Shown: positions 1 to 64,000 of the stretch, piece by piece | How the letters are laid out: the number at the start of each line of letters is the position of its first letter | How positions within the stretch are numbered: the stretch's first letter is position 1 | The notes under the pieces: generated by a model | The model's input: the letters and a program-made list of their open reading frames with translations, nothing else | Databases searched by the model: none | What the model was told of the DNA's origin: nothing | Made by a program: the position numbers and the translations under genes | Assembly: GCF_004135205.1 (NCBI RefSeq) | Contig: NZ_CP035490.1 | Location: 4,445,644-4,509,643 of the forward strand | Origin: Hahella sp. KA22 | Lineage (GTDB): Bacteria > Pseudomonadota > Gammaproteobacteria > Pseudomonadales > Oleiphilaceae | Reading direction: 5' to 3' | Length of the DNA: 64,000 nucleotides

Positions 1-139
1 ACAGATGGCGCTGGTGGGGTTGCAGGGGCAGCCGCAGCGGTTGGCCACGTTGTTGCGGATCGACCGCACTATTCTGTCTTTTGACACCATGAAAAGCTTT
101 ATCGCTTTGCAGCAACCCGTGCAGGAGCAGCGGGCATGA
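1..139 (+). CDS. C-terminal end of a STAS-like (SypA-type) protein, cut by the window edge
   Basis: An open frame runs from the left edge (first full codon at base 2) to a TGA at 137-139, giving about 45 residues that end VQEQRA. The stretch MALVGLQGQPQRLATLLRID followed by a short tail resembles the last strand and helix of a STAS anti-sigma-factor-antagonist domain. The next gene starts inside its stop codon (ATGA overlap), so the two are translationally coupled. Because the following genes match the order of the Vibrio fischeri syp locus, this is probably the SypA counterpart, a STAS protein controlled by serine phosphorylation through SypE. The phosphorylatable serine lies outside the window, so this cannot be checked here. 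The coding frame is clear; the family is inferred from context and a short similarity. Confidence 0.6.
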   Translation, partial: QMALVGLQGQPQRLATLLRIDRTILSFDTMKSFIALQQPVQEQRA

Positions 140-972
140 GACGGGGTCGCCTGCTGATACTAGGCGTGGGGCTGTGCGCCCTCGCCGGCTGCCAGAGCTG
201 GCCTGAGGAAGGCAAAGGCGGTGCGGCGGAAATCCGTAGCGGCGAGGTGCAGCGCTATCATCAGATCAGTTTCACGCCGGATCAGGACAGCCTCGCCAAA
301 CAGGCCCAGTTGGAAAAGCTGGAGTTGGATGCGCTGACCTTGCTGGGGGGCGACTATTGCATTCCCGCCCAGCTTAAAACGCTGAGACAGCGTTTGCATC
401 GCGCCTTCAGAGAGCTGGATGCGGGGCTGTTGCCGGACGCTTACAACAGTCTGGCGATTCTGCACAAAGAGACGAAAAGCGCCAACGCCCAACTGGCTTA
501 TCTCAACGAGCACACCACCTGCGCAATCGCCGACGACCATAACGGCTCTGACTCAGCCTTGAGCGGCTTTCCGATGCTGGTGCATTTCGATGTGAATCAG
601 TCAGAGTTGTCAGAGGGATATCAGGGTTACCTCACCCGTTTATCCGCATACCTGCTGGCGGACGACTCGGTATCTATCGAACTGATTGGACACACGGACC
701 AGCGTGGCGAAAACGACGCCAACCAGCATCTGGCCCAGGTCCGCGCCAAGGCGGTTGCGGCGTTTCTGGCGCAACAAGGGGTGGCGCAGACGCGCATCCT
801 GATTCGTGCCGAGGGCGAAGAACAGACGTTGTTGCGGGACGCGGACAGCCACTCCCATGGCTTCAATCGTCGGGTGGAAATCTACCTCAATCGCCAGCAA
901 CAACGCGGTGCAGTATCAACGCCCATTCCCCAGCGCGATTGGGAGTCCCATTTACAAGGACGCTACCTCTAA
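136..972 (+). CDS. OmpA-family lipoprotein (SypB-like)
   Basis: This is a 278-residue outer-membrane lipoprotein. A short signal peptide ends in the lipobox LAGC, placing the lipidated cysteine at about residue 19. The middle is helical and has no recognised domain. Residues about 145-255 form an OmpA C-terminal peptidoglycan-binding domain, with FDVNQSEL at its first strand, IELIGHTDQRG as the diagnostic motif and FNRRVEIYL at the end. The protein would anchor the envelope or secretion machinery to peptidoglycan. The start overlaps the upstream stop (ATGA) and an SLBB export gene follows after 18 nt, so it belongs to the operon. An OmpA-like protein between a STAS protein and a polysaccharide export protein is the sypB position. 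The domain call is secure; the syp assignment is synteny-based. Confidence 0.88.
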   Translation: MRRGRLLILGVGLCALAGCQSWPEEGKGGAAEIRSGEVQRYHQISFTPDQDSLAKQAQLEKLELDALTLLGGDYCIPAQLKTLRQRLHRAFRELDAGLLPDAYNSLAILHKETKSANAQLAYLNEHTTCAIADDHNGSDSALSGFPMLVHFDVNQSELSEGYQGYLTRLSAYLLADDSVSIELIGHTDQRGENDANQHLAQVRAKAVAAFLAQQGVAQTRILIRAEGEEQTLLRDADSHSHGFNRRVEIYLNRQQQRGAVSTPIPQRDWESHLQGRYL

Positions 973-990
973 AACAGGACCCGAATTACT

Positions 991-3168
991 ATGGCAAGTC
1001 AGACGCACCCTATCATCCCTCACTCGATCAGAACGCCTGAGCAAGGCGCTCGCCTAACGCGGTTGACGATTTGGCTGACGGCGCTGATCGGAATACTACT
1101 GACTTGCCGCCATGTAAGCGCTGAAGAGACGACTGCTCCGTTACAACCGGGCGATCAACTCTACCTGGGACTAACGGGCGAACAGGCGTTCAATCGTAAC
1201 TTCCCTGTGGATCGCGAGGGACGCATTCTGCTGCCGGAAGCCGGCCCGGTGAAAATCGCCGGACAATCGCTGAGCGCCGCGACGCAGATGATCCAGCTGG
1301 CGCTGGGACAGGTTTATCGGGATGTAGAGCGCCTGCAGGTGACTCTGGCGGAACGCAATCTCATCATTGACGTTTCCGGCTATGTGGAGAACCCCGGCAG
1401 CGTGCTGACGCCCATCGCCGGCGACGTGCAAACCGCCATCACCCTGGCGGGCGGACTGCTGCCCGGCGCGCAATTGGACCGCATGCAGATTCAACGGGGC
1501 GACGACATTATCTACTTCAGCTACAAGGCGTATCTGGACTCCGGCGACCGCTCCAGCCTGCCGCCGCTGCGCTCCCTGGACCGCCTGTTTATTCCCGCTT
1601 CGCCGCTGATTGGCAATGTGCAGATCGACTTTGACGCGCAAACCCTGGCGGCCAGCGGCGACGCCAGCGACGACCGTCAGGCGGTGCGCATCTTCGGCGA
1701 AGTGAAAAGCCCGGGCCGCTTCAATTATGAACCGGATTACAGCGTCATCGACGCCATCATGCGCGCTGGCGGCGTCACCCGCTACGCGGCGGTCGAACAG
1801 ATCAAAATCATCTCGGACAGCGCCCCCTACAATTTCAATCTCAAACGCTATCTGGAAAGCGGCGACGCCTCGCTGCTGCCGCAACTGAAGCCCAACTCCA
1901 CCATTTTCGTTCCCATCCAGCAGGACGAAATCAAAGCCGGAGCCAACGTGGTCTATGTGATGGGCGAGGTGTTTAAACCCGGCGCCTTTGAAGGCAAGCC
2001 CGGCGCCACGCTGCTGGACATCATGGCCAACGCCGGCGGCCCCACCCGCTTCGCGGAATCGCGCCAGATTCGCATCCTCAAGGCGGACGGCGCGGTGATC
2101 CCCTTCGACCTGCAGGCCTATACGGAAGGCGTCAGTCGCGTCGCTTTGCCGGAAGTGGCGCCGGGAGACGCGGTTTTCGTACCGGAAAAAACCGATGTCA
2201 ACGAAGCCTCCTGGCTGAAAACGCCACCAGATCGCGCCGTGGAAATCATCGGCCAGGTCTACAACCCGGGCCGCTTTGAATGGTCCGATGAAATGACTCT
2301 GATGGACCTGCTGGGACACGCCCAAGGCCCTACCGCTCGGGCTGATATCGCCAACATCAAAATCATGCGTCGTAGCGGCGATAAAGTCCTGTCCAGCACC
2401 TTCAATCTGGACCGTTTCATCAAATACGGCGGCGACCTGAGCGAGATTCCGCAACTCGACGCGGGAACGTCCGTGATCATCCCGGAGCTGCCGCAAGACC
2501 CTTCGGACAACAAGGCGCAGTGGGTGCGTCAGGCGAAAGAGAATTCCATCTACATCATGGGTCAGGTGGGCGCGCCCGGCCGCTACATGTTCAATGAAGA
2601 GATGACCTTTCTCGACATTCTCTCCGCGGCGGACGGTCCCAATGGCTCCGCGGACATCCACAACATTCGCGTTGTGCATCGGGACGGAGCTCAGGCGCGT
2701 ATTTCCAAGCTCAACCTGGCGCTTTACTTTGAAACCGGAGATCAGACCCTGCTGCCCGTGGTCAAACCCGGCGACTCCATCTTCGTGCCGGAAAAAGACC
2801 GTAATTGGCTGGAAGAAAGCAAAGAGAACACCGTCAGAGTGCTGGGCTCGGTCAACAAACCCGGACGCTATCGCTTCAGCGACGACATGACCGTGCTGGA
2901 CCTGCTCGCCCAGGCGGGCGGCGCCACCGCCAGCGCCTATATCGAACGCATTGTGGTGGTGAATACCTCCTGCTGCGCTGACAGCGCCAGCAGCTTCGAT
3001 CTGGAAAGCTTTGTGAAAGCGCCGGACATGAGCAAGCTGCCAGTGCTGCGCCCCGGCGACACGCTGTATGTTCCAGATAAGTCCGACAGCCACTGGGCCA
3101 CGCTCAGCAGCAGTCTGGAAGGCGTGTTCAAGATCATTTCCGTTGTCGGAATCATAGGAGCGCTGTGA
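991..3168 (+). CDS. SLBB-repeat polysaccharide export protein (SypC/Wza-like)
   Basis: This is a 725-residue periplasmic/outer-membrane polysaccharide export protein. The N-terminus carries a Sec-type signal (hydrophobic LTIWLTALIGILL, likely cleavage after VSA). There is no valid lipobox, because the cysteine in LLTC is preceded by threonine. A poly-export domain follows (LQPGDQLYLGLTGEQ to about residue 125). Then come about six SLBB repeats, each with a G-x-V-x-x-PG core: VSGYVENPGS, IFGEVKSPGRF, VMGEVFKPGAF, IIGQVYNPGRF, IMGQVGAPGRY and VLGSVNKPGRY. It is much longer than Wza (about 380 residues) because of the repeats. It ends in a hydrophobic stretch (FKIISVVGIIGAL) that could be a membrane segment. 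The next gene begins within its stop codon. The role would be the export channel for the operon's exopolysaccharide. Confidence 0.9.
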   Translation: MASQTHPIIPHSIRTPEQGARLTRLTIWLTALIGILLTCRHVSAEETTAPLQPGDQLYLGLTGEQAFNRNFPVDREGRILLPEAGPVKIAGQSLSAATQMIQLALGQVYRDVERLQVTLAERNLIIDVSGYVENPGSVLTPIAGDVQTAITLAGGLLPGAQLDRMQIQRGDDIIYFSYKAYLDSGDRSSLPPLRSLDRLFIPASPLIGNVQIDFDAQTLAASGDASDDRQAVRIFGEVKSPGRFNYEPDYSVIDAIMRAGGVTRYAAVEQIKIISDSAPYNFNLKRYLESGDASLLPQLKPNSTIFVPIQQDEIKAGANVVYVMGEVFKPGAFEGKPGATLLDIMANAGGPTRFAESRQIRILKADGAVIPFDLQAYTEGVSRVALPEVAPGDAVFVPEKTDVNEASWLKTPPDRAVEIIGQVYNPGRFEWSDEMTLMDLLGHAQGPTARADIANIKIMRRSGDKVLSSTFNLDRFIKYGGDLSEIPQLDAGTSVIIPELPQDPSDNKAQWVRQAKENSIYIMGQVGAPGRYMFNEEMTFLDILSAADGPNGSADIHNIRVVHRDGAQARISKLNLALYFETGDQTLLPVVKPGDSIFVPEKDRNWLEESKENTVRVLGSVNKPGRYRFSDDMTVLDLLAQAGGATASAYIERIVVVNTSCCADSASSFDLESFVKAPDMSKLPVLRPGDTLYVPDKSDSHWATLSSSLEGVFKIISVVGIIGAL

Positions 3169-3866
3169 TGCCCGCTATCGAAAACTTCGTCGAGATCGAA
3201 CATGTTTACGCGCAGACTCTGGGCAAGGGATTGCGCACCCTGGCGGTGGCCGCCGTCAACTCCGGGGACGGCTGCTCCACCCTCGCCTACGCCCTGGCCC
3301 GCCGCCACAGCGCCTCAGGCCGGCAAACCCTGCTGGTGGACATGAACCTGTTCCGTCCCTCCGCCGATATCCGTTTCCAGTTACCGCGGGCCGCCTGGTC
3401 GCTGGACAACGGCTCCAGCCACAGCGCCATCGCTGAGGCCGGGCAAAACATGCAGGTTTTAACTGCTACACTGAATTCATCAATCGGCTTCAGGGACACA
3501 GGACTCATCAGGAAAGTCATTCAGGACTGGGAAAGCCAAGTGGACGCCATTGTCTTCGATACCTCGCCGTTAAAGGCGGTGAACCATCAAAACATTCCAG
3601 CAGAGCTGATTTGCGCCGCCAGTCAGGCGTGCATTCTGATCGTGAAATCCGGCGCGACTACGGAAGCGGACCTGGAACACGCCTGCCACAAGCTGAAATC
3701 CCATGATGCGCGCATTCTCGGCGCGGTGATGAACGACATCGAAAACCCCGGTCTCGCTGCGGAACTGAAGCGTGAAATCAACCGTCTGGCGCGCCGCTTT
3801 CCCAACTTCGCCGCCCGCCTTCGCCGCTGGATTCAATCCAGCCGTTTTCTGAATATGCCGTTATAG
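3168..3866 (+). CDS. CpsD/BY-kinase-like P-loop protein with degenerate Walker A (SypD-like)
   Basis: This 232-residue protein has the CpsD/CapB bacterial tyrosine-kinase fold. The N-terminal segment ends in LRTLAVAAVN, then the loop SGDGCSTLAYALAR sits where Walker A (GEGKST) should be, with cysteine in place of the key lysine. Walker A-prime appears as LLVDMNLFRPS, with N for the second acidic residue, and Walker B as VDAIVFDTSPL. There is no tyrosine-rich C-terminal cluster. Family members normally autophosphorylate and regulate chain length with a Wzc-type partner; this one may be non-catalytic. The ATG at 3168 has AGGAG seven bases upstream and overlaps the preceding TGA. A GTG at 3165 is a weaker alternative. 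It occupies the sypD position. Confidence 0.78.
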   Translation: MPAIENFVEIEHVYAQTLGKGLRTLAVAAVNSGDGCSTLAYALARRHSASGRQTLLVDMNLFRPSADIRFQLPRAAWSLDNGSSHSAIAEAGQNMQVLTATLNSSIGFRDTGLIRKVIQDWESQVDAIVFDTSPLKAVNHQNIPAELICAASQACILIVKSGATTEADLEHACHKLKSHDARILGAVMNDIENPGLAAELKREINRLARRFPNFAARLRRWIQSSRFLNMPL

Positions 3867-3876
3867 GGGGACACGC

Positions 3877-4692
3877 ATGCGGATACTAGTCAGCTTCCTC
3901 TGCCTGATCTACGCCGCACTCCTCAGCGCCAGGCTGAGCGCCGCCGAATCGCAGGGCTACGAGTTCGGCATCGTGCCGCAACAAAGCGCCGACAGGCTGG
4001 CGCGGGCCTGGGGCCCGGTGCTCAAGTACATTGAGCAAAGCAGCGGCGTTCGCCTGCTGTTCAAGACCGCTCCGAATATTCCCGAGTTCGAGTCGCGACT
4101 GAGTCGCGGCCAATATCACTTCGCTTACATGAATCCCTACCACTTTGTGGTCTACAACAAATATCCCGGTTATCAGGCGGTGGCCCGGGAGAAAGACAAA
4201 ATGATCAAAGGCATTATCGTGGTTCCTGCGGACAGCCCCATTCGGGAACTGGAGAGTCTACAAGACGCCAAGCTCGCCTTCCCCGCTCCCGCCGCCTTCG
4301 CCGCCAGCGTTCTGCCGCAGGCGATCCTGGCCCGCCAGGGCATCCGTATTCAACCCCAGTACGTGCTGACCCACGATTCCGTGTATCTCAATGTAATGCA
4401 GAAGCGCTTTATCGCCGGCGGCGGCGTGATGCGCACCTTTAACGCGATGCCGGATGACGTCACCCGCAACCTGCGCATTCTGTGGACCACGCCGGCGTAC
4501 ACGCCTCACGCCATCGCCAGCGCTCCCGGCGTACCGCCGCAGGTGGTGCAGGCGGTGACGGAAACGCTGATCAGCATGGGCGACAGCGAGCAGGGCCGCG
4601 CCCTGTTGGAGCCTTTGAATATGCGCGGTTTCATTCCCGCCGCCAATGCCGACTGGGATGACATTCGCGCCTTACAGATTGATTTGCTGTAG
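3877..4692 (+). CDS. PhnD-like periplasmic substrate-binding protein
   Basis: This 271-residue protein has a cleavable signal peptide (MRILVSFLCLIYAALLSARL, cleavage near SAA). The body is of the phosphate/phosphonate ABC-transporter binding type (PhnD family). Typical features are FGIVPQQSADRLARAWGPVL near the N-terminus, the segment FAYMNPYHFVVYNK, and GIIVVPADSPI before the second lobe. GGGG at 3867-3870 provides a good ribosome site. No permease or ATPase gene is nearby, and the next gene is a membrane sensor kinase with a periplasmic domain. The likely role is therefore ligand sensing for that kinase rather than transport. The family call is good; the ligand is unknown. No counterpart is expected in the V. 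fischeri syp locus. Confidence 0.82.
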   Translation: MRILVSFLCLIYAALLSARLSAAESQGYEFGIVPQQSADRLARAWGPVLKYIEQSSGVRLLFKTAPNIPEFESRLSRGQYHFAYMNPYHFVVYNKYPGYQAVAREKDKMIKGIIVVPADSPIRELESLQDAKLAFPAPAAFAASVLPQAILARQGIRIQPQYVLTHDSVYLNVMQKRFIAGGGVMRTFNAMPDDVTRNLRILWTTPAYTPHAIASAPGVPPQVVQAVTETLISMGDSEQGRALLEPLNMRGFIPAANADWDDIRALQIDLL

Positions 4693-4739
4693 CGGCGACA
4701 GGCGCAAAAAAGAGTGCTGTAAATAAGAGTGCTGAAAAT

Positions 4740-7700
4740 ATGTCCTTTCGATTGAAAACCATACTGGGCGTCGCGCTGATCGAAGCGGTTTTCGTGTCGG
4801 TGCTGATCTTCAACTTTTTGCAGATAATGAATCAGTCTCACTTGAGGCAGGCGCAGGAGGAAGCAGCCCGTTTTGGCGCGCTGTTCAGCGCCGCCGCCAC
4901 CGATGCGCTGCTTTCCTCGGATATCGCCACGCTGAACAGCATGGTGGCCGAACTCCTGACCAGCCCTCATGTCACTTACGTGTCCATCCATGACAACAGT
5001 GGCGTCCTCAGCAGCGGCGGCGTGCGCCCTTCTCCCGACGATGAACTCGGCGCCACGTTGCAGCAGATTCCCATCAAGGTGGGCGGCGCGGTCTTCGGGG
5101 CCGTCGAACTGGGACTCGACGCCAGCGCCCTGGATCAGGCCTGGCTACAGGCCCGGGATCAGAGCATTCGCATTGCGATTATCGGCGTGGTGCTGGTGGC
5201 GCTGGTGTCTATGATGTTCGGCTCTTATCTGACCCGACAACTGCAATTGATGCGCAGCGCCCTGCGTCGCCTGCAGGAAGGCGATTTCAGTCTGATTGAG
5301 GCCAATCCCGGGCGGGATGAACTCGGTGAAACCATCAACGCGTTCAACCTGATGAGCCGGGAGCTGGAAAGCGTGCATCAGGACATGCGGGAAAGCCTGG
5401 AGCAAGCCCGGGCGCTGGCGCAGAAACTGCATTTCAACGAGGCGCAATTGCGCGCCATTACCAACAACATGCTGGACGGCCTGATCACCCTGGACGCCGA
5501 GGGCAAAATTCGCTACATGAACCACGCCTCGGAAACCATGTTCGGCTACGCCATGAAAGAGCTGGAGGGGCATCGCTACGACCTCATTATCGTCGACCAG
5601 TTGCAGCGGGACCGCATCGAGGGCTTTATCCTCAAACTGTATCATCATCGCGCGCCGGCGCATGTCACGCGGCAGACCGACGAATGGGGTTATCGCCGCG
5701 ACGGCAGCCGCTTCCCCATCGACCTGATCATCAACGCCGCGGAAATAGACGGAGACCAGGTCGCCATCCTGACTTTCCGGGATTTATCCAAGATCAAAGA
5801 ACTGAAGGAAATGGCGGACATCAACCTGGCGGTGAAAGAAGCCATGCTGGAGTGCTCCCTCAATGCCATTGTTTCCGTCAACGACGGCGGCAAAATCGTT
5901 GAATTCAACCCTGCTGCGGAAGACATGTTCGGCTACTCCAGAGACGACGTCATGTTTCAGCCCGTCGCCAATTACCTGGTTCCAACCGCCCTGCGAGGCG
6001 CCTTTCAGGAACAGTTGGATCAGTTCAAGGCGACGGGGCGCTCGCCTTTCCTCAACAAACGCCTGCAAGGGAAAGCCGAGCGCCGGGACGGGGTTAATTT
6101 TCCCATCGAGATATCCGTCACCGTATCCAGACTGGCGGGCTGCTACATCTTCACCGCCATGCTGGAGGATATCTCCGAGCGCCGTCAGGAGCAGGAATCC
6201 CTGCGCAACGCCATTGAAGAAGCGGACCGCGCCAATCACGCCAAGTCGGATTTCCTCGCCTCCATGAGCCACGAAATCCGCACGCCCCTCAACGTGGTGC
6301 TGGGCAACGTCGAGCTGCTGAAAGACACACCTCTCACCCGTCATCAGCGCCACTATCTGCAATCTGCGGAAAGCGCCGGAAAGAATCTGCTGGAAATCAT
6401 CAACGACGTGCTCGATCTAGCCAAAATCGAAGCGGGCAAACTGGAGCCTCATCTGGAGCCCTGCAACCTGCCTGCGAAGGTCGAATACGTTACCCGCCTG
6501 CTATCCCAGAGAGCCCACCAGAAAGGGCTGTTCATTCAAAGCGTGCTCGACGCCAACACCCCCGCCAGCATCGTCACCGACAGCAGTTTCCTGCGCCAGA
6601 TCCTAGTCAACCTGATCGGCAACGCCATCAAGTTCACCCAGCGCGGCGGCGTCACAGTGATGGTGTACGTCGCCCATCTGCATGGAAGCCAACACCTTTG
6701 CATTGACGTCAGCGACACCGGCCCGGGAATCAGCGCGGAAGCGAAAAAGAAGATTTTTTCCGAGTTCTTCCAGGAGCATAGTCACAGAGACGGCACGGGA
6801 TTGGGACTAATGATTTCGCGCCATATGGCGAACATCATCTATGGCGACATCACCCTGGTCAGCAAAGTGGGCTCCGGCTCCACCTTCAGCCTGCAGCTTC
6901 CACTCGCCAATGCCGCGCCGGCCGCCGTCAATCACGCCAATCTGGACGCTCTGGTCGCGCCGCTGCAAGGTCATCGCATTATTATCGCCAGCAACAGCAG
7001 AGAGTGGCGCCGGGCCTTTCAATGGCAACTGCATCTTTGGACGCTGGACAGCATGTGCTGCCTGCAAGAGGAAGACCTGCGCAAGCAGCTCGACAGCGGC
7101 CTCAAGCTCATCATCTTGCTGGACATGGAAAATCCCCCGACCTGGATTGACGCGGCGTTCCAGACGCCCACGCTGACCCGCATCGCCGTTTATCGCCACG
7201 CCAACCATCCCAGAACGGAAGCGGAAGGCTGCTACGGCGTCCTGCATACCCCCGCGACCCGCAAACAGACGTTGCAGGCTCTGCTCGCCTGCGCTCTGGG
7301 TCGGCCCATTGAAGCGCCGGAAAGCGCTGAAAAAGTCGAGCTGCGTCGCGACCATCTCTATGAGCCTTCGTCTCCGCAGTCGATGGAGACAGATCTGGGT
7401 GAGATTCTGGTGGTGGACGATAGCGACGCCAACTTGCTTATCGCCCGCTCATTCCTGGAATACGCCGGGTTCCACGTCGACACCGCTCTCAGCGGCGAAG
7501 AGGCCATCGAGAAAACCGCAAGCAGCGCTTATGACCTGATCTTCATGGACATGCGCATGCCCGGCCTGAGCGGCCGCGAAACTGTGGAGGTCATGCGCCG
7601 GCGCGGGCTGACCACGCCCATCGTGGCGCTCACCGCCCACGCCATGACCTCAGAGCGGGAGAGCTGTCTGGCCGGCGGCATGCAGGATTTCCTCACCAAG

Positions 7701-8198
7701 CCGGTGGATCGCGCCCGCCTGATTGAAATGGCCAGTCATTGGATCAAGAAAAACGGCAAAAGGTCCGCTCCGCCAGCGCCGCTATCCAGACAAACGCCAC
7801 TTTCCAGTCCGGCGTCCACAACTACGCAACCCGCCGCCGAGCACGGCGTCAGCAATGCGTTGATCAACCCCAAAGCCTTGGAGCAACTGCTCAATGACAC
7901 TTCGGCGGATACCCTGAAACGCATGCTGGGGATTTTCTCCACAGAGCTGACCAAGCGGGTGGACGCCATGCAGGAACACCTTGGCGACCAGGACTACGAG
8001 CAGTTTGAAATCTGCGCCCATGCCCTGAAAAGCAGCTCGCAGACTTTCGGCGCGCAGCGCATTCATCTGCACGCCAAAGCCATTGAGGAAGCCTGCAAAG
8101 CGCATAACTACACGGAGGCGGAGAACGAATATCTTTGCATGCGCCAACTGACCGACTCGACATTAGAGGCGTTGAATGAACTCCACCCTTTTAACTAG
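4740..8198 (+). CDS. Hybrid sensor histidine kinase, HAMP-PAS-PAS-HisKA-HATPase-REC-Hpt (SypF-like)
   Basis: This is a 1152-residue inner-membrane phosphorelay kinase. TM1 lies at about residues 7-27 and TM2 at about 145-168, enclosing a periplasmic sensor of about 115 residues, followed by HAMP. PAS1 begins near TNNMLDGLITLDAEGKI and PAS2 near LNAIVSVNDGGKIVEFN. The kinase core has SMSHEIRTPLN (phosphorylated His511), the N-box LVNLIGNAIKFT, G1 DTGPGIS and G2 GTGLGL. Residues about 740-853 look like a degenerate receiver that lacks the acidic pair and the lysine. A full receiver follows (VVDDSD, phospho-acceptor Asp937 in FMDMRMPG, K in LTKP). A C-terminal Hpt carries His1094 in CAHALKSSS. 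The next gene overlaps its end by 23 nt. The architecture fits SypF, feeding the sigma-54 activator and the SypE-like protein downstream. Confidence 0.9.
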   Translation: MSFRLKTILGVALIEAVFVSVLIFNFLQIMNQSHLRQAQEEAARFGALFSAAATDALLSSDIATLNSMVAELLTSPHVTYVSIHDNSGVLSSGGVRPSPDDELGATLQQIPIKVGGAVFGAVELGLDASALDQAWLQARDQSIRIAIIGVVLVALVSMMFGSYLTRQLQLMRSALRRLQEGDFSLIEANPGRDELGETINAFNLMSRELESVHQDMRESLEQARALAQKLHFNEAQLRAITNNMLDGLITLDAEGKIRYMNHASETMFGYAMKELEGHRYDLIIVDQLQRDRIEGFILKLYHHRAPAHVTRQTDEWGYRRDGSRFPIDLIINAAEIDGDQVAILTFRDLSKIKELKEMADINLAVKEAMLECSLNAIVSVNDGGKIVEFNPAAEDMFGYSRDDVMFQPVANYLVPTALRGAFQEQLDQFKATGRSPFLNKRLQGKAERRDGVNFPIEISVTVSRLAGCYIFTAMLEDISERRQEQESLRNAIEEADRANHAKSDFLASMSHEIRTPLNVVLGNVELLKDTPLTRHQRHYLQSAESAGKNLLEIINDVLDLAKIEAGKLEPHLEPCNLPAKVEYVTRLLSQRAHQKGLFIQSVLDANTPASIVTDSSFLRQILVNLIGNAIKFTQRGGVTVMVYVAHLHGSQHLCIDVSDTGPGISAEAKKKIFSEFFQEHSHRDGTGLGLMISRHMANIIYGDITLVSKVGSGSTFSLQLPLANAAPAAVNHANLDALVAPLQGHRIIIASNSREWRRAFQWQLHLWTLDSMCCLQEEDLRKQLDSGLKLIILLDMENPPTWIDAAFQTPTLTRIAVYRHANHPRTEAEGCYGVLHTPATRKQTLQALLACALGRPIEAPESAEKVELRRDHLYEPSSPQSMETDLGEILVVDDSDANLLIARSFLEYAGFHVDTALSGEEAIEKTASSAYDLIFMDMRMPGLSGRETVEVMRRRGLTTPIVALTAHAMTSERESCLAGGMQDFLTKPVDRARLIEMASHWIKKNGKRSAPPAPLSRQTPLSSPASTTTQPAAEHGVSNALINPKALEQLLNDTSADTLKRMLGIFSTELTKRVDAMQEHLGDQDYEQFEICAHALKSSSQTFGAQRIHLHAKAIEEACKAHNYTEAENEYLCMRQLTDSTLEALNELHPFN

Positions 8199-9735
8199 CC
8201 ATCCCGGTTACGACCGACTGTTCTATCAATCCCGCCCGGATCTCGCCGCCGTGGGCGCGGCGCGGGAATGCGCGGCCCGTTTTCTGCTGGGCAAAGGCGT
8301 CGCTAATCAGACCAGTGAGGACATGCAACTGCTGGTGGCGGAGTATTTCACCAATGTGGTGAAACATGACGCCCAGGCGGATTTTATTGCGCTGGATAAA
8401 CGCAGTGGAGATGGTTTTGTCGATCTGCTGCTACTGGATAATGGCGCGGATCAATCCTCCCTGTTCGACGCAGATCGCAATATCGAGGATTTGTTATCGG
8501 AGAGTCCTTTGCATGAGAGCGGCATGGGGCTGACGCTGATTCGCAGTCTGGCGCCCCACGCGCGCTACCAGCGCATCCTCGGCAAAGACGGAGACTTCAA
8601 CAGCTATTGCGTGCGCGTAAAACTGACCAGCGCGCAACCGCGCATCGCCGTGATCGACGATGACCTGACTCAGCTTCATCTGCTGCAGGCTTATCTGGCG
8701 GATGAATACGAAGTGACGACTCTGGAAGATCCCCGCGAGGCCGAAAAGGCGATTATCGAGCAGCCGCCGCAGCTGATTCTCTGCGACATCAACATGCCCC
8801 ATCTCAACGGTCTGGATTTGCGTAAACGGCTGGCGGAACGCGCGGCCACCCGCATGATTCCGTTCATTTTCATGAGCGGATGCGCGCCCCAGCAAGTGCA
8901 AAGCAGCGCCGCGCATTTATCCATTGACGGGTTTATCGAAAAGCCCATGACCAAGCAGCGGTTGCAGCAAACCGTCGCCCAGGTCATCAAGCGCTCTCAG
9001 GATGTGAGAAACACCCTTAACGCCGAACTGGACAACCGCGTGTCCTCTCTGCTGTGGTCGCCTATTCCCGAGCGCTTCAGCCAGATACGGATTTCTTCCG
9101 GTTACCGCGTCGCCGCCAGAGGCGGAGGCGATTTCATCTTCCATCGCGACAGCGGCGACGCCTTCACCCTGATTCTCGGGGACATCATGGGGCATGGTGA
9201 GCAGGCCAAGTTTTTCGCGCATGCAGCGGCGGGTTATCTGCACGGCCTCTGCCACGCCACGCCCCATTCCGCTTCGCCGGGACAGCTGCTTAATCAGCTG
9301 TCCCATTTTGTCGCCTCCTCGCCGCTGCTCGCCCGCACCGGGCTGACCTGCCTGGTCATACAACTGCGCCCGGACAGCCGCCGCCTCACCATCGCCTCCG
9401 CCGGGCATCCGGAACCCTGGTTGCTGACTCAGGGCGACCTTCGTCCTGTGGCTTGCGGCGGCATGATGCTGGGCCTGGCGCATAATTACTCTTATGAAGA
9501 ATGTGAACTGGAACTACCGGAAGATTCCATATTCATTGGCTACACTGATGGATTAACAGAGCATGGAGAAGGCGCAGTGGAGGATCGGGAAGACGCCGTC
9601 CGCATGCTGCTCGCCGCCAACCTGAAGCAATACCCGCAGGCCCCGGCGCAGACCCAGTTGGACGAAGCCCTGCGCGCCGCCGGCTCCACGCTTGAGGACG
9701 ATGCGACTCTGTTGCTGCTCAGAGCCAGTCCTTGA
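8176..9735 (+). CDS. Response regulator with N-terminal RsbW-like kinase and C-terminal PP2C phosphatase (SypE-like)
   Basis: This 519-residue cytoplasmic protein has three domains. Residues about 10-150 are an anti-sigma/RsbW-type HATPase with the N-box VAEYFTNVVKHD, DNGADQ and GMGLTLIRSL. Residues about 155-275 are a receiver (IAVIDDD, acceptor aspartate in LILCDINMPHLNG, K in FIEKPM). Residues about 305-515 are a SpoIIE/RsbU-type PP2C domain (ARGGGDF, ILGDIMGHG, YTDGLTEHG, EDDATLLLL). Kinase plus receiver plus phosphatase is the hallmark of V. fischeri SypE, which sets the phosphorylation state of SypA according to receiver input. The natural partner would be the STAS protein at the left edge. 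The gene overlaps the hybrid kinase by 23 nt. In V. fischeri the SypE gene precedes sypF; here it follows. Confidence 0.88.
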   Translation: MNSTLLTSHPGYDRLFYQSRPDLAAVGAARECAARFLLGKGVANQTSEDMQLLVAEYFTNVVKHDAQADFIALDKRSGDGFVDLLLLDNGADQSSLFDADRNIEDLLSESPLHESGMGLTLIRSLAPHARYQRILGKDGDFNSYCVRVKLTSAQPRIAVIDDDLTQLHLLQAYLADEYEVTTLEDPREAEKAIIEQPPQLILCDINMPHLNGLDLRKRLAERAATRMIPFIFMSGCAPQQVQSSAAHLSIDGFIEKPMTKQRLQQTVAQVIKRSQDVRNTLNAELDNRVSSLLWSPIPERFSQIRISSGYRVAARGGGDFIFHRDSGDAFTLILGDIMGHGEQAKFFAHAAAGYLHGLCHATPHSASPGQLLNQLSHFVASSPLLARTGLTCLVIQLRPDSRRLTIASAGHPEPWLLTQGDLRPVACGGMMLGLAHNYSYEECELELPEDSIFIGYTDGLTEHGEGAVEDREDAVRMLLAANLKQYPQAPAQTQLDEALRAAGSTLEDDATLLLLRASP

Positions 9736-9776
9736 ACGCGCACTCGTGGCGATGAGATGGATTCGCCCATGACCCA

Positions 9777-11186
9777 ATGGAAGCTGATGTGAAGAAACGG
9801 ATATTGTTGATCGAAGACAGCCAGTCCCTGGCGTCCCTGTATCAAAGCTACCTGGAAGCGGGCGGTTATATGATCGTCACGGTGGAAACCGGTCGCGACG
9901 CCATCGTGCAAATTCTGCGAGAGCCACCGGACGTGGTGCTGCTGGACCTCAAGCTGCCGGACATGGACGGCATGGATATTCTCAGGCGCATCCAGCAGGA
10001 TGACCTGCCCTGTACGGTGATCGTCATGACCGCGCACGGCTCCATCGACATCGCCGTTAACGCCATGCAATACGGAGCCTTCGATTTTCTGGTGAAACCT
10101 TTCGACGCCCGCCGCCTGCAGGTCACCGTGAAGAACGCGCTGGCCAATAATAATCTGGTGAAGGAGGTGCAAGGCTATCGGGAGCAGTTCGCACGCCGTC
10201 ACTATGAAGGCTTCATCGGCGAGTCCCTGCCCATGCAGGGGGTGTATCGCATCATCGACTGCGCCGCCCCCAGCAACGCAACGGTATTCATCACTGGCGA
10301 AAGCGGCGTCGGCAAAGAAGTGTGCGCCGAAGCGATCCACAACCGCAGTCCTCGCAAGCAAGGGCCTTTCGTCCCCTTGAACTGCGGAGCCATTCCCAAA
10401 GACCTGATGGAAAGCGAGATATTCGGCCACGTCAAAGGCGCCTACACTGGCGCGCTGAACAACCGCGACGGCGCCGCCACTCAAGCCCACCGCGGCACCC
10501 TGTTTCTGGACGAAATCTGCGAGATGGACCTGGAGCTGCAAACCAAATTGCTACGCTTTATTCAAACCGGGACCTTTCAACGGGTCGGCGGCTCACAGCA
10601 GGAAACCGTGGACGTCAGATTCGTATGCGCCACCAACCGTGATCCTTTAAAGGAGGTGCAGGCGGGACGTTTCCGTGAAGACCTGTATTACCGGCTCCAC
10701 GTCATTCCTATCTATCTGCCGCCGCTCAGAGAGCGGGAAACCGACATCAAACTGCTGATGGAAAGCTTTCTGCGGGAATACGCCAAACAGGAAAAAAAAC
10801 GCTTCACCCGCTTCACGCCAGAGGCGGTTAATATCATGATGGCCCACCACTGGCCGGGCAATGTCCGAGAATTACAGAACGTCATCCGCAACATTGTGGT
10901 GCTTAACAACGATGAAGCCGTCACGCCGGACATGATCCCCTTTCACACCGCTTCAATGGCGTCGCCATTACTGCAACGTCCCTCCGCCCCGCACCTCGAA
11001 CAGCCCGTATCCCCCGAGGCAGGACAGGAAGACTTCCCCATCAAACCACTGTGGCTCATTGAAAAAGAAGCCATCGAACAAGCCATCACATACTGCGGCG
11101 GCAACATCCCCAAAGCTGCAGCAATGCTGGACGTCAGCGCCTCCACGATCTATCGCAAAAAGGAAAAGTGGGAGCAGGAACTGTAA
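9777..11186 (+). CDS. Sigma-54-dependent response regulator (NtrC/SypG-like)
   Basis: This 469-residue transcriptional activator has a receiver at residues about 8-120 (LLIEDSQ, acceptor aspartate in VVLLDLKLPDMDG, K in LVKPF). A sigma-54 AAA+ domain at about 145-375 contains Walker A GESGVGKE, the sigma-54 contact loop GAYTGA, Walker B GTLFLDEICEM and the arginine-finger region FREDLYYRLHVIP. A Fis-type helix-turn-helix ends the protein (GGNIPKAAAMLDVSASTIYR). It would be phosphorylated through the upstream Hpt and would activate sigma-54 promoters of the polysaccharide locus, as SypG does. It is the last gene of the operon; genes on the other strand follow. No sigma-54 promoter could be identified with confidence within the visible sequence. 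Confidence 0.92.
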   Translation: MEADVKKRILLIEDSQSLASLYQSYLEAGGYMIVTVETGRDAIVQILREPPDVVLLDLKLPDMDGMDILRRIQQDDLPCTVIVMTAHGSIDIAVNAMQYGAFDFLVKPFDARRLQVTVKNALANNNLVKEVQGYREQFARRHYEGFIGESLPMQGVYRIIDCAAPSNATVFITGESGVGKEVCAEAIHNRSPRKQGPFVPLNCGAIPKDLMESEIFGHVKGAYTGALNNRDGAATQAHRGTLFLDEICEMDLELQTKLLRFIQTGTFQRVGGSQQETVDVRFVCATNRDPLKEVQAGRFREDLYYRLHVIPIYLPPLRERETDIKLLMESFLREYAKQEKKRFTRFTPEAVNIMMAHHWPGNVRELQNVIRNIVVLNNDEAVTPDMIPFHTASMASPLLQRPSAPHLEQPVSPEAGQEDFPIKPLWLIEKEAIEQAITYCGGNIPKAAAMLDVSASTIYRKKEKWEQEL

Positions 11187-11230
11187 AAGGTGGACCACCA
11201 CCGCAAGAGACAGGCAAATACTTGAACACA

Positions 11231-11806
11231 CTACAGACTCAACCCGCCCCTGCCCCACTGCGCTCTATAACAGTCCGCGCTATACGAAAATGGTTTGGGC
11301 AGTCCGAAGTCTCTCGCTGTTAGTATCGTCACCAGGGGGCGATAAGGCAGCCTCTCCATACAATATCGTTTTCCCGCATGGACTTTGAACAGCAGGAGTT
11401 CGCGTATGTCTTTATTGAGTTCCAGCAGCCTGCTTTGTAATTCACTCAGTCCAGGGTTCCCGCTGACTTCAGAGCGGCCCACCCAAAATAGAAAATCTTC
11501 TTCTCCAACCGGGGTAATCGCTTTGAATATGTATCCTTCGGTGCAATTAACCACCGCTATCAAACCAAGTACGCGCGTAGGCGGACAGTAGTGTTCGAAT
11601 TCCAGTAACGGCGACTCCCCTAAAGCATGTCGAATAATAGTCTTCGCCAGCACCACCTGCCCTTTGTCAAAGGGCTCTAATCGAACAGCGCTGCACATTT
11701 CAAAGGCCTTGAGGATTTCCTGCTGACTATTGCCCTCCCCTTTCAGAAAGCGTATCCAGCCATACAGATGGGAATAGGGAGACCGGTGAACAGGGAGGGT
11801 ATCCAT
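11231..11806 (-). CDS. Hypothetical protein, 191 residues
   Basis: I do not recognise this family. The product is soluble-looking, with no signal peptide or membrane segment, a balanced amino-acid composition and scattered tryptophan and cysteine (FLFWVGRSEV, FEHYCPPTRV). A helical stretch LSELQSRLLELNKDIRELLL lies around residues 118-137. It converges on the sigma-54 regulator gene, and its base composition is clearly lower in GC than the operon to its left. It may be transcribed together with the three small minus-strand genes to its right. Existence as a gene is likely but unproven. Confidence 0.5.
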   Translation of the reverse strand: MDTLPVHRSPYSHLYGWIRFLKGEGNSQQEILKAFEMCSAVRLEPFDKGQVVLAKTIIRHALGESPLLEFEHYCPPTRVLGLIAVVNCTEGYIFKAITPVGEEDFLFWVGRSEVSGNPGLSELQSRLLELNKDIRELLLFKVHAGKRYCMERLPYRPLVTILTARDFGLPKPFSYSADCYRAQWGRGGLSL

Positions 11807-11920
11807 CTCAGTGAACCAGATGGTTATATTCTTCTGGTTTTGCGTAACTGTCGGCGTTATCAGTTCTATCTATTGTCGGCATTTGCTCATATCCTTATGT
11901 GTGTTGTCGCCGTGCAAGGC

Positions 11921-12211
11921 TTACCCGGTTTTCGCTCCATAATCAGCAAGCATTTCATCCAGCCTTTCCAGCTCAATTTCGACATAGCGATGGAAGTTCA
12001 GGTAGTCGTCGCGTCCAATCAGAGAAGGCAGCAAACGGATAGCCCATTCACACTTTTTTGCTTGAAAGGTTAAGTTTTCCTGATGACAGGCTACTTCCTG
12101 CAGCATTTTCAGACTTAGAAGCTTATTGGCGACACAATCCAGAATCGCGTTATACGGCGCTTCTCTGTTTCCGATTCGGTTCCATTGTTCATCAACAAAG
12201 CGTTGCGGCAT
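11921..12211 (-). CDS. Small hypothetical protein, member of a three-gene tandem family
   Basis: This 96-residue acidic/helical protein begins MPQRFVDEQWNRIGNREAP and ends with YVEIELERLDEMLADYG. It aligns over its whole length with the products at 12284-12586 and 12713-13030. Shared features are an N-terminal VDxxW, then a K[LI] helix, a central L-x(2)-L-x(2)-IG segment and a C-terminal [VI]E-x-E-[KRL]LD-x-[LM]L helix. AAGGTG lies seven bases before the ATG on the minus strand, a good ribosome site. No known domain is recognised. Retention of the pattern across strongly diverged copies supports a real coding gene. Confidence 0.55.
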   Translation of the reverse strand: MPQRFVDEQWNRIGNREAPYNAILDCVANKLLSLKMLQEVACHQENLTFQAKKCEWAIRLLPSLIGRDDYLNFHRYVEIELERLDEMLADYGAKTG

Positions 12212-12283
12212 GCATTCACCTTATGGGTTCATCCCTGTCCCTTAGACCAGTCCATATCCACTTTGTCCATATACGCTCCTGAT

Positions 12284-12586
12284 TCAAGACGCCGAATCTA
12301 CCGAACCGAGTCCATCTTGCAGTTCACTTTCGATCTGTCTCAGCAGGTAGGTCACCCGCCCATAAAGCAAAGTGTGCTCTCTGGCTTCAAGATTTTTCTT
12401 CAGGTTAGTCAGTTCGTTAATCGTTATGTTTATCAAATATATAAGCTTGTTTGACGGCTTTCGCCTCTCTTTCAACTGCGCTAATTGCTGTCGTTTGGCT
12501 TCAATCAGACTGACTTTTACTGCGGAAGGGGTCTCTTCCCCTCCTAACCTCAGGCCCCAATCAGCGTCAACCAATATCTCGGCCAT
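12284..12586 (-). CDS. Small hypothetical protein, second tandem family member
   Basis: This product has about 100 residues, beginning MAEILVDADWGLRLGGEETP. I chose the ATG at 12586 because it gives an N-terminus aligned with the two neighbours (VDxxW a few residues in) and has GGGGA about eight bases upstream. The frame stays open to 12631, allowing 15 extra residues. The body is rich in Lys, Leu and Gln and predicted helical (SLIEAKRQQLAQLKERRK), ending in LLRQIESELQDGL, which corresponds to the C-terminal family helix. It is the most diverged of the three copies. Function unknown. Confidence 0.5.
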   Translation of the reverse strand: MAEILVDADWGLRLGGEETPSAVKVSLIEAKRQQLAQLKERRKPSNKLIYLINITINELTNLKKNLEAREHTLLYGRVTYLLRQIESELQDGLGSVDSAS

Positions 12587-12712
12587 ACCCATATCCCCGC
12601 ACTTCTTGAGCCCTAATGAAAAGTAGAGCATCGCCGGAGTTTCTTGTCTTAATATCCGGCATTAAGTCGCCGTGCAGGCGCTTCTGTACGTCTGACTATT
12701 ACCAAAGCAAAG

Positions 12713-13030
12713 TCATTCCAAGTTAAAGCCTTCCGGCTCATTTCCTTGTTCTGACTCCCCGGTTTCAAGCAGTCCATCCAGCTTTTCCAATTCAACGTCC
12801 GCCAGAGAGAAATAATGGGTGAAGTCAGCTTCTCCAATATGGCCCTTAAGATTATGCAGGCAGCTCTGGCATGTCAGAATCTGGCACATAATGTCGGGCA
12901 TCTCTTCCGCCGCAACGGAGAGTTCGCATAACTGGATCAACTTACTGACAATCGTATTGACCACTTGCTCCTGGGGAGTGTCGGCGCTTCCTGCTATGGC
13001 CCAGTTAAAGTCGACATATGGCTTTGTCAT
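12713..13030 (-). CDS. Small hypothetical protein, third tandem family member
   Basis: This 105-residue acidic protein begins MTKPYVDFNWAIAGSADTPQ. It shares the VDxxW start, the KL-x(2)-L helix and the end segment ADVELEKLDGLLETG with its two neighbours. It contains cysteines at CQILTCQSC, which the neighbours mostly lack, so a conserved metal site is unlikely. It would be the first gene if the three are co-transcribed leftwards. Function unknown. Confidence 0.5.
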   Translation of the reverse strand: MTKPYVDFNWAIAGSADTPQEQVVNTIVSKLIQLCELSVAAEEMPDIMCQILTCQSCLHNLKGHIGEADFTHYFSLADVELEKLDGLLETGESEQGNEPEGFNLE

Positions 13031-13483
13031 TATCGATATTCTTCAAGCGGAATTTTGCCAACAATTATAAATTTAGACGATATTAAAAGGTCAGTGAGCT
13101 CCGGTTTATATTGAAATGGCATAATAAAGCCCGCCATTGACTTAAGGGCGCGCCTTTCACTTATTCGGCCCTATTTGAAAATGACGTATCAAGCGCTTTT
13201 CCTCACGCTTCTCTTGGCGGCATCCCGATTTGTGAGACTTTCGACTTTAGCGATCAATTGTTACTGCACTTCCCCAAACTCAACTTTCGATGGAAGAACT
13301 TTCCTACCCATTTTTATCAGAGAAACCACCATGATCGCCCATGAGGTGAGACTCATACGCCTCTCACTTCCTCAAATGAAAGCAGACATATAGCTCATAT
13401 CATCTATACTTTTACCTACACGGACTTACAAAAATTTGGGGCTTGATGGCGGACTCTTCTGTAGCTCCAAAATCAGTATTTCT
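13031..13483. other. Intergenic region between divergent genes
   Basis: These roughly 450 bases separate the leftward small-gene family from the rightward diguanylate cyclase and are AT-richer than the flanks. They should contain promoters for both directions, but I could not assign convincing -35/-10 pairs. A 72-codon open frame inside (13175-13393) has a hydrophobic start but no clear ribosome site, and I do not call it a gene. Confidence 0.4.
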
Positions 13484-15460
13484 ATGCGACTAGCCAACTT
13501 ATGGAAGCTACCGCTTCCCCATCTTCTCGCCGAGACAGATCAGAACGGCGATTGGATTAAATGCAACGCACGATGGAGCCAGTACTCTGGACTCTCTGCG
13601 ACCAGCTCTACCGGTATGCGATGGATCGAAGTCATCCACCAGGACGATATCTCGGCAGTTCAAAGAGGATGGCGAATCGGCATCGAAGCCAAAAGCCATT
13701 TCGAATTGACGATGCGCCTGCAGCGCGCTTCCGACGCATCTTATCGATGGCATGTTTGTCATATCGTCCCTCTCGCCGATGAGCAGGGCGACATCCCTGG
13801 CTGGCTCGTTTCTTTCACGGATATTCATGGCGGCAAATCGCAACAAGAGGGTGATCACTCCTCCGTCGCCAAGTTACAGAGTGAAAGAGAAGTACTGGCG
13901 ACCTCCAATGACTATCTGCTCGAAGTATTGCGGGAGTATCGCGAAACAGAAATCAGGCTGGAAAAAGCGACTGAAAAGCTGAACCAAATCGTTGAAACCC
14001 AGTCTCACCTGTCTCAGGCAGAAATAGACATGGCCGCCTTTACCCAGCTTGTGACCGAAAAAATGCTGACTGTCACTCCCGCTACTGGGGCCTTTATCGA
14101 ATCGATAGAAGGCGAAGAGATGGTTTATCAAGCCGCCAGCGGCGCCGCTCGCCAGTTCGAAGGCATGAGACTGAATTTACTCAACAGCCTTTCCGGTCTC
14201 TGCGTCATTGACCGCAAAGCCCTTATCGCCGAAGACACCGCCAATGACTCCAGGGTGAATCATGAAGCGTGCAAAAAAATCGCAGCGGCTTCAATGGTGG
14301 TTACCCCGCTCTATGAAGATGGCAATGTGGTGGGCGTACTCAAAATTATTTCCGACACGCCCTATGCGTTTGACGATAATGATCTGAAAACGTTGGAAAT
14401 GATGGCCGGCCTCATTGGCGCAGCCATTGGCCGCAAAATCAGGCTGCAGGAAAAAGAGGATTTATTAGAGGCGAAGTCTCTAACGCTGATGCAGTTGGAG
14501 CAAGAAGTGGAACAGCGAAAGCGGATTGAAGAGCGACTCAAAGCCAACGAAATGCGCACCCGGCGCATCATAGAAAGTTCTCATGAAGCCTTCGTCGCAA
14601 TGGACGCAGGCGGCTTTATCACAGACTGGAATCTTAAAGCCGAGGAAACCTTTGGCTGGACTGCGACCGAGGCGATCGGGCGTAAATTATCAGACTTAAT
14701 CATTCCGCCAGGGCTCCGTGAAAGACATGAGACGGGCATGCGCAAGTTCATAGCGACCGGCCAGGGCATCGTTTTAGGAAAGCGCCTTGAACTGCTCGCC
14801 CTCAATATAAAAGGCGAGAAGATACCGGTAGAAATCACGATTTCCGCCATTTCGGTAAGAGAAAAGTGGCAGTTTTACGCCTTTCTCCATGATATCTCTG
14901 AAAGGAAACAGACAGAGCAAAAGCTACGTCATTTAGCTCAATACGACAGCCTCACCAGCCTGCCTAACCGCGCCTTATTCTATGACCGCCTCAATCAAGC
15001 CCTCGCGCGCGCCCATCGCAACGAAGCGCAGTTCGCCCTTATGTATTTGGATATCGACCGTTTTAAGTCGATCAATGACACCCACGGCCACGGCGTTGGC
15101 GACGAACTGCTGACCGCGTTCAGCAACCGCATTCAACTGATTATCAGAGAATCCGACACGCTGGCCCGCTTAGGGGGAGATGAGTTTGTCATCATCGCCG
15201 AGAACATTGGCGACCAAGGCGACGCTGAGCACATCGCCCAGAAAATACTTTGGGCGATGAAGCAGGCGTTTCAACTAAACAAACTGAGTATCCAGGTGGG
15301 AACAAGTATTGGCGTCGCGCTACTGCCCGCTCACGACGTGTCGGCGGACGATCTGGTCAGAATGGCGGATAAGGCGTTGTATTCGGCGAAGGAAGCAGGA
15401 AGAAACACCTACAAGGTATATGAAGCAGCCACTCAGGCGGCGGAAAAACCTCACCACTAA
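13484..15460 (+). CDS. Diguanylate cyclase, PAS-GAF-PAS-GGDEF
   Basis: This roughly 658-residue soluble protein would make cyclic di-GMP from two GTP. It has an N-terminal PAS domain (ETDQNGDWIKCN, WIEVIHQDD), a coiled stretch, a GAF domain (about residues 190-325; VTPLYEDGNVVGVLKI) and a second PAS (SSHEAFVAMDAGGFITDWN). The GGDEF domain spans about residues 490-650, with LTSLPNRALFYDRL, the intact catalytic motif LGGDEF and an inhibitory I-site RESD five residues before it, so product feedback is expected. There is no EAL domain. The frame is open from a TTG at 13436. I prefer the ATG at 13484, although neither start has a strong ribosome site. It stands alone beside a biofilm-type operon, which suggests a link to surface growth. 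Confidence 0.88.
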   Translation: MRLANLWKLPLPHLLAETDQNGDWIKCNARWSQYSGLSATSSTGMRWIEVIHQDDISAVQRGWRIGIEAKSHFELTMRLQRASDASYRWHVCHIVPLADEQGDIPGWLVSFTDIHGGKSQQEGDHSSVAKLQSEREVLATSNDYLLEVLREYRETEIRLEKATEKLNQIVETQSHLSQAEIDMAAFTQLVTEKMLTVTPATGAFIESIEGEEMVYQAASGAARQFEGMRLNLLNSLSGLCVIDRKALIAEDTANDSRVNHEACKKIAAASMVVTPLYEDGNVVGVLKIISDTPYAFDDNDLKTLEMMAGLIGAAIGRKIRLQEKEDLLEAKSLTLMQLEQEVEQRKRIEERLKANEMRTRRIIESSHEAFVAMDAGGFITDWNLKAEETFGWTATEAIGRKLSDLIIPPGLRERHETGMRKFIATGQGIVLGKRLELLALNIKGEKIPVEITISAISVREKWQFYAFLHDISERKQTEQKLRHLAQYDSLTSLPNRALFYDRLNQALARAHRNEAQFALMYLDIDRFKSINDTHGHGVGDELLTAFSNRIQLIIRESDTLARLGGDEFVIIAENIGDQGDAEHIAQKILWAMKQAFQLNKLSIQVGTSIGVALLPAHDVSADDLVRMADKALYSAKEAGRNTYKVYEAATQAAEKPHH

Positions 15461-15558
15461 CGCTTTGGAGGGCGGGAGATAGCCCGTGGGTTAGAAATAG
15501 CCCGTTGGCAGCGCCAGGTTCTATACTTTACGGCTATCAGAGTGAAGCTGTTCGACTA

Positions 15559-15741
15559 TCACGCCTTACCGTCCGGCCACTCATGCTTGATAACCATATC
15601 AAGCTCGCGCCAAAGCTCCTGCAGCAATTGCAATTGCTCCTCGCGTAATTTTTTATCCTTGTAACTAACGGGCGGCTGCGCATCCAGGGCGAGGGTCAAG
15701 CGGTAGATATCGTCAATGATTGAGGATTGTTCCGACTTCAT
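15559..15741 (-). CDS. Small hypothetical protein, 60 residues
   Basis: The start at 15741 is chosen because GGAGAAGG lies just upstream on the minus strand; an upstream start at 15807 would add 22 residues. The product begins MKSEQSSIIDDIYRLTLALD and is charged and helical (KKLREEQLQLLQELWRELD). It has no membrane segment or recognised domain. It converges on the diguanylate cyclase gene. The size and strong ribosome site favour a real small protein, but nothing shows its function. Confidence 0.45.
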   Translation of the reverse strand: MKSEQSSIIDDIYRLTLALDAQPPVSYKDKKLREEQLQLLQELWRELDMVIKHEWPDGKA

Positions 15742-15931
15742 AGCCTTCTCCAAATCCAGATTGCGATGACTCTCGGCAAGTCTTTCATGATCGGAGCGGC
15801 ATTTCAACGGCTATTCAAAATTGTGGGAGATCTGAGCTTTTACCCATCAGTTTCGCCAACGCGTTCTATAATGAAATAAATACAGTGATTGTGAACAAGC
15901 CTCACCGCAAACATTGACTTTTGAGCGGAGC

Positions 15932-16924
15932 ATGATGATCAGGCGCCTTACGCTCACCCTGGCCTTCCTCCTGTTTGCTGCTGACAGCTCGGCGGAGGCT
16001 ATGGTGATCGCAGTAATCGGAAAAACCAAGAACGACAGTTTTTATATCTCCTCTTACAACGGGTGCCAGCGCTTTGCAGCGGCCTACCCTGACGTCACCT
16101 GTATTTATGATGGCCCCGCCGACTTCCAGGACCCCAGATCGCAAGCCATGGTGGTGCAGAAGATTATCAACCAGGGCGTCGATGGGCTGCTGATTTCAAC
16201 CACGGATTCAGAGCATCTGGTGAAAAGAGCCCTGACCATCGCCAAATCAAAATCCATCCCAACGATTATGTTTGACTCGGATTTGCTGCCGGAGCACCGC
16301 AGTTACAGGATGGCTTATGTCGGCACTGATAACGTGGATTTTGGCAAAGCGCTGGGCGAATACGCCAAAAAGTATCAGCGCCCTGAAGGCATCACGGAAT
16401 TCTGCATCCAAAGCGGCCACCCGACCACGCCAAATCTGAATGAACGTATTGAAGGCGTTCGCCTGGCGTTGAGCGAAGCCAATCCCGCCAGCTTCTCCAG
16501 TGAAACCTCGGGCTGGAAGGAAAACAGCCGCTGCCCTCTCTATTCGGAGGGCAAGAGAGATACCGCCATTTTTCAACTGGAGCAAATGATAACGGCGTAC
16601 AAACCTGCCCCCGTCATTATCGCCGTCGCCGGCTTTGCACAGTTCTCCCAGGACTACATTCCCCGATTCAAGAAATACGCGCCCAGAATAGCCAGCAATG
16701 ATGTCGTCATCATTTCCGCCGATACCGAGCCGTTACAACTCAAAGCCCTATCCGAAGGGCTGTCTACAGCGAATATTGGGCAAAGACCGTTTGAAATGGG
16801 CAGGCTGGGCGCAGAGCTTCTGTACCGCTATATCAAACATGGAGAGACGCCCGAAAAAGAGTTTTATCATCTCGACTACCACTACTGCACGCCGGAGAAC
16901 CTTGAGTCCTGTATTGTTGAGTAG
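15932..16924 (+). CDS. Periplasmic sugar-type substrate-binding protein (Peripla_BP_4-like)
   Basis: This roughly 330-residue exported protein has a signal peptide (MMIRRLTLTLAFLLFAADSS, cleavage near SAEA). The mature part follows the ribose/galactose-binding or LuxP fold: VIAVIGKTKNDSFY at the first strand, VVQKIINQGVDGLLIST, SIPTIMFDSDL and a C-terminal half with VVIISADTEPL. No permease or ATPase gene is adjacent, so it may feed a receptor or a transporter elsewhere. A TATAAT at 15867-15872 could be a -10 box, but no good -35 is seen. The frame is open from a TTG at 15914; the ATG at 15932 (or 15935) puts the signal peptide in the usual place. Confidence 0.8.
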   Translation: MMIRRLTLTLAFLLFAADSSAEAMVIAVIGKTKNDSFYISSYNGCQRFAAAYPDVTCIYDGPADFQDPRSQAMVVQKIINQGVDGLLISTTDSEHLVKRALTIAKSKSIPTIMFDSDLLPEHRSYRMAYVGTDNVDFGKALGEYAKKYQRPEGITEFCIQSGHPTTPNLNERIEGVRLALSEANPASFSSETSGWKENSRCPLYSEGKRDTAIFQLEQMITAYKPAPVIIAVAGFAQFSQDYIPRFKKYAPRIASNDVVIISADTEPLQLKALSEGLSTANIGQRPFEMGRLGAELLYRYIKHGETPEKEFYHLDYHYCTPENLESCIVE

Positions 16925-17007
16925 CCGATCTCGCGGCTTTAAATTGCCACCGACTTTGTAGCCTCCCTTCAGGCCATTGCCGCAATTACGTAAAGAACCT
17001 AACCGAC

Positions 17008-17463
17008 TTAATGAGACGACACGTAATCCGCTGACTGCTGAGCGGGGGGAACGGCGAAGTGGGCTTTCATGCGTTTTATTTCTTCGGCAGGCGGCAGGCC
17101 GAACAGTCGCTTGAACTCGCGATTAAATTGCGAGGGGCTTTCATATCCCACCGCGTAACTCGCCGCTGACGCGGTCATCGCCTGGCGCACCATCAGCATT
17201 CTGGCCTGGTGCAGACGTACGGATTTAACGTACTGCATGGGGGATTGGCGCATCATGGTTTTGAAGTGGCTGTGAAAGGTGGGCGCGCTCATGCCCGCCT
17301 CAGCGGCCAGCTGCGTCAGATTGAGCGACTGCGCATAATTACCATGAATGCTTTTTAGCACCCGGCTGATCTTGCCAAACTGTCCCTGCATCGCCAGGGC
17401 TGAGCGAATCACACCGCCCTGCTCCCCCGTCAGGAAGTGAAAGTATAGTTCGCGGAGCAGCGA
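17008..17463 (-). pseudogene. AraC-family regulator, 5'-truncated
   Basis: This is the C-terminal part of an AraC regulator of the kind with an AraC_N domain, about 150 codons. It starts abruptly at LLRELYFHFLTGEQGG and continues through the two helix-turn-helix units (LNLTQLAAEAGMSAPTFHSH; ASYAVGYESPSQFNREFKRL). A TAA lies in frame at 17464-17466 immediately before the homology, and the N-terminal domain of about 150 residues is absent. A GTG at 17412 could still start a 134-residue DNA-binding fragment. The broken end abuts the broken end of a divergently oriented dehydrogenase, so a single deletion probably removed the starts of both genes and their shared promoter. Confidence 0.8.
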
Positions 17464-17851
17464 TTACTGCGGCAGTAAGTTTGCGATGGTGGGCGTTTCT
17501 GACGCGTTAAGAAAAGAGCTGCAGCCGTTCAATATCTTCGTCACGTCCGTGGCCCCGGGATCGTTTCGGACTGACTGGGCCGGTCGGTCAATGGTGCGCA
17601 CCCCGCGCTCGATTGCGGATTACGACGCATCCTTCGATCCGATTAGAAAAGCGCGTCTGGAGAAAAGCGGTAAGCAGTTGGGAGACCCAATAGAAGCAGC
17701 GGCGGCGATACTACGCCTGATAGACGCTGAGCAGCCGCCGGCGCATTTACTTTTGGGCAGCGATGCGTTGGAACTGGTGAGGGAGCAGTTAAAAGCGCTG
17801 CAGAAAGACATCGACGCCTGGGAGTCACTGACGCGCTCCACTGACAGCTGA
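17459..17851 (+). pseudogene. Short-chain dehydrogenase, 5'-truncated
   Basis: Only the C-terminal half of an SDR oxidoreductase remains. The fragment opens at the catalytic YxxxK motif (YCGSKFAMVG) and continues with VSDALRKEL, the VAPGSFRTDWAG segment after the active site, and the usual C-terminal region ending LLLGSDALELVREQLKAL. The glycine-rich NAD(P)-binding half, including the catalytic serine, is missing, so the protein cannot be active. An ATG at 17486 could start a 121-residue remnant. It lies back-to-back with the truncated AraC gene; regulators of this type often sit divergently beside the SDR they control. Confidence 0.82.
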
Positions 17852-17877
17852 TCGCTTTCTATTTGTACAACACTACA

Positions 17878-17982
17878 GGTTACTTGCCTGATACTACAGA
17901 CTACTTGGCTGACGCTTCAGACTACTTGGCTGGCGCTTCAGGCTACTTGCCTTGCACAACAGATCACTTGGCTGGCGCATCA
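17878..17982 (+). repeat. Tandem repeat, five copies of a 21-nt unit
   Basis: There are five successive 21-base units (17878, 17899, 17920, 17941, 17962), preceded by a partial copy at 17863-17877. The common core is TACTTGGCTGRCGCTTCA. The phase is a multiple of three and stays open on the + strand, which would encode heptads such as DYLAGAS. However, there is no good start or ribosome site, so coding is unproven. It follows the dehydrogenase remnant directly. Confidence 0.85.
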
Positions 17983-18015
17983 GGACCTGAGCAAGTCATT
18001 GCAGATCAGGTCCTG
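17981..18015. repeat. Perfect 10-bp inverted repeat
   Basis: CAGGACCTGA at 17981-17990 pairs with TCAGGTCCTG at 18006-18015 across a 15-base loop. It lies between the + strand dehydrogenase remnant and the convergent DUF481-like gene, overlapping the last 21-nt repeat unit. It could be a bidirectional terminator or a protein site. There is no T-tract, so the role is open. Confidence 0.5.
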
Positions 18016-18043
18016 TCGTCGACTATTGCAAACCCTGCCGCCA

Positions 18044-18910
18044 TCAAAACTTATAAGACAGCGCCGTGGTGAGGTCCGCCTGTTTCTTATCCACGCCGAA
18101 CTTGGGCTGGTTGTCGTAACTCAAGTTGTAGCTGACGCTGACAGAAAGTCCATACGCCATGGGAACGGAGGCGCCGATCATGGAGCGGTAACGATAATCG
18201 TCGCTGTCTTCTTTATTCTGCGAGTAAATCACACTCTGGGACAAGCTCAGCGCTCCGCCCATCAACGCGCAGTCAAAAGCTTCGTAGGCGCCGTAGCGCC
18301 AGCTTTCTTCGTGCGCATCTTCACCCGCCAGGATGGCGGTTTGCGAGTAGTCCTGGGACAGGTACACCGCGCCCGCCGCCGTGCTCAGCCGACAGGTCTG
18401 AGAGCGGTAGGGATAGAATCCCGGCGCCAGAAACACCTCATGTTCTCTGTCCACCAGTTGTATTTCATCAGAGGAATAACGGTAGCCCGCCAGCAGGTAA
18501 TAGCGCTCAGAGAAATTGTATTGCCAGAAGTTGTCGCTGCTTTTCTTGTCCGATAACACCTGAGAACCGGTCTCGCTGCGCTGGATCTGGTTATAGGTCG
18601 AAATAATGTTTTTGGTCGTGGTCCAACTGGCTTCCAGCACATAGGTGCGACTGTCGTAATCGGTCTGTCCTTTACTGGAAGTGATGCTGGCGGAGGCGCC
18701 GATGGTCAGCGCGTCCGGCATGTTCAGCATCTTGCGCAATGGCGACTTGGTTTTGTCCTGGACGGAGGGGGTTTTATCCTGAGCGGACTGGGTTGATGTA
18801 TTCGCTGTGGATGTTGAGGCGGACTCGTCAGCGGCGACGAAAGGCGAAAACATCAGGGCGAGGACAGGGAAAACGACAGACAGAGAGGCGACGCCGGAGG
18901 AACTTTCCAT
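18044..18910 (-). CDS. DUF481-like outer-membrane beta-barrel protein
   Basis: This 288-residue exported protein has a signal peptide (hydrophobic VVFPVLALMFSPFVAA) and then a low-complexity Ser/Thr/Gln/Lys linker (residues about 30-55). The remainder alternates in amphipathic strands typical of a small barrel: SRTYVLEASWTTTKN, YYLLAGYRYSSDEI, LSQSVIYSQNK and LSVSVSYNLSYDN, with the C-terminal phenylalanine expected for BamA recognition. This resembles the DUF481/YdiY group. Function is unknown for the family. It is downstream of, and on the same strand as, the DUF697-like gene, 140 nt away with a GC hairpin between. Confidence 0.65.
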   Translation of the reverse strand: MESSSGVASLSVVFPVLALMFSPFVAADESASTSTANTSTQSAQDKTPSVQDKTKSPLRKMLNMPDALTIGASASITSSKGQTDYDSRTYVLEASWTTTKNIISTYNQIQRSETGSQVLSDKKSSDNFWQYNFSERYYLLAGYRYSSDEIQLVDREHEVFLAPGFYPYRSQTCRLSTAAGAVYLSQDYSQTAILAGEDAHEESWRYGAYEAFDCALMGGALSLSQSVIYSQNKEDSDDYRYRSMIGASVPMAYGLSVSVSYNLSYDNQPKFGVDKKQADLTTALSYKF

Positions 18911-18943
18911 TGTTTTTCTTTGCTCCAGAGAATACCAGGGAGA

Positions 18944-18966
18944 CCTGCGCGCCGGGCGCGCGCAGG
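18944..18966. other. GC-rich hairpin, 9-bp stem
   Basis: CCTGCGCGC (18944-18952) and GCGCGCAGG (18958-18966) form a perfect stem with a five-base loop. It sits between two minus-strand genes, 84 bases past the stop of the DUF697-like gene and 34 bases before the start of the barrel gene. No T-run follows on the minus strand, so it may be an attenuating or RNA-processing hairpin rather than a classical terminator. Confidence 0.5.
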
Positions 18967-19050
18967 CGTGTCCGCGGCGCGCGAATGCACGCCGGGATAA
19001 TATGCGGTCAGAGTGAACGCGTCAGTTCGGAAAAACAGTCAGCGTCCGGC

Positions 19051-19590
19051 TTACGCCTTGGCGGTAGCCGTTTTAGCGGTCTTGTCGTCTTTGCCGAGAT
19101 TTTCCGCGTAGGCCTTGCCCTTCTCCAGTTCTTCCGCGTAGAACGCGCGCACCGCTTCAGGGTCGAAGTTCAGGAAGTTGCCGCCGGACTCAAAGTGCTG
19201 GATGAACACCCGCGCCAGCGCATAAGTAGAGGCGCCCGCCATAATCGCCACGCTGGTGGAGCCCAACACTGTGCCGATGACCGGAATCACCTTGGTCAGG
19301 CTGGCCAGGCTCATACCGATAGGAACGGGAGCCGCAGAGCCGACCAGAGAAGCAATCAATGACTTGCCGATGTCCTGGGAGAATTTGATCTCATAAGTCT
19401 TTGACATGCTGTGCAGCATTTTCAACTGCAGCGCCGTCAAACCGGCGAAATCAACTACAGGAATCGGCACCAGCCCTATGCCCATTGACCCCAGCACGTA
19501 CTTTCTGGTCATTGCGCGCACGCCCGCCAAACGCTCTTCTACATTCACTTCCGTTTCTGTTGTGTCTTCTTTAGTTGCTGTTGCAGCCAT
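19051..19590 (-). CDS. DUF697-like membrane-associated protein
   Basis: This 179-residue protein resembles the DUF697/YcjF C-terminal domain. After a charged, acidic N-terminus it has MTRKYVLGSMGIGLVPIPVV, a helix with LTALQLKMLHSMSKTYEI, and the hydrophobic glycine-rich pair SLIASLVGSAAPVPIGMSL and VIPVIGTVLGSTSVAIMAGA. The C-terminus is Lys/Ala-rich (DDKTAKTATAKA). Such domains often follow GTPase domains; here it stands alone. No enzyme motif is visible. It is the likely first gene of a leftward unit with the barrel protein. Confidence 0.65.
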   Translation of the reverse strand: MAATATKEDTTETEVNVEERLAGVRAMTRKYVLGSMGIGLVPIPVVDFAGLTALQLKMLHSMSKTYEIKFSQDIGKSLIASLVGSAAPVPIGMSLASLTKVIPVIGTVLGSTSVAIMAGASTYALARVFIQHFESGGNFLNFDPEAVRAFYAEELEKGKAYAENLGKDDKTAKTATAKA

Positions 19591-20125
19591 ACTGATGTTC
19601 CCATATTGATGATTATTAGACTTACGCAGGGTATATACGTCCGTAAAACATCAAATACAAATTCACGGGCGGTTATATATATCGTTACTATTTTACTTTT
19701 CGCCGCTTATAGCGAGTGCAATAAAACAAACAACATATACAAAAAGAAGTCCTGGACCTCCGAAGTGTCCGTACTGAGACTAGTTCAATACCTATAGGCC
19801 CGCAAGTACTTTTTTTGTGCATTCGCGCCCTGTTTCAACGCCCCCGCCGCCATATTTCAATCCTGCAAACCCCCTGTCATATAAGGCTTTCACGCCGACC
19901 TCCTGAATTTTCGGATAACGCCGGCCAAACCATCGCGCAAAAGGGTCGCGAGGCCCATCGCCAAGCCTGCGGCATTATTTTTAATTGCTTAATTGATATC
20001 GTCATAATTTGGGTCTACCATTTGACTGCAGCTGGAGTTAGCCCTACATGCTATAGCCGTTACTTAGGATTGAATCGTCTCTCCGCCGAGGAGAGAGAAA
20101 GGCATGGAAAAGGATCAGAATAATT
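19591..20125. other. AT-rich intergenic region left of the biosynthetic cluster
   Basis: These roughly 530 bases are markedly AT-richer than the surroundings (19600-19800 especially) and contain no convincing gene. They presumably hold the promoter of the leftward DUF697-like gene. A small hairpin (CTCTCC 20079-20084 with GGAGAG 20090-20095) precedes the little membrane-protein gene and could affect its translation, because the 3' arm carries the purine-rich stretch. A 27-codon frame from ATG 20104, out of phase with the gene, follows a good purine-rich site and could be a leader. Confidence 0.4.
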
Positions 20126-20299
20126 ATGCTTCACGTCCTGTTATATCTGCTTGTATGCTTATTTGTCGCGTTCCTTGGCAAAAATAAGAAGTTCGGCTTT
20201 ACCTTAAACTTTTTTATTTCATTTATATTCTCTCCCATCGTCGGCCTGATCGTCGTCTTCGCCCAGGCGGACAAGCACCTCGTCAAGACCTCGCCGTGA
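20126..20299 (+). CDS. Small two-helix membrane protein, 57 residues
   Basis: The product begins MLHVLLYLLVCLFVAFLGKN. A first membrane helix is followed by a basic loop KNKK, then the pattern FGFTLNFFISFIFSPIVGLI, a second helix, and a short polar end. The K-x-GF-x(8)-SP-[IL]-[IV]-GLI pattern in the second helix is common in tiny inner-membrane proteins of unknown role in many bacteria. Two helices around a positive loop suggest both termini face the periplasm. It lies 218 nt upstream of the NRPS/PKS genes on the same strand, so co-transcription is possible but not shown. Confidence 0.55.
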   Translation: MLHVLLYLLVCLFVAFLGKNKKFGFTLNFFISFIFSPIVGLIVVFAQADKHLVKTSP

Positions 20300-20516
20300 T
20301 TCCCTCAATGGGCTTCATGGTCGTGTTTTCCAATATTTTTTCACCCGGATGGCGTTAACGCGCCAAGCAATCACGCCGTCGTTACTGAAGAAATATTAGA
20401 AGGCTTTACCGGAAGTAGCCTGAAGTCGTCCCGTGGCGTTATGGCCGTGGGCCTCTATGCGGTAGAGAGGCGTGCGCTATGCGTCGGTTAAAAATAATAA
20501 ATTACGACATCGAATC
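20300..20516 (+). promoter_or_regulatory. Presumed leader region of the NRPS/PKS operon
   Basis: These are the only non-coding bases directly before the first megasynthase gene, so the cluster promoter is here or before the small membrane gene. I see no confident -35/-10 pair or operator. A GTG at 20472, preceded by AGAGAGG, could start the first megasynthase 15 codons earlier. Confidence 0.3.
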
Positions 20517-23500
20517 ATGGTTACAGATACTACTCGCCGCGTTACTGACGCCACTCGCCGTCCCTTTTTCGCCGACATCAGTCGCGCGTTACAGTCTCAT
20601 GCGATTACCCGGGGAGATGCTGACGCCTTCGTCTTCCTGACCGATGATCGCGACGCCCGTTTCCCGCTCACCTACGCTGAACTGGATCAACAGGCGCGTC
20701 GCGTAGCCGCCTTGGTGCGACGCCACGCCCAACCTGGAGAACGGGCGCTGCTGCTGTTTCACCCCGGACTGGAGTTTCTGGCCGCCTTCTTCGGCTGCAT
20801 GTATGCAGGCGTCACGGCGATCCCCATGCATCCGCCGAAAAAGAACCGCAGCGCAGAACGTCTCAACAGCATTCTCGACGACGCCGACGCCCGCGTTATC
20901 CTCGCCAATGACTCCGTCGTCGCCGCCATCGCGGATGCGGACGCCGGCGACAAACGTTTGCGGGAAGCGGTCTGGTTATCAGTGGACGCAAGTCTGTTAA
21001 GCCCGGCCGATACCGCAACAGACAACGGCGCTTACGACAGAGAGAGTAACAGCGAGCACAACAACAAGAGCAACAGAGAAAACAATACCGAGGGCAGCGA
21101 ACCCGCATCGCTGCACGCGGACGACCTGGCGTTTCTGCAATACACCTCCGGCTCCACCTCCGCCCCCAAAGGCGTCATGGTGAGCCATCGCAACCTGATT
21201 CTGAATCTGGACGAACTGCATCGCTGCTACGACCATGACGCCGACGCCATTGTGGTGAGCTGGCTGCCGCATTTTCATGATCTGGGGCTGATCTACGCCA
21301 TTCTGACGCCGTTGTACGCAGGCTCAATCTGCTACCTGATGGCGCCGGCGACCTTCATCCGCAACCCGGTGCGCTGGCTGCAGGCGATCTCCGACTTTCG
21401 CGCTACACACAGTGCGGCGCCTAATTTCGCGTACCAGCTCTGTATCGATAAAATCAGCGCCGAACAAATGCAGGACCTGGACTTATCCTGCTGGCGCGTC
21501 GCCTGCAACGCGGCGGAGCCCGTGCGCTATGAAACCCTGCGGGATTTCACCGCCGCCTTCAGCGATTGCGGCTTCGATTACGACGCATTGTCCCCCAGCT
21601 ACGGTCTGGCGGAAGCCACTGTCAAAGTATCCATCACTCCCATATCCGAGCCGCCCACTGTTCTGCATGTGGAACGGGAGGCCCTGTCCCAGGGTGAAGT
21701 GAAAATCGTCGCCGCCGGCGCGCCGGGCTCCACGCCATTAGTTGGCTCAGGGCGGGTCGACATGGACACCAAAAGCCTGATTGTCGATGCGGAAACGCGG
21801 ACTCCCTGTCTGCCGGACAGAATCGGCGAAATCTGGGTGCGCGGCCCTTCCGTGGCCAGCGGTTACTGGGCGCGCCCGGAAGCCACCTCAGATATCTTCG
21901 ACGCGCATCTCGCCGCCCCCCAGGGCAGATACTCCGGCCCCTACCTGCGCACCGGCGACCTGGGATTCATTCATGGCGCGCAGTTATTCATCACCGGCCG
22001 CCGCAAAGATCTGCTGATCATCGACGGCGTCAACTACTACCCACAGGACATCGAAAAAACCGTTTTCGCCAGCCATCCAGACCTGACCGCCGACAACGGC
22101 GCCGCGTTCTCCGTGGAGATCGACGGCGAGGAACGTCTGGTTATCGTGCAAGAGGTGAAACGCACCGCCGTACGTCAGTTGGACGGCGACGCCGTGGCTC
22201 GCGCCATTCGTCAGGCGGTTTTTCAGGAGCATGAGCTGCCGGTATACGCCATCGCCCTGTTGAAACCCTTGCAGGCTTACAAGACCACCAGCGGCAAGAT
22301 CCAGCGGCAGGCCAATCGCAAAGCCTGGCTGGATGGCTCGCTGCAACCGATCTACCAATGGCGCGCCAACACCCGGCAAGATATAACCGAGCATGCTGCG
22401 CCCCATGCGCAAGAACACGCAGCCTCCCAAGCCGCCGCGCCACCCATCGCGACGGAAAGCCTGGGCGCCAAAGACATCGCCGATTGGTTATCCCGGCAAT
22501 TGGCGGCGATCACCGCCCTGCCCGTCGCGGATATCGACCCTAACGCAGATTTCGCCAGCTTCGGGCTGGCCTCTCGCCATGTGGTCGCACTCAGCGGCGA
22601 GCTGGAACGCTATGTGGGCGTCGCCACCCCGCCCACCCTGTTTTATCAGCATCCCAATATCGCGCGGCTGGCGGCGTTTATCGCTACGCTGGCCAGCGGC
22701 GCGCCAGGCGTCAAACAGAACGGCGGCGCGGCCAAAGTGAAGCACAAAGCCGCGCGTCTGGTGGATGTGGAAGCCACGCCATTTGAAAGCAACGATCCCA
22801 TCGCCATTGTCGGTATGGGTTGCCGTTTCCCCGGCGCGGGCAATCCGCAAGCGTTGTGGCGTTTATTAAACGAGGGCGTGGACGCAATTCGCGAGACGCC
22901 GCCGGAGCGCTGGAGCAACAACGCCTATTATCATCAGGAAGCCGGCGTCGATGGACGCATGAACACCCGCTGGGGCGGTTTTCTGGACGACATCGACCAG
23001 TTCGACCCGCAATTCTTCGGCATCGCGCCGCGGGAAGCGGAAACCATGGACCCACAGCAACGTCTGCTGCTGGAAGTCTGCTGGGAGGCGTTGGAAGACG
23101 CGGGCATTGCGGTCAGCTCTCTGGCCGGCAGCGACGCCAGTGTCTTCATGGGGGTCTGCAATACCGAGTTTCAACGCATCAGCTACGCAGACCGCAACGC
23201 CATTCGCATGCACACCGGTACCGGCGCCGCCGCCAGCGTGGCGTCTGGGCGTATTTCCTATCTTTGGGACTTGCGCGGTCCCGCCATGACCATCGACACC
23301 GCCTGCTCGTCCTCCCTGGTGGCGGTGCATCAGGCCTGCGAATCCCTGCGCCGCAACGAATCCAGCCTGGCGCTGGCGGGAGGCGTCAACCTGATCCTGC
23401 TGCCCGGAGGCACTATTTCCCTGTCCCAGGGACGCATGATGTCGCCAAGCGGCCGCTGCAAAACTTTCGACGCCGAGGCGGACGGCTACGTGCGCGGCGA

Positions 23501-26500
23501 AGGCTGCGGAGTCGTCGTTTTGAAACGTCTGGCGGACGCGCGACGGGACGGCGATGAAATCTACGCGCTGATCCGCGGCTCCAGCGTGAACCAGGACGGC
23601 CACAGCAACGGCCTCACCGCGCCCAATGGACAGGCGCAGCAGGACGTCATCCGCTCCGCGCTGTTCAAAGCCGAAGTGCAGCCCTGCCGCATCCGCTATG
23701 TGGAAGCCCACGGCACCGGCACGGCCCTGGGCGATCCCATCGAGGTGAACAGCCTGCGGGACGTGCTGGAAGAAAACCGCGACGCGGACCACCCATGCAG
23801 CATCGGCTCCATCAAAACCAACATCGGTCACCTGGAAGCGGCGGCGGGCGTGGCCGGGCTGATCAAGACAGCCCTGGCGCTCAAACACCGGGTGATTCCC
23901 GGCAGCCTGCATCTGCGTCAACGCAATCCTCTGATCGATATCGACGAGCGCCTGTTCCGCTTGCCCCAGCGCAGTGAGCCCTGGGACGGCGAATTTCTGG
24001 CGGGGGTCAGCTCTTTTGGTTTCAGCGGCTCCAACGCCCACGTCGTGCTGCAAGGCATAGTAGAAGCGCCCACCGAAACCGCTTCCGATGTCGTCGCTGC
24101 AGCCACCGTGCCGCAAGGGGATGACGCGCCTTATCGCCTGTTGACGCTATCCGCCGCCGACGCTCAGGCGCTACAGGCGCTGGCGCGCCGTCATGGCGAA
24201 CATCTGACGACCTTGCACGCCAACGCCCAACTGGCTAACGGCGCTGGCTGGGCGGACTATTGCCATACTCTGAACAACGCCCGGGAGGCCTTGCCCTATC
24301 GTCTGGCTCTCAGCGCACAGAGCGCGCAGGACGCCGCCGGGACGCTCAAGACGTTTCAAGGACAGGAAGCGCCGAATCTGAGTCTCGGCGTGGCCCGACA
24401 CGCTCCGGTGATTGTGTTCCTGTTCTCCGGTCAGGGCGCCCAGTATCCCGGCATGATGCGGCGTCTGTATGAGACCGAGCCGGTGGTGCGTGACACCCTG
24501 GACCGTTGTGAAGCGGTGGCCGCGCCGTTGCTGGGGCAATCGCTGCTGACGCTGATGTTCAATCCCGACCCGGATTCCGGTATCCATCAAACCCGCTTTA
24601 CTCAGCCCGCCCTGTTCGCCTGTGAAGCGGCGCTGGCGCGGCTGTGGATGTCCTGGGGCGTGCAACCGCAATTGGCGTTGGGGCACAGCGTAGGCGAATA
24701 CGCCGCCGCCCACGCCGCCGGTCTGTTCAGCCTGGAACAGGGCATGAAACTGGTGTTGCGGCGCGGCGAACTGATGCAGTCTCTCCCCGCCGGGGAAATG
24801 CTCGCGGTGTTCGCGCCCCGGGATAAAGTGGCAGCGCTGCTACAGGACGCTGGCGTCGCTCTGGCCATAGCGGCGGACAATGGACCCGATCTCACCGTGA
24901 TCAGCGGTCGCGGCGAAGCCATGGCGCAGATCCGCCCTCTGTTGTCCCAGCAGGATATTCGCTTCCAGTCCGTGCAGGTTTCTCACGCTTTTCATTCGCC
25001 GATGATGGCGCCCATTCTGCCGGATCTGCGCAAGGTGACCGAATCCACGCCCCTGGGACAACTGCAATTTCCTCTGCTATCCAACGTCACCGGCGACTTC
25101 ATCGAGGTGGAGGATTACGAACACGATTACTGGTTGCGCCACACCATGAATCCGGTGGAATTCCGCAAGAGCATGCTCACCGCCGCGGATCGCCACGTGG
25201 ACCTGTTTGTGGAAATCGGCCCCGGCGCCAGTCTGTGCGGCATGGGCAAACGTTGCCTGCCGGACAGCAAAGCCGCCTGGATACATAGCATTCGCTATGG
25301 CGAAGACGAGCAGGCGTCGGTGCTCAATGCACTGGGTCGCGTGTATTGCCATGGCGGCGCGCCGGACTGGCGCACGCTGCCGGGACGACGCCGTTTGCGG
25401 GACGCCGCGCTGCCCAGCTATCCCTTTCAGCGTCATCGTTACTGGCCGCAAAACTACCAGGAATCTCCCGCAAACGGAGATCGGGCCGCCGATGGCCACC
25501 CGCTACTCGGGCGCGCCACCTCGCTGGCGGAACCGACAGGCGACCTGTACGACCAGCATCTCGACGCCAATGCGCACGCTTATCTGACGGGACACAAGGT
25601 CAGCGGCGCCGTCGTGTTCCCCGGCGCGGCCTATATCGACATGGCGTTGTCCGCCGCAGGACGACACTGGCCGGACGCCGGCGCGCTCTGCCGCAACATG
25701 CAATTCCACGCGCCGCTGGTCGTCGACGATCTCGACCACTGGCGGCTGCAGACTCAGTTTATTCAAGCAGGCGCTGACGCCGCGCAGATCAAGATCTTCG
25801 CCCGTCGTGACGGTCGTAAAAATCGTGACGGACGCGACGAGAGCGGAGCGCCCTGGCGACTGCACGCCAGTTGCGAAGTCAGCCGTCAGGACGCAGCAGC
25901 GAATCGGGAACCGCAACTCCCTCTCCCCACCGAAGCCGCTCTGGCGCACTTTGAAAACAGCCTGTCTGGAGAGCAGTTCTACGCACAATGGCGTCAACGG
26001 GGCAATGACTGGTCCGGCCAGTTCCAGGGCATTCAGCGCATCTGGTCTTCGCAACAGGAAGCCTGGGCGTTGATACAGGCGCCTGAAGAGACCGCCGCGC
26101 AGCTCGACGCCTACCGCACTCACCCTGGCGTGCTGGACGCCTGCGCGCAGACGCTGGCGGCATTGGGAGGCGATGAGAAAGGCGCATTTGTCGGACATTC
26201 CGTACAAAATCTGCGACTTTTGCGTAACTTCAGCAAATATAGCTACTGGGTGCGCGCCCGCCTGGCGCCGCAGAATACGTCGTCGGACCATCTGCTCAGC
26301 GGATCGCTGTCCATTTTCGACAATCACGGCGAGCTGCTCGCGGAGGTAGAAGGCTTACGCTTCAGCTTCCTCGATGCGGCGGTGGGACATAGCCCCGAGG
26401 CCGAACAGGGATTCGCCTTTGAACTGCGTTGGAATCAGACTGAGATCACGCCAGAAGCGCCCCTCACGGACAGTCATCAACAGGACTCAGAAACAGACGC

Positions 26501-29500
26501 AGTTTTATCAAATCAAACACCCCATTTGTCCCTACGTCGCTACGGCTCCGCACTGCTCTGCATCGCGCCAGAGATTCCAGAGGACTCCGCCGAACCGGAC
26601 GTGCTGCTGGACAATCTGGTGGAACAGCTGGAGGCCATCCTTGACGCTCTGGCCGCCGCACAGGAAGACGACGAGGACACGCCCCGGCTTTGGTTGCTCA
26701 CCCATCGCGCCTGCGCTGTAACCGAAACGGACGCCGCTGTCTGTCCCTACGCCGCCGCGCTGTGGGGCTTTGGACGCGCATTGGCGGTGGAGAAGGCCAA
26801 TTATTGGGGCGGCATGGTGGACCTGGACCCAGAAGCGTCCGCTCAAGACCCACATCTGCTGCTGGACGCCATACTGAGTCAGGCTGGCGGCGCAGACGCT
26901 CAATTCGCCATGCGTCAGGGCACCATTTATCGCGCGACATTAGATCGCACCACCCTCACCGCGCCTGTAAACCGGACTTTTTCCCTGCGCGCCGACGCCA
27001 GTTATCTCATCACCGGCGGTCTGGGAGATTTGGGGCTGCGCTGGGCGCGCTGGCTGGCTGAGCAAGGAGCCAGACGGCTGGTGCTGATGGGACGCAACGG
27101 CCTGCCGCCGCGCTCCGAGTGGACGCAACTGTCTCCAGACTCCCGCGACGGACGACGCGTCGCCGCGCTTCGGGAGATCGAAGCGCTGGGAGCGCAAATC
27201 ACCCTCGCTTCAATTGATCTCATTGATAACGCAGCCTGCGCCGCCTGGCTGCACCAGTATCAACAACAGCAACCCGCCATTCGCGGCGTGCTGCACGCCG
27301 CTGGCGTCGCTCACGCCATGGCCGTCGAGGCTCTGGATCGGGAGACGCTGCGCGGTGAAATCGCCGCCAAGGTCTGCGGCGGCGAAACATTGCATCGCTG
27401 CTTCCCCGTCGGTTCCCTGGACTTCCTGTTGCTGTTCTCCTCCACCTCCGCCGCGTTGCCGTCTCCCCGTCTGGCGGCCTACGCCGCAGCCAACGCCTGG
27501 CTGGATGGACTGGCCGCACGACGACGCGCGCTGGGAGAGCTGGCGGTGTCCGTGCAATGGGGCGCATTCCGCGAGATTGGTTTGATGGCGCGGGCGCAAA
27601 GGGATAACAACGCAACTAATGCAGGTCTGACGCCAGACGCCTGCGTGGCGCTGACGCCGGCGCTGCTGGCGGCGAACCAGGCCGTCATCGGCGTCACTCT
27701 GGAAGATCCTGGTTTGGCGGCTTACGCCGGAGACAGTTTGTACTTACAAGGACTCAAACCCGTACAGGTTGACGCACCCGCCAGTAGCACAGCGGAGGAA
27801 AGCTCAACGTCCCTGGACTGGCTCGATCAGCCCCACGAGCAACGCCAGGCGGCGCTGCTGCGCTGGTTAACCGCCCAGGCCGCCGCTGTATTGCGCCTGA
27901 ACCCGGACAATATCGACCCTGCCGCGCCTTTAACGCAATACGGGCTGGATTCGCTGATGGCGGTGGAGCTGCGCAATCGTATCGAGAAAAACCTGAGCGC
28001 CAACGTCAGCATCGTTGATATCCTGAAAAGCAATGGTCTGGACGATCTCTCACAAAGTGTCGCTAACAGGCTTACTGAGCGTGACGCGGACAACGGCGCT
28101 TCCACTGCGCCGGAAACTCTGCCCGCGCCTCTGGATTGCGGCGCGCCCTGGGAGCTTTCGTATAACCAGCAGGCGCAATGGTTCCTGCATCAACTGGACC
28201 CGACCAGCCCGGCCTATCATGTGTCCTTCGCTGCGCGCCTGCGCGACGGCTTTGCGGGAGAGCGGGATCACGCCTTCCTGCAGGCGGCTTTGAACCAGAT
28301 CGCCCGCCGTCATCCGGCGCTGCGCACGGCGATTCAGGTGGACAGCAAGCCACGCCAGCAGGCTCGGGACGATATCGCGATCCCTTTACAAGTCGTGAAC
28401 GCTCATGACCTTGACGCTTCCACTTTGTATCAGGAAGTGCGACGGGCCTATCAAACGCCGTTCGAACTGTCCCGCGCGCCTCTGCTGCGCGCCTGGGTGT
28501 TCGTCACCGCGCAGGACAGCGTGCTGCTTTTGACCGCCCATCACGCGGTCTGTGACGGCTGGTCGCTGTGGGTGATTCTGGATGAACTCAAGGCCCTGTA
28601 TGAGGCGCGCCGCGCAGGCGTCGCTCCGGAACAGGCCGCGCTGCCGGCGCTGACTTACTCCCAGGTGGATTTCGTGCGCTGGCAAAACGCCATGCTGGAG
28701 ACGGAGCGCGGCGAAGAACTCTGGCATTACTGGCGCGACGCCCTGGCGGACGCCGACTTCGAACTGAATCTGCCGGCTGACCTTCCCCGCCATGGAACAA
28801 TGCAAAAGGCGGTTGGCGAATCCATTCATTTTCAGCTCGCCCCGCAACTGGACACAGCGCTGCGCACCCTGGCGAAGCAGCGGGGAACCACGCTGTTCAG
28901 CCTGATGCTGGCGGCGTACCAGTTGCTGCTGCATCGCCTGTGCGGACAGCAGCGCGTTATCGTGGCCACGCCGGTGCACGGACGCAGTCGCCCGGAATTC
29001 CAGCCGCTGGTGGGAGACTTTGTGAATCTGGCGCCGGTAAGCAGCCGTTTTGATCCCGAGCAGACCCTGGACGCCTACCTGCGCAATCAGCAGAGCACCT
29101 TGCTCGACGCCCTCGCTCACGGCGACTATCCCCTGCCATTGCTGGTGGAGCGGCTTGGCCTGCAGCGTAACGGCAGGGGGCAGTCTCTGGTGAAGACCAC
29201 CTTCATCATGCAGAAGCCGCAAACCGACAACGCCACCCTGGATCTGTTCCTGGCCACCGACGATAACCTGCGGGTGAGCTGGGGCGATCTGCAACTGTCG
29301 CCCTATCCCATGCCGCAGCAGGAAGGCCAGTTTGAGCTGTCTCTGGAGATCGCCGACAGCGCCAATGGCCTGCAGGGTTTCCTGAAATACGACGCCAATC
29401 GCTGGAGCCGCGCCAGCGTCGAAAGACTGGTGCGACGCTATCGTCATGTTCTGTCCGCGCTCAGCGCCGGCGAACAGCTCGCCCGGCCATTGGTCGATCT

Positions 29501-31439
29501 GCCCTGGTACGATCAGGACGAGCGCCGTCAGATGGAGCAAAACGCCAGTCATGCCACCCCCGCAGAAGCCAGACTCACAACGCCGGATCTGGTCAGTGGA
29601 TTTCTCCACATGGCGCAGGCGTATCCCGAACGAATCGCCGTATCCGACAATGCCTGCCGGCTCAGTTACGCCGAACTCAATCAGCGCGCCAATGGCGTCG
29701 CCGCCTGTCTGCGTGAACAGGGAGCGCCCGTCGGCGCCGCCGTAGGACTTTGCGTGTCCCGCAGTGTGGATCTCATTGTCGGCCTGCTGGGAATTCTGAA
29801 AAGCGGCTGCGGTTACCTGCCGCTGGACCCGACGCACCCGCCCGCCCGCTTGATCGCACAGCTTGAAGACGCCGGCGTCGCCGCCCTGGTCACCGATCAC
29901 GCCATTATGCCGATCCTGGCCGCGCTGGAAGGCCTCGGCGCCGCACAATGGCTGTGTGTGGAGGACGTCGCCGCCACGACCGACGAACCCCAGGTGGCTC
30001 TCGGGCCGGACAGTCTCGCCTATCTGATTTACACCTCCGGCTCCACCGGCGCGCCCAAGGGAACGCTGGTGGAGCACCACAGCGTCATCAATCTGGTCAA
30101 CGCCCTGTGGGATCAGGTCTATCATCGTTATGAGCAGCCCATCGCCATCGCCCTGTGCGCCAACAGCGTGTTCGACGCTTCGGTACAGCAGATTTTCGCC
30201 GCCTTGCTGCTGGGACATCGGCTGCTGATCGTGGACGCCGACAGTCGTCGCGACCCTGCCCGCCTTGCCGACTTACTCAGCGCCGAACAGGTGCGCTGCG
30301 CGGATTGCACCCCCAGTTTGCTGGGCATGCTCACCGGCGCGGATCAGGCCAGTCGTCTGACGCTGGATTGCTTGCTGGTAGGCGGAGAAGCCCTGTCGAT
30401 GGAGCTGGTGCGCGCCTTCTATGACGCCAACCACCACACCACACTCATCAATGTGTACGGACCGACGGAATGCTGCGTCGACGTCAGCGCCTGCGCTCTG
30501 GCGCGCGACGCTCTGCCGGAAACCGCCATCGCGCCGTTGGGCCGTCCTTTGCGCGGCGCCAGTCTGTTTGTGCTTGATCCCTGGGGGCAGCCTTTGCCGA
30601 CAGGGGCCACAGGTGAAATCGTGATCGCCGGCGACGGCGTCAGCCGCGGCTATCTCAAGCGCCCGGAATTGCAGACGGAAAAGTTTGTCGCGCTGCCGGA
30701 ATTAAATGCCCCCCGCGCCTATCGCACCGGCGACCTGGGCCGCTGGCTCGACGATGGCCAGTTGCACTATCTGGGGCGCCGGGACGCGCAGGTGAAAATT
30801 CGCGGACACCGGGTGGAGCTGGGCGATATCGAAAGTCAGCTGGCCGCCCATGACGCCATCGCGGAATGCGCCGTCGCCCTGTTCCCGCAACGCCAGCAAC
30901 TGGCGGCGTATGTGGTGTATCGTCAGGACGCCAACCCGCCGCCCAGCGCTCAGGCGCTGCAGACCCATTTACGGGAGCGGCTTCCTGAATACATGATTCC
31001 CGCCTATATCCTGGCGTTGCCGCGTCTGCCCATGAACGCCAGCGGCAAACTGGATCGCCGCGCCTTGCCGGAACCGGAAGGCGTCGCCGCCATGGACGGG
31101 GGCGCGCCGGTGTCGGAAGTGGAGCGACGGGTGGCGGACATCTGGCGACACTGCCTCAATCTGTCCCGCGTGGGCCGTGACGACAATTTCTTCGACCTTG
31201 GCGGCCACTCCTTGCTGCTGGCCCAGGTGCAACGCCAACTGAGCGACGCCTTCGGACAACCGGTGGCGATGGTGGATCTGTTCGCCAATCCCACTATCGC
31301 CGCCACCGCGCGTCTGCTCAGCGCCGCCCCGGACGACGACGGGCTGTCGCAGTCTCCCCGTCGCAAAACCAACCGACTGGCGGGCCGTCGCAACGCCAAA
31401 GAAGCGCAAAGGAGTCTGCGTTCCAATGAACAGCTTTGA
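20517..31439 (+). CDS. Hybrid FAAL-PKS-NRPS loading protein: FAAL-ACP-KS-AT-DH-KR-ACP-C-A(Gln)-PCP
   Basis: This roughly 3640-residue protein starts the assembly line. A fatty-acyl-AMP ligase (about 15-615; QYTSGSTSAPKG, SWLPHFHDLGL) loads a fatty acid on an ACP (about 650-725; FGLASRH). The PKS module has a KS (760-1180; TACSSS, EAHGTGT, KTNIGH), an AT (1300-1590; GHSVGEY, HAFH indicating malonyl-CoA), a DH (1660-1950; HKVSGAVVFP and DACAQ), a KR (about 2160-2360; GGLGDLG, with S/Y/N triad) and an ACP (GLDSLMA). There is no ER, so an alpha,beta-unsaturated acyl chain is expected. Then come C (2540-2995; HHAVCDGW), A (3030-3520) and PCP (GGHSLL). By-eye specificity code DAQDLGVVDK is a published glutamine code. 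A Ser/Asn/Glu-rich insert sits in the FAAL near residues 170-200. The C-terminal tail is basic. The ATG at 20517 and GTG at 20472 are both possible starts. It overlaps the next gene by 14 nt. Confidence 0.93.
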   Translation: MVTDTTRRVTDATRRPFFADISRALQSHAITRGDADAFVFLTDDRDARFPLTYAELDQQARRVAALVRRHAQPGERALLLFHPGLEFLAAFFGCMYAGVTAIPMHPPKKNRSAERLNSILDDADARVILANDSVVAAIADADAGDKRLREAVWLSVDASLLSPADTATDNGAYDRESNSEHNNKSNRENNTEGSEPASLHADDLAFLQYTSGSTSAPKGVMVSHRNLILNLDELHRCYDHDADAIVVSWLPHFHDLGLIYAILTPLYAGSICYLMAPATFIRNPVRWLQAISDFRATHSAAPNFAYQLCIDKISAEQMQDLDLSCWRVACNAAEPVRYETLRDFTAAFSDCGFDYDALSPSYGLAEATVKVSITPISEPPTVLHVEREALSQGEVKIVAAGAPGSTPLVGSGRVDMDTKSLIVDAETRTPCLPDRIGEIWVRGPSVASGYWARPEATSDIFDAHLAAPQGRYSGPYLRTGDLGFIHGAQLFITGRRKDLLIIDGVNYYPQDIEKTVFASHPDLTADNGAAFSVEIDGEERLVIVQEVKRTAVRQLDGDAVARAIRQAVFQEHELPVYAIALLKPLQAYKTTSGKIQRQANRKAWLDGSLQPIYQWRANTRQDITEHAAPHAQEHAASQAAAPPIATESLGAKDIADWLSRQLAAITALPVADIDPNADFASFGLASRHVVALSGELERYVGVATPPTLFYQHPNIARLAAFIATLASGAPGVKQNGGAAKVKHKAARLVDVEATPFESNDPIAIVGMGCRFPGAGNPQALWRLLNEGVDAIRETPPERWSNNAYYHQEAGVDGRMNTRWGGFLDDIDQFDPQFFGIAPREAETMDPQQRLLLEVCWEALEDAGIAVSSLAGSDASVFMGVCNTEFQRISYADRNAIRMHTGTGAAASVASGRISYLWDLRGPAMTIDTACSSSLVAVHQACESLRRNESSLALAGGVNLILLPGGTISLSQGRMMSPSGRCKTFDAEADGYVRGEGCGVVVLKRLADARRDGDEIYALIRGSSVNQDGHSNGLTAPNGQAQQDVIRSALFKAEVQPCRIRYVEAHGTGTALGDPIEVNSLRDVLEENRDADHPCSIGSIKTNIGHLEAAAGVAGLIKTALALKHRVIPGSLHLRQRNPLIDIDERLFRLPQRSEPWDGEFLAGVSSFGFSGSNAHVVLQGIVEAPTETASDVVAAATVPQGDDAPYRLLTLSAADAQALQALARRHGEHLTTLHANAQLANGAGWADYCHTLNNAREALPYRLALSAQSAQDAAGTLKTFQGQEAPNLSLGVARHAPVIVFLFSGQGAQYPGMMRRLYETEPVVRDTLDRCEAVAAPLLGQSLLTLMFNPDPDSGIHQTRFTQPALFACEAALARLWMSWGVQPQLALGHSVGEYAAAHAAGLFSLEQGMKLVLRRGELMQSLPAGEMLAVFAPRDKVAALLQDAGVALAIAADNGPDLTVISGRGEAMAQIRPLLSQQDIRFQSVQVSHAFHSPMMAPILPDLRKVTESTPLGQLQFPLLSNVTGDFIEVEDYEHDYWLRHTMNPVEFRKSMLTAADRHVDLFVEIGPGASLCGMGKRCLPDSKAAWIHSIRYGEDEQASVLNALGRVYCHGGAPDWRTLPGRRRLRDAALPSYPFQRHRYWPQNYQESPANGDRAADGHPLLGRATSLAEPTGDLYDQHLDANAHAYLTGHKVSGAVVFPGAAYIDMALSAAGRHWPDAGALCRNMQFHAPLVVDDLDHWRLQTQFIQAGADAAQIKIFARRDGRKNRDGRDESGAPWRLHASCEVSRQDAAANREPQLPLPTEAALAHFENSLSGEQFYAQWRQRGNDWSGQFQGIQRIWSSQQEAWALIQAPEETAAQLDAYRTHPGVLDACAQTLAALGGDEKGAFVGHSVQNLRLLRNFSKYSYWVRARLAPQNTSSDHLLSGSLSIFDNHGELLAEVEGLRFSFLDAAVGHSPEAEQGFAFELRWNQTEITPEAPLTDSHQQDSETDAVLSNQTPHLSLRRYGSALLCIAPEIPEDSAEPDVLLDNLVEQLEAILDALAAAQEDDEDTPRLWLLTHRACAVTETDAAVCPYAAALWGFGRALAVEKANYWGGMVDLDPEASAQDPHLLLDAILSQAGGADAQFAMRQGTIYRATLDRTTLTAPVNRTFSLRADASYLITGGLGDLGLRWARWLAEQGARRLVLMGRNGLPPRSEWTQLSPDSRDGRRVAALREIEALGAQITLASIDLIDNAACAAWLHQYQQQQPAIRGVLHAAGVAHAMAVEALDRETLRGEIAAKVCGGETLHRCFPVGSLDFLLLFSSTSAALPSPRLAAYAAANAWLDGLAARRRALGELAVSVQWGAFREIGLMARAQRDNNATNAGLTPDACVALTPALLAANQAVIGVTLEDPGLAAYAGDSLYLQGLKPVQVDAPASSTAEESSTSLDWLDQPHEQRQAALLRWLTAQAAAVLRLNPDNIDPAAPLTQYGLDSLMAVELRNRIEKNLSANVSIVDILKSNGLDDLSQSVANRLTERDADNGASTAPETLPAPLDCGAPWELSYNQQAQWFLHQLDPTSPAYHVSFAARLRDGFAGERDHAFLQAALNQIARRHPALRTAIQVDSKPRQQARDDIAIPLQVVNAHDLDASTLYQEVRRAYQTPFELSRAPLLRAWVFVTAQDSVLLLTAHHAVCDGWSLWVILDELKALYEARRAGVAPEQAALPALTYSQVDFVRWQNAMLETERGEELWHYWRDALADADFELNLPADLPRHGTMQKAVGESIHFQLAPQLDTALRTLAKQRGTTLFSLMLAAYQLLLHRLCGQQRVIVATPVHGRSRPEFQPLVGDFVNLAPVSSRFDPEQTLDAYLRNQQSTLLDALAHGDYPLPLLVERLGLQRNGRGQSLVKTTFIMQKPQTDNATLDLFLATDDNLRVSWGDLQLSPYPMPQQEGQFELSLEIADSANGLQGFLKYDANRWSRASVERLVRRYRHVLSALSAGEQLARPLVDLPWYDQDERRQMEQNASHATPAEARLTTPDLVSGFLHMAQAYPERIAVSDNACRLSYAELNQRANGVAACLREQGAPVGAAVGLCVSRSVDLIVGLLGILKSGCGYLPLDPTHPPARLIAQLEDAGVAALVTDHAIMPILAALEGLGAAQWLCVEDVAATTDEPQVALGPDSLAYLIYTSGSTGAPKGTLVEHHSVINLVNALWDQVYHRYEQPIAIALCANSVFDASVQQIFAALLLGHRLLIVDADSRRDPARLADLLSAEQVRCADCTPSLLGMLTGADQASRLTLDCLLVGGEALSMELVRAFYDANHHTTLINVYGPTECCVDVSACALARDALPETAIAPLGRPLRGASLFVLDPWGQPLPTGATGEIVIAGDGVSRGYLKRPELQTEKFVALPELNAPRAYRTGDLGRWLDDGQLHYLGRRDAQVKIRGHRVELGDIESQLAAHDAIAECAVALFPQRQQLAAYVVYRQDANPPPSAQALQTHLRERLPEYMIPAYILALPRLPMNASGKLDRRALPEPEGVAAMDGGAPVSEVERRVADIWRHCLNLSRVGRDDNFFDLGGHSLLLAQVQRQLSDAFGQPVAMVDLFANPTIAATARLLSAAPDDDGLSQSPRRKTNRLAGRRNAKEAQRSLRSNEQL
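20520..20561 (+). repeat. Two in-frame 21-nt units at the start of the FAAL gene
   Basis: Bases 20520-20540 and 20541-20561 encode VTDTTRR and VTDATRR, a near-perfect heptapeptide duplication just after the likely start codon. It is one of several short in-frame tandem duplications in this cluster. Confidence 0.7.
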
Positions 31440-34400
31440 AGACCATCCCGAAGCCGACGGCGCTATCGCCATCGTCGGCATGGCCTGTCGCTTTCCCGGC
31501 GCGGACACGCCGGAGGCGTTCTGGCGCAACCTGGTCGCCGGCGTGGAGAGCGTCGCCGAACTGACGGATGCGGAGCTGGACGCCGCCGGCGTACCGAAAA
31601 GCGAATATCAGCGCCCGGATTACGTGCGCAGAGTCGCGGCGCTGGGAGACGTCAGCGGCTTCGACGCCGCCCTGTTCGACATGAATCCCCGAGAGTCGCA
31701 ATTGCTCGATCCGCAGCACCGTTTGCTGTTGGAATGCGCCTGGGAAGCGCTGGAGCGCGCCTGCTGCAATCCAGATGAATTCGCCGGTCCCATCGGGGTA
31801 TTCGCCGGTTGCGGCATGCCTAACTATCTCTATCGCCATGTGCTGCCAAATACGGACGCCCGCAGAGTGTCGGATCTGTATCAGGCCATGCTGCTCAACG
31901 ACAAGGATTTCCTCAGCACCCGCATCGCCTATAAATTGGGCCTCACCGGTCCCGCCGTGGGAGTGCAGACCGCCTGCTCCACCTCCCTGATGGCGGTGCA
32001 TCTGGCCTGCCAGAGCCTGTTGGCGGGCGATTGCGACCTGGCCCTGGCCGGCGGCGCCTCGGTGCAACTGCCGCAACATGGCGGCTTTCGCAGCCAGAGC
32101 GGCATGATTCTGTCGCCACGGGGACAATGCCGGGCGTTTGACGCCGAGGCGGACGGAACCGCCGTCGGCAGCGGAGCCGGACTGGTGGCGCTGAAACGCC
32201 TTGACGACGCCCTGGAAAACGGCGATCCCGTGCTGGCGGTGATTCGCGCCACCGCCGCCAATAACGACGGACGCCGCAAAGTAGGCTTCACCGCTCCCAG
32301 CGTGCAGGGACAGGCGGAAGTCATCCGGGAGGCGCAGCTCACCGCCAATATCGATCCTCGCTCGATCCAGTACGTGGAGGCTCACGGCACCGGCACGCAT
32401 TTGGGCGATCCCATTGAAATTGAAGCGCTGGCGCGGGCTTTCGACATTGCGCCGGGGGGCGGTCGCCGCTGCGCCATCGGCTCGGTGAAAACCAATATCG
32501 GGCACCTGGACGCCGCCGCCGGCGTCGCCGGTCTGATCAAAACTGTGCTGTGCCTGCACTACGAAACCCTGCCTCCCAGCCTGCACTGCCAGCAGCCCAA
32601 TCCCCAGATCGACTGGCTGCGCACGCCCTTCCGGGTCTGCAGCGAAACTGAATCCTGGCCCCGGGGAGACGCGCCGCGACTGGCGGCGGTCAGCGCCTTC
32701 GGCATGTGGGGCTCCAACGTGCACGCCATTCTGGAGGAAGCCCCTCTCGCAACCCGCGCGCCCCGCAGGGCGTCACGTCAGGACGACAAATCCGCGCCCA
32801 GCCAATTGCTGCTGCTGTCCGCCGCCGGCGAACAATCGGCGGATCAGGTGGCGGAACGTCTGGCTCAGCATCTGGACGAGCGGCCCCATACTCATCTCGG
32901 CGACCTCGCCTATACCCTGGCTCTGAGCAAAAAAGCCTTGCCCTATCGGGCGACCTTGGCGGCAGCGACGCCAGCGGAAGCCATCGCGCAACTGCGCTTT
33001 CCCAACGACCTGAGCTGGCGACGGGTGCAGGACAGCGCGCCGACGGCGGCCTTCATGTTTCCTGGGCAAGGAGCGCAGTATGCAGGCATGGGCGCGGAGC
33101 TGTACCAGTCAGAACCAGTTTACCGTGAGGCAGTGGACCAGTGCCTGCACGCCGCGCCGCCTCTTATTGCGCAAAAGCTGCGGCCTTTGCTGACCTGTCC
33201 TCGTGGCGCGGACGCGGAACAGGGAGACAAAGACCTGAAACAAACCGCGCTGGCGCAACCGGCGCTGTTTATCGTCGATTACGCCATGGCCATGCTGTTG
33301 CAAAGCTGGGGGCTGACCCCGCAGGCGTTGATCGGACACAGCCTGGGAGAATACGTGGCCGCCTGCGTGGCTAGCGTGTTCAGCCCGGAAGACGGCGTGC
33401 GTCTGGTGGCGGAAAGAGGCCGTCTGATGCAAAGCATGCCCGGCGGAACCATGATCGCCGTGCGCATCCCCCGCCAGCAGGCGGAAGCCTACGCCGGCGC
33501 GGGCGTTTCCCTGGCGGTGGCGAATGGCCCGCACGCCAATGTATTCGCCGGTCCGCCCGGCCCCATGGAGGATTTCGCCGCCGCGCTGGAGGAAGCGCAG
33601 ATCGGCTATCGCCGTTTGCAGGCCTCCCATGCGTTTCACACGCCGATGATGGAGCCCATGCTGGACGCCTTCGCCGAACTGCTGGACGCCATGACGCTGC
33701 AGGCGCCGCGGCTGCCGGTCTACTCCAACCTGAGCGGCGCGCGTCTCAGCGCCGAAGAGGCGGTCAGCACGGACTATTGGCGTCAGCACTTGCGTCGCCC
33801 GGTGCAGTTCTACGAGGGATTGCATACCCTGTGCGCGGACACCCATATTGATACCCTGCTGGAAGTGGGCCCGGGACGCGCCTTGACCGCATTCGCCGGC
33901 GCCCTGCCGCAAAACGGAGAGAGCTGTCGGGAAGCCATCGCCACCTTCGCCGCCGGTCCTGGCCAGGATTCGCGCAAAAGCGCGCTGGAGTGCGTCGGCC
34001 GTCTGTGGAGCAAAGGATTCGCCATCAACCGCCCGGGCCTGTTTGCAAACCTGGACGGACAATTCATCCCCACGCCCACTTATCCTTTCGACCGCCGCCG
34101 CTACTGGATCGATCCTCCCAAGCTCACCGGCGACGTCTTTTCAGAAGAACGCCAGGCTCTGGAAGACTGGTTCTACACCCGTTCCTGGAGCCGTTTGAGC
34201 GGCGCGCTGAACCTCAACGCCAGCGGCGGCAAATGGCTGCTGCTGACCGGGTCGGACGCTAACGCTCTTACTGACGCATTAATTCGGGGGCTGTCAGATC
34301 ATCAACCGCACACGCTGGTCACCGTCTCGGACACCGCGGTCACCGCGCTGACGCCTCACACCGAAGATCCCGAGCAGCGCCAGACCATCGCCCTGTCCGC

Positions 34401-36174
34401 CGAGACGGCGAAAGACCCCGCCGCGCTGTTCGCCTTGCTGGCGGAGAACGATCTGTTGCCGGACCATGTGCTGTTCGCCCGTAACCTGAGCCCACAGACT
34501 TCAATCAGCGCGGAGTTTGAGACCACGTCTCAGGATCTGTCTCTGTTGAGCGCCTTATTACAACAGTTGGGCGCATTGCGATCCGACGTATTCGTCGCCG
34601 TGGCGACTGCCGGAACCCAGTCGGTGCTGGGCTCGGAATCCCTGCGACCCGCCCGAGGGGCGCTATTGGGGCCGTTGTTAAGCGCGAGACAGGAATTTCC
34701 CGCCCTGCGCACGTTGTTGATTGATGTGGAAACTGATGTGGAAACTGATGTGGAAAACGCTTCCGCTGTTTCCGCACTAACGCGACAGATCCCGGCGTTA
34801 CTGGCTTTGGCTCACCCAAACCAGGAGGCGGACTTCAACGCCGGCCCGCCCCTTGTCGCCCTGCGCGGACGTCATGCGTGGCGCTGTGAATGGCGCCCCT
34901 GTCGGAGCGGCGCTGAGCCGGGAACGACCAGGCCCGTCTCCGATGAACCCGTCTCCAGCGGCGTTTATCTGATCACCGGCGGCCTCGGCAAGATCGGGCT
35001 CGCCCTCGCCACAGGTCTGGCCCAGCGCGGCGCGCGACATATCCGCTTAGTGTCGCGCACGCCTATACCGTCACCTGAACAGTGGCCGCATTATCTGGAC
35101 GATCCATCAACGCCCGCCCGGCAACGCCACGCCATCTCAACCCTGTTGGCCCTGCAAGAAACCGGCGCGCCGGTCAGCGTCACGGCGGCGGACGTCACTG
35201 ACGCCAACGCCATGGGCGCATTGCTGGATGAAGTGTGCGATCGCTACGGAGCCATCGACGCGATTATTCACGCCGCCGCCGATATGTCCCAGGCCCAGGA
35301 ACAAGCCATCAACGCCGACCTGGCGCAGGCCTGGGAAACCATGATCCAGGCCAAGGTCGAGGGCGTCCGCGCGCTGGCCGGGCTGGTCGCGCAACGTCCG
35401 GTGCGGCGGGTGGTCTGCATGTCCTCCCTGGCGGCCCTGTTGGGGGGCTATCACATGGGCGCTTACGCCGCCGCCAATCTGGTCATGGACCTGGAGGTCG
35501 CGCAGTGCGCCGCCCGCCGCGACGCAAATCAGGGCGCCAAATGGCTGTCGCTTAACTGGGATGCTTGGCGTCCGGATAGCGCCAGCGGCCTGGGGATGGG
35601 CGCGAACGCAAAAATTGCGCAGGAATTTTTTGACAAATCCACATTGGCCGCCAATGCTATAGATTCAAAGGAAGGGTTTTTGGCGCTTGAGCAGGCATTG
35701 CAGTTATCGGATGCCTTGCTACAGATGGAAGACGAGCACCAAGTTGCGATATCCACACTATCGCTGAAGTCTCGGTTCTACCGACTTTACCATCCCCGGA
35801 GAAACGCTCCCGGCCATGACGTCGGAGCCTGTTCTCGGCCACATTCAGTACCTCCCGGCAGTAGCGGTGATCATGCGCCCGGCGATCACGCGGAGCTTAT
35901 GCTGTGCGACATTCTGGGCGAACTTCTGGCTGTACCGATCCTTAACGTAAAGGACAATTTTTTTGATCTCGGCGGCGATTCCCTGATCGCAACGCAAGCG
36001 ATTTCCCGTATTCGCGAACGTTGTGGCGCGGACCTGTCTCTGGCGGATTTTTTCAAATGTCCGTCGGTGCGGGAGCTGGCCGCGCTGACCCGTGACAAAA
36101 CTGGCGGGGACAGCGCCGAAAGCGGTCAGGCGCCATCTGCGGACGCGCCGACGAGGGTTGAAATAGAACTATAA
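31426..36174 (+). CDS. Type I PKS module: KS-AT-KR-ACP
   Basis: This 1582-residue single-module polyketide synthase extends the Gln-loaded chain by one C2 unit. The KS (about 12-438) has TACSTSL, EAHGTGT and KTNIGHLD. The AT (540-830) has GHSLGEY and HAFH, indicating malonyl-CoA. A structural KR subdomain (about 925-1160) precedes the catalytic KR (about 1180-1385; GGLGKIG, SSLAALLGG, YAAAN). The ACP (about 1490-1558) has GGDSLIA. With only a KR the beta carbon should remain a hydroxyl, giving a gamma-amino-beta-hydroxy (statine-type) unit from Gln. The N-terminus is short and acidic, pairing with the basic tail of the upstream protein. The C-terminus ends RVEIEL, a plausible ligand for the TubC-like docking domain of the next protein. 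AAAGGAG precedes the ATG. Confidence 0.93.
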   Translation: MNSFEDHPEADGAIAIVGMACRFPGADTPEAFWRNLVAGVESVAELTDAELDAAGVPKSEYQRPDYVRRVAALGDVSGFDAALFDMNPRESQLLDPQHRLLLECAWEALERACCNPDEFAGPIGVFAGCGMPNYLYRHVLPNTDARRVSDLYQAMLLNDKDFLSTRIAYKLGLTGPAVGVQTACSTSLMAVHLACQSLLAGDCDLALAGGASVQLPQHGGFRSQSGMILSPRGQCRAFDAEADGTAVGSGAGLVALKRLDDALENGDPVLAVIRATAANNDGRRKVGFTAPSVQGQAEVIREAQLTANIDPRSIQYVEAHGTGTHLGDPIEIEALARAFDIAPGGGRRCAIGSVKTNIGHLDAAAGVAGLIKTVLCLHYETLPPSLHCQQPNPQIDWLRTPFRVCSETESWPRGDAPRLAAVSAFGMWGSNVHAILEEAPLATRAPRRASRQDDKSAPSQLLLLSAAGEQSADQVAERLAQHLDERPHTHLGDLAYTLALSKKALPYRATLAAATPAEAIAQLRFPNDLSWRRVQDSAPTAAFMFPGQGAQYAGMGAELYQSEPVYREAVDQCLHAAPPLIAQKLRPLLTCPRGADAEQGDKDLKQTALAQPALFIVDYAMAMLLQSWGLTPQALIGHSLGEYVAACVASVFSPEDGVRLVAERGRLMQSMPGGTMIAVRIPRQQAEAYAGAGVSLAVANGPHANVFAGPPGPMEDFAAALEEAQIGYRRLQASHAFHTPMMEPMLDAFAELLDAMTLQAPRLPVYSNLSGARLSAEEAVSTDYWRQHLRRPVQFYEGLHTLCADTHIDTLLEVGPGRALTAFAGALPQNGESCREAIATFAAGPGQDSRKSALECVGRLWSKGFAINRPGLFANLDGQFIPTPTYPFDRRRYWIDPPKLTGDVFSEERQALEDWFYTRSWSRLSGALNLNASGGKWLLLTGSDANALTDALIRGLSDHQPHTLVTVSDTAVTALTPHTEDPEQRQTIALSAETAKDPAALFALLAENDLLPDHVLFARNLSPQTSISAEFETTSQDLSLLSALLQQLGALRSDVFVAVATAGTQSVLGSESLRPARGALLGPLLSARQEFPALRTLLIDVETDVETDVENASAVSALTRQIPALLALAHPNQEADFNAGPPLVALRGRHAWRCEWRPCRSGAEPGTTRPVSDEPVSSGVYLITGGLGKIGLALATGLAQRGARHIRLVSRTPIPSPEQWPHYLDDPSTPARQRHAISTLLALQETGAPVSVTAADVTDANAMGALLDEVCDRYGAIDAIIHAAADMSQAQEQAINADLAQAWETMIQAKVEGVRALAGLVAQRPVRRVVCMSSLAALLGGYHMGAYAAANLVMDLEVAQCAARRDANQGAKWLSLNWDAWRPDSASGLGMGANAKIAQEFFDKSTLAANAIDSKEGFLALEQALQLSDALLQMEDEHQVAISTLSLKSRFYRLYHPRRNAPGHDVGACSRPHSVPPGSSGDHAPGDHAELMLCDILGELLAVPILNVKDNFFDLGGDSLIATQAISRIRERCGADLSLADFFKCPSVRELAALTRDKTGGDSAESGQAPSADAPTRVEIEL
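34723..34758 (+). repeat. Three in-frame 12-nt units in the PKS KR linker
   Basis: GATGTGGAAACT occurs twice and is followed by GATGTGGAAAAC, encoding DVET-DVET-DVEN between the structural and catalytic KR halves. It is in phase and tolerated by the fold. Confidence 0.85.
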
Positions 36175-36202
36175 AGACAACGACAGACAAAGGGAGTGTT
36201 GG

Positions 36203-39200
36203 GTGACTATGGAGTCAGGCATTCATAATTTTCTCGCCCAACTGGCGGCAAGCGATGTGCGCTTGCGACTGGACCAGGGCGCGCTGAAACTGAACGCGCC
36301 CGCCGAACTGCTGCAAGATCCAGTCGTCGCCGGACTGATTGACGAACTGAAGTCCCGCAAGGACGAAGTCATCCGCTTTTTGCAACGACAGAGCAGCGCC
36401 GAAGGCGACGCTGTGGCGCCCGCCGGGCGCGAGCAACCGCCGCCTCTGTCATTCGGTCAACAGCGACTGTGGTTCCTCGACCAGCTTGAGGGCGGCGGTC
36501 AGGGCTATAACATGCCCACCGCCATGCGCTTGCAGGGGCCGCTGGATGTGGATGCGCTGCGCAAGAGTCTGCGCGCTCTCATGGTGCGCCATGAAGTGTT
36601 GCGCACGCGCTACCCGGACAGCGAAGCAGTGTTCGTAGAGCCGCTGCCCTGCGTAGAGCTGACGGAGCTGGACCTGTCCGCCCTGCCCGCGGCGGAACAG
36701 GACCGACGCATCCAGGAACTGGCGGCGTCAGCGGCGTTCGAACCCTTTAATCTGAAGCTTGGGCCGATGCTGCGCATGCAGTTGCTGCGTAAAGGCGCGC
36801 AGGACCATGTGTTGCTCATCACCCTGCATCATATCGTCACCGACGGCTGGTCCATTGGCGTCATGGTGGAGGAAATCTCCGCTTTGTATAACGCCATTTC
36901 CCAGAATCGTCCGCCCGCGTTGCCGGCGCTGCCCATTCAATATGGCGATTACGCGGCGTGGCAACAGCGACGCTACTCCCGCGACGCCAGCCCGCCGGAG
37001 CTGGAGTGGTGGCTGCCGCGACTGCTGGGCGCGCCCCTGCGTCTGGAGCTGCCGCTGGATCATCCGCGCCCGCCAGTGCAGCACTTTCATGGCGACGTGG
37101 AGCATTTCACGATTCCCGCCACCTTACTGCAACCGCTTAAAGACCTGTGCCGCCGTCACAACCTGACGCTGTACATGGCCACGCTGGCGGCGTTTGGCGT
37201 GCTGGCGGCCCGCCACAGCGGCCAGGACGATCTGCTGATCGGTTCTCCGGTGGCCAATCGCAACCGCCGTGAAGTAGAAGGGCTGCTCGGCTATTTCGCC
37301 AACACCCTGCCCCTGCGGCTGCGCCCCGGCGCCTGCGCCACCACTTCTGAATACCTGGATCAGGTACGGGATTTCTGCGCGGGCGCCATGGAGCGCCAGG
37401 AGCTTCCTTTTGAAAAACTGGTGGAGGCGCTGCGACCGGAGCGGGACCTCTCCCATAATCCGCTGGTGCAGGTGATCTTCGCCCTGCAGAACTCGCCGCG
37501 CCATACGCCGCACCCGGAACTGAGCCTGCGCGGACTGCTGATCGAACCGCTGGCGCTGAAGCGCCGCAACGTCAGCGTGGATCTGGAAGTGCATCTGTGG
37601 GAAGTGGACGGCGAGCTGCAGGGGCAGTTTGTCTACAACAGCAGTCTGTTCGAAGCCGCCACCATCCGCCGCATGATCGGACACTATCGCAAACTGCTGG
37701 CGGAACTGCCGAGAGGCCTGAATACGCCGCCACTGCGTCTGCCCATGTTAACGGCGGCGGAAGCCCAGCAATGGAACGACGCCGCCGCGACCGCGAAAAA
37801 CCTGCCCAGCGACCGGCGCATGACCGACCTGCTGCGGGAAGCGACATTGGCGCACCCTCATAAAACCGCTGTGATCTGCGGCGACGAGCGCATCAGTTAT
37901 CTGGAGCTGGACCGCCGCGCCACCCTGCTGGCGTTACAGCTGCAACATCTTGGCGTCGCCCCGGACACACTGGTGGCGGTCTACATGGGACGCAGCGTGG
38001 ATATGATCGCGGCGCTCGTCGGGGTGTTAAAGTCCGGCGCCGCCTACCTGCCTATCGATCCGGCCAACCCCCGCGACCGCATCGCCGATATGCTCGCCAG
38101 CGCCGGCGCAGCGCTGGTGGTCACCCACTCGGATCTGGCGCTGGACCTGCCCGATGGCTGCACCCTGGTGCGGCTGGACCGACTGTTGCGCAACGACCCC
38201 GAGTGCAGCGATCCGTTACGTCACCTGCATGAGGTCGACCATTTGAGCCGCCAGCCCTGCCGCTGCGGCCTACCGACGCCTGGCAACCCGGCGCGCCCGG
38301 ATCATCTCGCTTACGCCATTTTCACTTCTGGCTCCACCGGCGCGCCCAAGGCCACGCCTATCGAGCACCGTAACGTGCTCAACATGCTGGCGGCGCTGCA
38401 ACCCATCGTGAAGTTTTCTGCGGACGATGTATGGACGCTGTTCCATTCATACGCTTTCGATTTTTCCGTGTGGGAAATCTGGGGCTGTCTGTTGTACGGC
38501 GGCACCTTATTGGTGACCACTGAGGAAGAGCGTCATAACCCCCACGCCCTGGCCCGGCTGCTGCGCAGGGAGAACGCCACTGTGCTGAACCTGACCCCCA
38601 GCAATATGGAGAAACTGCTGGCGGCCACCCGGGAGGACGACGCATTTCCCTACCGGTTACGCGCTTTCTGCTGCGGCGGCGAGGCGTTTCCCGGCCGCTT
38701 GGTTTCGCCGATATTAAAATTCGGTCTGCCGGTATGGAATTTTTATGGTCCGACGGAGGCCACCGTGTGGTCCTCCATTCATCGGGTCACCGGCGCGGAC
38801 GCGGAGCTGGCGACGCTGCCTATCGGCGCGCCCCTGGCCAACTATCAACTGTACGTCGTCGACGCCTTTGGCGAGCCCGCCCCGGCGGGAGTCGCCGGTG
38901 AACTGTGCATCGGCGGCGCCGGCGTCACCCGGGGTTATCTGGGACGTCCGGAGCTTAACGCAGAGCGCTTCGTCCACATGACGCACCCGCTGTGTCGCGG
39001 CCGTGTTTACAAAACCGGCGATCTGGTGAGACGTCGCGCCGACGGCGCCATCGATTATCTGGGACGCAGCGACTTTCAAATCAAACTGCGCGGGTTCCGC
39101 ATCGAACCGGGAGAGATCGAGTCGCTGCTCACCGAGCATGCGCTGGTGAATCAGGCGGTGGTGTGCAAACAGTACGCGGAGGATGGCGGCGAATATCTGG

Positions 39201-39763
39201 CCGCGTTTCTGGTGCCGCGTCGCGCGCCAGACGATCCCGCCAGCCTGTTCGAGGAACTGCGCAAGCTGGCCCGCAGCAAGCTGCCGGAGTACATGGCGCC
39301 CACCAGTTATATGATCCTGTCGGAGCTGCCCCTCAACAGCAACGGCAAGATTGACCGCAAACGTCTGCCCCAGGCTACGCCCAACCGGGTTTCCTCCGCC
39401 CTGTTCCAGGCGCCCCGTAATCGCCTTGAACAGGAAATCGCCGCCATCTGGCGCGACGTATTAGGGCAGGAACGCATCAGTATCCATGACAACTTTTTCG
39501 ACATCGGCGGCTACTCCCTGCTGCTGACGCGAGTTTATGAACGCCTGCTGCGCCTGGAGCTCCGGACGCCGCTGACTGCCTTGTTCAATTATCCCACCAT
39601 CGCCCAGCTCGCCGCCCATCTGGCGGACCAGGCAGGCGGCGGTGAGGAGAGCGAACGCGCCGCATTGCGGGACAGCGTCGCCCAGCGCGTGGACCGGCAA
39701 CGACAGGCGCGCCGCCGCCAGGCCGACGCCCGCGCCGTGAGTCAATCACTGCCAATCAAGTAA
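36203..39763 (+). CDS. NRPS module: docking domain-C-A-PCP (specificity unassigned)
   Basis: This 1186-residue protein opens with a TubC-type N-terminal docking domain (about 5-66; FLAQLAASDVRLRLDQGALK), expected after a PKS partner. The C domain (about 78-530) has HHIVTDGWS and LSFGQQRLWFLDQLEG, of LCL type. The A domain (about 540-1056) has FTSGSTGAPK, YGPTEATVW and NSNGKIDRK. Its by-eye code DFWNCGFVWK begins like threonine codes but diverges after the fourth position, so I leave the amino acid open. The PCP has DIGGYSLL, and a basic tail follows (RQRQARRRQADAR), suited to docking on the acidic N-terminus of the next KS. The GTG at 36203 has AGGGAG six bases upstream and is preferred over the ATG at 36209. 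Confidence 0.92.
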   Translation: MTMESGIHNFLAQLAASDVRLRLDQGALKLNAPAELLQDPVVAGLIDELKSRKDEVIRFLQRQSSAEGDAVAPAGREQPPPLSFGQQRLWFLDQLEGGGQGYNMPTAMRLQGPLDVDALRKSLRALMVRHEVLRTRYPDSEAVFVEPLPCVELTELDLSALPAAEQDRRIQELAASAAFEPFNLKLGPMLRMQLLRKGAQDHVLLITLHHIVTDGWSIGVMVEEISALYNAISQNRPPALPALPIQYGDYAAWQQRRYSRDASPPELEWWLPRLLGAPLRLELPLDHPRPPVQHFHGDVEHFTIPATLLQPLKDLCRRHNLTLYMATLAAFGVLAARHSGQDDLLIGSPVANRNRREVEGLLGYFANTLPLRLRPGACATTSEYLDQVRDFCAGAMERQELPFEKLVEALRPERDLSHNPLVQVIFALQNSPRHTPHPELSLRGLLIEPLALKRRNVSVDLEVHLWEVDGELQGQFVYNSSLFEAATIRRMIGHYRKLLAELPRGLNTPPLRLPMLTAAEAQQWNDAAATAKNLPSDRRMTDLLREATLAHPHKTAVICGDERISYLELDRRATLLALQLQHLGVAPDTLVAVYMGRSVDMIAALVGVLKSGAAYLPIDPANPRDRIADMLASAGAALVVTHSDLALDLPDGCTLVRLDRLLRNDPECSDPLRHLHEVDHLSRQPCRCGLPTPGNPARPDHLAYAIFTSGSTGAPKATPIEHRNVLNMLAALQPIVKFSADDVWTLFHSYAFDFSVWEIWGCLLYGGTLLVTTEEERHNPHALARLLRRENATVLNLTPSNMEKLLAATREDDAFPYRLRAFCCGGEAFPGRLVSPILKFGLPVWNFYGPTEATVWSSIHRVTGADAELATLPIGAPLANYQLYVVDAFGEPAPAGVAGELCIGGAGVTRGYLGRPELNAERFVHMTHPLCRGRVYKTGDLVRRRADGAIDYLGRSDFQIKLRGFRIEPGEIESLLTEHALVNQAVVCKQYAEDGGEYLAAFLVPRRAPDDPASLFEELRKLARSKLPEYMAPTSYMILSELPLNSNGKIDRKRLPQATPNRVSSALFQAPRNRLEQEIAAIWRDVLGQERISIHDNFFDIGGYSLLLTRVYERLLRLELRTPLTALFNYPTIAQLAAHLADQAGGGEESERAALRDSVAQRVDRQRQARRRQADARAVSQSLPIK

Positions 39764-39800
39764 ATGCTAGAACAATAAACGGAAAAAAAAGAATACAACC

Positions 39801-42800
39801 ATGAAGGACACCCTATCCCAAGACATCCCAGCGGACGCTATCGCCATTGTCGGCATGGCGTGCCGCTTTCCCGGCGCGGACGACATCGAGGGGTTCTGGC
39901 GCAACCTGCTCGACGGCGTGATCTCCACTACCCGCTTCACCCGTGAACAACTGTTGCAGGGAGGAATTCCCGCCGCGCTGATCGACCACCCGGACTACGT
40001 TCCCGTCAAAGGCGTGGTCAACGATTACGACAAATTCGACGCCGCTTTCTTCGGCTATACGCCCCGGGAAGCGGAAATGATGGACCCGCAGCATCGGCTG
40101 TTTCTGGAAAGTTGCTGGCGCGCGCTGGAAGACGGCGGCCACACCGGTCAGGGTGAGGAAAACCGCATCGGCGTTTTCGCCGGCGTCGGCATGCCCACCT
40201 ATATCCTGCGCAATATTGTTCCGCATCCGCAGTACACCGGACCGGACATGGATTATCAGCTGCTGATCGGCAACGACAAGGACTTCGCCGCCACCCGGGT
40301 CAGCTACAAGATGGACCTGAAAGGCCCCAGCTTCAACGTCAACACCGCCTGCTCCACCTCCCTGGTGGCGGTGCATCTGGCCTGCCAGAGTCTGCTGTCC
40401 TGTCAGTGCGACATGGCCCTGGCCGGCGCTTCCACCCTGCGCGTGCCTCAGGAAGAAGGCTATCTGTATCAGGAAGGCGGCATTCCCTCTCCCGACGGCC
40501 AATGTCGCGCCTTTGACGCCGACGCTCAGGGCGTGGTGGGCGGCAGCGGCGTGGGCGTGGTGTTGCTGCGCCGACTGGAGGACGCCCTGGAGGACGGCGA
40601 TGACATCTATGCGGTGATTCGCGGCAGCGCCATCAACAACGACGGCGCCGACAAAATCGGCTACACCGCCCCCAGCGTCGACGGCGAAGCGGCCGTGATC
40701 GCAGAAGCGCAGGCGCTGGCGGACATCACCGCTGACACCATCAGCTACGTAGAAGCCCACGGCACCGGCACTCCCCTGGGCGACCCCATCGAAGTGGCGG
40801 CGCTGACCAAAGCCTTCCGCCTGACCACCGCGCGCAAAGGCTTCTGCGCCCTGGGATCGGTGAAAACCAATTTTGGCCACCTGGACACCGCCGCCGGCAT
40901 GGCGGGTTTGATCAAGGCGGCCCTGGCGATCAAACACGGCAAGATTCCCTCCACCCGCCATTTCCAGCGCCCTAATCCCAAACTGGATCTGGAAAACAGT
41001 CCGTTTTTCGTCAACGCCGAAACCGTGGACTGGCCTGCTGACTTACCCCGGCGCGCCGGCGTCAGCTCATTCGGCGTCGGCGGCACCAACTCCCATGTGG
41101 TGCTGGAGCAGGCCCCGGACGCCTGCGTTGACGCCCATGCCCTGCAAGACTCAGAGGCGGCGCTGCCGCAACTGTTGCTGGTCTCAGCCCGCACGGACAC
41201 CGCGTTGCAACAGGCGCAGGCGCAATTACGCGAGCATCTGCAAACCCTGCCTGCGCAGGCGCTGCCGGACGTCGCCTTCACCCTGGCCTGCGGACGCCGT
41301 CGTCTGGAGCAGCGCGCTTATACAATCAGCGACCAAGGTACGGCGGACTTTCACGAAAGAAACCACCCGGAAGAGCGCCCTGTCCACAAGCTGGCGTTCT
41401 TGCTCACCGGCCAGGGTTCTCAATACGCAGGAATGGCGTCGTCTCTGTATCAGCGTTACGCCACTTTTCGTCGCGACCTGGATCAATGCGCGGCGTTGTT
41501 GCAACCCTTGTTGAACCTGGATATTCGCTCGCTGCTCTGCAACGACAGGGAGAAAGACCGCGCGCTTACTCCCACCTCCCTGGCGCAACCGCTGAACTTC
41601 GCGCTGGAGTATTCTCTGGCGCGCCTGCTGCAAAGCTGGGGTTTGCAACCTAATGCGTTACTGGGTCACAGCCTGGGAGAATACGTCGCCGCCTGCCTCG
41701 CTGGAGTGTTCTCCCTGCCGGACGCTCTGCGTCTGCTCACCGAACGCGGCCGTTTAATGCAGGACACCGCCGCCGGCGCCATGCTGGTGGTCTCCCTTGG
41801 CGAAGAAAGCGTCATTCCTTATCTGCGCGCCCACGCCGGCGACAAAGGCCAGGGCGAACGTCTGTCTCTGGCGGCGGTCAACAGCCCGGAGTGCTGCACT
41901 CTGTCCGGCCCGCCGGCGGCGATCGAACAACTGCAGGCGCGCCTCATCGCCGAGGGCGTCACCTGCCAGCGCCTCAACACCAGCGGCGCCTTCCACTCGC
42001 CAGCCATGGACCCGGTGGCGGCCCCCTTGCGTGAGTTGTTGCGCAGCCTGCGCCTGCAGGCGCCGCAGATTCCCATTGTCAGCAACCTGACCGGCGACCT
42101 GCTGCGCCCGGAGCAGGCGGCGGACCCGGACTACTGGGTACGCCATATGCTGGAGCCGGTGCGCTTCGCCGCCGGCCTGCAAACGTTGAGGCGCGAAGGG
42201 GTGGACGTCTGCGTGGAAGTGGGCGCGGGACGCGCGCTCACCGCCCTGGCGCATCAACAGGGCTGGCGTCATGACGCTCTGTCGCTGATTCCGCCGGCGT
42301 CGCGCCGGGAACATCCGGAACGACAGCTACTGGAAACCTTGGGGGAACTCTGGCGTCGCGGTTGCGACCTGGATTGGCGCGCCTATTACGATGGCGTCAT
42401 CAACGCCGCCGCGCCAGAGAGTCGTCGCCGTTACCAGCGCCGGCACTTACCAGGCTATCCCTTCGCCCGCCAGCGCTATTGGATCGACCCTCCCAGCAAT
42501 CAGACGATCACAGCGAGCGTCCGGAACAATCAGGCGGAGCCGCCGTTACAGGACTGGTTCTATGCGCCGTCCTGGCGGCGTCTGCCCATGACCGCCGAAC
42601 TCTCAGATCAGCGGTCTTCGGCTAAGTCAGATACAGACAAGTCAGGTACAGACAAGCCAGATACAGACGCCAGGCCCCGTCACTGGCTGGTGTTGGTGGA
42701 CGACGCCCCGCTCGCCCAGGGCTTGCGAGCCGAGATTGAGCGGCGCGGCGACAGCATGACTCAGGTGCGCTCAACCTATGCGCCTCAAGATCTGCACATA

Positions 42801-45698
42801 GCAAATACGTTGCGTATTGATCCCGCGCAGGAAGAAGATTTCCAGGCCCTGTTTGCGCAATTACAGGCGGACGACCAGGCGCCGGATGTCGTGTTGCACG
42901 CCTGGGCCTACGCGCCCCACATCGACGCCACCGACGCACAGAAACGCAGTGAGACACTGCTGAGCCTGGGATACAGCAGTCTGATCCGACTGATCCAGCA
43001 GTTCGATAGCCTGACCTCTCCTGCGCCTATGCTGTGCGCCGTCACGGCGACCGCACAGTCGGTGCTCGGCGACGAAACCGTCACGCCGGAACTGGGGGCG
43101 GTCATGGGGCCGATCAAGGTGGCGCCGTTGGAGTACGCCGACCTGCGCAGTCTGTGCATCGACGTTATCCCGCCGCAATCGCAAGCCCAGCAGGAGGCGT
43201 TGTGTCGCGATCTGATCGACCTCGCCCAGCGTCCCAGCGATGAGCCCTTACTGGCGTTGCGCGGCCTGGATCTGACGCAACCGCCCCGCCATCACCGTTG
43301 GGTCTGCGAATTCACGCCCACGCCCACCGCGGCGATCAGCGACCCGCAACAATTGCCTTTACGTGATGACAGCGTGTACCTGATCACCGGCGGATTGGGC
43401 GGCATCGGCCTGCAACTGGCGGAGTGCGTAGCGCAACAATGCCGCGCCAGGCTGATTCTGGCCGGTCGCCAGCCCGCTCCCGCCTGGAGCGAGGACGCCG
43501 GCGCCAACCATAGCGGCCTCATCACGCAATTGCCTGAGCCCAAGCGCATCGCCGCCATGGAAAGCGAACTGAAGGACGAACTGGGGATTCAGACCGTGGA
43601 CGCTCATCCGGGTCTGCGCGCTGATCTGCATGGCCTGTGCTCCGCCTATCTCGGTCAGTTTATCAGCGCCCTGTGGCGGGACCATCTGGACGAAAGAAAG
43701 GTCGTCAGTGTGGATGAGTTCATGAATGTCTGCGGTCTGGACGCCCGTTTCGACAAGTTCTTCCGCTGGATGTTCGCCATTCTGGCGGAGGACGAAGTGG
43801 TCGGACTGGATGGTGATCAAGTGCGCCTGTCACCCGCCCTGGAGCAGTTGCCGGACGCCTCCGTCATGCGCGAGGAAATCAGCCAGCGGCATCCCGGTTT
43901 CGCCCCCATGCTGGCGTTTCTGGATCACTGCGTCAGCCACTATCGCCCTGCTCTCACGGGTGAAGTCGACGCCATCAGCGTGCTGTATCCCTCCGGTCAG
44001 GGGGACAAGCTGAAGAAAGCCGCAGCGGAAACCGTGGAGCATACGCATCACCGTCTGTACGGCCTGTTATTGCAGAGACTGTTGCGGGACCTCAATCAGG
44101 CCCGCGCGGCGCAGCCTGACGCCAGACCTTTGCGGATTCTGGAAATCGGCGCCGGCGCCGGCATTCTTACCGACTGGATCGCCCCCGCCCTGCGTGAAGC
44201 GAACGTGGAATACTGGTTCACCGATATCGGCCGCAGCTTCGTGATGGCGGCGGAAGCACGCTTTCAGCAAGATCCCGATCTGGCGGGCAAAATGCGTTTC
44301 GCCAAATTCGACGCCTCACTGCCGCCGGAGAAACAGGGGCTGGACCCGCACAGTTTCGATCTGGTGATAGAGCTGGACGCGGTGCACGCCACGGCGGACC
44401 TGCCCGCCACCATGCGCCAGACCCGGCGTTTGCTGGCCCCCGGAGGTTTGCTGTGCCTGCTGGAGTCCACCCACACAGAACGCTGGACCAATATGGCCTA
44501 CGGGCTGGCGGCGGGATGGTGGTATTTCGCTGACGGACTGCGGGAGAACTGTCCGCTTCTGTCTCTGCCGCAATGGCGCGTGCTGCTGGAAGATCTGGGT
44601 TATCAGGACGTGCGCGCGTTCCCCGGTGAGGACAGGAGGCCGGAGGAAGTCGACTGCGGCCTGATACTGGCCGCCGCCGGCGACGCCAACGTGGCGGAGC
44701 CGTTCGCCCTGGTCAGCCCTGACGCGGAAAGGGCCGCCTGCGACCGCAGCGCCAAACTGCGTCGCCTGCGCAGTCTCGGCGCCCAGGTCATGACCTTACA
44801 GACGGACATTGCCGATCTGGCGGCGCTACAGGAGCAACTGGCGCAGGCGCAACAGCATTTCGGCCCCATCAATGGCCTGATTCATTGCGCAGCCTCGGAA
44901 AACCGCGGCCCCATTCAGCTCAAGCAACCTGATCCCGGCGCCGGCGAGTTCGCCGCCAAGGTCCACGGCGTGCGCAACCTGCTGACGATATTGCCGGTCA
45001 AGGAACTGGATTTCGTGGCGCTGTCCTCCTCCACCAGCGCCGTGGCGCCCGGGGTCGGCGACGCCGAATACTGCGCCTCTAACTCCTGCGTGGACGCCTT
45101 CGCTCATCAACTGCGCAGCCAGGGCGTGGCGGCCCTGTCCATCAACTGGGAACGCTGGCGGCATGTGGGCATGGCCTGCGCCTACGAGGCCCTGTATCGC
45201 CAGAAAACAGGGCATGACCCGGAAGGCGGCATGGACCCGGCAACCGGCGCCGACGCTTTCCTGCGCATGCTGTCCCAACGCGGCCTCAGTCAGGTGCTAA
45301 TGTCCCGCCGCCATATCTACGATCTGTTGCGGGACGCCCGCAACGTCAACCTGCAGCGCATCGTCGAACAGGGCCGACTCAGCAACGCGGCCCAGGACGA
45401 GCAAGCCGGCGCCGATGCGCCCGCCAGCGATCTGGAACGGGATATCGCCGCCATCTGGCGCGAGGTGCTGGGAGTTAACCTGGTGGGACGACACGACAAT
45501 TTTCATGACCTGGGCGGCGACAGTCTCATCGCCATCAAGATGGCGTCGCGGCTGAAAAGCCGGTTCTCGCCGGATATCAGCATGCAGGCCCTGTTCGACT
45601 ATCCCAGCGTGGCCGCCTTCGCCGAATGGCTGCAGCGCGCCTGTCCGGAAGCCGTGGACACGGATCTGTCGGAAGAAATGGATGAAGGGGTGCTGTGA
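39801..45698 (+). CDS. PKS module with methyltransferase embedded in the ketoreductase: KS-AT-KR[MT]-ACP
   Basis: This 1965-residue polyketide synthase module has a KS (about 12-438; TACSTSL, EAHGTGT, KTNFGHLD), an AT (530-823; GHSLGEY, GAFH, malonyl type) and a structural KR subdomain. The NADPH-binding part of the KR (about 1190-1238; YLITGGLGGIGLQLA, LILAGR) is then interrupted. A methyltransferase of about 390 residues is inserted (about 1242-1630; SAM motif LEIGAGAGILTDW, then LLESTHTERW and AGWWYFAD). The KR resumes at LRRLRSLGAQVMTLQTDIAD and has its active-site serine, tyrosine and asparagine (LSSSTSA, EYCASN). The ACP has GGDSLIA. The expected chemistry is C2 extension, methylation (carbon or oxygen, not decidable) and ketoreduction, giving a second statine-like unit. 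The acidic C-terminus (LSEEMDEGVL) is suited to the following docking domain. Confidence 0.92.
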   Translation: MKDTLSQDIPADAIAIVGMACRFPGADDIEGFWRNLLDGVISTTRFTREQLLQGGIPAALIDHPDYVPVKGVVNDYDKFDAAFFGYTPREAEMMDPQHRLFLESCWRALEDGGHTGQGEENRIGVFAGVGMPTYILRNIVPHPQYTGPDMDYQLLIGNDKDFAATRVSYKMDLKGPSFNVNTACSTSLVAVHLACQSLLSCQCDMALAGASTLRVPQEEGYLYQEGGIPSPDGQCRAFDADAQGVVGGSGVGVVLLRRLEDALEDGDDIYAVIRGSAINNDGADKIGYTAPSVDGEAAVIAEAQALADITADTISYVEAHGTGTPLGDPIEVAALTKAFRLTTARKGFCALGSVKTNFGHLDTAAGMAGLIKAALAIKHGKIPSTRHFQRPNPKLDLENSPFFVNAETVDWPADLPRRAGVSSFGVGGTNSHVVLEQAPDACVDAHALQDSEAALPQLLLVSARTDTALQQAQAQLREHLQTLPAQALPDVAFTLACGRRRLEQRAYTISDQGTADFHERNHPEERPVHKLAFLLTGQGSQYAGMASSLYQRYATFRRDLDQCAALLQPLLNLDIRSLLCNDREKDRALTPTSLAQPLNFALEYSLARLLQSWGLQPNALLGHSLGEYVAACLAGVFSLPDALRLLTERGRLMQDTAAGAMLVVSLGEESVIPYLRAHAGDKGQGERLSLAAVNSPECCTLSGPPAAIEQLQARLIAEGVTCQRLNTSGAFHSPAMDPVAAPLRELLRSLRLQAPQIPIVSNLTGDLLRPEQAADPDYWVRHMLEPVRFAAGLQTLRREGVDVCVEVGAGRALTALAHQQGWRHDALSLIPPASRREHPERQLLETLGELWRRGCDLDWRAYYDGVINAAAPESRRRYQRRHLPGYPFARQRYWIDPPSNQTITASVRNNQAEPPLQDWFYAPSWRRLPMTAELSDQRSSAKSDTDKSGTDKPDTDARPRHWLVLVDDAPLAQGLRAEIERRGDSMTQVRSTYAPQDLHIANTLRIDPAQEEDFQALFAQLQADDQAPDVVLHAWAYAPHIDATDAQKRSETLLSLGYSSLIRLIQQFDSLTSPAPMLCAVTATAQSVLGDETVTPELGAVMGPIKVAPLEYADLRSLCIDVIPPQSQAQQEALCRDLIDLAQRPSDEPLLALRGLDLTQPPRHHRWVCEFTPTPTAAISDPQQLPLRDDSVYLITGGLGGIGLQLAECVAQQCRARLILAGRQPAPAWSEDAGANHSGLITQLPEPKRIAAMESELKDELGIQTVDAHPGLRADLHGLCSAYLGQFISALWRDHLDERKVVSVDEFMNVCGLDARFDKFFRWMFAILAEDEVVGLDGDQVRLSPALEQLPDASVMREEISQRHPGFAPMLAFLDHCVSHYRPALTGEVDAISVLYPSGQGDKLKKAAAETVEHTHHRLYGLLLQRLLRDLNQARAAQPDARPLRILEIGAGAGILTDWIAPALREANVEYWFTDIGRSFVMAAEARFQQDPDLAGKMRFAKFDASLPPEKQGLDPHSFDLVIELDAVHATADLPATMRQTRRLLAPGGLLCLLESTHTERWTNMAYGLAAGWWYFADGLRENCPLLSLPQWRVLLEDLGYQDVRAFPGEDRRPEEVDCGLILAAAGDANVAEPFALVSPDAERAACDRSAKLRRLRSLGAQVMTLQTDIADLAALQEQLAQAQQHFGPINGLIHCAASENRGPIQLKQPDPGAGEFAAKVHGVRNLLTILPVKELDFVALSSSTSAVAPGVGDAEYCASNSCVDAFAHQLRSQGVAALSINWERWRHVGMACAYEALYRQKTGHDPEGGMDPATGADAFLRMLSQRGLSQVLMSRRHIYDLLRDARNVNLQRIVEQGRLSNAAQDEQAGADAPASDLERDIAAIWREVLGVNLVGRHDNFHDLGGDSLIAIKMASRLKSRFSPDISMQALFDYPSVAAFAEWLQRACPEAVDTDLSEEMDEGVL
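42626..42670 (+). repeat. Three in-frame 15-nt units in the PKS linker
   Basis: TCAGATACAGACAAG, TCAGGTACAGACAAG and CCAGATACAGACGCC encode SDTDK-SGTDK-PDTDA in the linker after the AT and before the structural KR half. This is a polar, presumably disordered insert. Confidence 0.85.
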
Positions 45699-48600
45699 TG
45701 GAAGTGTACGCCTTTCTACGGGAAGTCGAGCAAAGCGGCGTACAGCTTTGGAACGATAACGGGCAGCTGCGCTATCGGGCGCCGAAAAACGCCATGACGC
45801 CGGAGCTGGTCGCCCGCCTCAAGATCATGAAGGACACCATTCTGCCCCTGCTGCCCAGGCAGCCGGCGCCGCCCCGTCTGCAGGCGGTGGCTCCGCGTCG
45901 GGGCATTCCGCCGCGCGCCCCGGCCTACGCTAACAACGCGCCCTTGTCTCTGAATCAGATGGGACTCTGGTTCGTGATGGCCATGGCGGAAACGCAGACC
46001 GGCCCGGGAGGCGACGCCGCCTGCAATATCCCTGGCGATGCCTCCTACGATATCCCTGTCGATGCCTCCTACGATATCCCTGTCGATGCCTCCTACGATA
46101 TACCTGGCGACGCCGCCTACAATATTCCTGAAGCGTTGCGTCTGGACGGCGTCATCGACATTAGCCTGTTGCGCCGCTGCCTGCAGCGTATTGCAGATCG
46201 TCACGAAGCTTTGCGCGTCAGTTTCATCGAGGGGCCGGACGGGCCCCGCCAGCACATCGCCGAACAGGCGACTCTGTCGATGACCCAGGAAGACCTGAGC
46301 AGTCTGGAGCCCGGCGCGGCGGAGCGCGCCGCCGCCAGACTCGCGGATGCGGAGGCCGTGGCCCCTTTTGACCTGAGCCGCGCTCCCCTGGCCCGTGCGC
46401 GCCTGTTGAAACTGGGACCACAGCGCCACGTGCTGCTGTTCACCCTGCATCACATCATCGCCGACGGCTGGTCCAAGGGCATTCTCACCCGTGAGCTGAT
46501 GACGCTTTACGCCGGCTCCGGCGAGCTGCCGCCATTGTCTACTCAATACCCGGACTACGCCTGCTGGCAACAGCAAAGCTTTTTGCCGGCGGAGTTGCTT
46601 CGTCTGCGCGAATATTGGCTGCCGCGCCTGCAGAATCCGCCGCCGCCCCCCGATCTGCCGTATGATCACCCGCGCCCCCGGCAACGCAGCTATCGCGGCG
46701 CCAGTCATTTCATCACCCTGTCCGCGGACCGGGGCGACGCCCTGCAGGCCCTGGCCAAGCGACAGGGGTGCAGCCTGTTTATGGCGCTGTTGGCGATCTT
46801 CAACATACTGTTGCAACGCTACAGCGGCGCCAGCGATCTGGTGGTGGGCTCCCAGGTGGCCAACCGGGAACGTCCCGAGCTGGAAAACGTAGTGGGCTTC
46901 TTCGTCAATACCCTGGCGCTGCGGGTCAATCTCAGCGGCGTCGCCAATTACATCGAATTGCTGCAACAGGTGCGGGAAACCACGCTGGGCGCTTTCGCAC
47001 ATCAGGAAATGCCCTTCGACAAACTGGTGGAGGCGTTGCAGCCGGAGCGCCGCCCCGGCTACGAGCCCATCGCCCAGGTCATGTTTTTGCTGCAAAGCGC
47101 GCCCATGGAGAGCCTGCGGCTGCCGCGCCTCACCATTGAATCCCTGCCGGTCAACCGGGGCAGCGCCAAGTTCGACCTGTCGCTGCTGGTCACGGAGACC
47201 GACGGCGCCCTGCAATGCGAGTTTGAATACAGCCTCGACCTGTTCGAGTCAGGAACTATTGAGCGCATGGCCCGACACTTCGCCACTCTGGTGGACAGCG
47301 TGATCATGGCGCCGCAAGCCGAGCTGGATCAGTTGACCATGATCGACGCCGAAGACCTGCGCCAGCTACGCGCCTTCAACGAGCATTGGCGCTCGCCTCC
47401 CACCGCCGCTCGCCCGGTGGAGCAGCCTATTCTGGGCGACGACATCGTCAGTTGCTTCCGCCAGCAGGCGGCCCGCAATCCGCAGCAGACCGCCGTCATC
47501 GCCGACGATGGCGAGTTAAGTTACGCCGAGCTGGACCAGCGCAGCGATGCGCTGGCGGCGCGCCTGCGTCATCAGGGCGCGTTGCCGGATCAGCCGGTGG
47601 GGTTGTGCGTACGTCCCGGCCTCAATCTGATCATTGGCATCCTGGGCATATTGAAAAGCGGCGCCGGCTATATGCCCATGGACATCGCCCATCCCCGCGC
47701 CCGCCTGCAGCACCAGATCCGCGACGCCCACCTGAGCCTGATTGTGGTCGACCAGGCCACGCTGAACCCCGCCCGCTCCACCGTGGCGCCCTATCCCGCC
47801 GAGCTGATCTGCATCGAGCAGGCCCTGGCCAGGCCAGTGGCCGCTCCCACCAGCCCACTCGCCATACAACGCAGCCAACTGGCGTACATCATCTACACCT
47901 CCGGCTCCACCGGCGCGCCCAAAGGCAGTCAGGTGGAGCATCACAATGTGCTGAATCTGGTGGAGGGACTGCGGGATCTGGTTTATCGGGGCTATAAGGA
48001 GCCGGTATGCGTGGCGTTGCTGGCCAACCCGGTGTTCGACGCCTCGGTGCAACAGATCTTCGCCGCTCTGCTGCTGGGACATAAACTGCTGGTCGTGGCT
48101 CCGGAGAAACGTCTGGAACCAGCGCGCCTGGCCCGGTGTTTTCTGGATCACAACGTGGCGGTGGCGGACTGCACGCCCAGCCTGCTGTCGATCATGACGG
48201 CGGACAGATTGCCGGCGACGCCCGGCTTACGCCTGGACGCTCTGCTTACCGGCGGCGAGCCTTTGACCCGGGAGCTGGCGCAGTCGTTTTATCAACAAAA
48301 CCCCCGGGCCACGCTCTTCAACGTCTATGGCCCCACGGAATGCACGGTGGACGTCACCGCGTTGCGGGTTCCCCGGGACAATCCCTATCACTTTCCCATC
48401 GTTCCTATCGGGACGCCCCTGCCTAACGCGCAGGCGTTCATTCTGGACAGGTTCTGTCAGCCGGTTCCTCTGGGCGCCCCCGGCCAGATATTCATCGGCG
48501 GCGACCCGGTCGGCCGCGGCTATTTGAATCAACCCGCTCTGACCCGGGAAAAATTCGCCTATTACCCCGAGATTTCCGAGCGCCGCCTGTACGCCACCGG

Positions 48601-50656
48601 CGACTGCGGACGCTGGCTGCAGGACGGCGCCATCCAGTACCTCGGCCGCATGGACCAGCAGATCAAGATCCGCGGTCATCGGGTGGAGCCGGGAGAAATC
48701 GAATCGCACTTGCGCCAGCATCCCGCGTTGGCGGAAGCCGCAGCGATCGCCCTGGAAACCGAACCGGGACGCCATGAGCTGGCGGCCTATCTCACTCTGC
48801 GGGAAGAGGCGCAGGCGCCCGCGGTGGAGGCGTTGCGCAGCTTTCTGCAGGATCGCGTGCCGGATTATATGATTCCCACGCGCTGGTCGTTTCTGGCGCA
48901 GATGCCGCTCACCGCCAGCAACAAGATCGACCGTCGCGCCCTGCCGCAATGCGAAGCCACCGCTCCCGACCAGGAAAAACGTCCGCGCCGCGCCCCTGAC
49001 GGAGCCAGAGAAACCGCCTTGGCGGAGGTCTGGAGCAGCGTTCTGCATATCGCCGATATCAGCGCCCAGGACGACTACTTCGCGCTCGGCGGCGACTCCA
49101 TTAAGGCGCTGCAGATCTCTGCGCGCTTGCGTCAAATCGGCTGGCGTATGGAAGTCAGGCAGATTTTCGAATACCGCAGCATCGCTGAACTGGCGCCGCA
49201 GCTACAGGCCATCGTAGAAACCATCGCCCCTAACGCCGCGCCGGCGGAAGCGCCGCTGACGGGGATACAGCGCTGGTTCTTCAGTCACTTTGAAGGTCGT
49301 CGCGATCATTACAATCAGGCGATATTGCTGCGTCCCGCCCACGAACTGCAAACAGAGCCTTTGCAGCGCAGTCTGACCGCGCTGCTGCATCACCATGGCG
49401 CGCTGCAACTGGCCTTTCAGGGCGAGCCTGACCAATTGCGTCAAGTGCGTGTGAAGGTCGATCCCGACAGCCTGCTTAGCGTCATTGACCTGCCTGCTGC
49501 GTCGGACTCCACAGCAGACCCGATGGCGGACCTCAGGACGCAAATGGAGGCCCATATGGCGGATCTGCAAACCCGCTTCAGCCTGCGTAAAGGCGGCCTC
49601 TTCAAAGCGGCGCTGTATCGCCTGGGCGATGGCGAGCAACGTCTGTTTCTGACCGCCCACCATCTGATCATGGACGCAGTGTCCTGGCGCGTGCTGCTGG
49701 AAGACCTGACCCTGGCCTACGAGCAGGCTGTTGCGGGATCGGAGATTACGCTGGCGCCAGTGACGGATTTCGCTCAATGGGCCCAGGCCGTCAACAGCGG
49801 CGCGCCGGTCTTTTCCCATAAAGAGCTGGATTACTGGCGGCGTCAGGAGAGTCTGCGCGCCAGTCAGCCCATCCCTGCGCGCCTGCAGCGCCGCGAAGCC
49901 GCCTACCACTATGTGGAAAGCCATCTCGACGGCGCAACCACCGAACAATGGCTGCGCGACGCCAACCAAGGCTACCGCACCCGAGGGGACGAACTGCTCA
50001 TCACCGCCCTGCTGCGTACGCTGATGCGACAACAGCTGGCGCCGCCCAGCCTGCTGCTGGAAGGACATGGCCGCGAAGACCTGGGCGCCGGCCTCGATAT
50101 CTCACGCACCCTGGGCTGGTTCACCAGTCTGTACCCCCTCGCCTTCGCGGTTAACGCTGAAGACGAGATCGACCGCCAGATCAAAGTGGTGAAAGAGACC
50201 TTGCGCAGCGCGCCGCAACAGGGGGCGGGCTACGGCATCCTTCGCTACATGCGCGATCAGAAAGATATCGACGGCGACGACGCCATCGCCTTTGCCCCCT
50301 TGCCCGCGGTGGCGTTCAACTATCTCGGCCGGTTCGACCGCACTTTCACCGGCGACCTGTTACAGCTCGCGGAAGAAAACGCAGGACCGACCCGGGACCC
50401 GCAGGCGCTGAACCTGCAGGCGCTGGAAGTGGTGGCGCTGGTGCTGGACGGTTGCCTGCAATTGCGTCTGACCGGCTGCGCCGGCTGTTTCAGCGCCGGC
50501 GATCTGGTGATGTTCGCGGAAGCCCTGATGGACGATCTGCGCCGCATCATCCGCCACGCCGCCGACAAAACCGAAGCGGAGCTGACCCCGGCGGACATTG
50601 ACTATGACGGCTTCAACCTGGAGGAACTGGATGAGTTCATAGACCGGTTGAGTTAA
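45698..50656 (+). CDS. NRPS module: docking domain-C-A(Gln)-PCP-E
   Basis: This roughly 1652-residue protein adds and epimerises an amino acid. A TubC-like docking domain (about 3-55; FLREVEQSGVQLWNDNGQLR) follows the PKS partner. The C domain (78-555) has HHIIADGWS and carries five 8-residue repeats at residues 105-144. The A domain (585-1088) gives by-eye code DAQDLGVVDK, matching glutamine and the A domain of the first protein. The PCP has the epimerase-type motif LGGDSIKA. The E domain (1180-1650) has HHLIMDAVSWR (Ala where Gly is usual), LEGHGRE, RTLGWFTSLYP and FNYLGRFD. The product is probably D-Gln. The ATG at 45698 overlaps the upstream TGA with AAGGGG seven bases before it; a GTG at 45695 is the alternative. 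Confidence 0.92.
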   Translation: MEVYAFLREVEQSGVQLWNDNGQLRYRAPKNAMTPELVARLKIMKDTILPLLPRQPAPPRLQAVAPRRGIPPRAPAYANNAPLSLNQMGLWFVMAMAETQTGPGGDAACNIPGDASYDIPVDASYDIPVDASYDIPGDAAYNIPEALRLDGVIDISLLRRCLQRIADRHEALRVSFIEGPDGPRQHIAEQATLSMTQEDLSSLEPGAAERAAARLADAEAVAPFDLSRAPLARARLLKLGPQRHVLLFTLHHIIADGWSKGILTRELMTLYAGSGELPPLSTQYPDYACWQQQSFLPAELLRLREYWLPRLQNPPPPPDLPYDHPRPRQRSYRGASHFITLSADRGDALQALAKRQGCSLFMALLAIFNILLQRYSGASDLVVGSQVANRERPELENVVGFFVNTLALRVNLSGVANYIELLQQVRETTLGAFAHQEMPFDKLVEALQPERRPGYEPIAQVMFLLQSAPMESLRLPRLTIESLPVNRGSAKFDLSLLVTETDGALQCEFEYSLDLFESGTIERMARHFATLVDSVIMAPQAELDQLTMIDAEDLRQLRAFNEHWRSPPTAARPVEQPILGDDIVSCFRQQAARNPQQTAVIADDGELSYAELDQRSDALAARLRHQGALPDQPVGLCVRPGLNLIIGILGILKSGAGYMPMDIAHPRARLQHQIRDAHLSLIVVDQATLNPARSTVAPYPAELICIEQALARPVAAPTSPLAIQRSQLAYIIYTSGSTGAPKGSQVEHHNVLNLVEGLRDLVYRGYKEPVCVALLANPVFDASVQQIFAALLLGHKLLVVAPEKRLEPARLARCFLDHNVAVADCTPSLLSIMTADRLPATPGLRLDALLTGGEPLTRELAQSFYQQNPRATLFNVYGPTECTVDVTALRVPRDNPYHFPIVPIGTPLPNAQAFILDRFCQPVPLGAPGQIFIGGDPVGRGYLNQPALTREKFAYYPEISERRLYATGDCGRWLQDGAIQYLGRMDQQIKIRGHRVEPGEIESHLRQHPALAEAAAIALETEPGRHELAAYLTLREEAQAPAVEALRSFLQDRVPDYMIPTRWSFLAQMPLTASNKIDRRALPQCEATAPDQEKRPRRAPDGARETALAEVWSSVLHIADISAQDDYFALGGDSIKALQISARLRQIGWRMEVRQIFEYRSIAELAPQLQAIVETIAPNAAPAEAPLTGIQRWFFSHFEGRRDHYNQAILLRPAHELQTEPLQRSLTALLHHHGALQLAFQGEPDQLRQVRVKVDPDSLLSVIDLPAASDSTADPMADLRTQMEAHMADLQTRFSLRKGGLFKAALYRLGDGEQRLFLTAHHLIMDAVSWRVLLEDLTLAYEQAVAGSEITLAPVTDFAQWAQAVNSGAPVFSHKELDYWRRQESLRASQPIPARLQRREAAYHYVESHLDGATTEQWLRDANQGYRTRGDELLITALLRTLMRQQLAPPSLLLEGHGREDLGAGLDISRTLGWFTSLYPLAFAVNAEDEIDRQIKVVKETLRSAPQQGAGYGILRYMRDQKDIDGDDAIAFAPLPAVAFNYLGRFDRTFTGDLLQLAEENAGPTRDPQALNLQALEVVALVLDGCLQLRLTGCAGCFSAGDLVMFAEALMDDLRRIIRHAADKTEAELTPADIDYDGFNLEELDEFIDRLS
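46010..46129 (+). repeat. Five in-frame 24-nt units inside a condensation domain
   Basis: Units begin at 46010, 46034, 46058, 46082 and 46106 and encode GDAACNIP, GDASYDIP, VDASYDIP, VDASYDIP and GDAAYNIP. The YNIP segment just before EALRL is normally present once in condensation domains, so the array is an expansion of a conserved motif and adds about 32 residues. Confidence 0.95.
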
Positions 50657-50772
50657 CCCGTTCCGCTCGTATGGGAAGACGTGCGGGAAAACGCCTTCAG
50701 CGGCTGCAAAGTCCGCGTCGCTGAAGGCGTCAGATCCAGAAGTCCCTGAACAACAAGAATCGGACAAGGACC

Positions 50773-53700
50773 ATGACAGTTACCAAGAAGGACATCAAGA
50801 ACATCTATCCCCTGACGCCAGTGCAAGAAGGCATGCTGTTTCATGCGCTGCTGGAGCCCGAATCCAGCGCTTATTTTCAGCAGACCGCCTGGCGGCTGCG
50901 GGGCGAACTGAACGCGGACGCCTTTGAGCAGGCCTGGCGTCTGCTCGCGCAGCGCCATGATCTGCTGCGCACCCTGTTTTCCCACCAGCAAAGCGACCAG
51001 CCCCTGCAAATCGTACTGCACCAACTGCCTCCGCATATTGAACGCCAGGACCTGCGTTACATTGATTCGCTGCGTTCCGACGCCTATTGCCGCCACTTTC
51101 GCGACAACGAACGCCGCCAGGGCTTCGACCTGAGCCAGGGACCGTTGTGGCGCATCAGCCTGCTGCGCCTGGAGGACGATCTGTGGGAAGTGGTGTGGAG
51201 CCATCATCACATCCTGCTGGACGGATGGTCCTATGGATTACTGTTGAGCGAGCTGCTCGCAACTTATCGCAGCCTGTGTGAGGGCGAGGACGCAGAGGCG
51301 CAGCTCAACCTCACGCCGACGCCTCCGTTCAGCCGCTATGCGCGCTGGCTGGCGGCCCAGGATCAGGCGGCCTCCGCGCAATACTGGCGGACCTATATGG
51401 ACGGCTTTGCAGAGCCGACGGAGCCGCCGTTTCGCAAATACCGCCCGGACGCCCAGCCGGAAAGCGCCGAACTGAGCTTTCAGTTGAGCCGGGGCCAGAC
51501 CGAGCGCCTGCAAAGCCTCTGCGCGCAGCATGGGATTACCCTCAACGCCCTGCTGCAGGCGACCGTGGCGACCCTGCTGGCGCGCTGTTGCGATCAGGAA
51601 GACGTGGCCTTCGGAACCGTGGTGTCCGGCCGGCCGGCGGATCTGGCGGGCGTGGAAAACATGGTGGGGCCCTTTATCAACACCGTCCCCTGTCGGATTC
51701 GCGTCGATCCCGATTACAGCCTGCTGCAACTGGCGCAGACGCTGCAGCAGCGTCATCTGGCGTCCGCCCCCCATCACTACTATCCCCTGGCTAAAATTCA
51801 GGCGGCCGCCGGTTTCGCCGGTCAGGATCAGGGCCTGTTCAATCTGGTGATGGCGGTGGAGAACTATCCGGTGGATGCGATGGTGAAACGGGCCACAGAA
51901 CAGACCGACCTCGGTTTCGCCGTGGAGGACGTGTTCAGCTTCGAAAAAACCCATTACGACTTCGACCTGCAATTCATGCCCGGAGAGCGTCTGCAAGGCA
52001 AACTGATCTACAACCGCAGCCGCTACGAACCCGCTTATGTGGAATCTATTCCACTTATATTTCAAACAATTATCGAGTCTTTCTGCAGTAATATCGAGGT
52101 TAAGGTCGCCGCCATCCCCCTGCTTTCCGAAGCCAGTCTGGAGCTGCTGCGGGACGTTTGCGAGGGGCTGTCCTGGCGGCCGGACAGCGACACCTTGATT
52201 GACCGCTTCCTACGTCAGGCCCAGGCCTCGCCTCAACGCATTGCGGTCAGCGATGGCGATGCGCAGCTGAGTTATGACGCCCTGCGCGAAGCCGCCAACC
52301 GACTCGCGCGCCGCCTGGCGGAACAGAATGTCGCCGACGACGAGCCCGTCGGCCTGTGCACCGGCCGCTCCGTCAATCTGGCGGTGGGAGCGTTGGGAAT
52401 ACTGAGCGCCGGCGGGGCTTATCTGCCGCTGGATATCGCACAACCGGAAGCGCGCCTGCGCCAGCAAATCATCGACAGCGGCTTGCGCGTCATGGTGGCG
52501 GATAACGCCACGCTGGCGGCGCTGCGGGACATCGACGCCGGCGCCCCCGTGCAGATCCTTGCGCTGCCGGATGCGGCCCAGCATCTGGAAGCCGCGCCGG
52601 AACTGGAGCTGCAGCGGACGCTGCGCCCGGACCAGCTCGCCTATGTGATCTACACGTCCGGCTCCACCGGCGTCCCCAAAGGCGTCGCCGTCGAACATCG
52701 CAACGTGGTCAACCTGAACGACGCGCTCTGGGATATCGCCTACCGCCGTTACAGTCGCCCCGTCAATGTGGCGCTGCTGGCCAACGCCGTATTCGACGCC
52801 AGCGTGCAACAGCTGTTTCCCGCCCTGCTGCACGGACACCGACTGCTGGTGGTGGATCAAGAGACGCGGCAGGACGCCGCCCGTCTCACCGACCTGTTCA
52901 TTCAGCAACGCATTACGCTCAGCGACTGCACGCCCACGCTGCTGGCGCTGTGGTTGCCGGAGCTGGCGCGGCGCAGCGACGAACTGGCGCTGGACACCCT
53001 GCTGGTGGGCGGCGAAGCCCTGCCCAGCGCGTTGGCGCAGGCCGTTGGCGAGGCCCTGCCCGCCGTCCGCCTGATCAATGTCTATGGGCCGACTGAGTGC
53101 TGTGTGGACGCTACCGCCTACGTGATCGACAGCAAACGCCTGCCGCCATCCCCCTGCGTTCCCATCGGTCAGCCCCTGCGCAACACCCGCGCCTGGGTGC
53201 TGGACCGCCATGGCGCGCCGGTCCCGGCGGGGGTTCCCGGCGAAATCGCGCTGGCTGGCGCAGGCGTCAGTCGAGGTTATTTGAACCGGCCGGAGCTGAA
53301 CGGAGAGAAGTTCGTCTTCCTCTCTTCTCCCTGTTCCGCTTCCGGTGCGGTTCGCTTTTACAAGACCGGCGATCGCGGACGCTGGACCCTGGACGGCGCG
53401 CTGGAGTTCCTGGGACGCATGGATGATCAGGTGAAAGTGCGCGGCCATCGTATCGAATTGGGAGACGTGGAGTCCCATCTGCGCAGCCATCCTGACGTGG
53501 AGCAGGCCGCGGCGTTGCTCGTCGCCCCCAACCCTGAGAGTGAATCCGCCAGCGCCGAGCTACTTGCCTATATTGTTGTAAAACAAGAGGTTGGCGCAGA
53601 CACCTTAAGAAAATACTTACAAGAGCGTTTGCCGGAATACATGCTGCCCAGCGGCTATGTCGCCCTGGACGCGCTACCTCTGAACGCCAGCGGCAAGCTG

Positions 53701-55398
53701 GATCGCAAAGCGCTGGCGACGCTGCGGCAAAGCGAGCGCCTCGGCGTGACCACCGCCTTCACCGCGCCGCAAAGTCCCCTGGAAACGCTGCTGGCGCATC
53801 TGTGGAGCGAGATTCTGGGACGGGAGCAGGTTGGCGCCAACGACAACTATTTCGCCCTGGGGGGCGACTCCATCAAAGCCATCCAACTGGCGTCCCGGCT
53901 GCACCGGGAAGGCTGGAAAATGGCCATCAAAGACCTGTTCGCCAATCCGACTATCGCGGCGCTGGCGCCCTGGGTCACGCCGCTGGAGCAACGCCAGGAT
54001 CAGGACTGGGCGGCCCCGCAAGGGCCGGTTCCCCTCCCCCCGGCGCAGAGTCGCTTCTTCCGGGAGCATAGCGAGAATCCGCGCCGCTTCAATCACGCGC
54101 TCCTGCTGCGCAGCGAGCAACCTTTGTCCGCCTCGTCGCTTCAGGCGGCGCTGGACGGGGTATACGCCACCCATGAATCCCTGCGTCTGCGTTTTCTGCG
54201 GGATGACGACAACCGCTGGATGCAGGAGGCCATGGCCCTGGACGACGCGCCGGGAGTGCGGCTGCGGGAAATCGATTTAAAGGACAGCGAAGACCTTCCC
54301 TCTGCGCTGGTCCACCAGGGTGAGCAACTGCACGCCGCGATGGACCCGGAAAACGGACGCCTGTTCGCCGCCGCGCTGTTGCGCTGCCCGGACGGCGACC
54401 GACTGCTGCTGGCGGCCCACCATCTGGCGGTGGACGGGGTGTCCTGGCGTATTCTGCTGGATGATCTGCTGCAAGGGTACGCCCAGGCTTGCGACGGCCA
54501 GCCCGTGCACTTGCCGGAAGCGCCCGGATTTACGCACTGGGCGGCGCAACTGGCACGTTTCGGCGGCAGTCGCGAACTGCAGGCGGACATCCCTTACTGG
54601 GCGGCGCAGGAGGAAACCCATGATCTCGACGCCTCCGATAGCGAACCCTGCCGCTATGGCGACGCCCTGACTCTGACCCGGGAGCTGGACCCTGAGCTGA
54701 CCCAGGCGCTGCTGACCGCCGCCAATCAGGCTTACAACACCACGCCGGAAGACCTGCTGCTCACCGCCCTGGCCCGCGCCATGGCGCCTTCCGACAACAC
54801 GGCGGTCAACCTGTGCCTGTTGATGGAGAGCCACGGCCGCGACCTGCTGGAGACGGATCTGGACCTGTCCCGCTGCGCCGGCTGGTTCACCTGTCTGTGG
54901 CCGCTGTCCCTGACCTTGCCCGGCGACCGCGAACTGGCCTATCAGATCAAATCAGTGAAAGAGAGCCTGCGTCGCGTTCCCCGCAAAGGCGCGGGCTACT
55001 CGCTGTTGCAGGAATTCGGCGGCGACGCTGCTGCGGCGCTGCGCTTCAACCTGCGGCCGCAGATCAGCTTCAACTATCTGGGGCAGCTCGACGCGCCTCT
55101 CGCTGACGCCAGCCTGCGCTTCAGCGATGAACCCAGCGGCGATTGCGTGCGTCCCGAAGCGCCGCGTCCCTGCGCTCTGGAGATCAGCGCCATGGCCCTG
55201 GAAGGACGCCTGCGCCTGCAACTTTGCATCGACCGGGCGCGGCCCCTGCTGGACGCCGACGTCCTGCTGACCCGCTGGAGCGAACAACTAGCGCATTTGG
55301 CTGAGCACTGCCTGGGCTGCGCGGGAGCCACCGTCACGCCCTCGGATTTGACCTATTCTGATATCAGCCTGGATGAGCTGGAAGGAATCATTTCATGA
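50773..55398 (+). CDS. NRPS module: C(DCL)-A(Gln)-PCP-E
   Basis: This 1541-residue protein has a C domain (10-450) that begins IYPLTPVQEGMLFH and has SHHHILLDGWS. This is the type that accepts a D-configured donor, which fits the upstream E domain. The A domain (475-980) yields by-eye code DAQDLGVVDK, a third glutamine module. The PCP has LGGDSIKAIQ. The E domain (1087-1540) has HHLAVDGVSWR, ESHGRDLL, CAGWFTCLWP and FNYLGQLD, so D-Gln is expected. The gap of 116 nt before it is the longest in the operon. AAGGA lies only two bases before the ATG, so the start is set by homology rather than ribosome site. The stop overlaps the next start (ATGA). Confidence 0.93.
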   Translation: MTVTKKDIKNIYPLTPVQEGMLFHALLEPESSAYFQQTAWRLRGELNADAFEQAWRLLAQRHDLLRTLFSHQQSDQPLQIVLHQLPPHIERQDLRYIDSLRSDAYCRHFRDNERRQGFDLSQGPLWRISLLRLEDDLWEVVWSHHHILLDGWSYGLLLSELLATYRSLCEGEDAEAQLNLTPTPPFSRYARWLAAQDQAASAQYWRTYMDGFAEPTEPPFRKYRPDAQPESAELSFQLSRGQTERLQSLCAQHGITLNALLQATVATLLARCCDQEDVAFGTVVSGRPADLAGVENMVGPFINTVPCRIRVDPDYSLLQLAQTLQQRHLASAPHHYYPLAKIQAAAGFAGQDQGLFNLVMAVENYPVDAMVKRATEQTDLGFAVEDVFSFEKTHYDFDLQFMPGERLQGKLIYNRSRYEPAYVESIPLIFQTIIESFCSNIEVKVAAIPLLSEASLELLRDVCEGLSWRPDSDTLIDRFLRQAQASPQRIAVSDGDAQLSYDALREAANRLARRLAEQNVADDEPVGLCTGRSVNLAVGALGILSAGGAYLPLDIAQPEARLRQQIIDSGLRVMVADNATLAALRDIDAGAPVQILALPDAAQHLEAAPELELQRTLRPDQLAYVIYTSGSTGVPKGVAVEHRNVVNLNDALWDIAYRRYSRPVNVALLANAVFDASVQQLFPALLHGHRLLVVDQETRQDAARLTDLFIQQRITLSDCTPTLLALWLPELARRSDELALDTLLVGGEALPSALAQAVGEALPAVRLINVYGPTECCVDATAYVIDSKRLPPSPCVPIGQPLRNTRAWVLDRHGAPVPAGVPGEIALAGAGVSRGYLNRPELNGEKFVFLSSPCSASGAVRFYKTGDRGRWTLDGALEFLGRMDDQVKVRGHRIELGDVESHLRSHPDVEQAAALLVAPNPESESASAELLAYIVVKQEVGADTLRKYLQERLPEYMLPSGYVALDALPLNASGKLDRKALATLRQSERLGVTTAFTAPQSPLETLLAHLWSEILGREQVGANDNYFALGGDSIKAIQLASRLHREGWKMAIKDLFANPTIAALAPWVTPLEQRQDQDWAAPQGPVPLPPAQSRFFREHSENPRRFNHALLLRSEQPLSASSLQAALDGVYATHESLRLRFLRDDDNRWMQEAMALDDAPGVRLREIDLKDSEDLPSALVHQGEQLHAAMDPENGRLFAAALLRCPDGDRLLLAAHHLAVDGVSWRILLDDLLQGYAQACDGQPVHLPEAPGFTHWAAQLARFGGSRELQADIPYWAAQEETHDLDASDSEPCRYGDALTLTRELDPELTQALLTAANQAYNTTPEDLLLTALARAMAPSDNTAVNLCLLMESHGRDLLETDLDLSRCAGWFTCLWPLSLTLPGDRELAYQIKSVKESLRRVPRKGAGYSLLQEFGGDAAAALRFNLRPQISFNYLGQLDAPLADASLRFSDEPSGDCVRPEAPRPCALEISAMALEGRLRLQLCIDRARPLLDADVLLTRWSEQLAHLAEHCLGCAGATVTPSDLTYSDISLDELEGIIS

Positions 55399-58300
55399 TA
55401 AAAAAGGAAAACCTCAAGGACCTGTATCCCCTGTCCCCCATGCAGGAAGGCATGCTCTATCAAAGCCTGCTGCATCCCGACGCGCCGGTGTATCACGAGC
55501 AGGCGCTGTACCGGCTGCGCGGCGAGCTGCGGGTGGATCTGCTGGAGCAGGCCTGGGAGCGGTTATTCCAGCGTCACGATATCCTGCGCGTCCAGTTCAT
55601 CGCCGAGAAAGTGTCCCGACCTCTGCAAGCGGTGCTGCATCAACGGGTCGGCGAGTTTCATTACAACGACTTACGCAAGGCGTCGCCGGATTTTCAGGAG
55701 GAGCTGGTTCGTCAGGCCCAGGCGGAAGACCGTCAGCGCAGTTTCGATCTGCAACGGGAGCCGCTGATGCGCATGCGTCTGCTGCAACTGGCGGACGACC
55801 GCTTTGTGCTGCTGTGGAGCCTGCATCATATCCTCATGGACGGCTGGTGCCTGAGCCTGCTGTTGCGGGACTTCACACTGATCTATGACGCCCTGCGCGA
55901 AGCGCGCCCGCTGGATTTGCCAGCGCCGCCGCCTTACAGCCGTTATATTCAATGGCTGGAGCGTCAGGACGCAACCCAGGCCCGGAATTATTGGCGCGAA
56001 CAACTGGAGGACTACCATCAGGCCGCCCAGATACCACGGCAGCAGACCCTCGCCCCCGCCGGCGCCGGCAAACGCACCTTCACTCACGCGCTGCCCAGGC
56101 CCCTCAGTGAACGCGTGCGGCAGGCCGCGGCGGACTGGGGAATGACGCCCGGGGCCATCCTGCAAGCCGCCTGGGGCGCATTGCTGGCCCGCTACAACGA
56201 TTGTGACGACCTGGTGTTCGGAACCCTGGTGTCAGGGCGTCCGGCGGAACTTCCCGGGACTATGGAAATGGTGGGGGTCTTCATCAACACCCTGCCGCTG
56301 CGTTTGCGCATCAGTCCCGACGCCACCTTGCGCGAACTGGCTCAGGCCACGCAATTGCGTTTGCTGGAGGCGGAGTCGCGCCAGTACCTGCCGTTAAGCG
56401 AGGTGCAACAGCTCAGTCCTCTCGGCAAAGATCTGCTCACCCATCTGTTCGCCTTCGAGAACTATCCCGCACCGGCGCAACCAGACGGGGCTTTCCGCGA
56501 CGCCATTCAGGTGGAAAGCATCAGCAAGCACGAAGACATTCCCTACGATTTCGGCGTCACCGCCACACCGGAACATAGCCCGCAGGGGACGACGCTGGTG
56601 ATGCGCTACCTGTACAACCCGGCGCAGTTCGAAGGCGCCTTCGTCGAGCGCCTGAGCGGACACTATGAGCGCCTGTTGCGCCAGGGACTGGGCGCGAGCG
56701 GGGATGTGGCCTCCACACCGCTGCAGCAGATAGACCTGCTGGGCGCCGCTGAGTACGACCGCCTGCGCGCCTTTCATGGCGAGACGCATCCGTTGCCCTC
56801 CTGCGACAGCTATCTGGATCTGTTCGAGCAGGCCGTCGCCGCTGCGCCGGACAGCATTGCGGTGGAAGACGGCGAGCGTCGCATCAGCTATCGCGAGCTG
56901 GATGAACGCGCCAACGCTCTGGCTGCGTTGCTGCAAGAGCGCTATGACGTGGGAGTGGAAGACCGCATCGGCGTCGCTCTGCCTCGCAGCGCCGCCCTGC
57001 TGATCGCCGAACTGGCGGCGGGCAAAGCCGGCGCGGCCTTTGTTCCGGTAGACCCGGACTACCCGCCGGAGCGCCGCCTGCGCACGTTCCAGCAGGCGCA
57101 ATGCAAACTGGTGATCGGCGACGCCGAGGAAGCCGCATTGTGGGGCGAATACAAGCTGTGGCGCGAGCACAGCCAGATTCCCTTCATCCCCCTGGACGCC
57201 CTCGACCCCAACAGCCGTCGCCCCCAGGCGCCGGCTCGCGCCTGTGGGCTGCGTAGTCTGGCCTATGTGATATTCACCTCCGGCTCCACGGGAGAGCCCA
57301 AAGGCGTCATGCTGGAGCATCTGGGCCTGATCAACCTGATCCAGTGGAGCCGCCGTCAATTCGGCATTCTCGCGGGCAAGCGCACCACCCTGCTGGCGTC
57401 GCCGGCGTTCGACGCTTCCGTATGGGAGTCGCTGCCGTCGCTGTGCGCAGGGGCGACCATTGTCATCACGCCGGACGCAATACGACGGGATGTAGGTCCT
57501 CTGTGTCAATTTCTGCATGACCGGCTCATTGATATCTCCTTTCTGCCGCCGGCCTTGTGTGAGGAAGCCTGCGTCAACTATCCGCACCTGTTGCAGAACA
57601 TCGTGCTGCAATCCGGCGGCGACACCTTGAAAGGCATTCGCAACGGCGGCGCCAGCGACCGTATCAAGGTCTCAAACAACTACGGGCCGTCCGAGTTCAG
57701 CGTGTGCGCCACCTCCTGCTACCTGGCGCCTCAGGAGCCCAGCCCTTACCCCATCGGCAAGCCCATCGCCAACGCCGAGGCGTTGATTCTGGATCGCCAG
57801 CAACGTCTGGCTCCCCTGGGCGCAGCCGGAGAAATCGCGCTGGCCGGGCCTTCTCTGGCGCGAGGCTACTGGGGGCGCGCCGACCTTACCGCCGCACGTT
57901 TCGTGGCGCACCCCTGCAAGCCCGGCGAACGGGTGTACCTGACCGGAGACAAGGGACGCTGGCGCGAAGACGGCAATCTGGATTTCCTCGGACGCATCGA
58001 CGACCAGTTATCTGTGCGCGGACATCGCGTGGAGCCGGCGGAGATCGAACACTTGCTGTCCCGCCACGAACGGGTGCGCGCCGCGGCGGTGGCGGCGACA
58101 CGGGGCGCGGACGGACACACGCTGCTGGCGGCCTTTGTGACGCCACGCAGCGCGGATGACTCGCCACTGGACCTGGACGACATCCGCCAATGGCTGACGC
58201 GGCGCGCCCCGTCCTACATGACTCCCGCCATTCTGCGGGAGCGGGACCGCCTGCCGTTGAACGCCAACGGCAAACTGGATCGCAAGGCGCTTGAGCGCGA

Positions 58301-58691
58301 AGCGGAGCAACTGCGCGCAGAAACGCCTTACGAAGCCCCGCAGACGGCAACGGAGAAGCAGGTGGCGGAGATCTGGAGTCAGGTGCTGGATCGGCGCCCC
58401 ATTGGCCGCAGTGATCATTTTCTGGAGCTGGGCGGGCACTCCCTGAGCGCCACCCGCGTCCTGTCGCAGCTACGCGGACGACTGCAGCGGGATCTGCCGC
58501 TGGCGCTGCTGTTCGACAAGCCTGTGCTCAAGGACCTGGCCGCCGCCATGGATGCGCTGGCGACCGCCGCAGCGCCGGCGTCCGAGAGCGGCATTCGTCG
58601 CGTCGACCGTTCACGCTACGCCGTCAGCGCGCCAAAACCGGAAAACCAGACCCCGGAGACGCAGGACCCCGCCGCTGCGGAGTCGTCCTGA
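55395..58691 (+). CDS. NRPS module: C(DCL)-A(Leu-like)-PCP
   Basis: This 1098-residue protein has a C domain (9-452) of the D-donor type (LYPLSPMQEGMLY, LHHILMDGW), matching the E domain upstream. The A domain (474-968; FTSGSTGEPKG, YGPSEFSVC, NANGKLDRK) reads by eye as DAWFQGNVCK. This differs at two positions from a published leucine code (DAWFLGNVVK), so a leucine or similar aliphatic residue is likely. The PCP has LGGHSLSA. A roughly 45-residue tail follows, with RRVDRSRYAV and a Pro/Glu-rich end, probably a docking linker. There is no E domain, so an L-residue is passed on. GGAAGGA lies eight bases before the ATG. Confidence 0.92.
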   Translation: MIKKENLKDLYPLSPMQEGMLYQSLLHPDAPVYHEQALYRLRGELRVDLLEQAWERLFQRHDILRVQFIAEKVSRPLQAVLHQRVGEFHYNDLRKASPDFQEELVRQAQAEDRQRSFDLQREPLMRMRLLQLADDRFVLLWSLHHILMDGWCLSLLLRDFTLIYDALREARPLDLPAPPPYSRYIQWLERQDATQARNYWREQLEDYHQAAQIPRQQTLAPAGAGKRTFTHALPRPLSERVRQAAADWGMTPGAILQAAWGALLARYNDCDDLVFGTLVSGRPAELPGTMEMVGVFINTLPLRLRISPDATLRELAQATQLRLLEAESRQYLPLSEVQQLSPLGKDLLTHLFAFENYPAPAQPDGAFRDAIQVESISKHEDIPYDFGVTATPEHSPQGTTLVMRYLYNPAQFEGAFVERLSGHYERLLRQGLGASGDVASTPLQQIDLLGAAEYDRLRAFHGETHPLPSCDSYLDLFEQAVAAAPDSIAVEDGERRISYRELDERANALAALLQERYDVGVEDRIGVALPRSAALLIAELAAGKAGAAFVPVDPDYPPERRLRTFQQAQCKLVIGDAEEAALWGEYKLWREHSQIPFIPLDALDPNSRRPQAPARACGLRSLAYVIFTSGSTGEPKGVMLEHLGLINLIQWSRRQFGILAGKRTTLLASPAFDASVWESLPSLCAGATIVITPDAIRRDVGPLCQFLHDRLIDISFLPPALCEEACVNYPHLLQNIVLQSGGDTLKGIRNGGASDRIKVSNNYGPSEFSVCATSCYLAPQEPSPYPIGKPIANAEALILDRQQRLAPLGAAGEIALAGPSLARGYWGRADLTAARFVAHPCKPGERVYLTGDKGRWREDGNLDFLGRIDDQLSVRGHRVEPAEIEHLLSRHERVRAAAVAATRGADGHTLLAAFVTPRSADDSPLDLDDIRQWLTRRAPSYMTPAILRERDRLPLNANGKLDRKALEREAEQLRAETPYEAPQTATEKQVAEIWSQVLDRRPIGRSDHFLELGGHSLSATRVLSQLRGRLQRDLPLALLFDKPVLKDLAAAMDALATAAAPASESGIRRVDRSRYAVSAPKPENQTPETQDPAAAESS

Positions 58692-58760
58692 CAACAGGAT
58701 TAAACAGACAACAACCATAACGACAACCCAAAGAACATAATAACGAGCAAGTACGCCGCT

Positions 58761-61700
58761 ATGACCGAAGCTTCCACCGCCGTACAGATTTATCAATTCC
58801 CCCTGTCCTTCGCCCAGGAGCGCCTGTGGTTCCTGCACGAGTTCGAGGGGGACAACGTCGCCTACAACATCAGCGCCGCGCTGCAACTGGAGGGCCCTCT
58901 GGACCCCGCCGCGCTGCAGCGGGCGCTGGATACGCTGATCGCCCGCCACGAGATTATGCGCACCCTGTTCGTCAGCGACGGCGGCCTGCCGACCCAGCGG
59001 GTGCTGCCGTCCCTGCACATCGCCATCGAGCGCGTGTGGTTCGCCGACAGCGACCTGGAAGCCCGCAAAGCCCGCGCGCAGGCGTATTTCGTGGAGAAGA
59101 ATCGCCGCCCCTTCGATCTCACTCAGGGGCCGCTGCTGCGGGCCACCCTGGTGGAGTTGGACAGCAGCCGTTCTCACAGTCTGAGCTGGCTGAATCTGTG
59201 CATTCATCACATCATCGCCGACGCCTGGTCCGTGGGCGTGATCGTGCGGGAGCTGGCGGCCCTGTACCGCGCCGCCCTGCGCCATCGCCCCTGCGAACTG
59301 CCGCCGCCGGCGCTGCAGTATGCGGATTTCGCCGTATGGCAGCGGGAGCGCCTGCAGGGCGATCTGTTGCAGCAGGAACTGGACTTCTGGCGTCAACAGT
59401 TGCAAGGCGCTCCCGCGCTGGTGAATCTGCCTCTGGACTATCCTCGCACCCAGCAGCCGTCGCCGGATGCGGACTACGTGCGCATCGATCTGCCCGCGCG
59501 TCTGGCGCATCAGGCCCGACATTTCGCCGGCGCGTCCGGCGCCAGCCTGTATATGGTGCTGCTGGCGGCCTTCAATGTGCTGATCGGCCGTCTCAGCGGC
59601 CAGCAGGATGTGGTGGTGGGCAGTCTGATCGCCAATCGCAATCAGGCGGATGTGGAAGCCCTGGTGGGCTTCTTCGTCAACACCCTGCCCCTGCGTTGCG
59701 ATCTGTCCGACGATCCCAACTTCCGCGATCTGGTGCGCCGGGTCAAACATACCGCCCTCAGCGCGTACAATCACCAGGACCTGCCCTTTGAGCGCATGGT
59801 GGAGGCGCTGCAGCCTGAGCGGGATCTCAGCTTCCCGCCGTTGATCCAGTTGTTGTTCGTGCTGCAGAACGCGCCCATGGACGCATTCGAACTGGAAGGC
59901 GTGCAGGTGACGCCGCTGCGCCTGCCGCAGCCCGGCCAGATCCGCTTTGACCTGGAGGTGTACGGCGAAGAGGACGCCAACGGCTTCCATCTGGACTTCT
60001 GGTTCCGCTCGCAGCTGCTGCACAAGGACTCCGTAGAGCGTATGGCGCGCCAGTATCTGACGCTGCTGGAGGCGGCGCTGAACCAGCCGCAGCGCCCCGT
60101 GATGGGGCTACCCATGCTGGATCGCGACCAGTATGGCGAACTCAGCCGCGGCTTGTTTCTGGAGGCGCAGCCTTACCCCGATACCCTGTGCATTCATCAT
60201 TTGTTCGAGCGCCACGCCGAACTGCATCCCGAGCTGACGGCGGTCATGCGGGACGGTCGGTCTCTCAGCTATGGCGAGCTGAACCGTCGCGCCAACCGCC
60301 TTGCCCATCTGCTGATCGCGCGCGGGATCAAGCTGGAGGACCGCATCGGCGTCTGCCTGGACCGCTCTCTGGACATGACGGTCGCCCTGCTCGCCGTCTT
60401 CAAAGCCGGCGCCGGGTATGCGCCGCTTGACCCGGCTTACCCCACTGAACGCATCGCCTACATGCTGGAGGACAGCGGCGCGCGACTGACCCTGACTCAG
60501 CAGGCCGCCAGCGCCCGGCTGCCAGCGGGCGTCGCCACGCTGATGCTGGACGACCTGGAAACCCTGACCGCGGACTGTGAAGACAGCAACCCTCAGCGTC
60601 CTGTGGCCGCGGACAATCTGGCCTATGTGATCTACACCTCCGGCTCCACCGGCCTGCCCAAAGGCGTGGCGATTGAGCATCGCTCCGTCGGCGCGCTGAT
60701 TCACTGGGCGCAGACCCAATACCATCTGGAAGAGTTGGAAGAGGTGCTGGCCACCACGTCCATTTGCTTCGACCTCTCGGTATTTGAGATTTTCGTTACC
60801 CTGTGCAGCGGCGGCCGCGTCCATCTGGCGGACAACATGACCGCGCTGGCGGAGCGCGCCGGCGATCTGGACGCCTATTCCAAAGTCAGTCTGATCAATA
60901 CCGTGCCCTCCGCCATTCAGGCGCTGTTGCGGGCCAACGCCGTGCCGCCGCAGGTGCGCACGGTGAATCTGGCGGGCGAGCCCTTAAAGCAGGAACTGGT
61001 GGAGCAGCTCTACGCCTTGCCCCACATTCGCCACGTCTATGATCTCTACGGGCCGTCCGAGGATACCACCTACTCCACCTGCGCCCTGCGACGCCCCGGC
61101 GGCAAAGCCAACATTGGACGCCCCATCAGCAATACCCTGATTCATATCATCGACGAGAACCTGCAACTGGTTCCCCGCGGCGTGGCGGGCGAATTATTGA
61201 TCGGCGGCCGCGGTCTGGCCCGGGGCTACCTGGGCAAGCCGGAGCTGACCGCCCAGCGCTTCATCGCCAACCCGTTTTCCGGCGATCTCAGCGAGCGTCT
61301 GTACCGCACCGGAGATCTGGTGCGGGTGAACAGCGACGATCAACTGGAGTATCTGGGGCGTATCGACCAGCAGGTGAAAGTGCGGGGCTTTCGCATAGAG
61401 CTGGGCGAAATTGAATCATGTATCAACAGCTTACGAGACAATGATAAGAAACTGGTTAAAGACTGCGTGGTGTCCGTGATCAAATACGACAGCCTGGGTC
61501 CCTACCTGGCCGCCTATGTCGTGAGGGCGCCCGGACGCAGCATCGATGCGGATGACCTGAAACGACGGCTGGCGCGTCGCCTGCCTGGCTATATGGTTCC
61601 TGAGGCGATCATTACACTGGACGCCATCCCCTTGACCGCCAACGGCAAGACCGACCGCAAGGCGCTGCCGATTCCCCAGCGCAGCGCCCGTGAAACCGAG

Positions 61701-64000
61701 TACGTGGCGCCCGGTAACGGATTTGAGCAGGCGGTGGCCGACGTATGGGCGGAAGTGCTGCAACAGGAGGTTATCGGCGTACGCGATAATTTCTTTCAAC
61801 TGGGCGGCCACTCGCTACTGGCGACCCAGATTATCGCCCGCCTCAACCAGCGCTTCGGCGCCGGTCTGACCGTGCGCAATCTGTTCGAGTGTCCCCATGT
61901 GGCGGAACTCGCCGCCCTGGTGCGCGAACGCAGCGTCGCCGCCATGGAGACCCCTGCGGAAAAAGCCATCCGTCGCGCGCCCAGCGGCGGCGCCCGCCGC
62001 GCTTCCCTGGCGCCGGCGCAGATGCGTCTGTGGTTCCTCAGCAAGATCGACGGCGGCAGCAGCGCCTACAATCTGCACATGACCGTGCGCATTAATGGCG
62101 AACTGCATGCGGATCGTTTGCAGGAGGCGTTCGCCTGCGCCTCCGCGCGCCATAAGATTCTGCGCACCACCTTCCATGAAGACGAGGCTCTGGGGGCGGA
62201 TGGCGCGCCCTATCAACGCATTCACCCGGAGCTGTCCTGTGAATTTCTCCAGGTCAGCGTGGAGTCCCATCCAACGGATCGACGGGAAGCGGAGGCGGAA
62301 CGGCTGGCCGTGGAAGCGGCGCAGACGCCCTTCGACCTGAGTCGCGGCCCCTTGGTGCGGGTGCTGCTGGTGCGGCTGGCGCCGCGTCGCCATGTCATGT
62401 TGCTGGCGATGCATCACATCATCTCCGACGGCTGGTCCATTGGCGTTCTGTTTAACGAAGTGAAGGCGTTCTATCAGGCCATCAACCCGGAAACCTTCGC
62501 CCTGGACGCCGCGGCGACGCTCAGTCTGCCGCCCCTGTCCTTGCAATACGCCGACTACGCCGCCGAGCAGATTTTGCGTCTGGAGCGGCCGGAGGCGCAG
62601 CGGCAACTGGAATACTGGCGCACGCAACTGGCGGACGCGCCGCCCCTGCTGGAATTGCCTCATGACCGTCCGCGCCCGGCGCAGGCGGATTTCGCCGGCG
62701 ACACCTTGCCCTTTCATATCGACAGCGGCCTCACTGCGGCGTTGCGCCGCTTCGCCGACGCCGCCGGCGCCAGCCTGTTCATGGTGAGCTGCGCCGCCTT
62801 CGCGGCCCTGATGAAGGTGTACAGCCGCCAGCGCGACATCGTCATCGGCGCGCCGGTGGCGAACCGCACCCGGCCCGAGCTGGAGCCGCTGATCGGCTTC
62901 TTCGTGAACACTCTGGCGCTACGCATTCGCAGCAAGGAAAACTTTACTTTCAATGAGTTATTGAAGGAAGTTAAAACCGTTTCTCTTGACGCTTATGAGC
63001 ATCAGGACCCGCCTTTCAACAAAGTGGTGGAGTCGCTGGAGCTGGACCGCGCCCTCAATCACAACCCGTTGTTCCAGGTGATGTTCGTGTTGCAGAACGC
63101 GCCCACGGTGACGCGGGAAACGCCGGAACTGGAAATCACCCCGTTCCCGATTCGCCAGCAGCGCGCCGCCTTCGACCTGCTGTTCTCCCTGACCGAGTCC
63201 CAGGGACGGATGCACGGCGAGGCGGTCTACAATCGCACCCTGTTCGACCGCGCCAGCATCGAGCGCATGCTGGAGGTGTATCTGGGCCTGCTGGAGCTAT
63301 GCGTCAACCGCCCGGATGAACCGGTGTTAAGCCTGCCTCTTGCGGCCCCGGCGGAAATTCCCGCCCAGCCGGCCCAGGGGGCGACGCCTCTGCCCGCCCT
63401 GATTCAGGATCAATGCGAGCGCACTCCGGACCTGGAAGCCCTGAGCTGGAGTCCCCAGGCCGGCGCGCTGACGGAATGGTCCCGGCTCAACTCCCATGTC
63501 AGCTACGGAGAGTTCGCCCGTCTCGCCAATCAGGCGGCGGACTGGCTGCGGGAACAAGGCGTGACGGGCGGCGATGTGATCGCGCTCTGGCTGCCCCGCA
63601 GTCCCGAGCTGTTCGTGCTCAAATATGCGGCGCTGAAAATGGGCGTCGCTTACACGCCCATCGATCCCGAGTTTCCTCTGCCCCGGGTGCGGCAAATGCT
63701 GGACAGCGCCGCTCCGCGTCTGCTGGTGACAGTGAACGCGCAGCATGGTTGCGAGGACGCGCCCTGCGCCATCGCGCCGCTGCCGCAACTGTGGACGCAA
63801 CTGTCCCGTCGCCGCGCGGAACCGCCGCCGCTGCCGGACCCGGACTGCATCGCCTACATTCTGTACACCTCCGGCAGCACCGGCGTGCCTAAAGGGGTCG
63901 CCATGCCCCAGCGCGCACTGAGCAATCTGGTGGTCTGGCATCGTCAACATCCCCGTTTGAGCGCTCCCGCGCGCACGTTGCAGTTCGCCGCCGTTGGCTT
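58761..64000 (+). CDS. NRPS, partial: C-A(Ala/Gly)-PCP-C-A..., cut by the window edge
   Basis: The open frame of at least 1746 codons starts at the ATG at 58761 and runs off the right edge without a stop. C1 (10-450) is of LCL type (PLSFAQERLWFLHEFEG), as expected after a module without E. Its active motif is HHIIADAWS, with Ala where Gly is usual. A1 (480-970) reads DLFNNALTYK by eye, a code published for alanine and sometimes glycine. The PCP (984-1055) has LGGHSLLA. C2 (1082-1523) has HHIISDGWS and is also LCL. A2 begins near 1544 and reaches YTSGSTGVPKG before the sequence ends, so its specificity residues are missing. The upstream gap is 69 nt and the ribosome site is weak. Further modules and a release domain must lie to the right. 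Confidence 0.92.
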   Translation, partial: MTEASTAVQIYQFPLSFAQERLWFLHEFEGDNVAYNISAALQLEGPLDPAALQRALDTLIARHEIMRTLFVSDGGLPTQRVLPSLHIAIERVWFADSDLEARKARAQAYFVEKNRRPFDLTQGPLLRATLVELDSSRSHSLSWLNLCIHHIIADAWSVGVIVRELAALYRAALRHRPCELPPPALQYADFAVWQRERLQGDLLQQELDFWRQQLQGAPALVNLPLDYPRTQQPSPDADYVRIDLPARLAHQARHFAGASGASLYMVLLAAFNVLIGRLSGQQDVVVGSLIANRNQADVEALVGFFVNTLPLRCDLSDDPNFRDLVRRVKHTALSAYNHQDLPFERMVEALQPERDLSFPPLIQLLFVLQNAPMDAFELEGVQVTPLRLPQPGQIRFDLEVYGEEDANGFHLDFWFRSQLLHKDSVERMARQYLTLLEAALNQPQRPVMGLPMLDRDQYGELSRGLFLEAQPYPDTLCIHHLFERHAELHPELTAVMRDGRSLSYGELNRRANRLAHLLIARGIKLEDRIGVCLDRSLDMTVALLAVFKAGAGYAPLDPAYPTERIAYMLEDSGARLTLTQQAASARLPAGVATLMLDDLETLTADCEDSNPQRPVAADNLAYVIYTSGSTGLPKGVAIEHRSVGALIHWAQTQYHLEELEEVLATTSICFDLSVFEIFVTLCSGGRVHLADNMTALAERAGDLDAYSKVSLINTVPSAIQALLRANAVPPQVRTVNLAGEPLKQELVEQLYALPHIRHVYDLYGPSEDTTYSTCALRRPGGKANIGRPISNTLIHIIDENLQLVPRGVAGELLIGGRGLARGYLGKPELTAQRFIANPFSGDLSERLYRTGDLVRVNSDDQLEYLGRIDQQVKVRGFRIELGEIESCINSLRDNDKKLVKDCVVSVIKYDSLGPYLAAYVVRAPGRSIDADDLKRRLARRLPGYMVPEAIITLDAIPLTANGKTDRKALPIPQRSARETEYVAPGNGFEQAVADVWAEVLQQEVIGVRDNFFQLGGHSLLATQIIARLNQRFGAGLTVRNLFECPHVAELAALVRERSVAAMETPAEKAIRRAPSGGARRASLAPAQMRLWFLSKIDGGSSAYNLHMTVRINGELHADRLQEAFACASARHKILRTTFHEDEALGADGAPYQRIHPELSCEFLQVSVESHPTDRREAEAERLAVEAAQTPFDLSRGPLVRVLLVRLAPRRHVMLLAMHHIISDGWSIGVLFNEVKAFYQAINPETFALDAAATLSLPPLSLQYADYAAEQILRLERPEAQRQLEYWRTQLADAPPLLELPHDRPRPAQADFAGDTLPFHIDSGLTAALRRFADAAGASLFMVSCAAFAALMKVYSRQRDIVIGAPVANRTRPELEPLIGFFVNTLALRIRSKENFTFNELLKEVKTVSLDAYEHQDPPFNKVVESLELDRALNHNPLFQVMFVLQNAPTVTRETPELEITPFPIRQQRAAFDLLFSLTESQGRMHGEAVYNRTLFDRASIERMLEVYLGLLELCVNRPDEPVLSLPLAAPAEIPAQPAQGATPLPALIQDQCERTPDLEALSWSPQAGALTEWSRLNSHVSYGEFARLANQAADWLREQGVTGGDVIALWLPRSPELFVLKYAALKMGVAYTPIDPEFPLPRVRQMLDSAAPRLLVTVNAQHGCEDAPCAIAPLPQLWTQLSRRRAEPPPLPDPDCIAYILYTSGSTGVPKGVAMPQRALSNLVVWHRQHPRLSAPARTLQFAAVG

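Follow-up and report, generated by a model that had tools for sequence, protein, structure and literature searches.

A hybrid NRPS-PKS assembly line lies on the forward strand of the Hahella sp. KA22 genome. Its domain order is real and intact, and longer than the stretch of DNA analysed here (hereafter the window: 64,000 nucleotides, bases 4445644-4509643 of the 6.96 Mb single-contig genome). Very probably, this orphan, collinear Hahella line produces a lipopeptide whose synthesis is started by FAAL, in the residue order given below. The predicted lipopeptide would contain two adjacent gamma-amino-beta-hydroxy acids, and the line is conserved across two genera. The product class is already known; the points of interest are a ketoreductase (KR) split by a methyltransferase (MT) and an enzyme of the PhpK family.

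Extent and Genomic Context of the Assembly Line

The line spans positions 20472-72896 and overshoots the window end by 8.9 kb (Table 1). Genes past 64000 are given in the extended window numbering, from the next 34 kb of the contig; L006 refers to that locus' own numbering. The first half of the line reads FAAL-ACP / KS-AT-DH-KR / Gln / KS-AT-KR / X (Thr-like) / KS-AT-KR with C-methyltransferase, and the second half D-Gln / D-Gln / Leu / Ala / Pro / (radical-SAM gene) / Tyr-TE / (TauD). An earlier note had the line begin at 20517, which does lie inside gene A but is an internal ATG, the open reading frame starting at a GTG at 20472. The same note let the line end at 64000, where it does not stop: beyond this point come a Pro module, the radical-SAM gene of the PhpK family, a protein made of half a C domain, a Tyr module and the TE, and lastly TauD.

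Table 1. Genes and domains of the Hahella assembly line (window numbering, extended past 64000; residues in parentheses after A domains are predictions).
Feature	Position	Strand	Length (aa)	Description	Basis
Gene A	20472..31439	+	3655	FAAL-ACP-KS-AT-DH-KR-ACP-C-A1(Gln)-PCP	Pfam, motifs, code DAQDLGVVDK
FAAL of gene A	about 20598-22352	+			Pfam
Gene B	31426..36174	+	1582	KS-AT(presumed malonyl type, HAFH)-KR-carrier	Pfam, motifs
Gene C	36203..39763	+	1186	TubC_N docking-C-A2(DFWNCGFVWK, Thr-like)-PCP	Pfam, code
Gene D	39801..45698	+	1965	KS-AT(presumed malonyl type, GAFH)-KR split by C-methyltransferase-carrier	Pfam, HMM layout
Gene D KR, first part	43368..43493	+		KR model positions 2-43	HMM, alignment
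C-methyltransferase insertion in gene D KR	43500..44744	+	about 415		
Gene D KR, second part	44745..45179	+		KR model positions 59-205, with catalytic K, S, Y, N	
Gene E	45695..50656	+	1653	TubC_N docking-C-A3(Gln)-PCP-E	Pfam, code, EGHGR and HHxxxD motifs
Gene F	50773..55398	+	1541	C(D-acceptor clade)-A4(Gln)-PCP-E	Pfam, code, C-domain tree
Gene G	55395..58691	+	1098	C(D-acceptor clade)-A5(Leu)-PCP	Pfam, code, tree
Gene H	58761-66635 (in-window part 58761..64000)	+	2624	C-A6(Ala)-PCP-C-A7(Pro)-PCP-C; C-terminal tail EEFDF	
Gene I, radical-SAM (PhpK-family)	66738-68465 (L006 8382-10109)	+			TIGR04479 score
Gene J	68536-71982 (L006 10180-13626)	+		half C-A8(Tyr)-PCP-TE	Pfam, code, motifs
Gene K, TauD	71979-72896 (L006 13623-14540)	+			Pfam

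The cluster has a G+C content of 63.5%, against 51.5% in the upstream flank (window 11000-20000) and 53.5% downstream. In G015, a relative from another genus, the corresponding values are 48.6% for the cluster and about 45% around it. No Rfam element reached its gathering score within the 64-kb window, and promoter and terminator scans stayed near the shuffled background; in L006:8200-15100, 12 terminator-like sites were counted for 6.4 in shuffled sequences (sd 2.9). Among four upstream ORFs searched against Pfam, three gave matches (a PAS/GAF/GGDEF protein, at window 13436-15460, a periplasmic binding protein and a DUF481 protein) and one gave none. Six downstream ORFs had no Pfam match.

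The line recurs whole in three of six congeners (G001, G002 and G005), and four of seven genomes of the genus, that of the host included, have a gene C of 95-100% identity. G015 has 10 of 11 genes, all except TauD, in the same order at 37-69% identity (about 40% overall), and the A-domain codes of the two lines differ by at most two positions in eight of eight cases. Because both gene order and codes are kept in another genus, the line is more than a chance arrangement. No near-DNA match to gene C was found in plasmids.

Domains and Catalytic Motifs

The domains named in the earlier note, collinear on the forward strand, were borne out by Pfam and motif scans. Gene A starts with an AMP-binding and a DIP2-like domain and carriers, as is characteristic of FAAL-ACP loading. 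NRPS and PKS modules follow and a TE comes last, so that the whole has the layout of a FAAL-initiated hybrid NRPS-PKS. Reading frames are intact along the whole line. The KS Cys/His/His, the AT GHSxG with HAFH or GAFH, the KR Lys/Ser/Tyr/Asn and the TE Ser are all present, as are the catalytic motifs of the C and E domains. AT domains with GHSxG and [HG]AFH occur in genes A, B and D; we take HAFH and GAFH to denote the malonyl type. Carrier serines were pattern-matched, and read by eye for the first two ACPs of gene A and the PCP of gene J. The DH domain of gene A has its HxxxGxxxxP motif, and no ER family appears among the Pfam matches of this gene, so that a 2-enoyl chain is expected from the first extension. 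These observations agree with the earlier proposal of a FAAL-loaded chain carrying one dehydrated C2 unit.

Gene E holds five 24-base tandem repeats at window 46010-46130 (residues about 106-146, DASYDIP units), immediately following the first C-domain motif. The length of its product varies among Hahella carriers (1653, 1637, 1630 and 1632 aa).

Specificity of the Adenylation Domains

Specificity codes were read after alignment of all A domains with GrsA PheA, whose letters were identical to those of 1amu. A1, A3 and A4 share the Gln-type code DAQDLGVVDK. As this code has been reported for Glu and for Gln (PMC12283262), by itself it would also allow Glu. Its presence in A1 names the first statine-type unit, left without a name in the earlier note, as Gln-derived. 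The code of A2 is DFWNCGFVWK (DYWNCGFVWK in G015); it agrees at seven of ten positions with DFWNIGMVHK, a Thr code, and at no more than five with any of six other codes compared. The predicted A2 residue is small and polar; Thr, the likeliest candidate, is a low-confidence guess. A5 (DAWFQGNVCK) lies two positions off the Leu code, and its G015 counterpart is exactly DAWFLGNVVK, which is given as one of the most common codes for Leu/Ile/Val domains (PMC12283262). A6, A7 and A8 have the codes DLFNNALTYK, DVQFVAHVVK and DASTVAAVCK. We take these three to specify Ala, Pro and Tyr, respectively, an assignment helped by the reported frequency of Val236 and Gln239 in Pro domains (PMC12283262) and by the control described below. 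An earlier reading of Ala/Gly as the last residue thus keeps its Ala and loses its position, Pro and Tyr modules coming after it. Literature searches on some of the codes gave no match.

As a control of the method, codes were read from a region of Tistrella plasmid pTM3, where seven A domains were recovered and the pattern missed others that were expected; a didemnin line should hold more than seven. The codes obtained were DAWQFGLIDK (twice), DVQFAAQVVK (twice), DAFFLGITFK, DAWFLGNVVK and DASTLAAVCK. The region is taken here to be the didemnin cluster, on which assumption the codes fit the didemnin order Gln, Gln, Pro, Ile, Leu, Pro, Tyr. Its Leu, Pro and Tyr codes are close to those of the Hahella line.

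Ketide-Extended Units and Stereochemistry

Motifs are intact in both pairs of amino acid and reducing PKS modules. The prediction of a pair of gamma-amino-beta-hydroxy units that lie side by side, with alpha-C-methylation of the second, is therefore a good one. The earlier note had proposed two such units, the second methylated, on the grounds of two amino acid modules each followed by a single reducing PKS module; Pfam, codes and motifs agree on this. The predicted side chains, Gln-type and then small and polar, are unlike that of statine.

Modules E and F terminate in E domains (EGHGR in E, ESHGRD in F). In a tree of 20 C domains from the host line and that of G015, the C domains of F and G form a separate clade (support 0.999), and positional counterparts of the two lines are sisters in nine of ten pairs, the second C of H being the exception. 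The E domains together with the D-acceptor-like clade of F and G make D-Gln-D-Gln after the ketide units well supported. The sequence D-Gln, D-Gln, then a Leu-like residue had been read earlier and stands, given the codes, Pfam and the tree.

A Methyltransferase Inside the Ketoreductase of Gene D

A KR model built from three sequences (A and B of the host and A of G015) matches gene D in two pieces, with the MT between them. When gene D is aligned with the KRs of A and B, the MT stands out as a clean insert, and the KR is split alike in gene D of all five clusters. The closest solved relative of the MT is that of CurJ (5thy, E 4.1e-45), followed by those of the citrinin PKS (9.1e-31) and DisA (1.7e-30), and the AprA methyltransferase was also found. 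The CurJ, citrinin PKS and DisA enzymes are presumably C-methyltransferases. The His and Glu pair that C-MTs are expected to carry is present (in VHAT and LLES). Since the MT is closest to the CurJ C-MT, alpha-C-methylation is to be expected.

The position of the domain was compared with that in 13 MT modules, from 12 plasmid loci (of 38 records with a match) and one locus of the host genome. None of the 13 has its MT within a KR: four have the MT and then a whole KR, five the KR and then the MT (including L055, in which the second KR part alone was matched) and four no KR close to the MT. Moreover, none of the 38 plasmid records, Tistrella included, covers 80% of the KR-MT region. Among 398 genomes of the phylum, matches at E <=1e-40 occur in the host genome alone, at two places; at most three candidates were scored per other genome listed in this search, so that some may have been missed. 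Narrow literature searches for a KR-embedded MT returned no match. Structure prediction of the split KR from three sequences of the window gave a mean pLDDT of 47.1, with parts of the KR halves at about 65-88. It would seem that the gene D KR can accommodate, within its fold, a methyltransferase of about 415 residues.

Two other loci were encountered in these searches. A second PKS methyltransferase of the host (G000:C1:4097941-4098834, L044) is 35% identical and has its KR before the MT. In L045 (Sandaracinus plasmid pSa001), a C-MT-like domain belongs to a protein that bears the annotation alpha/beta fold hydrolase and adjoins an NRPS gene and a tryptophan 7-halogenase.

The PhpK-Family Radical-SAM Enzyme

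Protein P0009, encoded by gene I, belongs to the PhpK family of radical SAM P-methyltransferases (TIGR04479), against which it scores 772.4 bits for a cut-off of 600; the proteins of Hahella sp. HN01 and G015 (771.7 and 715 bits) are likewise above it. In 398 genomes of the phylum, five match P0009 at E <=1e-60, that of the host being the only one above the cut-off, with the others at 232-328 bits. A search of 97 genomes for relatives gave some radical-SAM match in 82, with identities of 71% or more only in G000 (the host), G001, G002, G005 and G015, the next best being 25%. A contig search with very specific patterns returned only Hahella sp. HN01, where NZ_JAHMIN010000025.1 holds a 99% identical copy, and a planctomycete stretch of 29% identity. 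Twenty-eight plasmid records match P0009, none above 60% identity or 80% coverage. Between Hahella and G015, the gene is the most conserved of the line (69%, vs 37-49% for the synthetases).

The PEP mutase of phosphinate pathways was sought in the same carriers. None of the five has a protein over the TIGR02320 cut-off of 319.55, each having one match at 126-128 bits. EDK...NS is the motif of PEP mutase; the two PEP_mutase-superfamily matches of the host have K[KR]CGH and lack EDK...NS. The carriers thus offer no PEP mutase above cut-off for a P-methylation pathway initiated by this enzyme. This lowers the claim of P-methylation and leaves the family placement unaffected; together with the missing EDK...NS motif, it leads us to read P0009 as a probable carbon methyltransferase. 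The substrate of PhpK, demethylphosphinothricin, is a phosphorus analogue of Glu and resembles Gln, so that Gln would be the favoured target.

The last 56 residues of P0009 extend beyond the family match and have ESFAF at their end. This resembles the tail of protein H, EEFDF or EEFNF, and the two tails are kept in all five clusters. From the composition of these proteins, any one C-terminus would show E.F.F by chance with a probability of about 6e-5, a figure to be taken as a lead only because the likeness was sought after the tails had been seen. It can tentatively be imagined, though as a whole this is rather doubtful, that the PhpK-family enzyme was recruited as a peptide-carbon methyltransferase, probably acting on one of the three Gln, and that it may reach the line by its ESFAF tail, perhaps at the half C domain of gene J. 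X domains recruit tailoring enzymes, and such recruitment would perhaps be analogous.

Gene J opens with the second half of a C domain only (L006:10180-10977); this half is conserved, gene J of G015 starts in the same manner, and H already ends in a complete C. TauD is present in four Hahella carriers and has no match in G015, G003, G004 and G006. Its absence from G015 implies that the core product should not need it.

Proposed Pathway

From these data, the following pathway can be proposed. FAAL would load a fatty acid, from which the single KS-AT-DH-KR module would produce a 2-enoyl chain. Module 1 would add Gln, and KS-AT-KR would extend and reduce it into a 4-amino-3-hydroxy acid. After addition of the small polar residue, most likely Thr, by module 2, the second KS-AT, with KR and C-methyltransferase, would give a 4-amino-3-hydroxy-2-methyl acid. 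D-Gln, D-Gln, Leu, Ala, Pro and Tyr would then be incorporated, and release by the TE would yield either an acid or a lactone. Most likely, a carbon of the peptide is methylated by the B12/radical-SAM enzyme of the PhpK family, Gln being the favoured acceptor, and in Hahella the TauD oxygenase probably adds a hydroxyl group. With Thr as the A2 residue, the residues from Gln-C2 to Tyr would add up to about 1031.53 Da, to be increased by the 2-enoyl chain and water (no water for a lactone), by 14.016 for each radical-SAM methyl and by 15.995 for TauD.

Some points count against this scheme. NRPS-PKS lines can stutter. The half C of gene J stands beside the full terminal C of H, and simple collinearity needs no such half. 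A2 fully matches none of the codes compared, the code of A1, A3 and A4 would also allow Glu, A5 is not an exact Leu code, and TauD is absent from G015. It should also be noted that the name of family TIGR04479 states P-methyltransferase, against C-methylation by P0009.

Alternative Readings and Comparison With Known Systems

A study of Hahella from 2022 describes 17 NRPS/PKS hybrid clusters in six groups from five genomes (PMC9030710). In the parts of that source at hand, prodiginines and chejuenolides are the only products identified and, for strain NBU794, four of 17 clusters are more than 50% similar to MIBiG entries, the rest being below 20% (PMC9030710). The present line may be among these clusters. 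Among the matches listed for Hahella lipopeptides and NRPS, no title or abstract ties a product to it, and the portions seen of PMC9963991 and PMC12858407 hold nothing on this cluster. Such a lack of a linked product would suit a decayed or unused cluster. Decay of this kind is extremely improbable, since the frames and the catalytic motifs sought are intact and another genus, at about 40% identity, has retained the same order.

The earlier note had likened the paired units to pepstatin. Statine is Leu-derived, the gamma-amino-beta-hydroxy unit is the pharmacophore, and pepstatin's two statines are placed apart. Two such units are predicted here as well, and an inhibitor of aspartic proteases could be imagined. 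However, the codes point to Gln and a Thr-like residue instead of Leu, and side chains of this kind, unlike that of statine, make the comparison weak; moreover, the units are adjacent, a D-Gln pair follows and the line has a FAAL start. Among the matches listed, literature on statine shows no link to Hahella. A pepstatin-like product is thus very unlikely, and the analogy was rejected on the A codes. Didemnin comes closer in outline. It has two adjacent ketide-extended residues, the second methylated, in the order Ist-Hip-Leu-Pro-Tyr, and both lines are lipopeptide NRPS-PKS hybrids with Gln modules and with Leu, Pro and Tyr codes, close in sequence, ahead of the TE. If the Hahella line belonged to this family, its product would be a depsipeptide acting on eukaryotic cells. 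Reviews on didemnin name two Gln, Ist and Hip, describe a line without AT domains and propose that it stutters. At the C-terminus, didemnin has Leu-Pro-Tyr-TE, and the Hahella codes give Leu-Ala-Pro-Tyr-TE. In contrast to the didemnin line, the Hahella PKS modules carry their own AT, no Thr or MeLeu module stands ahead of the first ketide unit, and the D-Gln pair comes after the ketide units and not at the start. The residues in both ketide units differ, and no KR was found beside the MT of the didemnin locus (L054). Given also that the Tistrella record does not reach the 80% coverage considered above, membership in the didemnin family is very unlikely, and it was discarded on the AT domains and residue order.

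Two rival readings concern the tailoring chemistry. Dolastatin 10 carries a 3-methoxy unit, and the unusual position of the MT inside the KR could be taken as a sign that it methylates oxygen to give such a unit. This is unlikely: the best solved relatives are PKS methyltransferases, presumably C-MTs, which disfavour O-methylation, and the His and Glu expected in C-MTs are in place. With respect to the bleomycin BlmVIII-type module, in which an amino acid and KS-AT-MT-KR-ACP give a 4-amino-3-hydroxy-2-methyl acid, gene D is predicted to make the same type of unit, but the MT of the former precedes the KR and that of Hahella splits it. Similarly, the MT is related to the CurJ-type C-MT and differs in being embedded in the catalytic KR subdomain in five of five clusters. 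As for P0009, the scores of the three carriers scanned would fit a true P-methyltransferase and a product with a methylphosphinate. This is highly improbable and disfavoured by the lack of a PEP mutase above cut-off in all five carriers; the superfamily matches of the host have K[KR]CGH and not EDK...NS, the A codes except A2 read as ordinary amino acids, and P0009 has its 56 residues beyond the family match. The reading as a carbon methyltransferase is therefore kept.

Literature on PhpK in connection with nonribosomal synthesis came down to a single paper, according to which PhpK mediates P-methylation (PMC7277169). Like the PhpK/BcpD enzymes of TIGR04479, P0009 is above the curated cut-off, as are its counterparts in HN01 and G015. 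Unlike in the PhpK/BcpD setting, the PEP mutase of the carriers is below cut-off, the P0009 gene lies between NRPS genes, and the protein is extended at its C-terminus by a segment whose tail resembles that of H, the NRPS protein before it. A PhpK-family enzyme in genomes with sub-cut-off PEP mutase thus offers a testable case for carbon methylation by this family.
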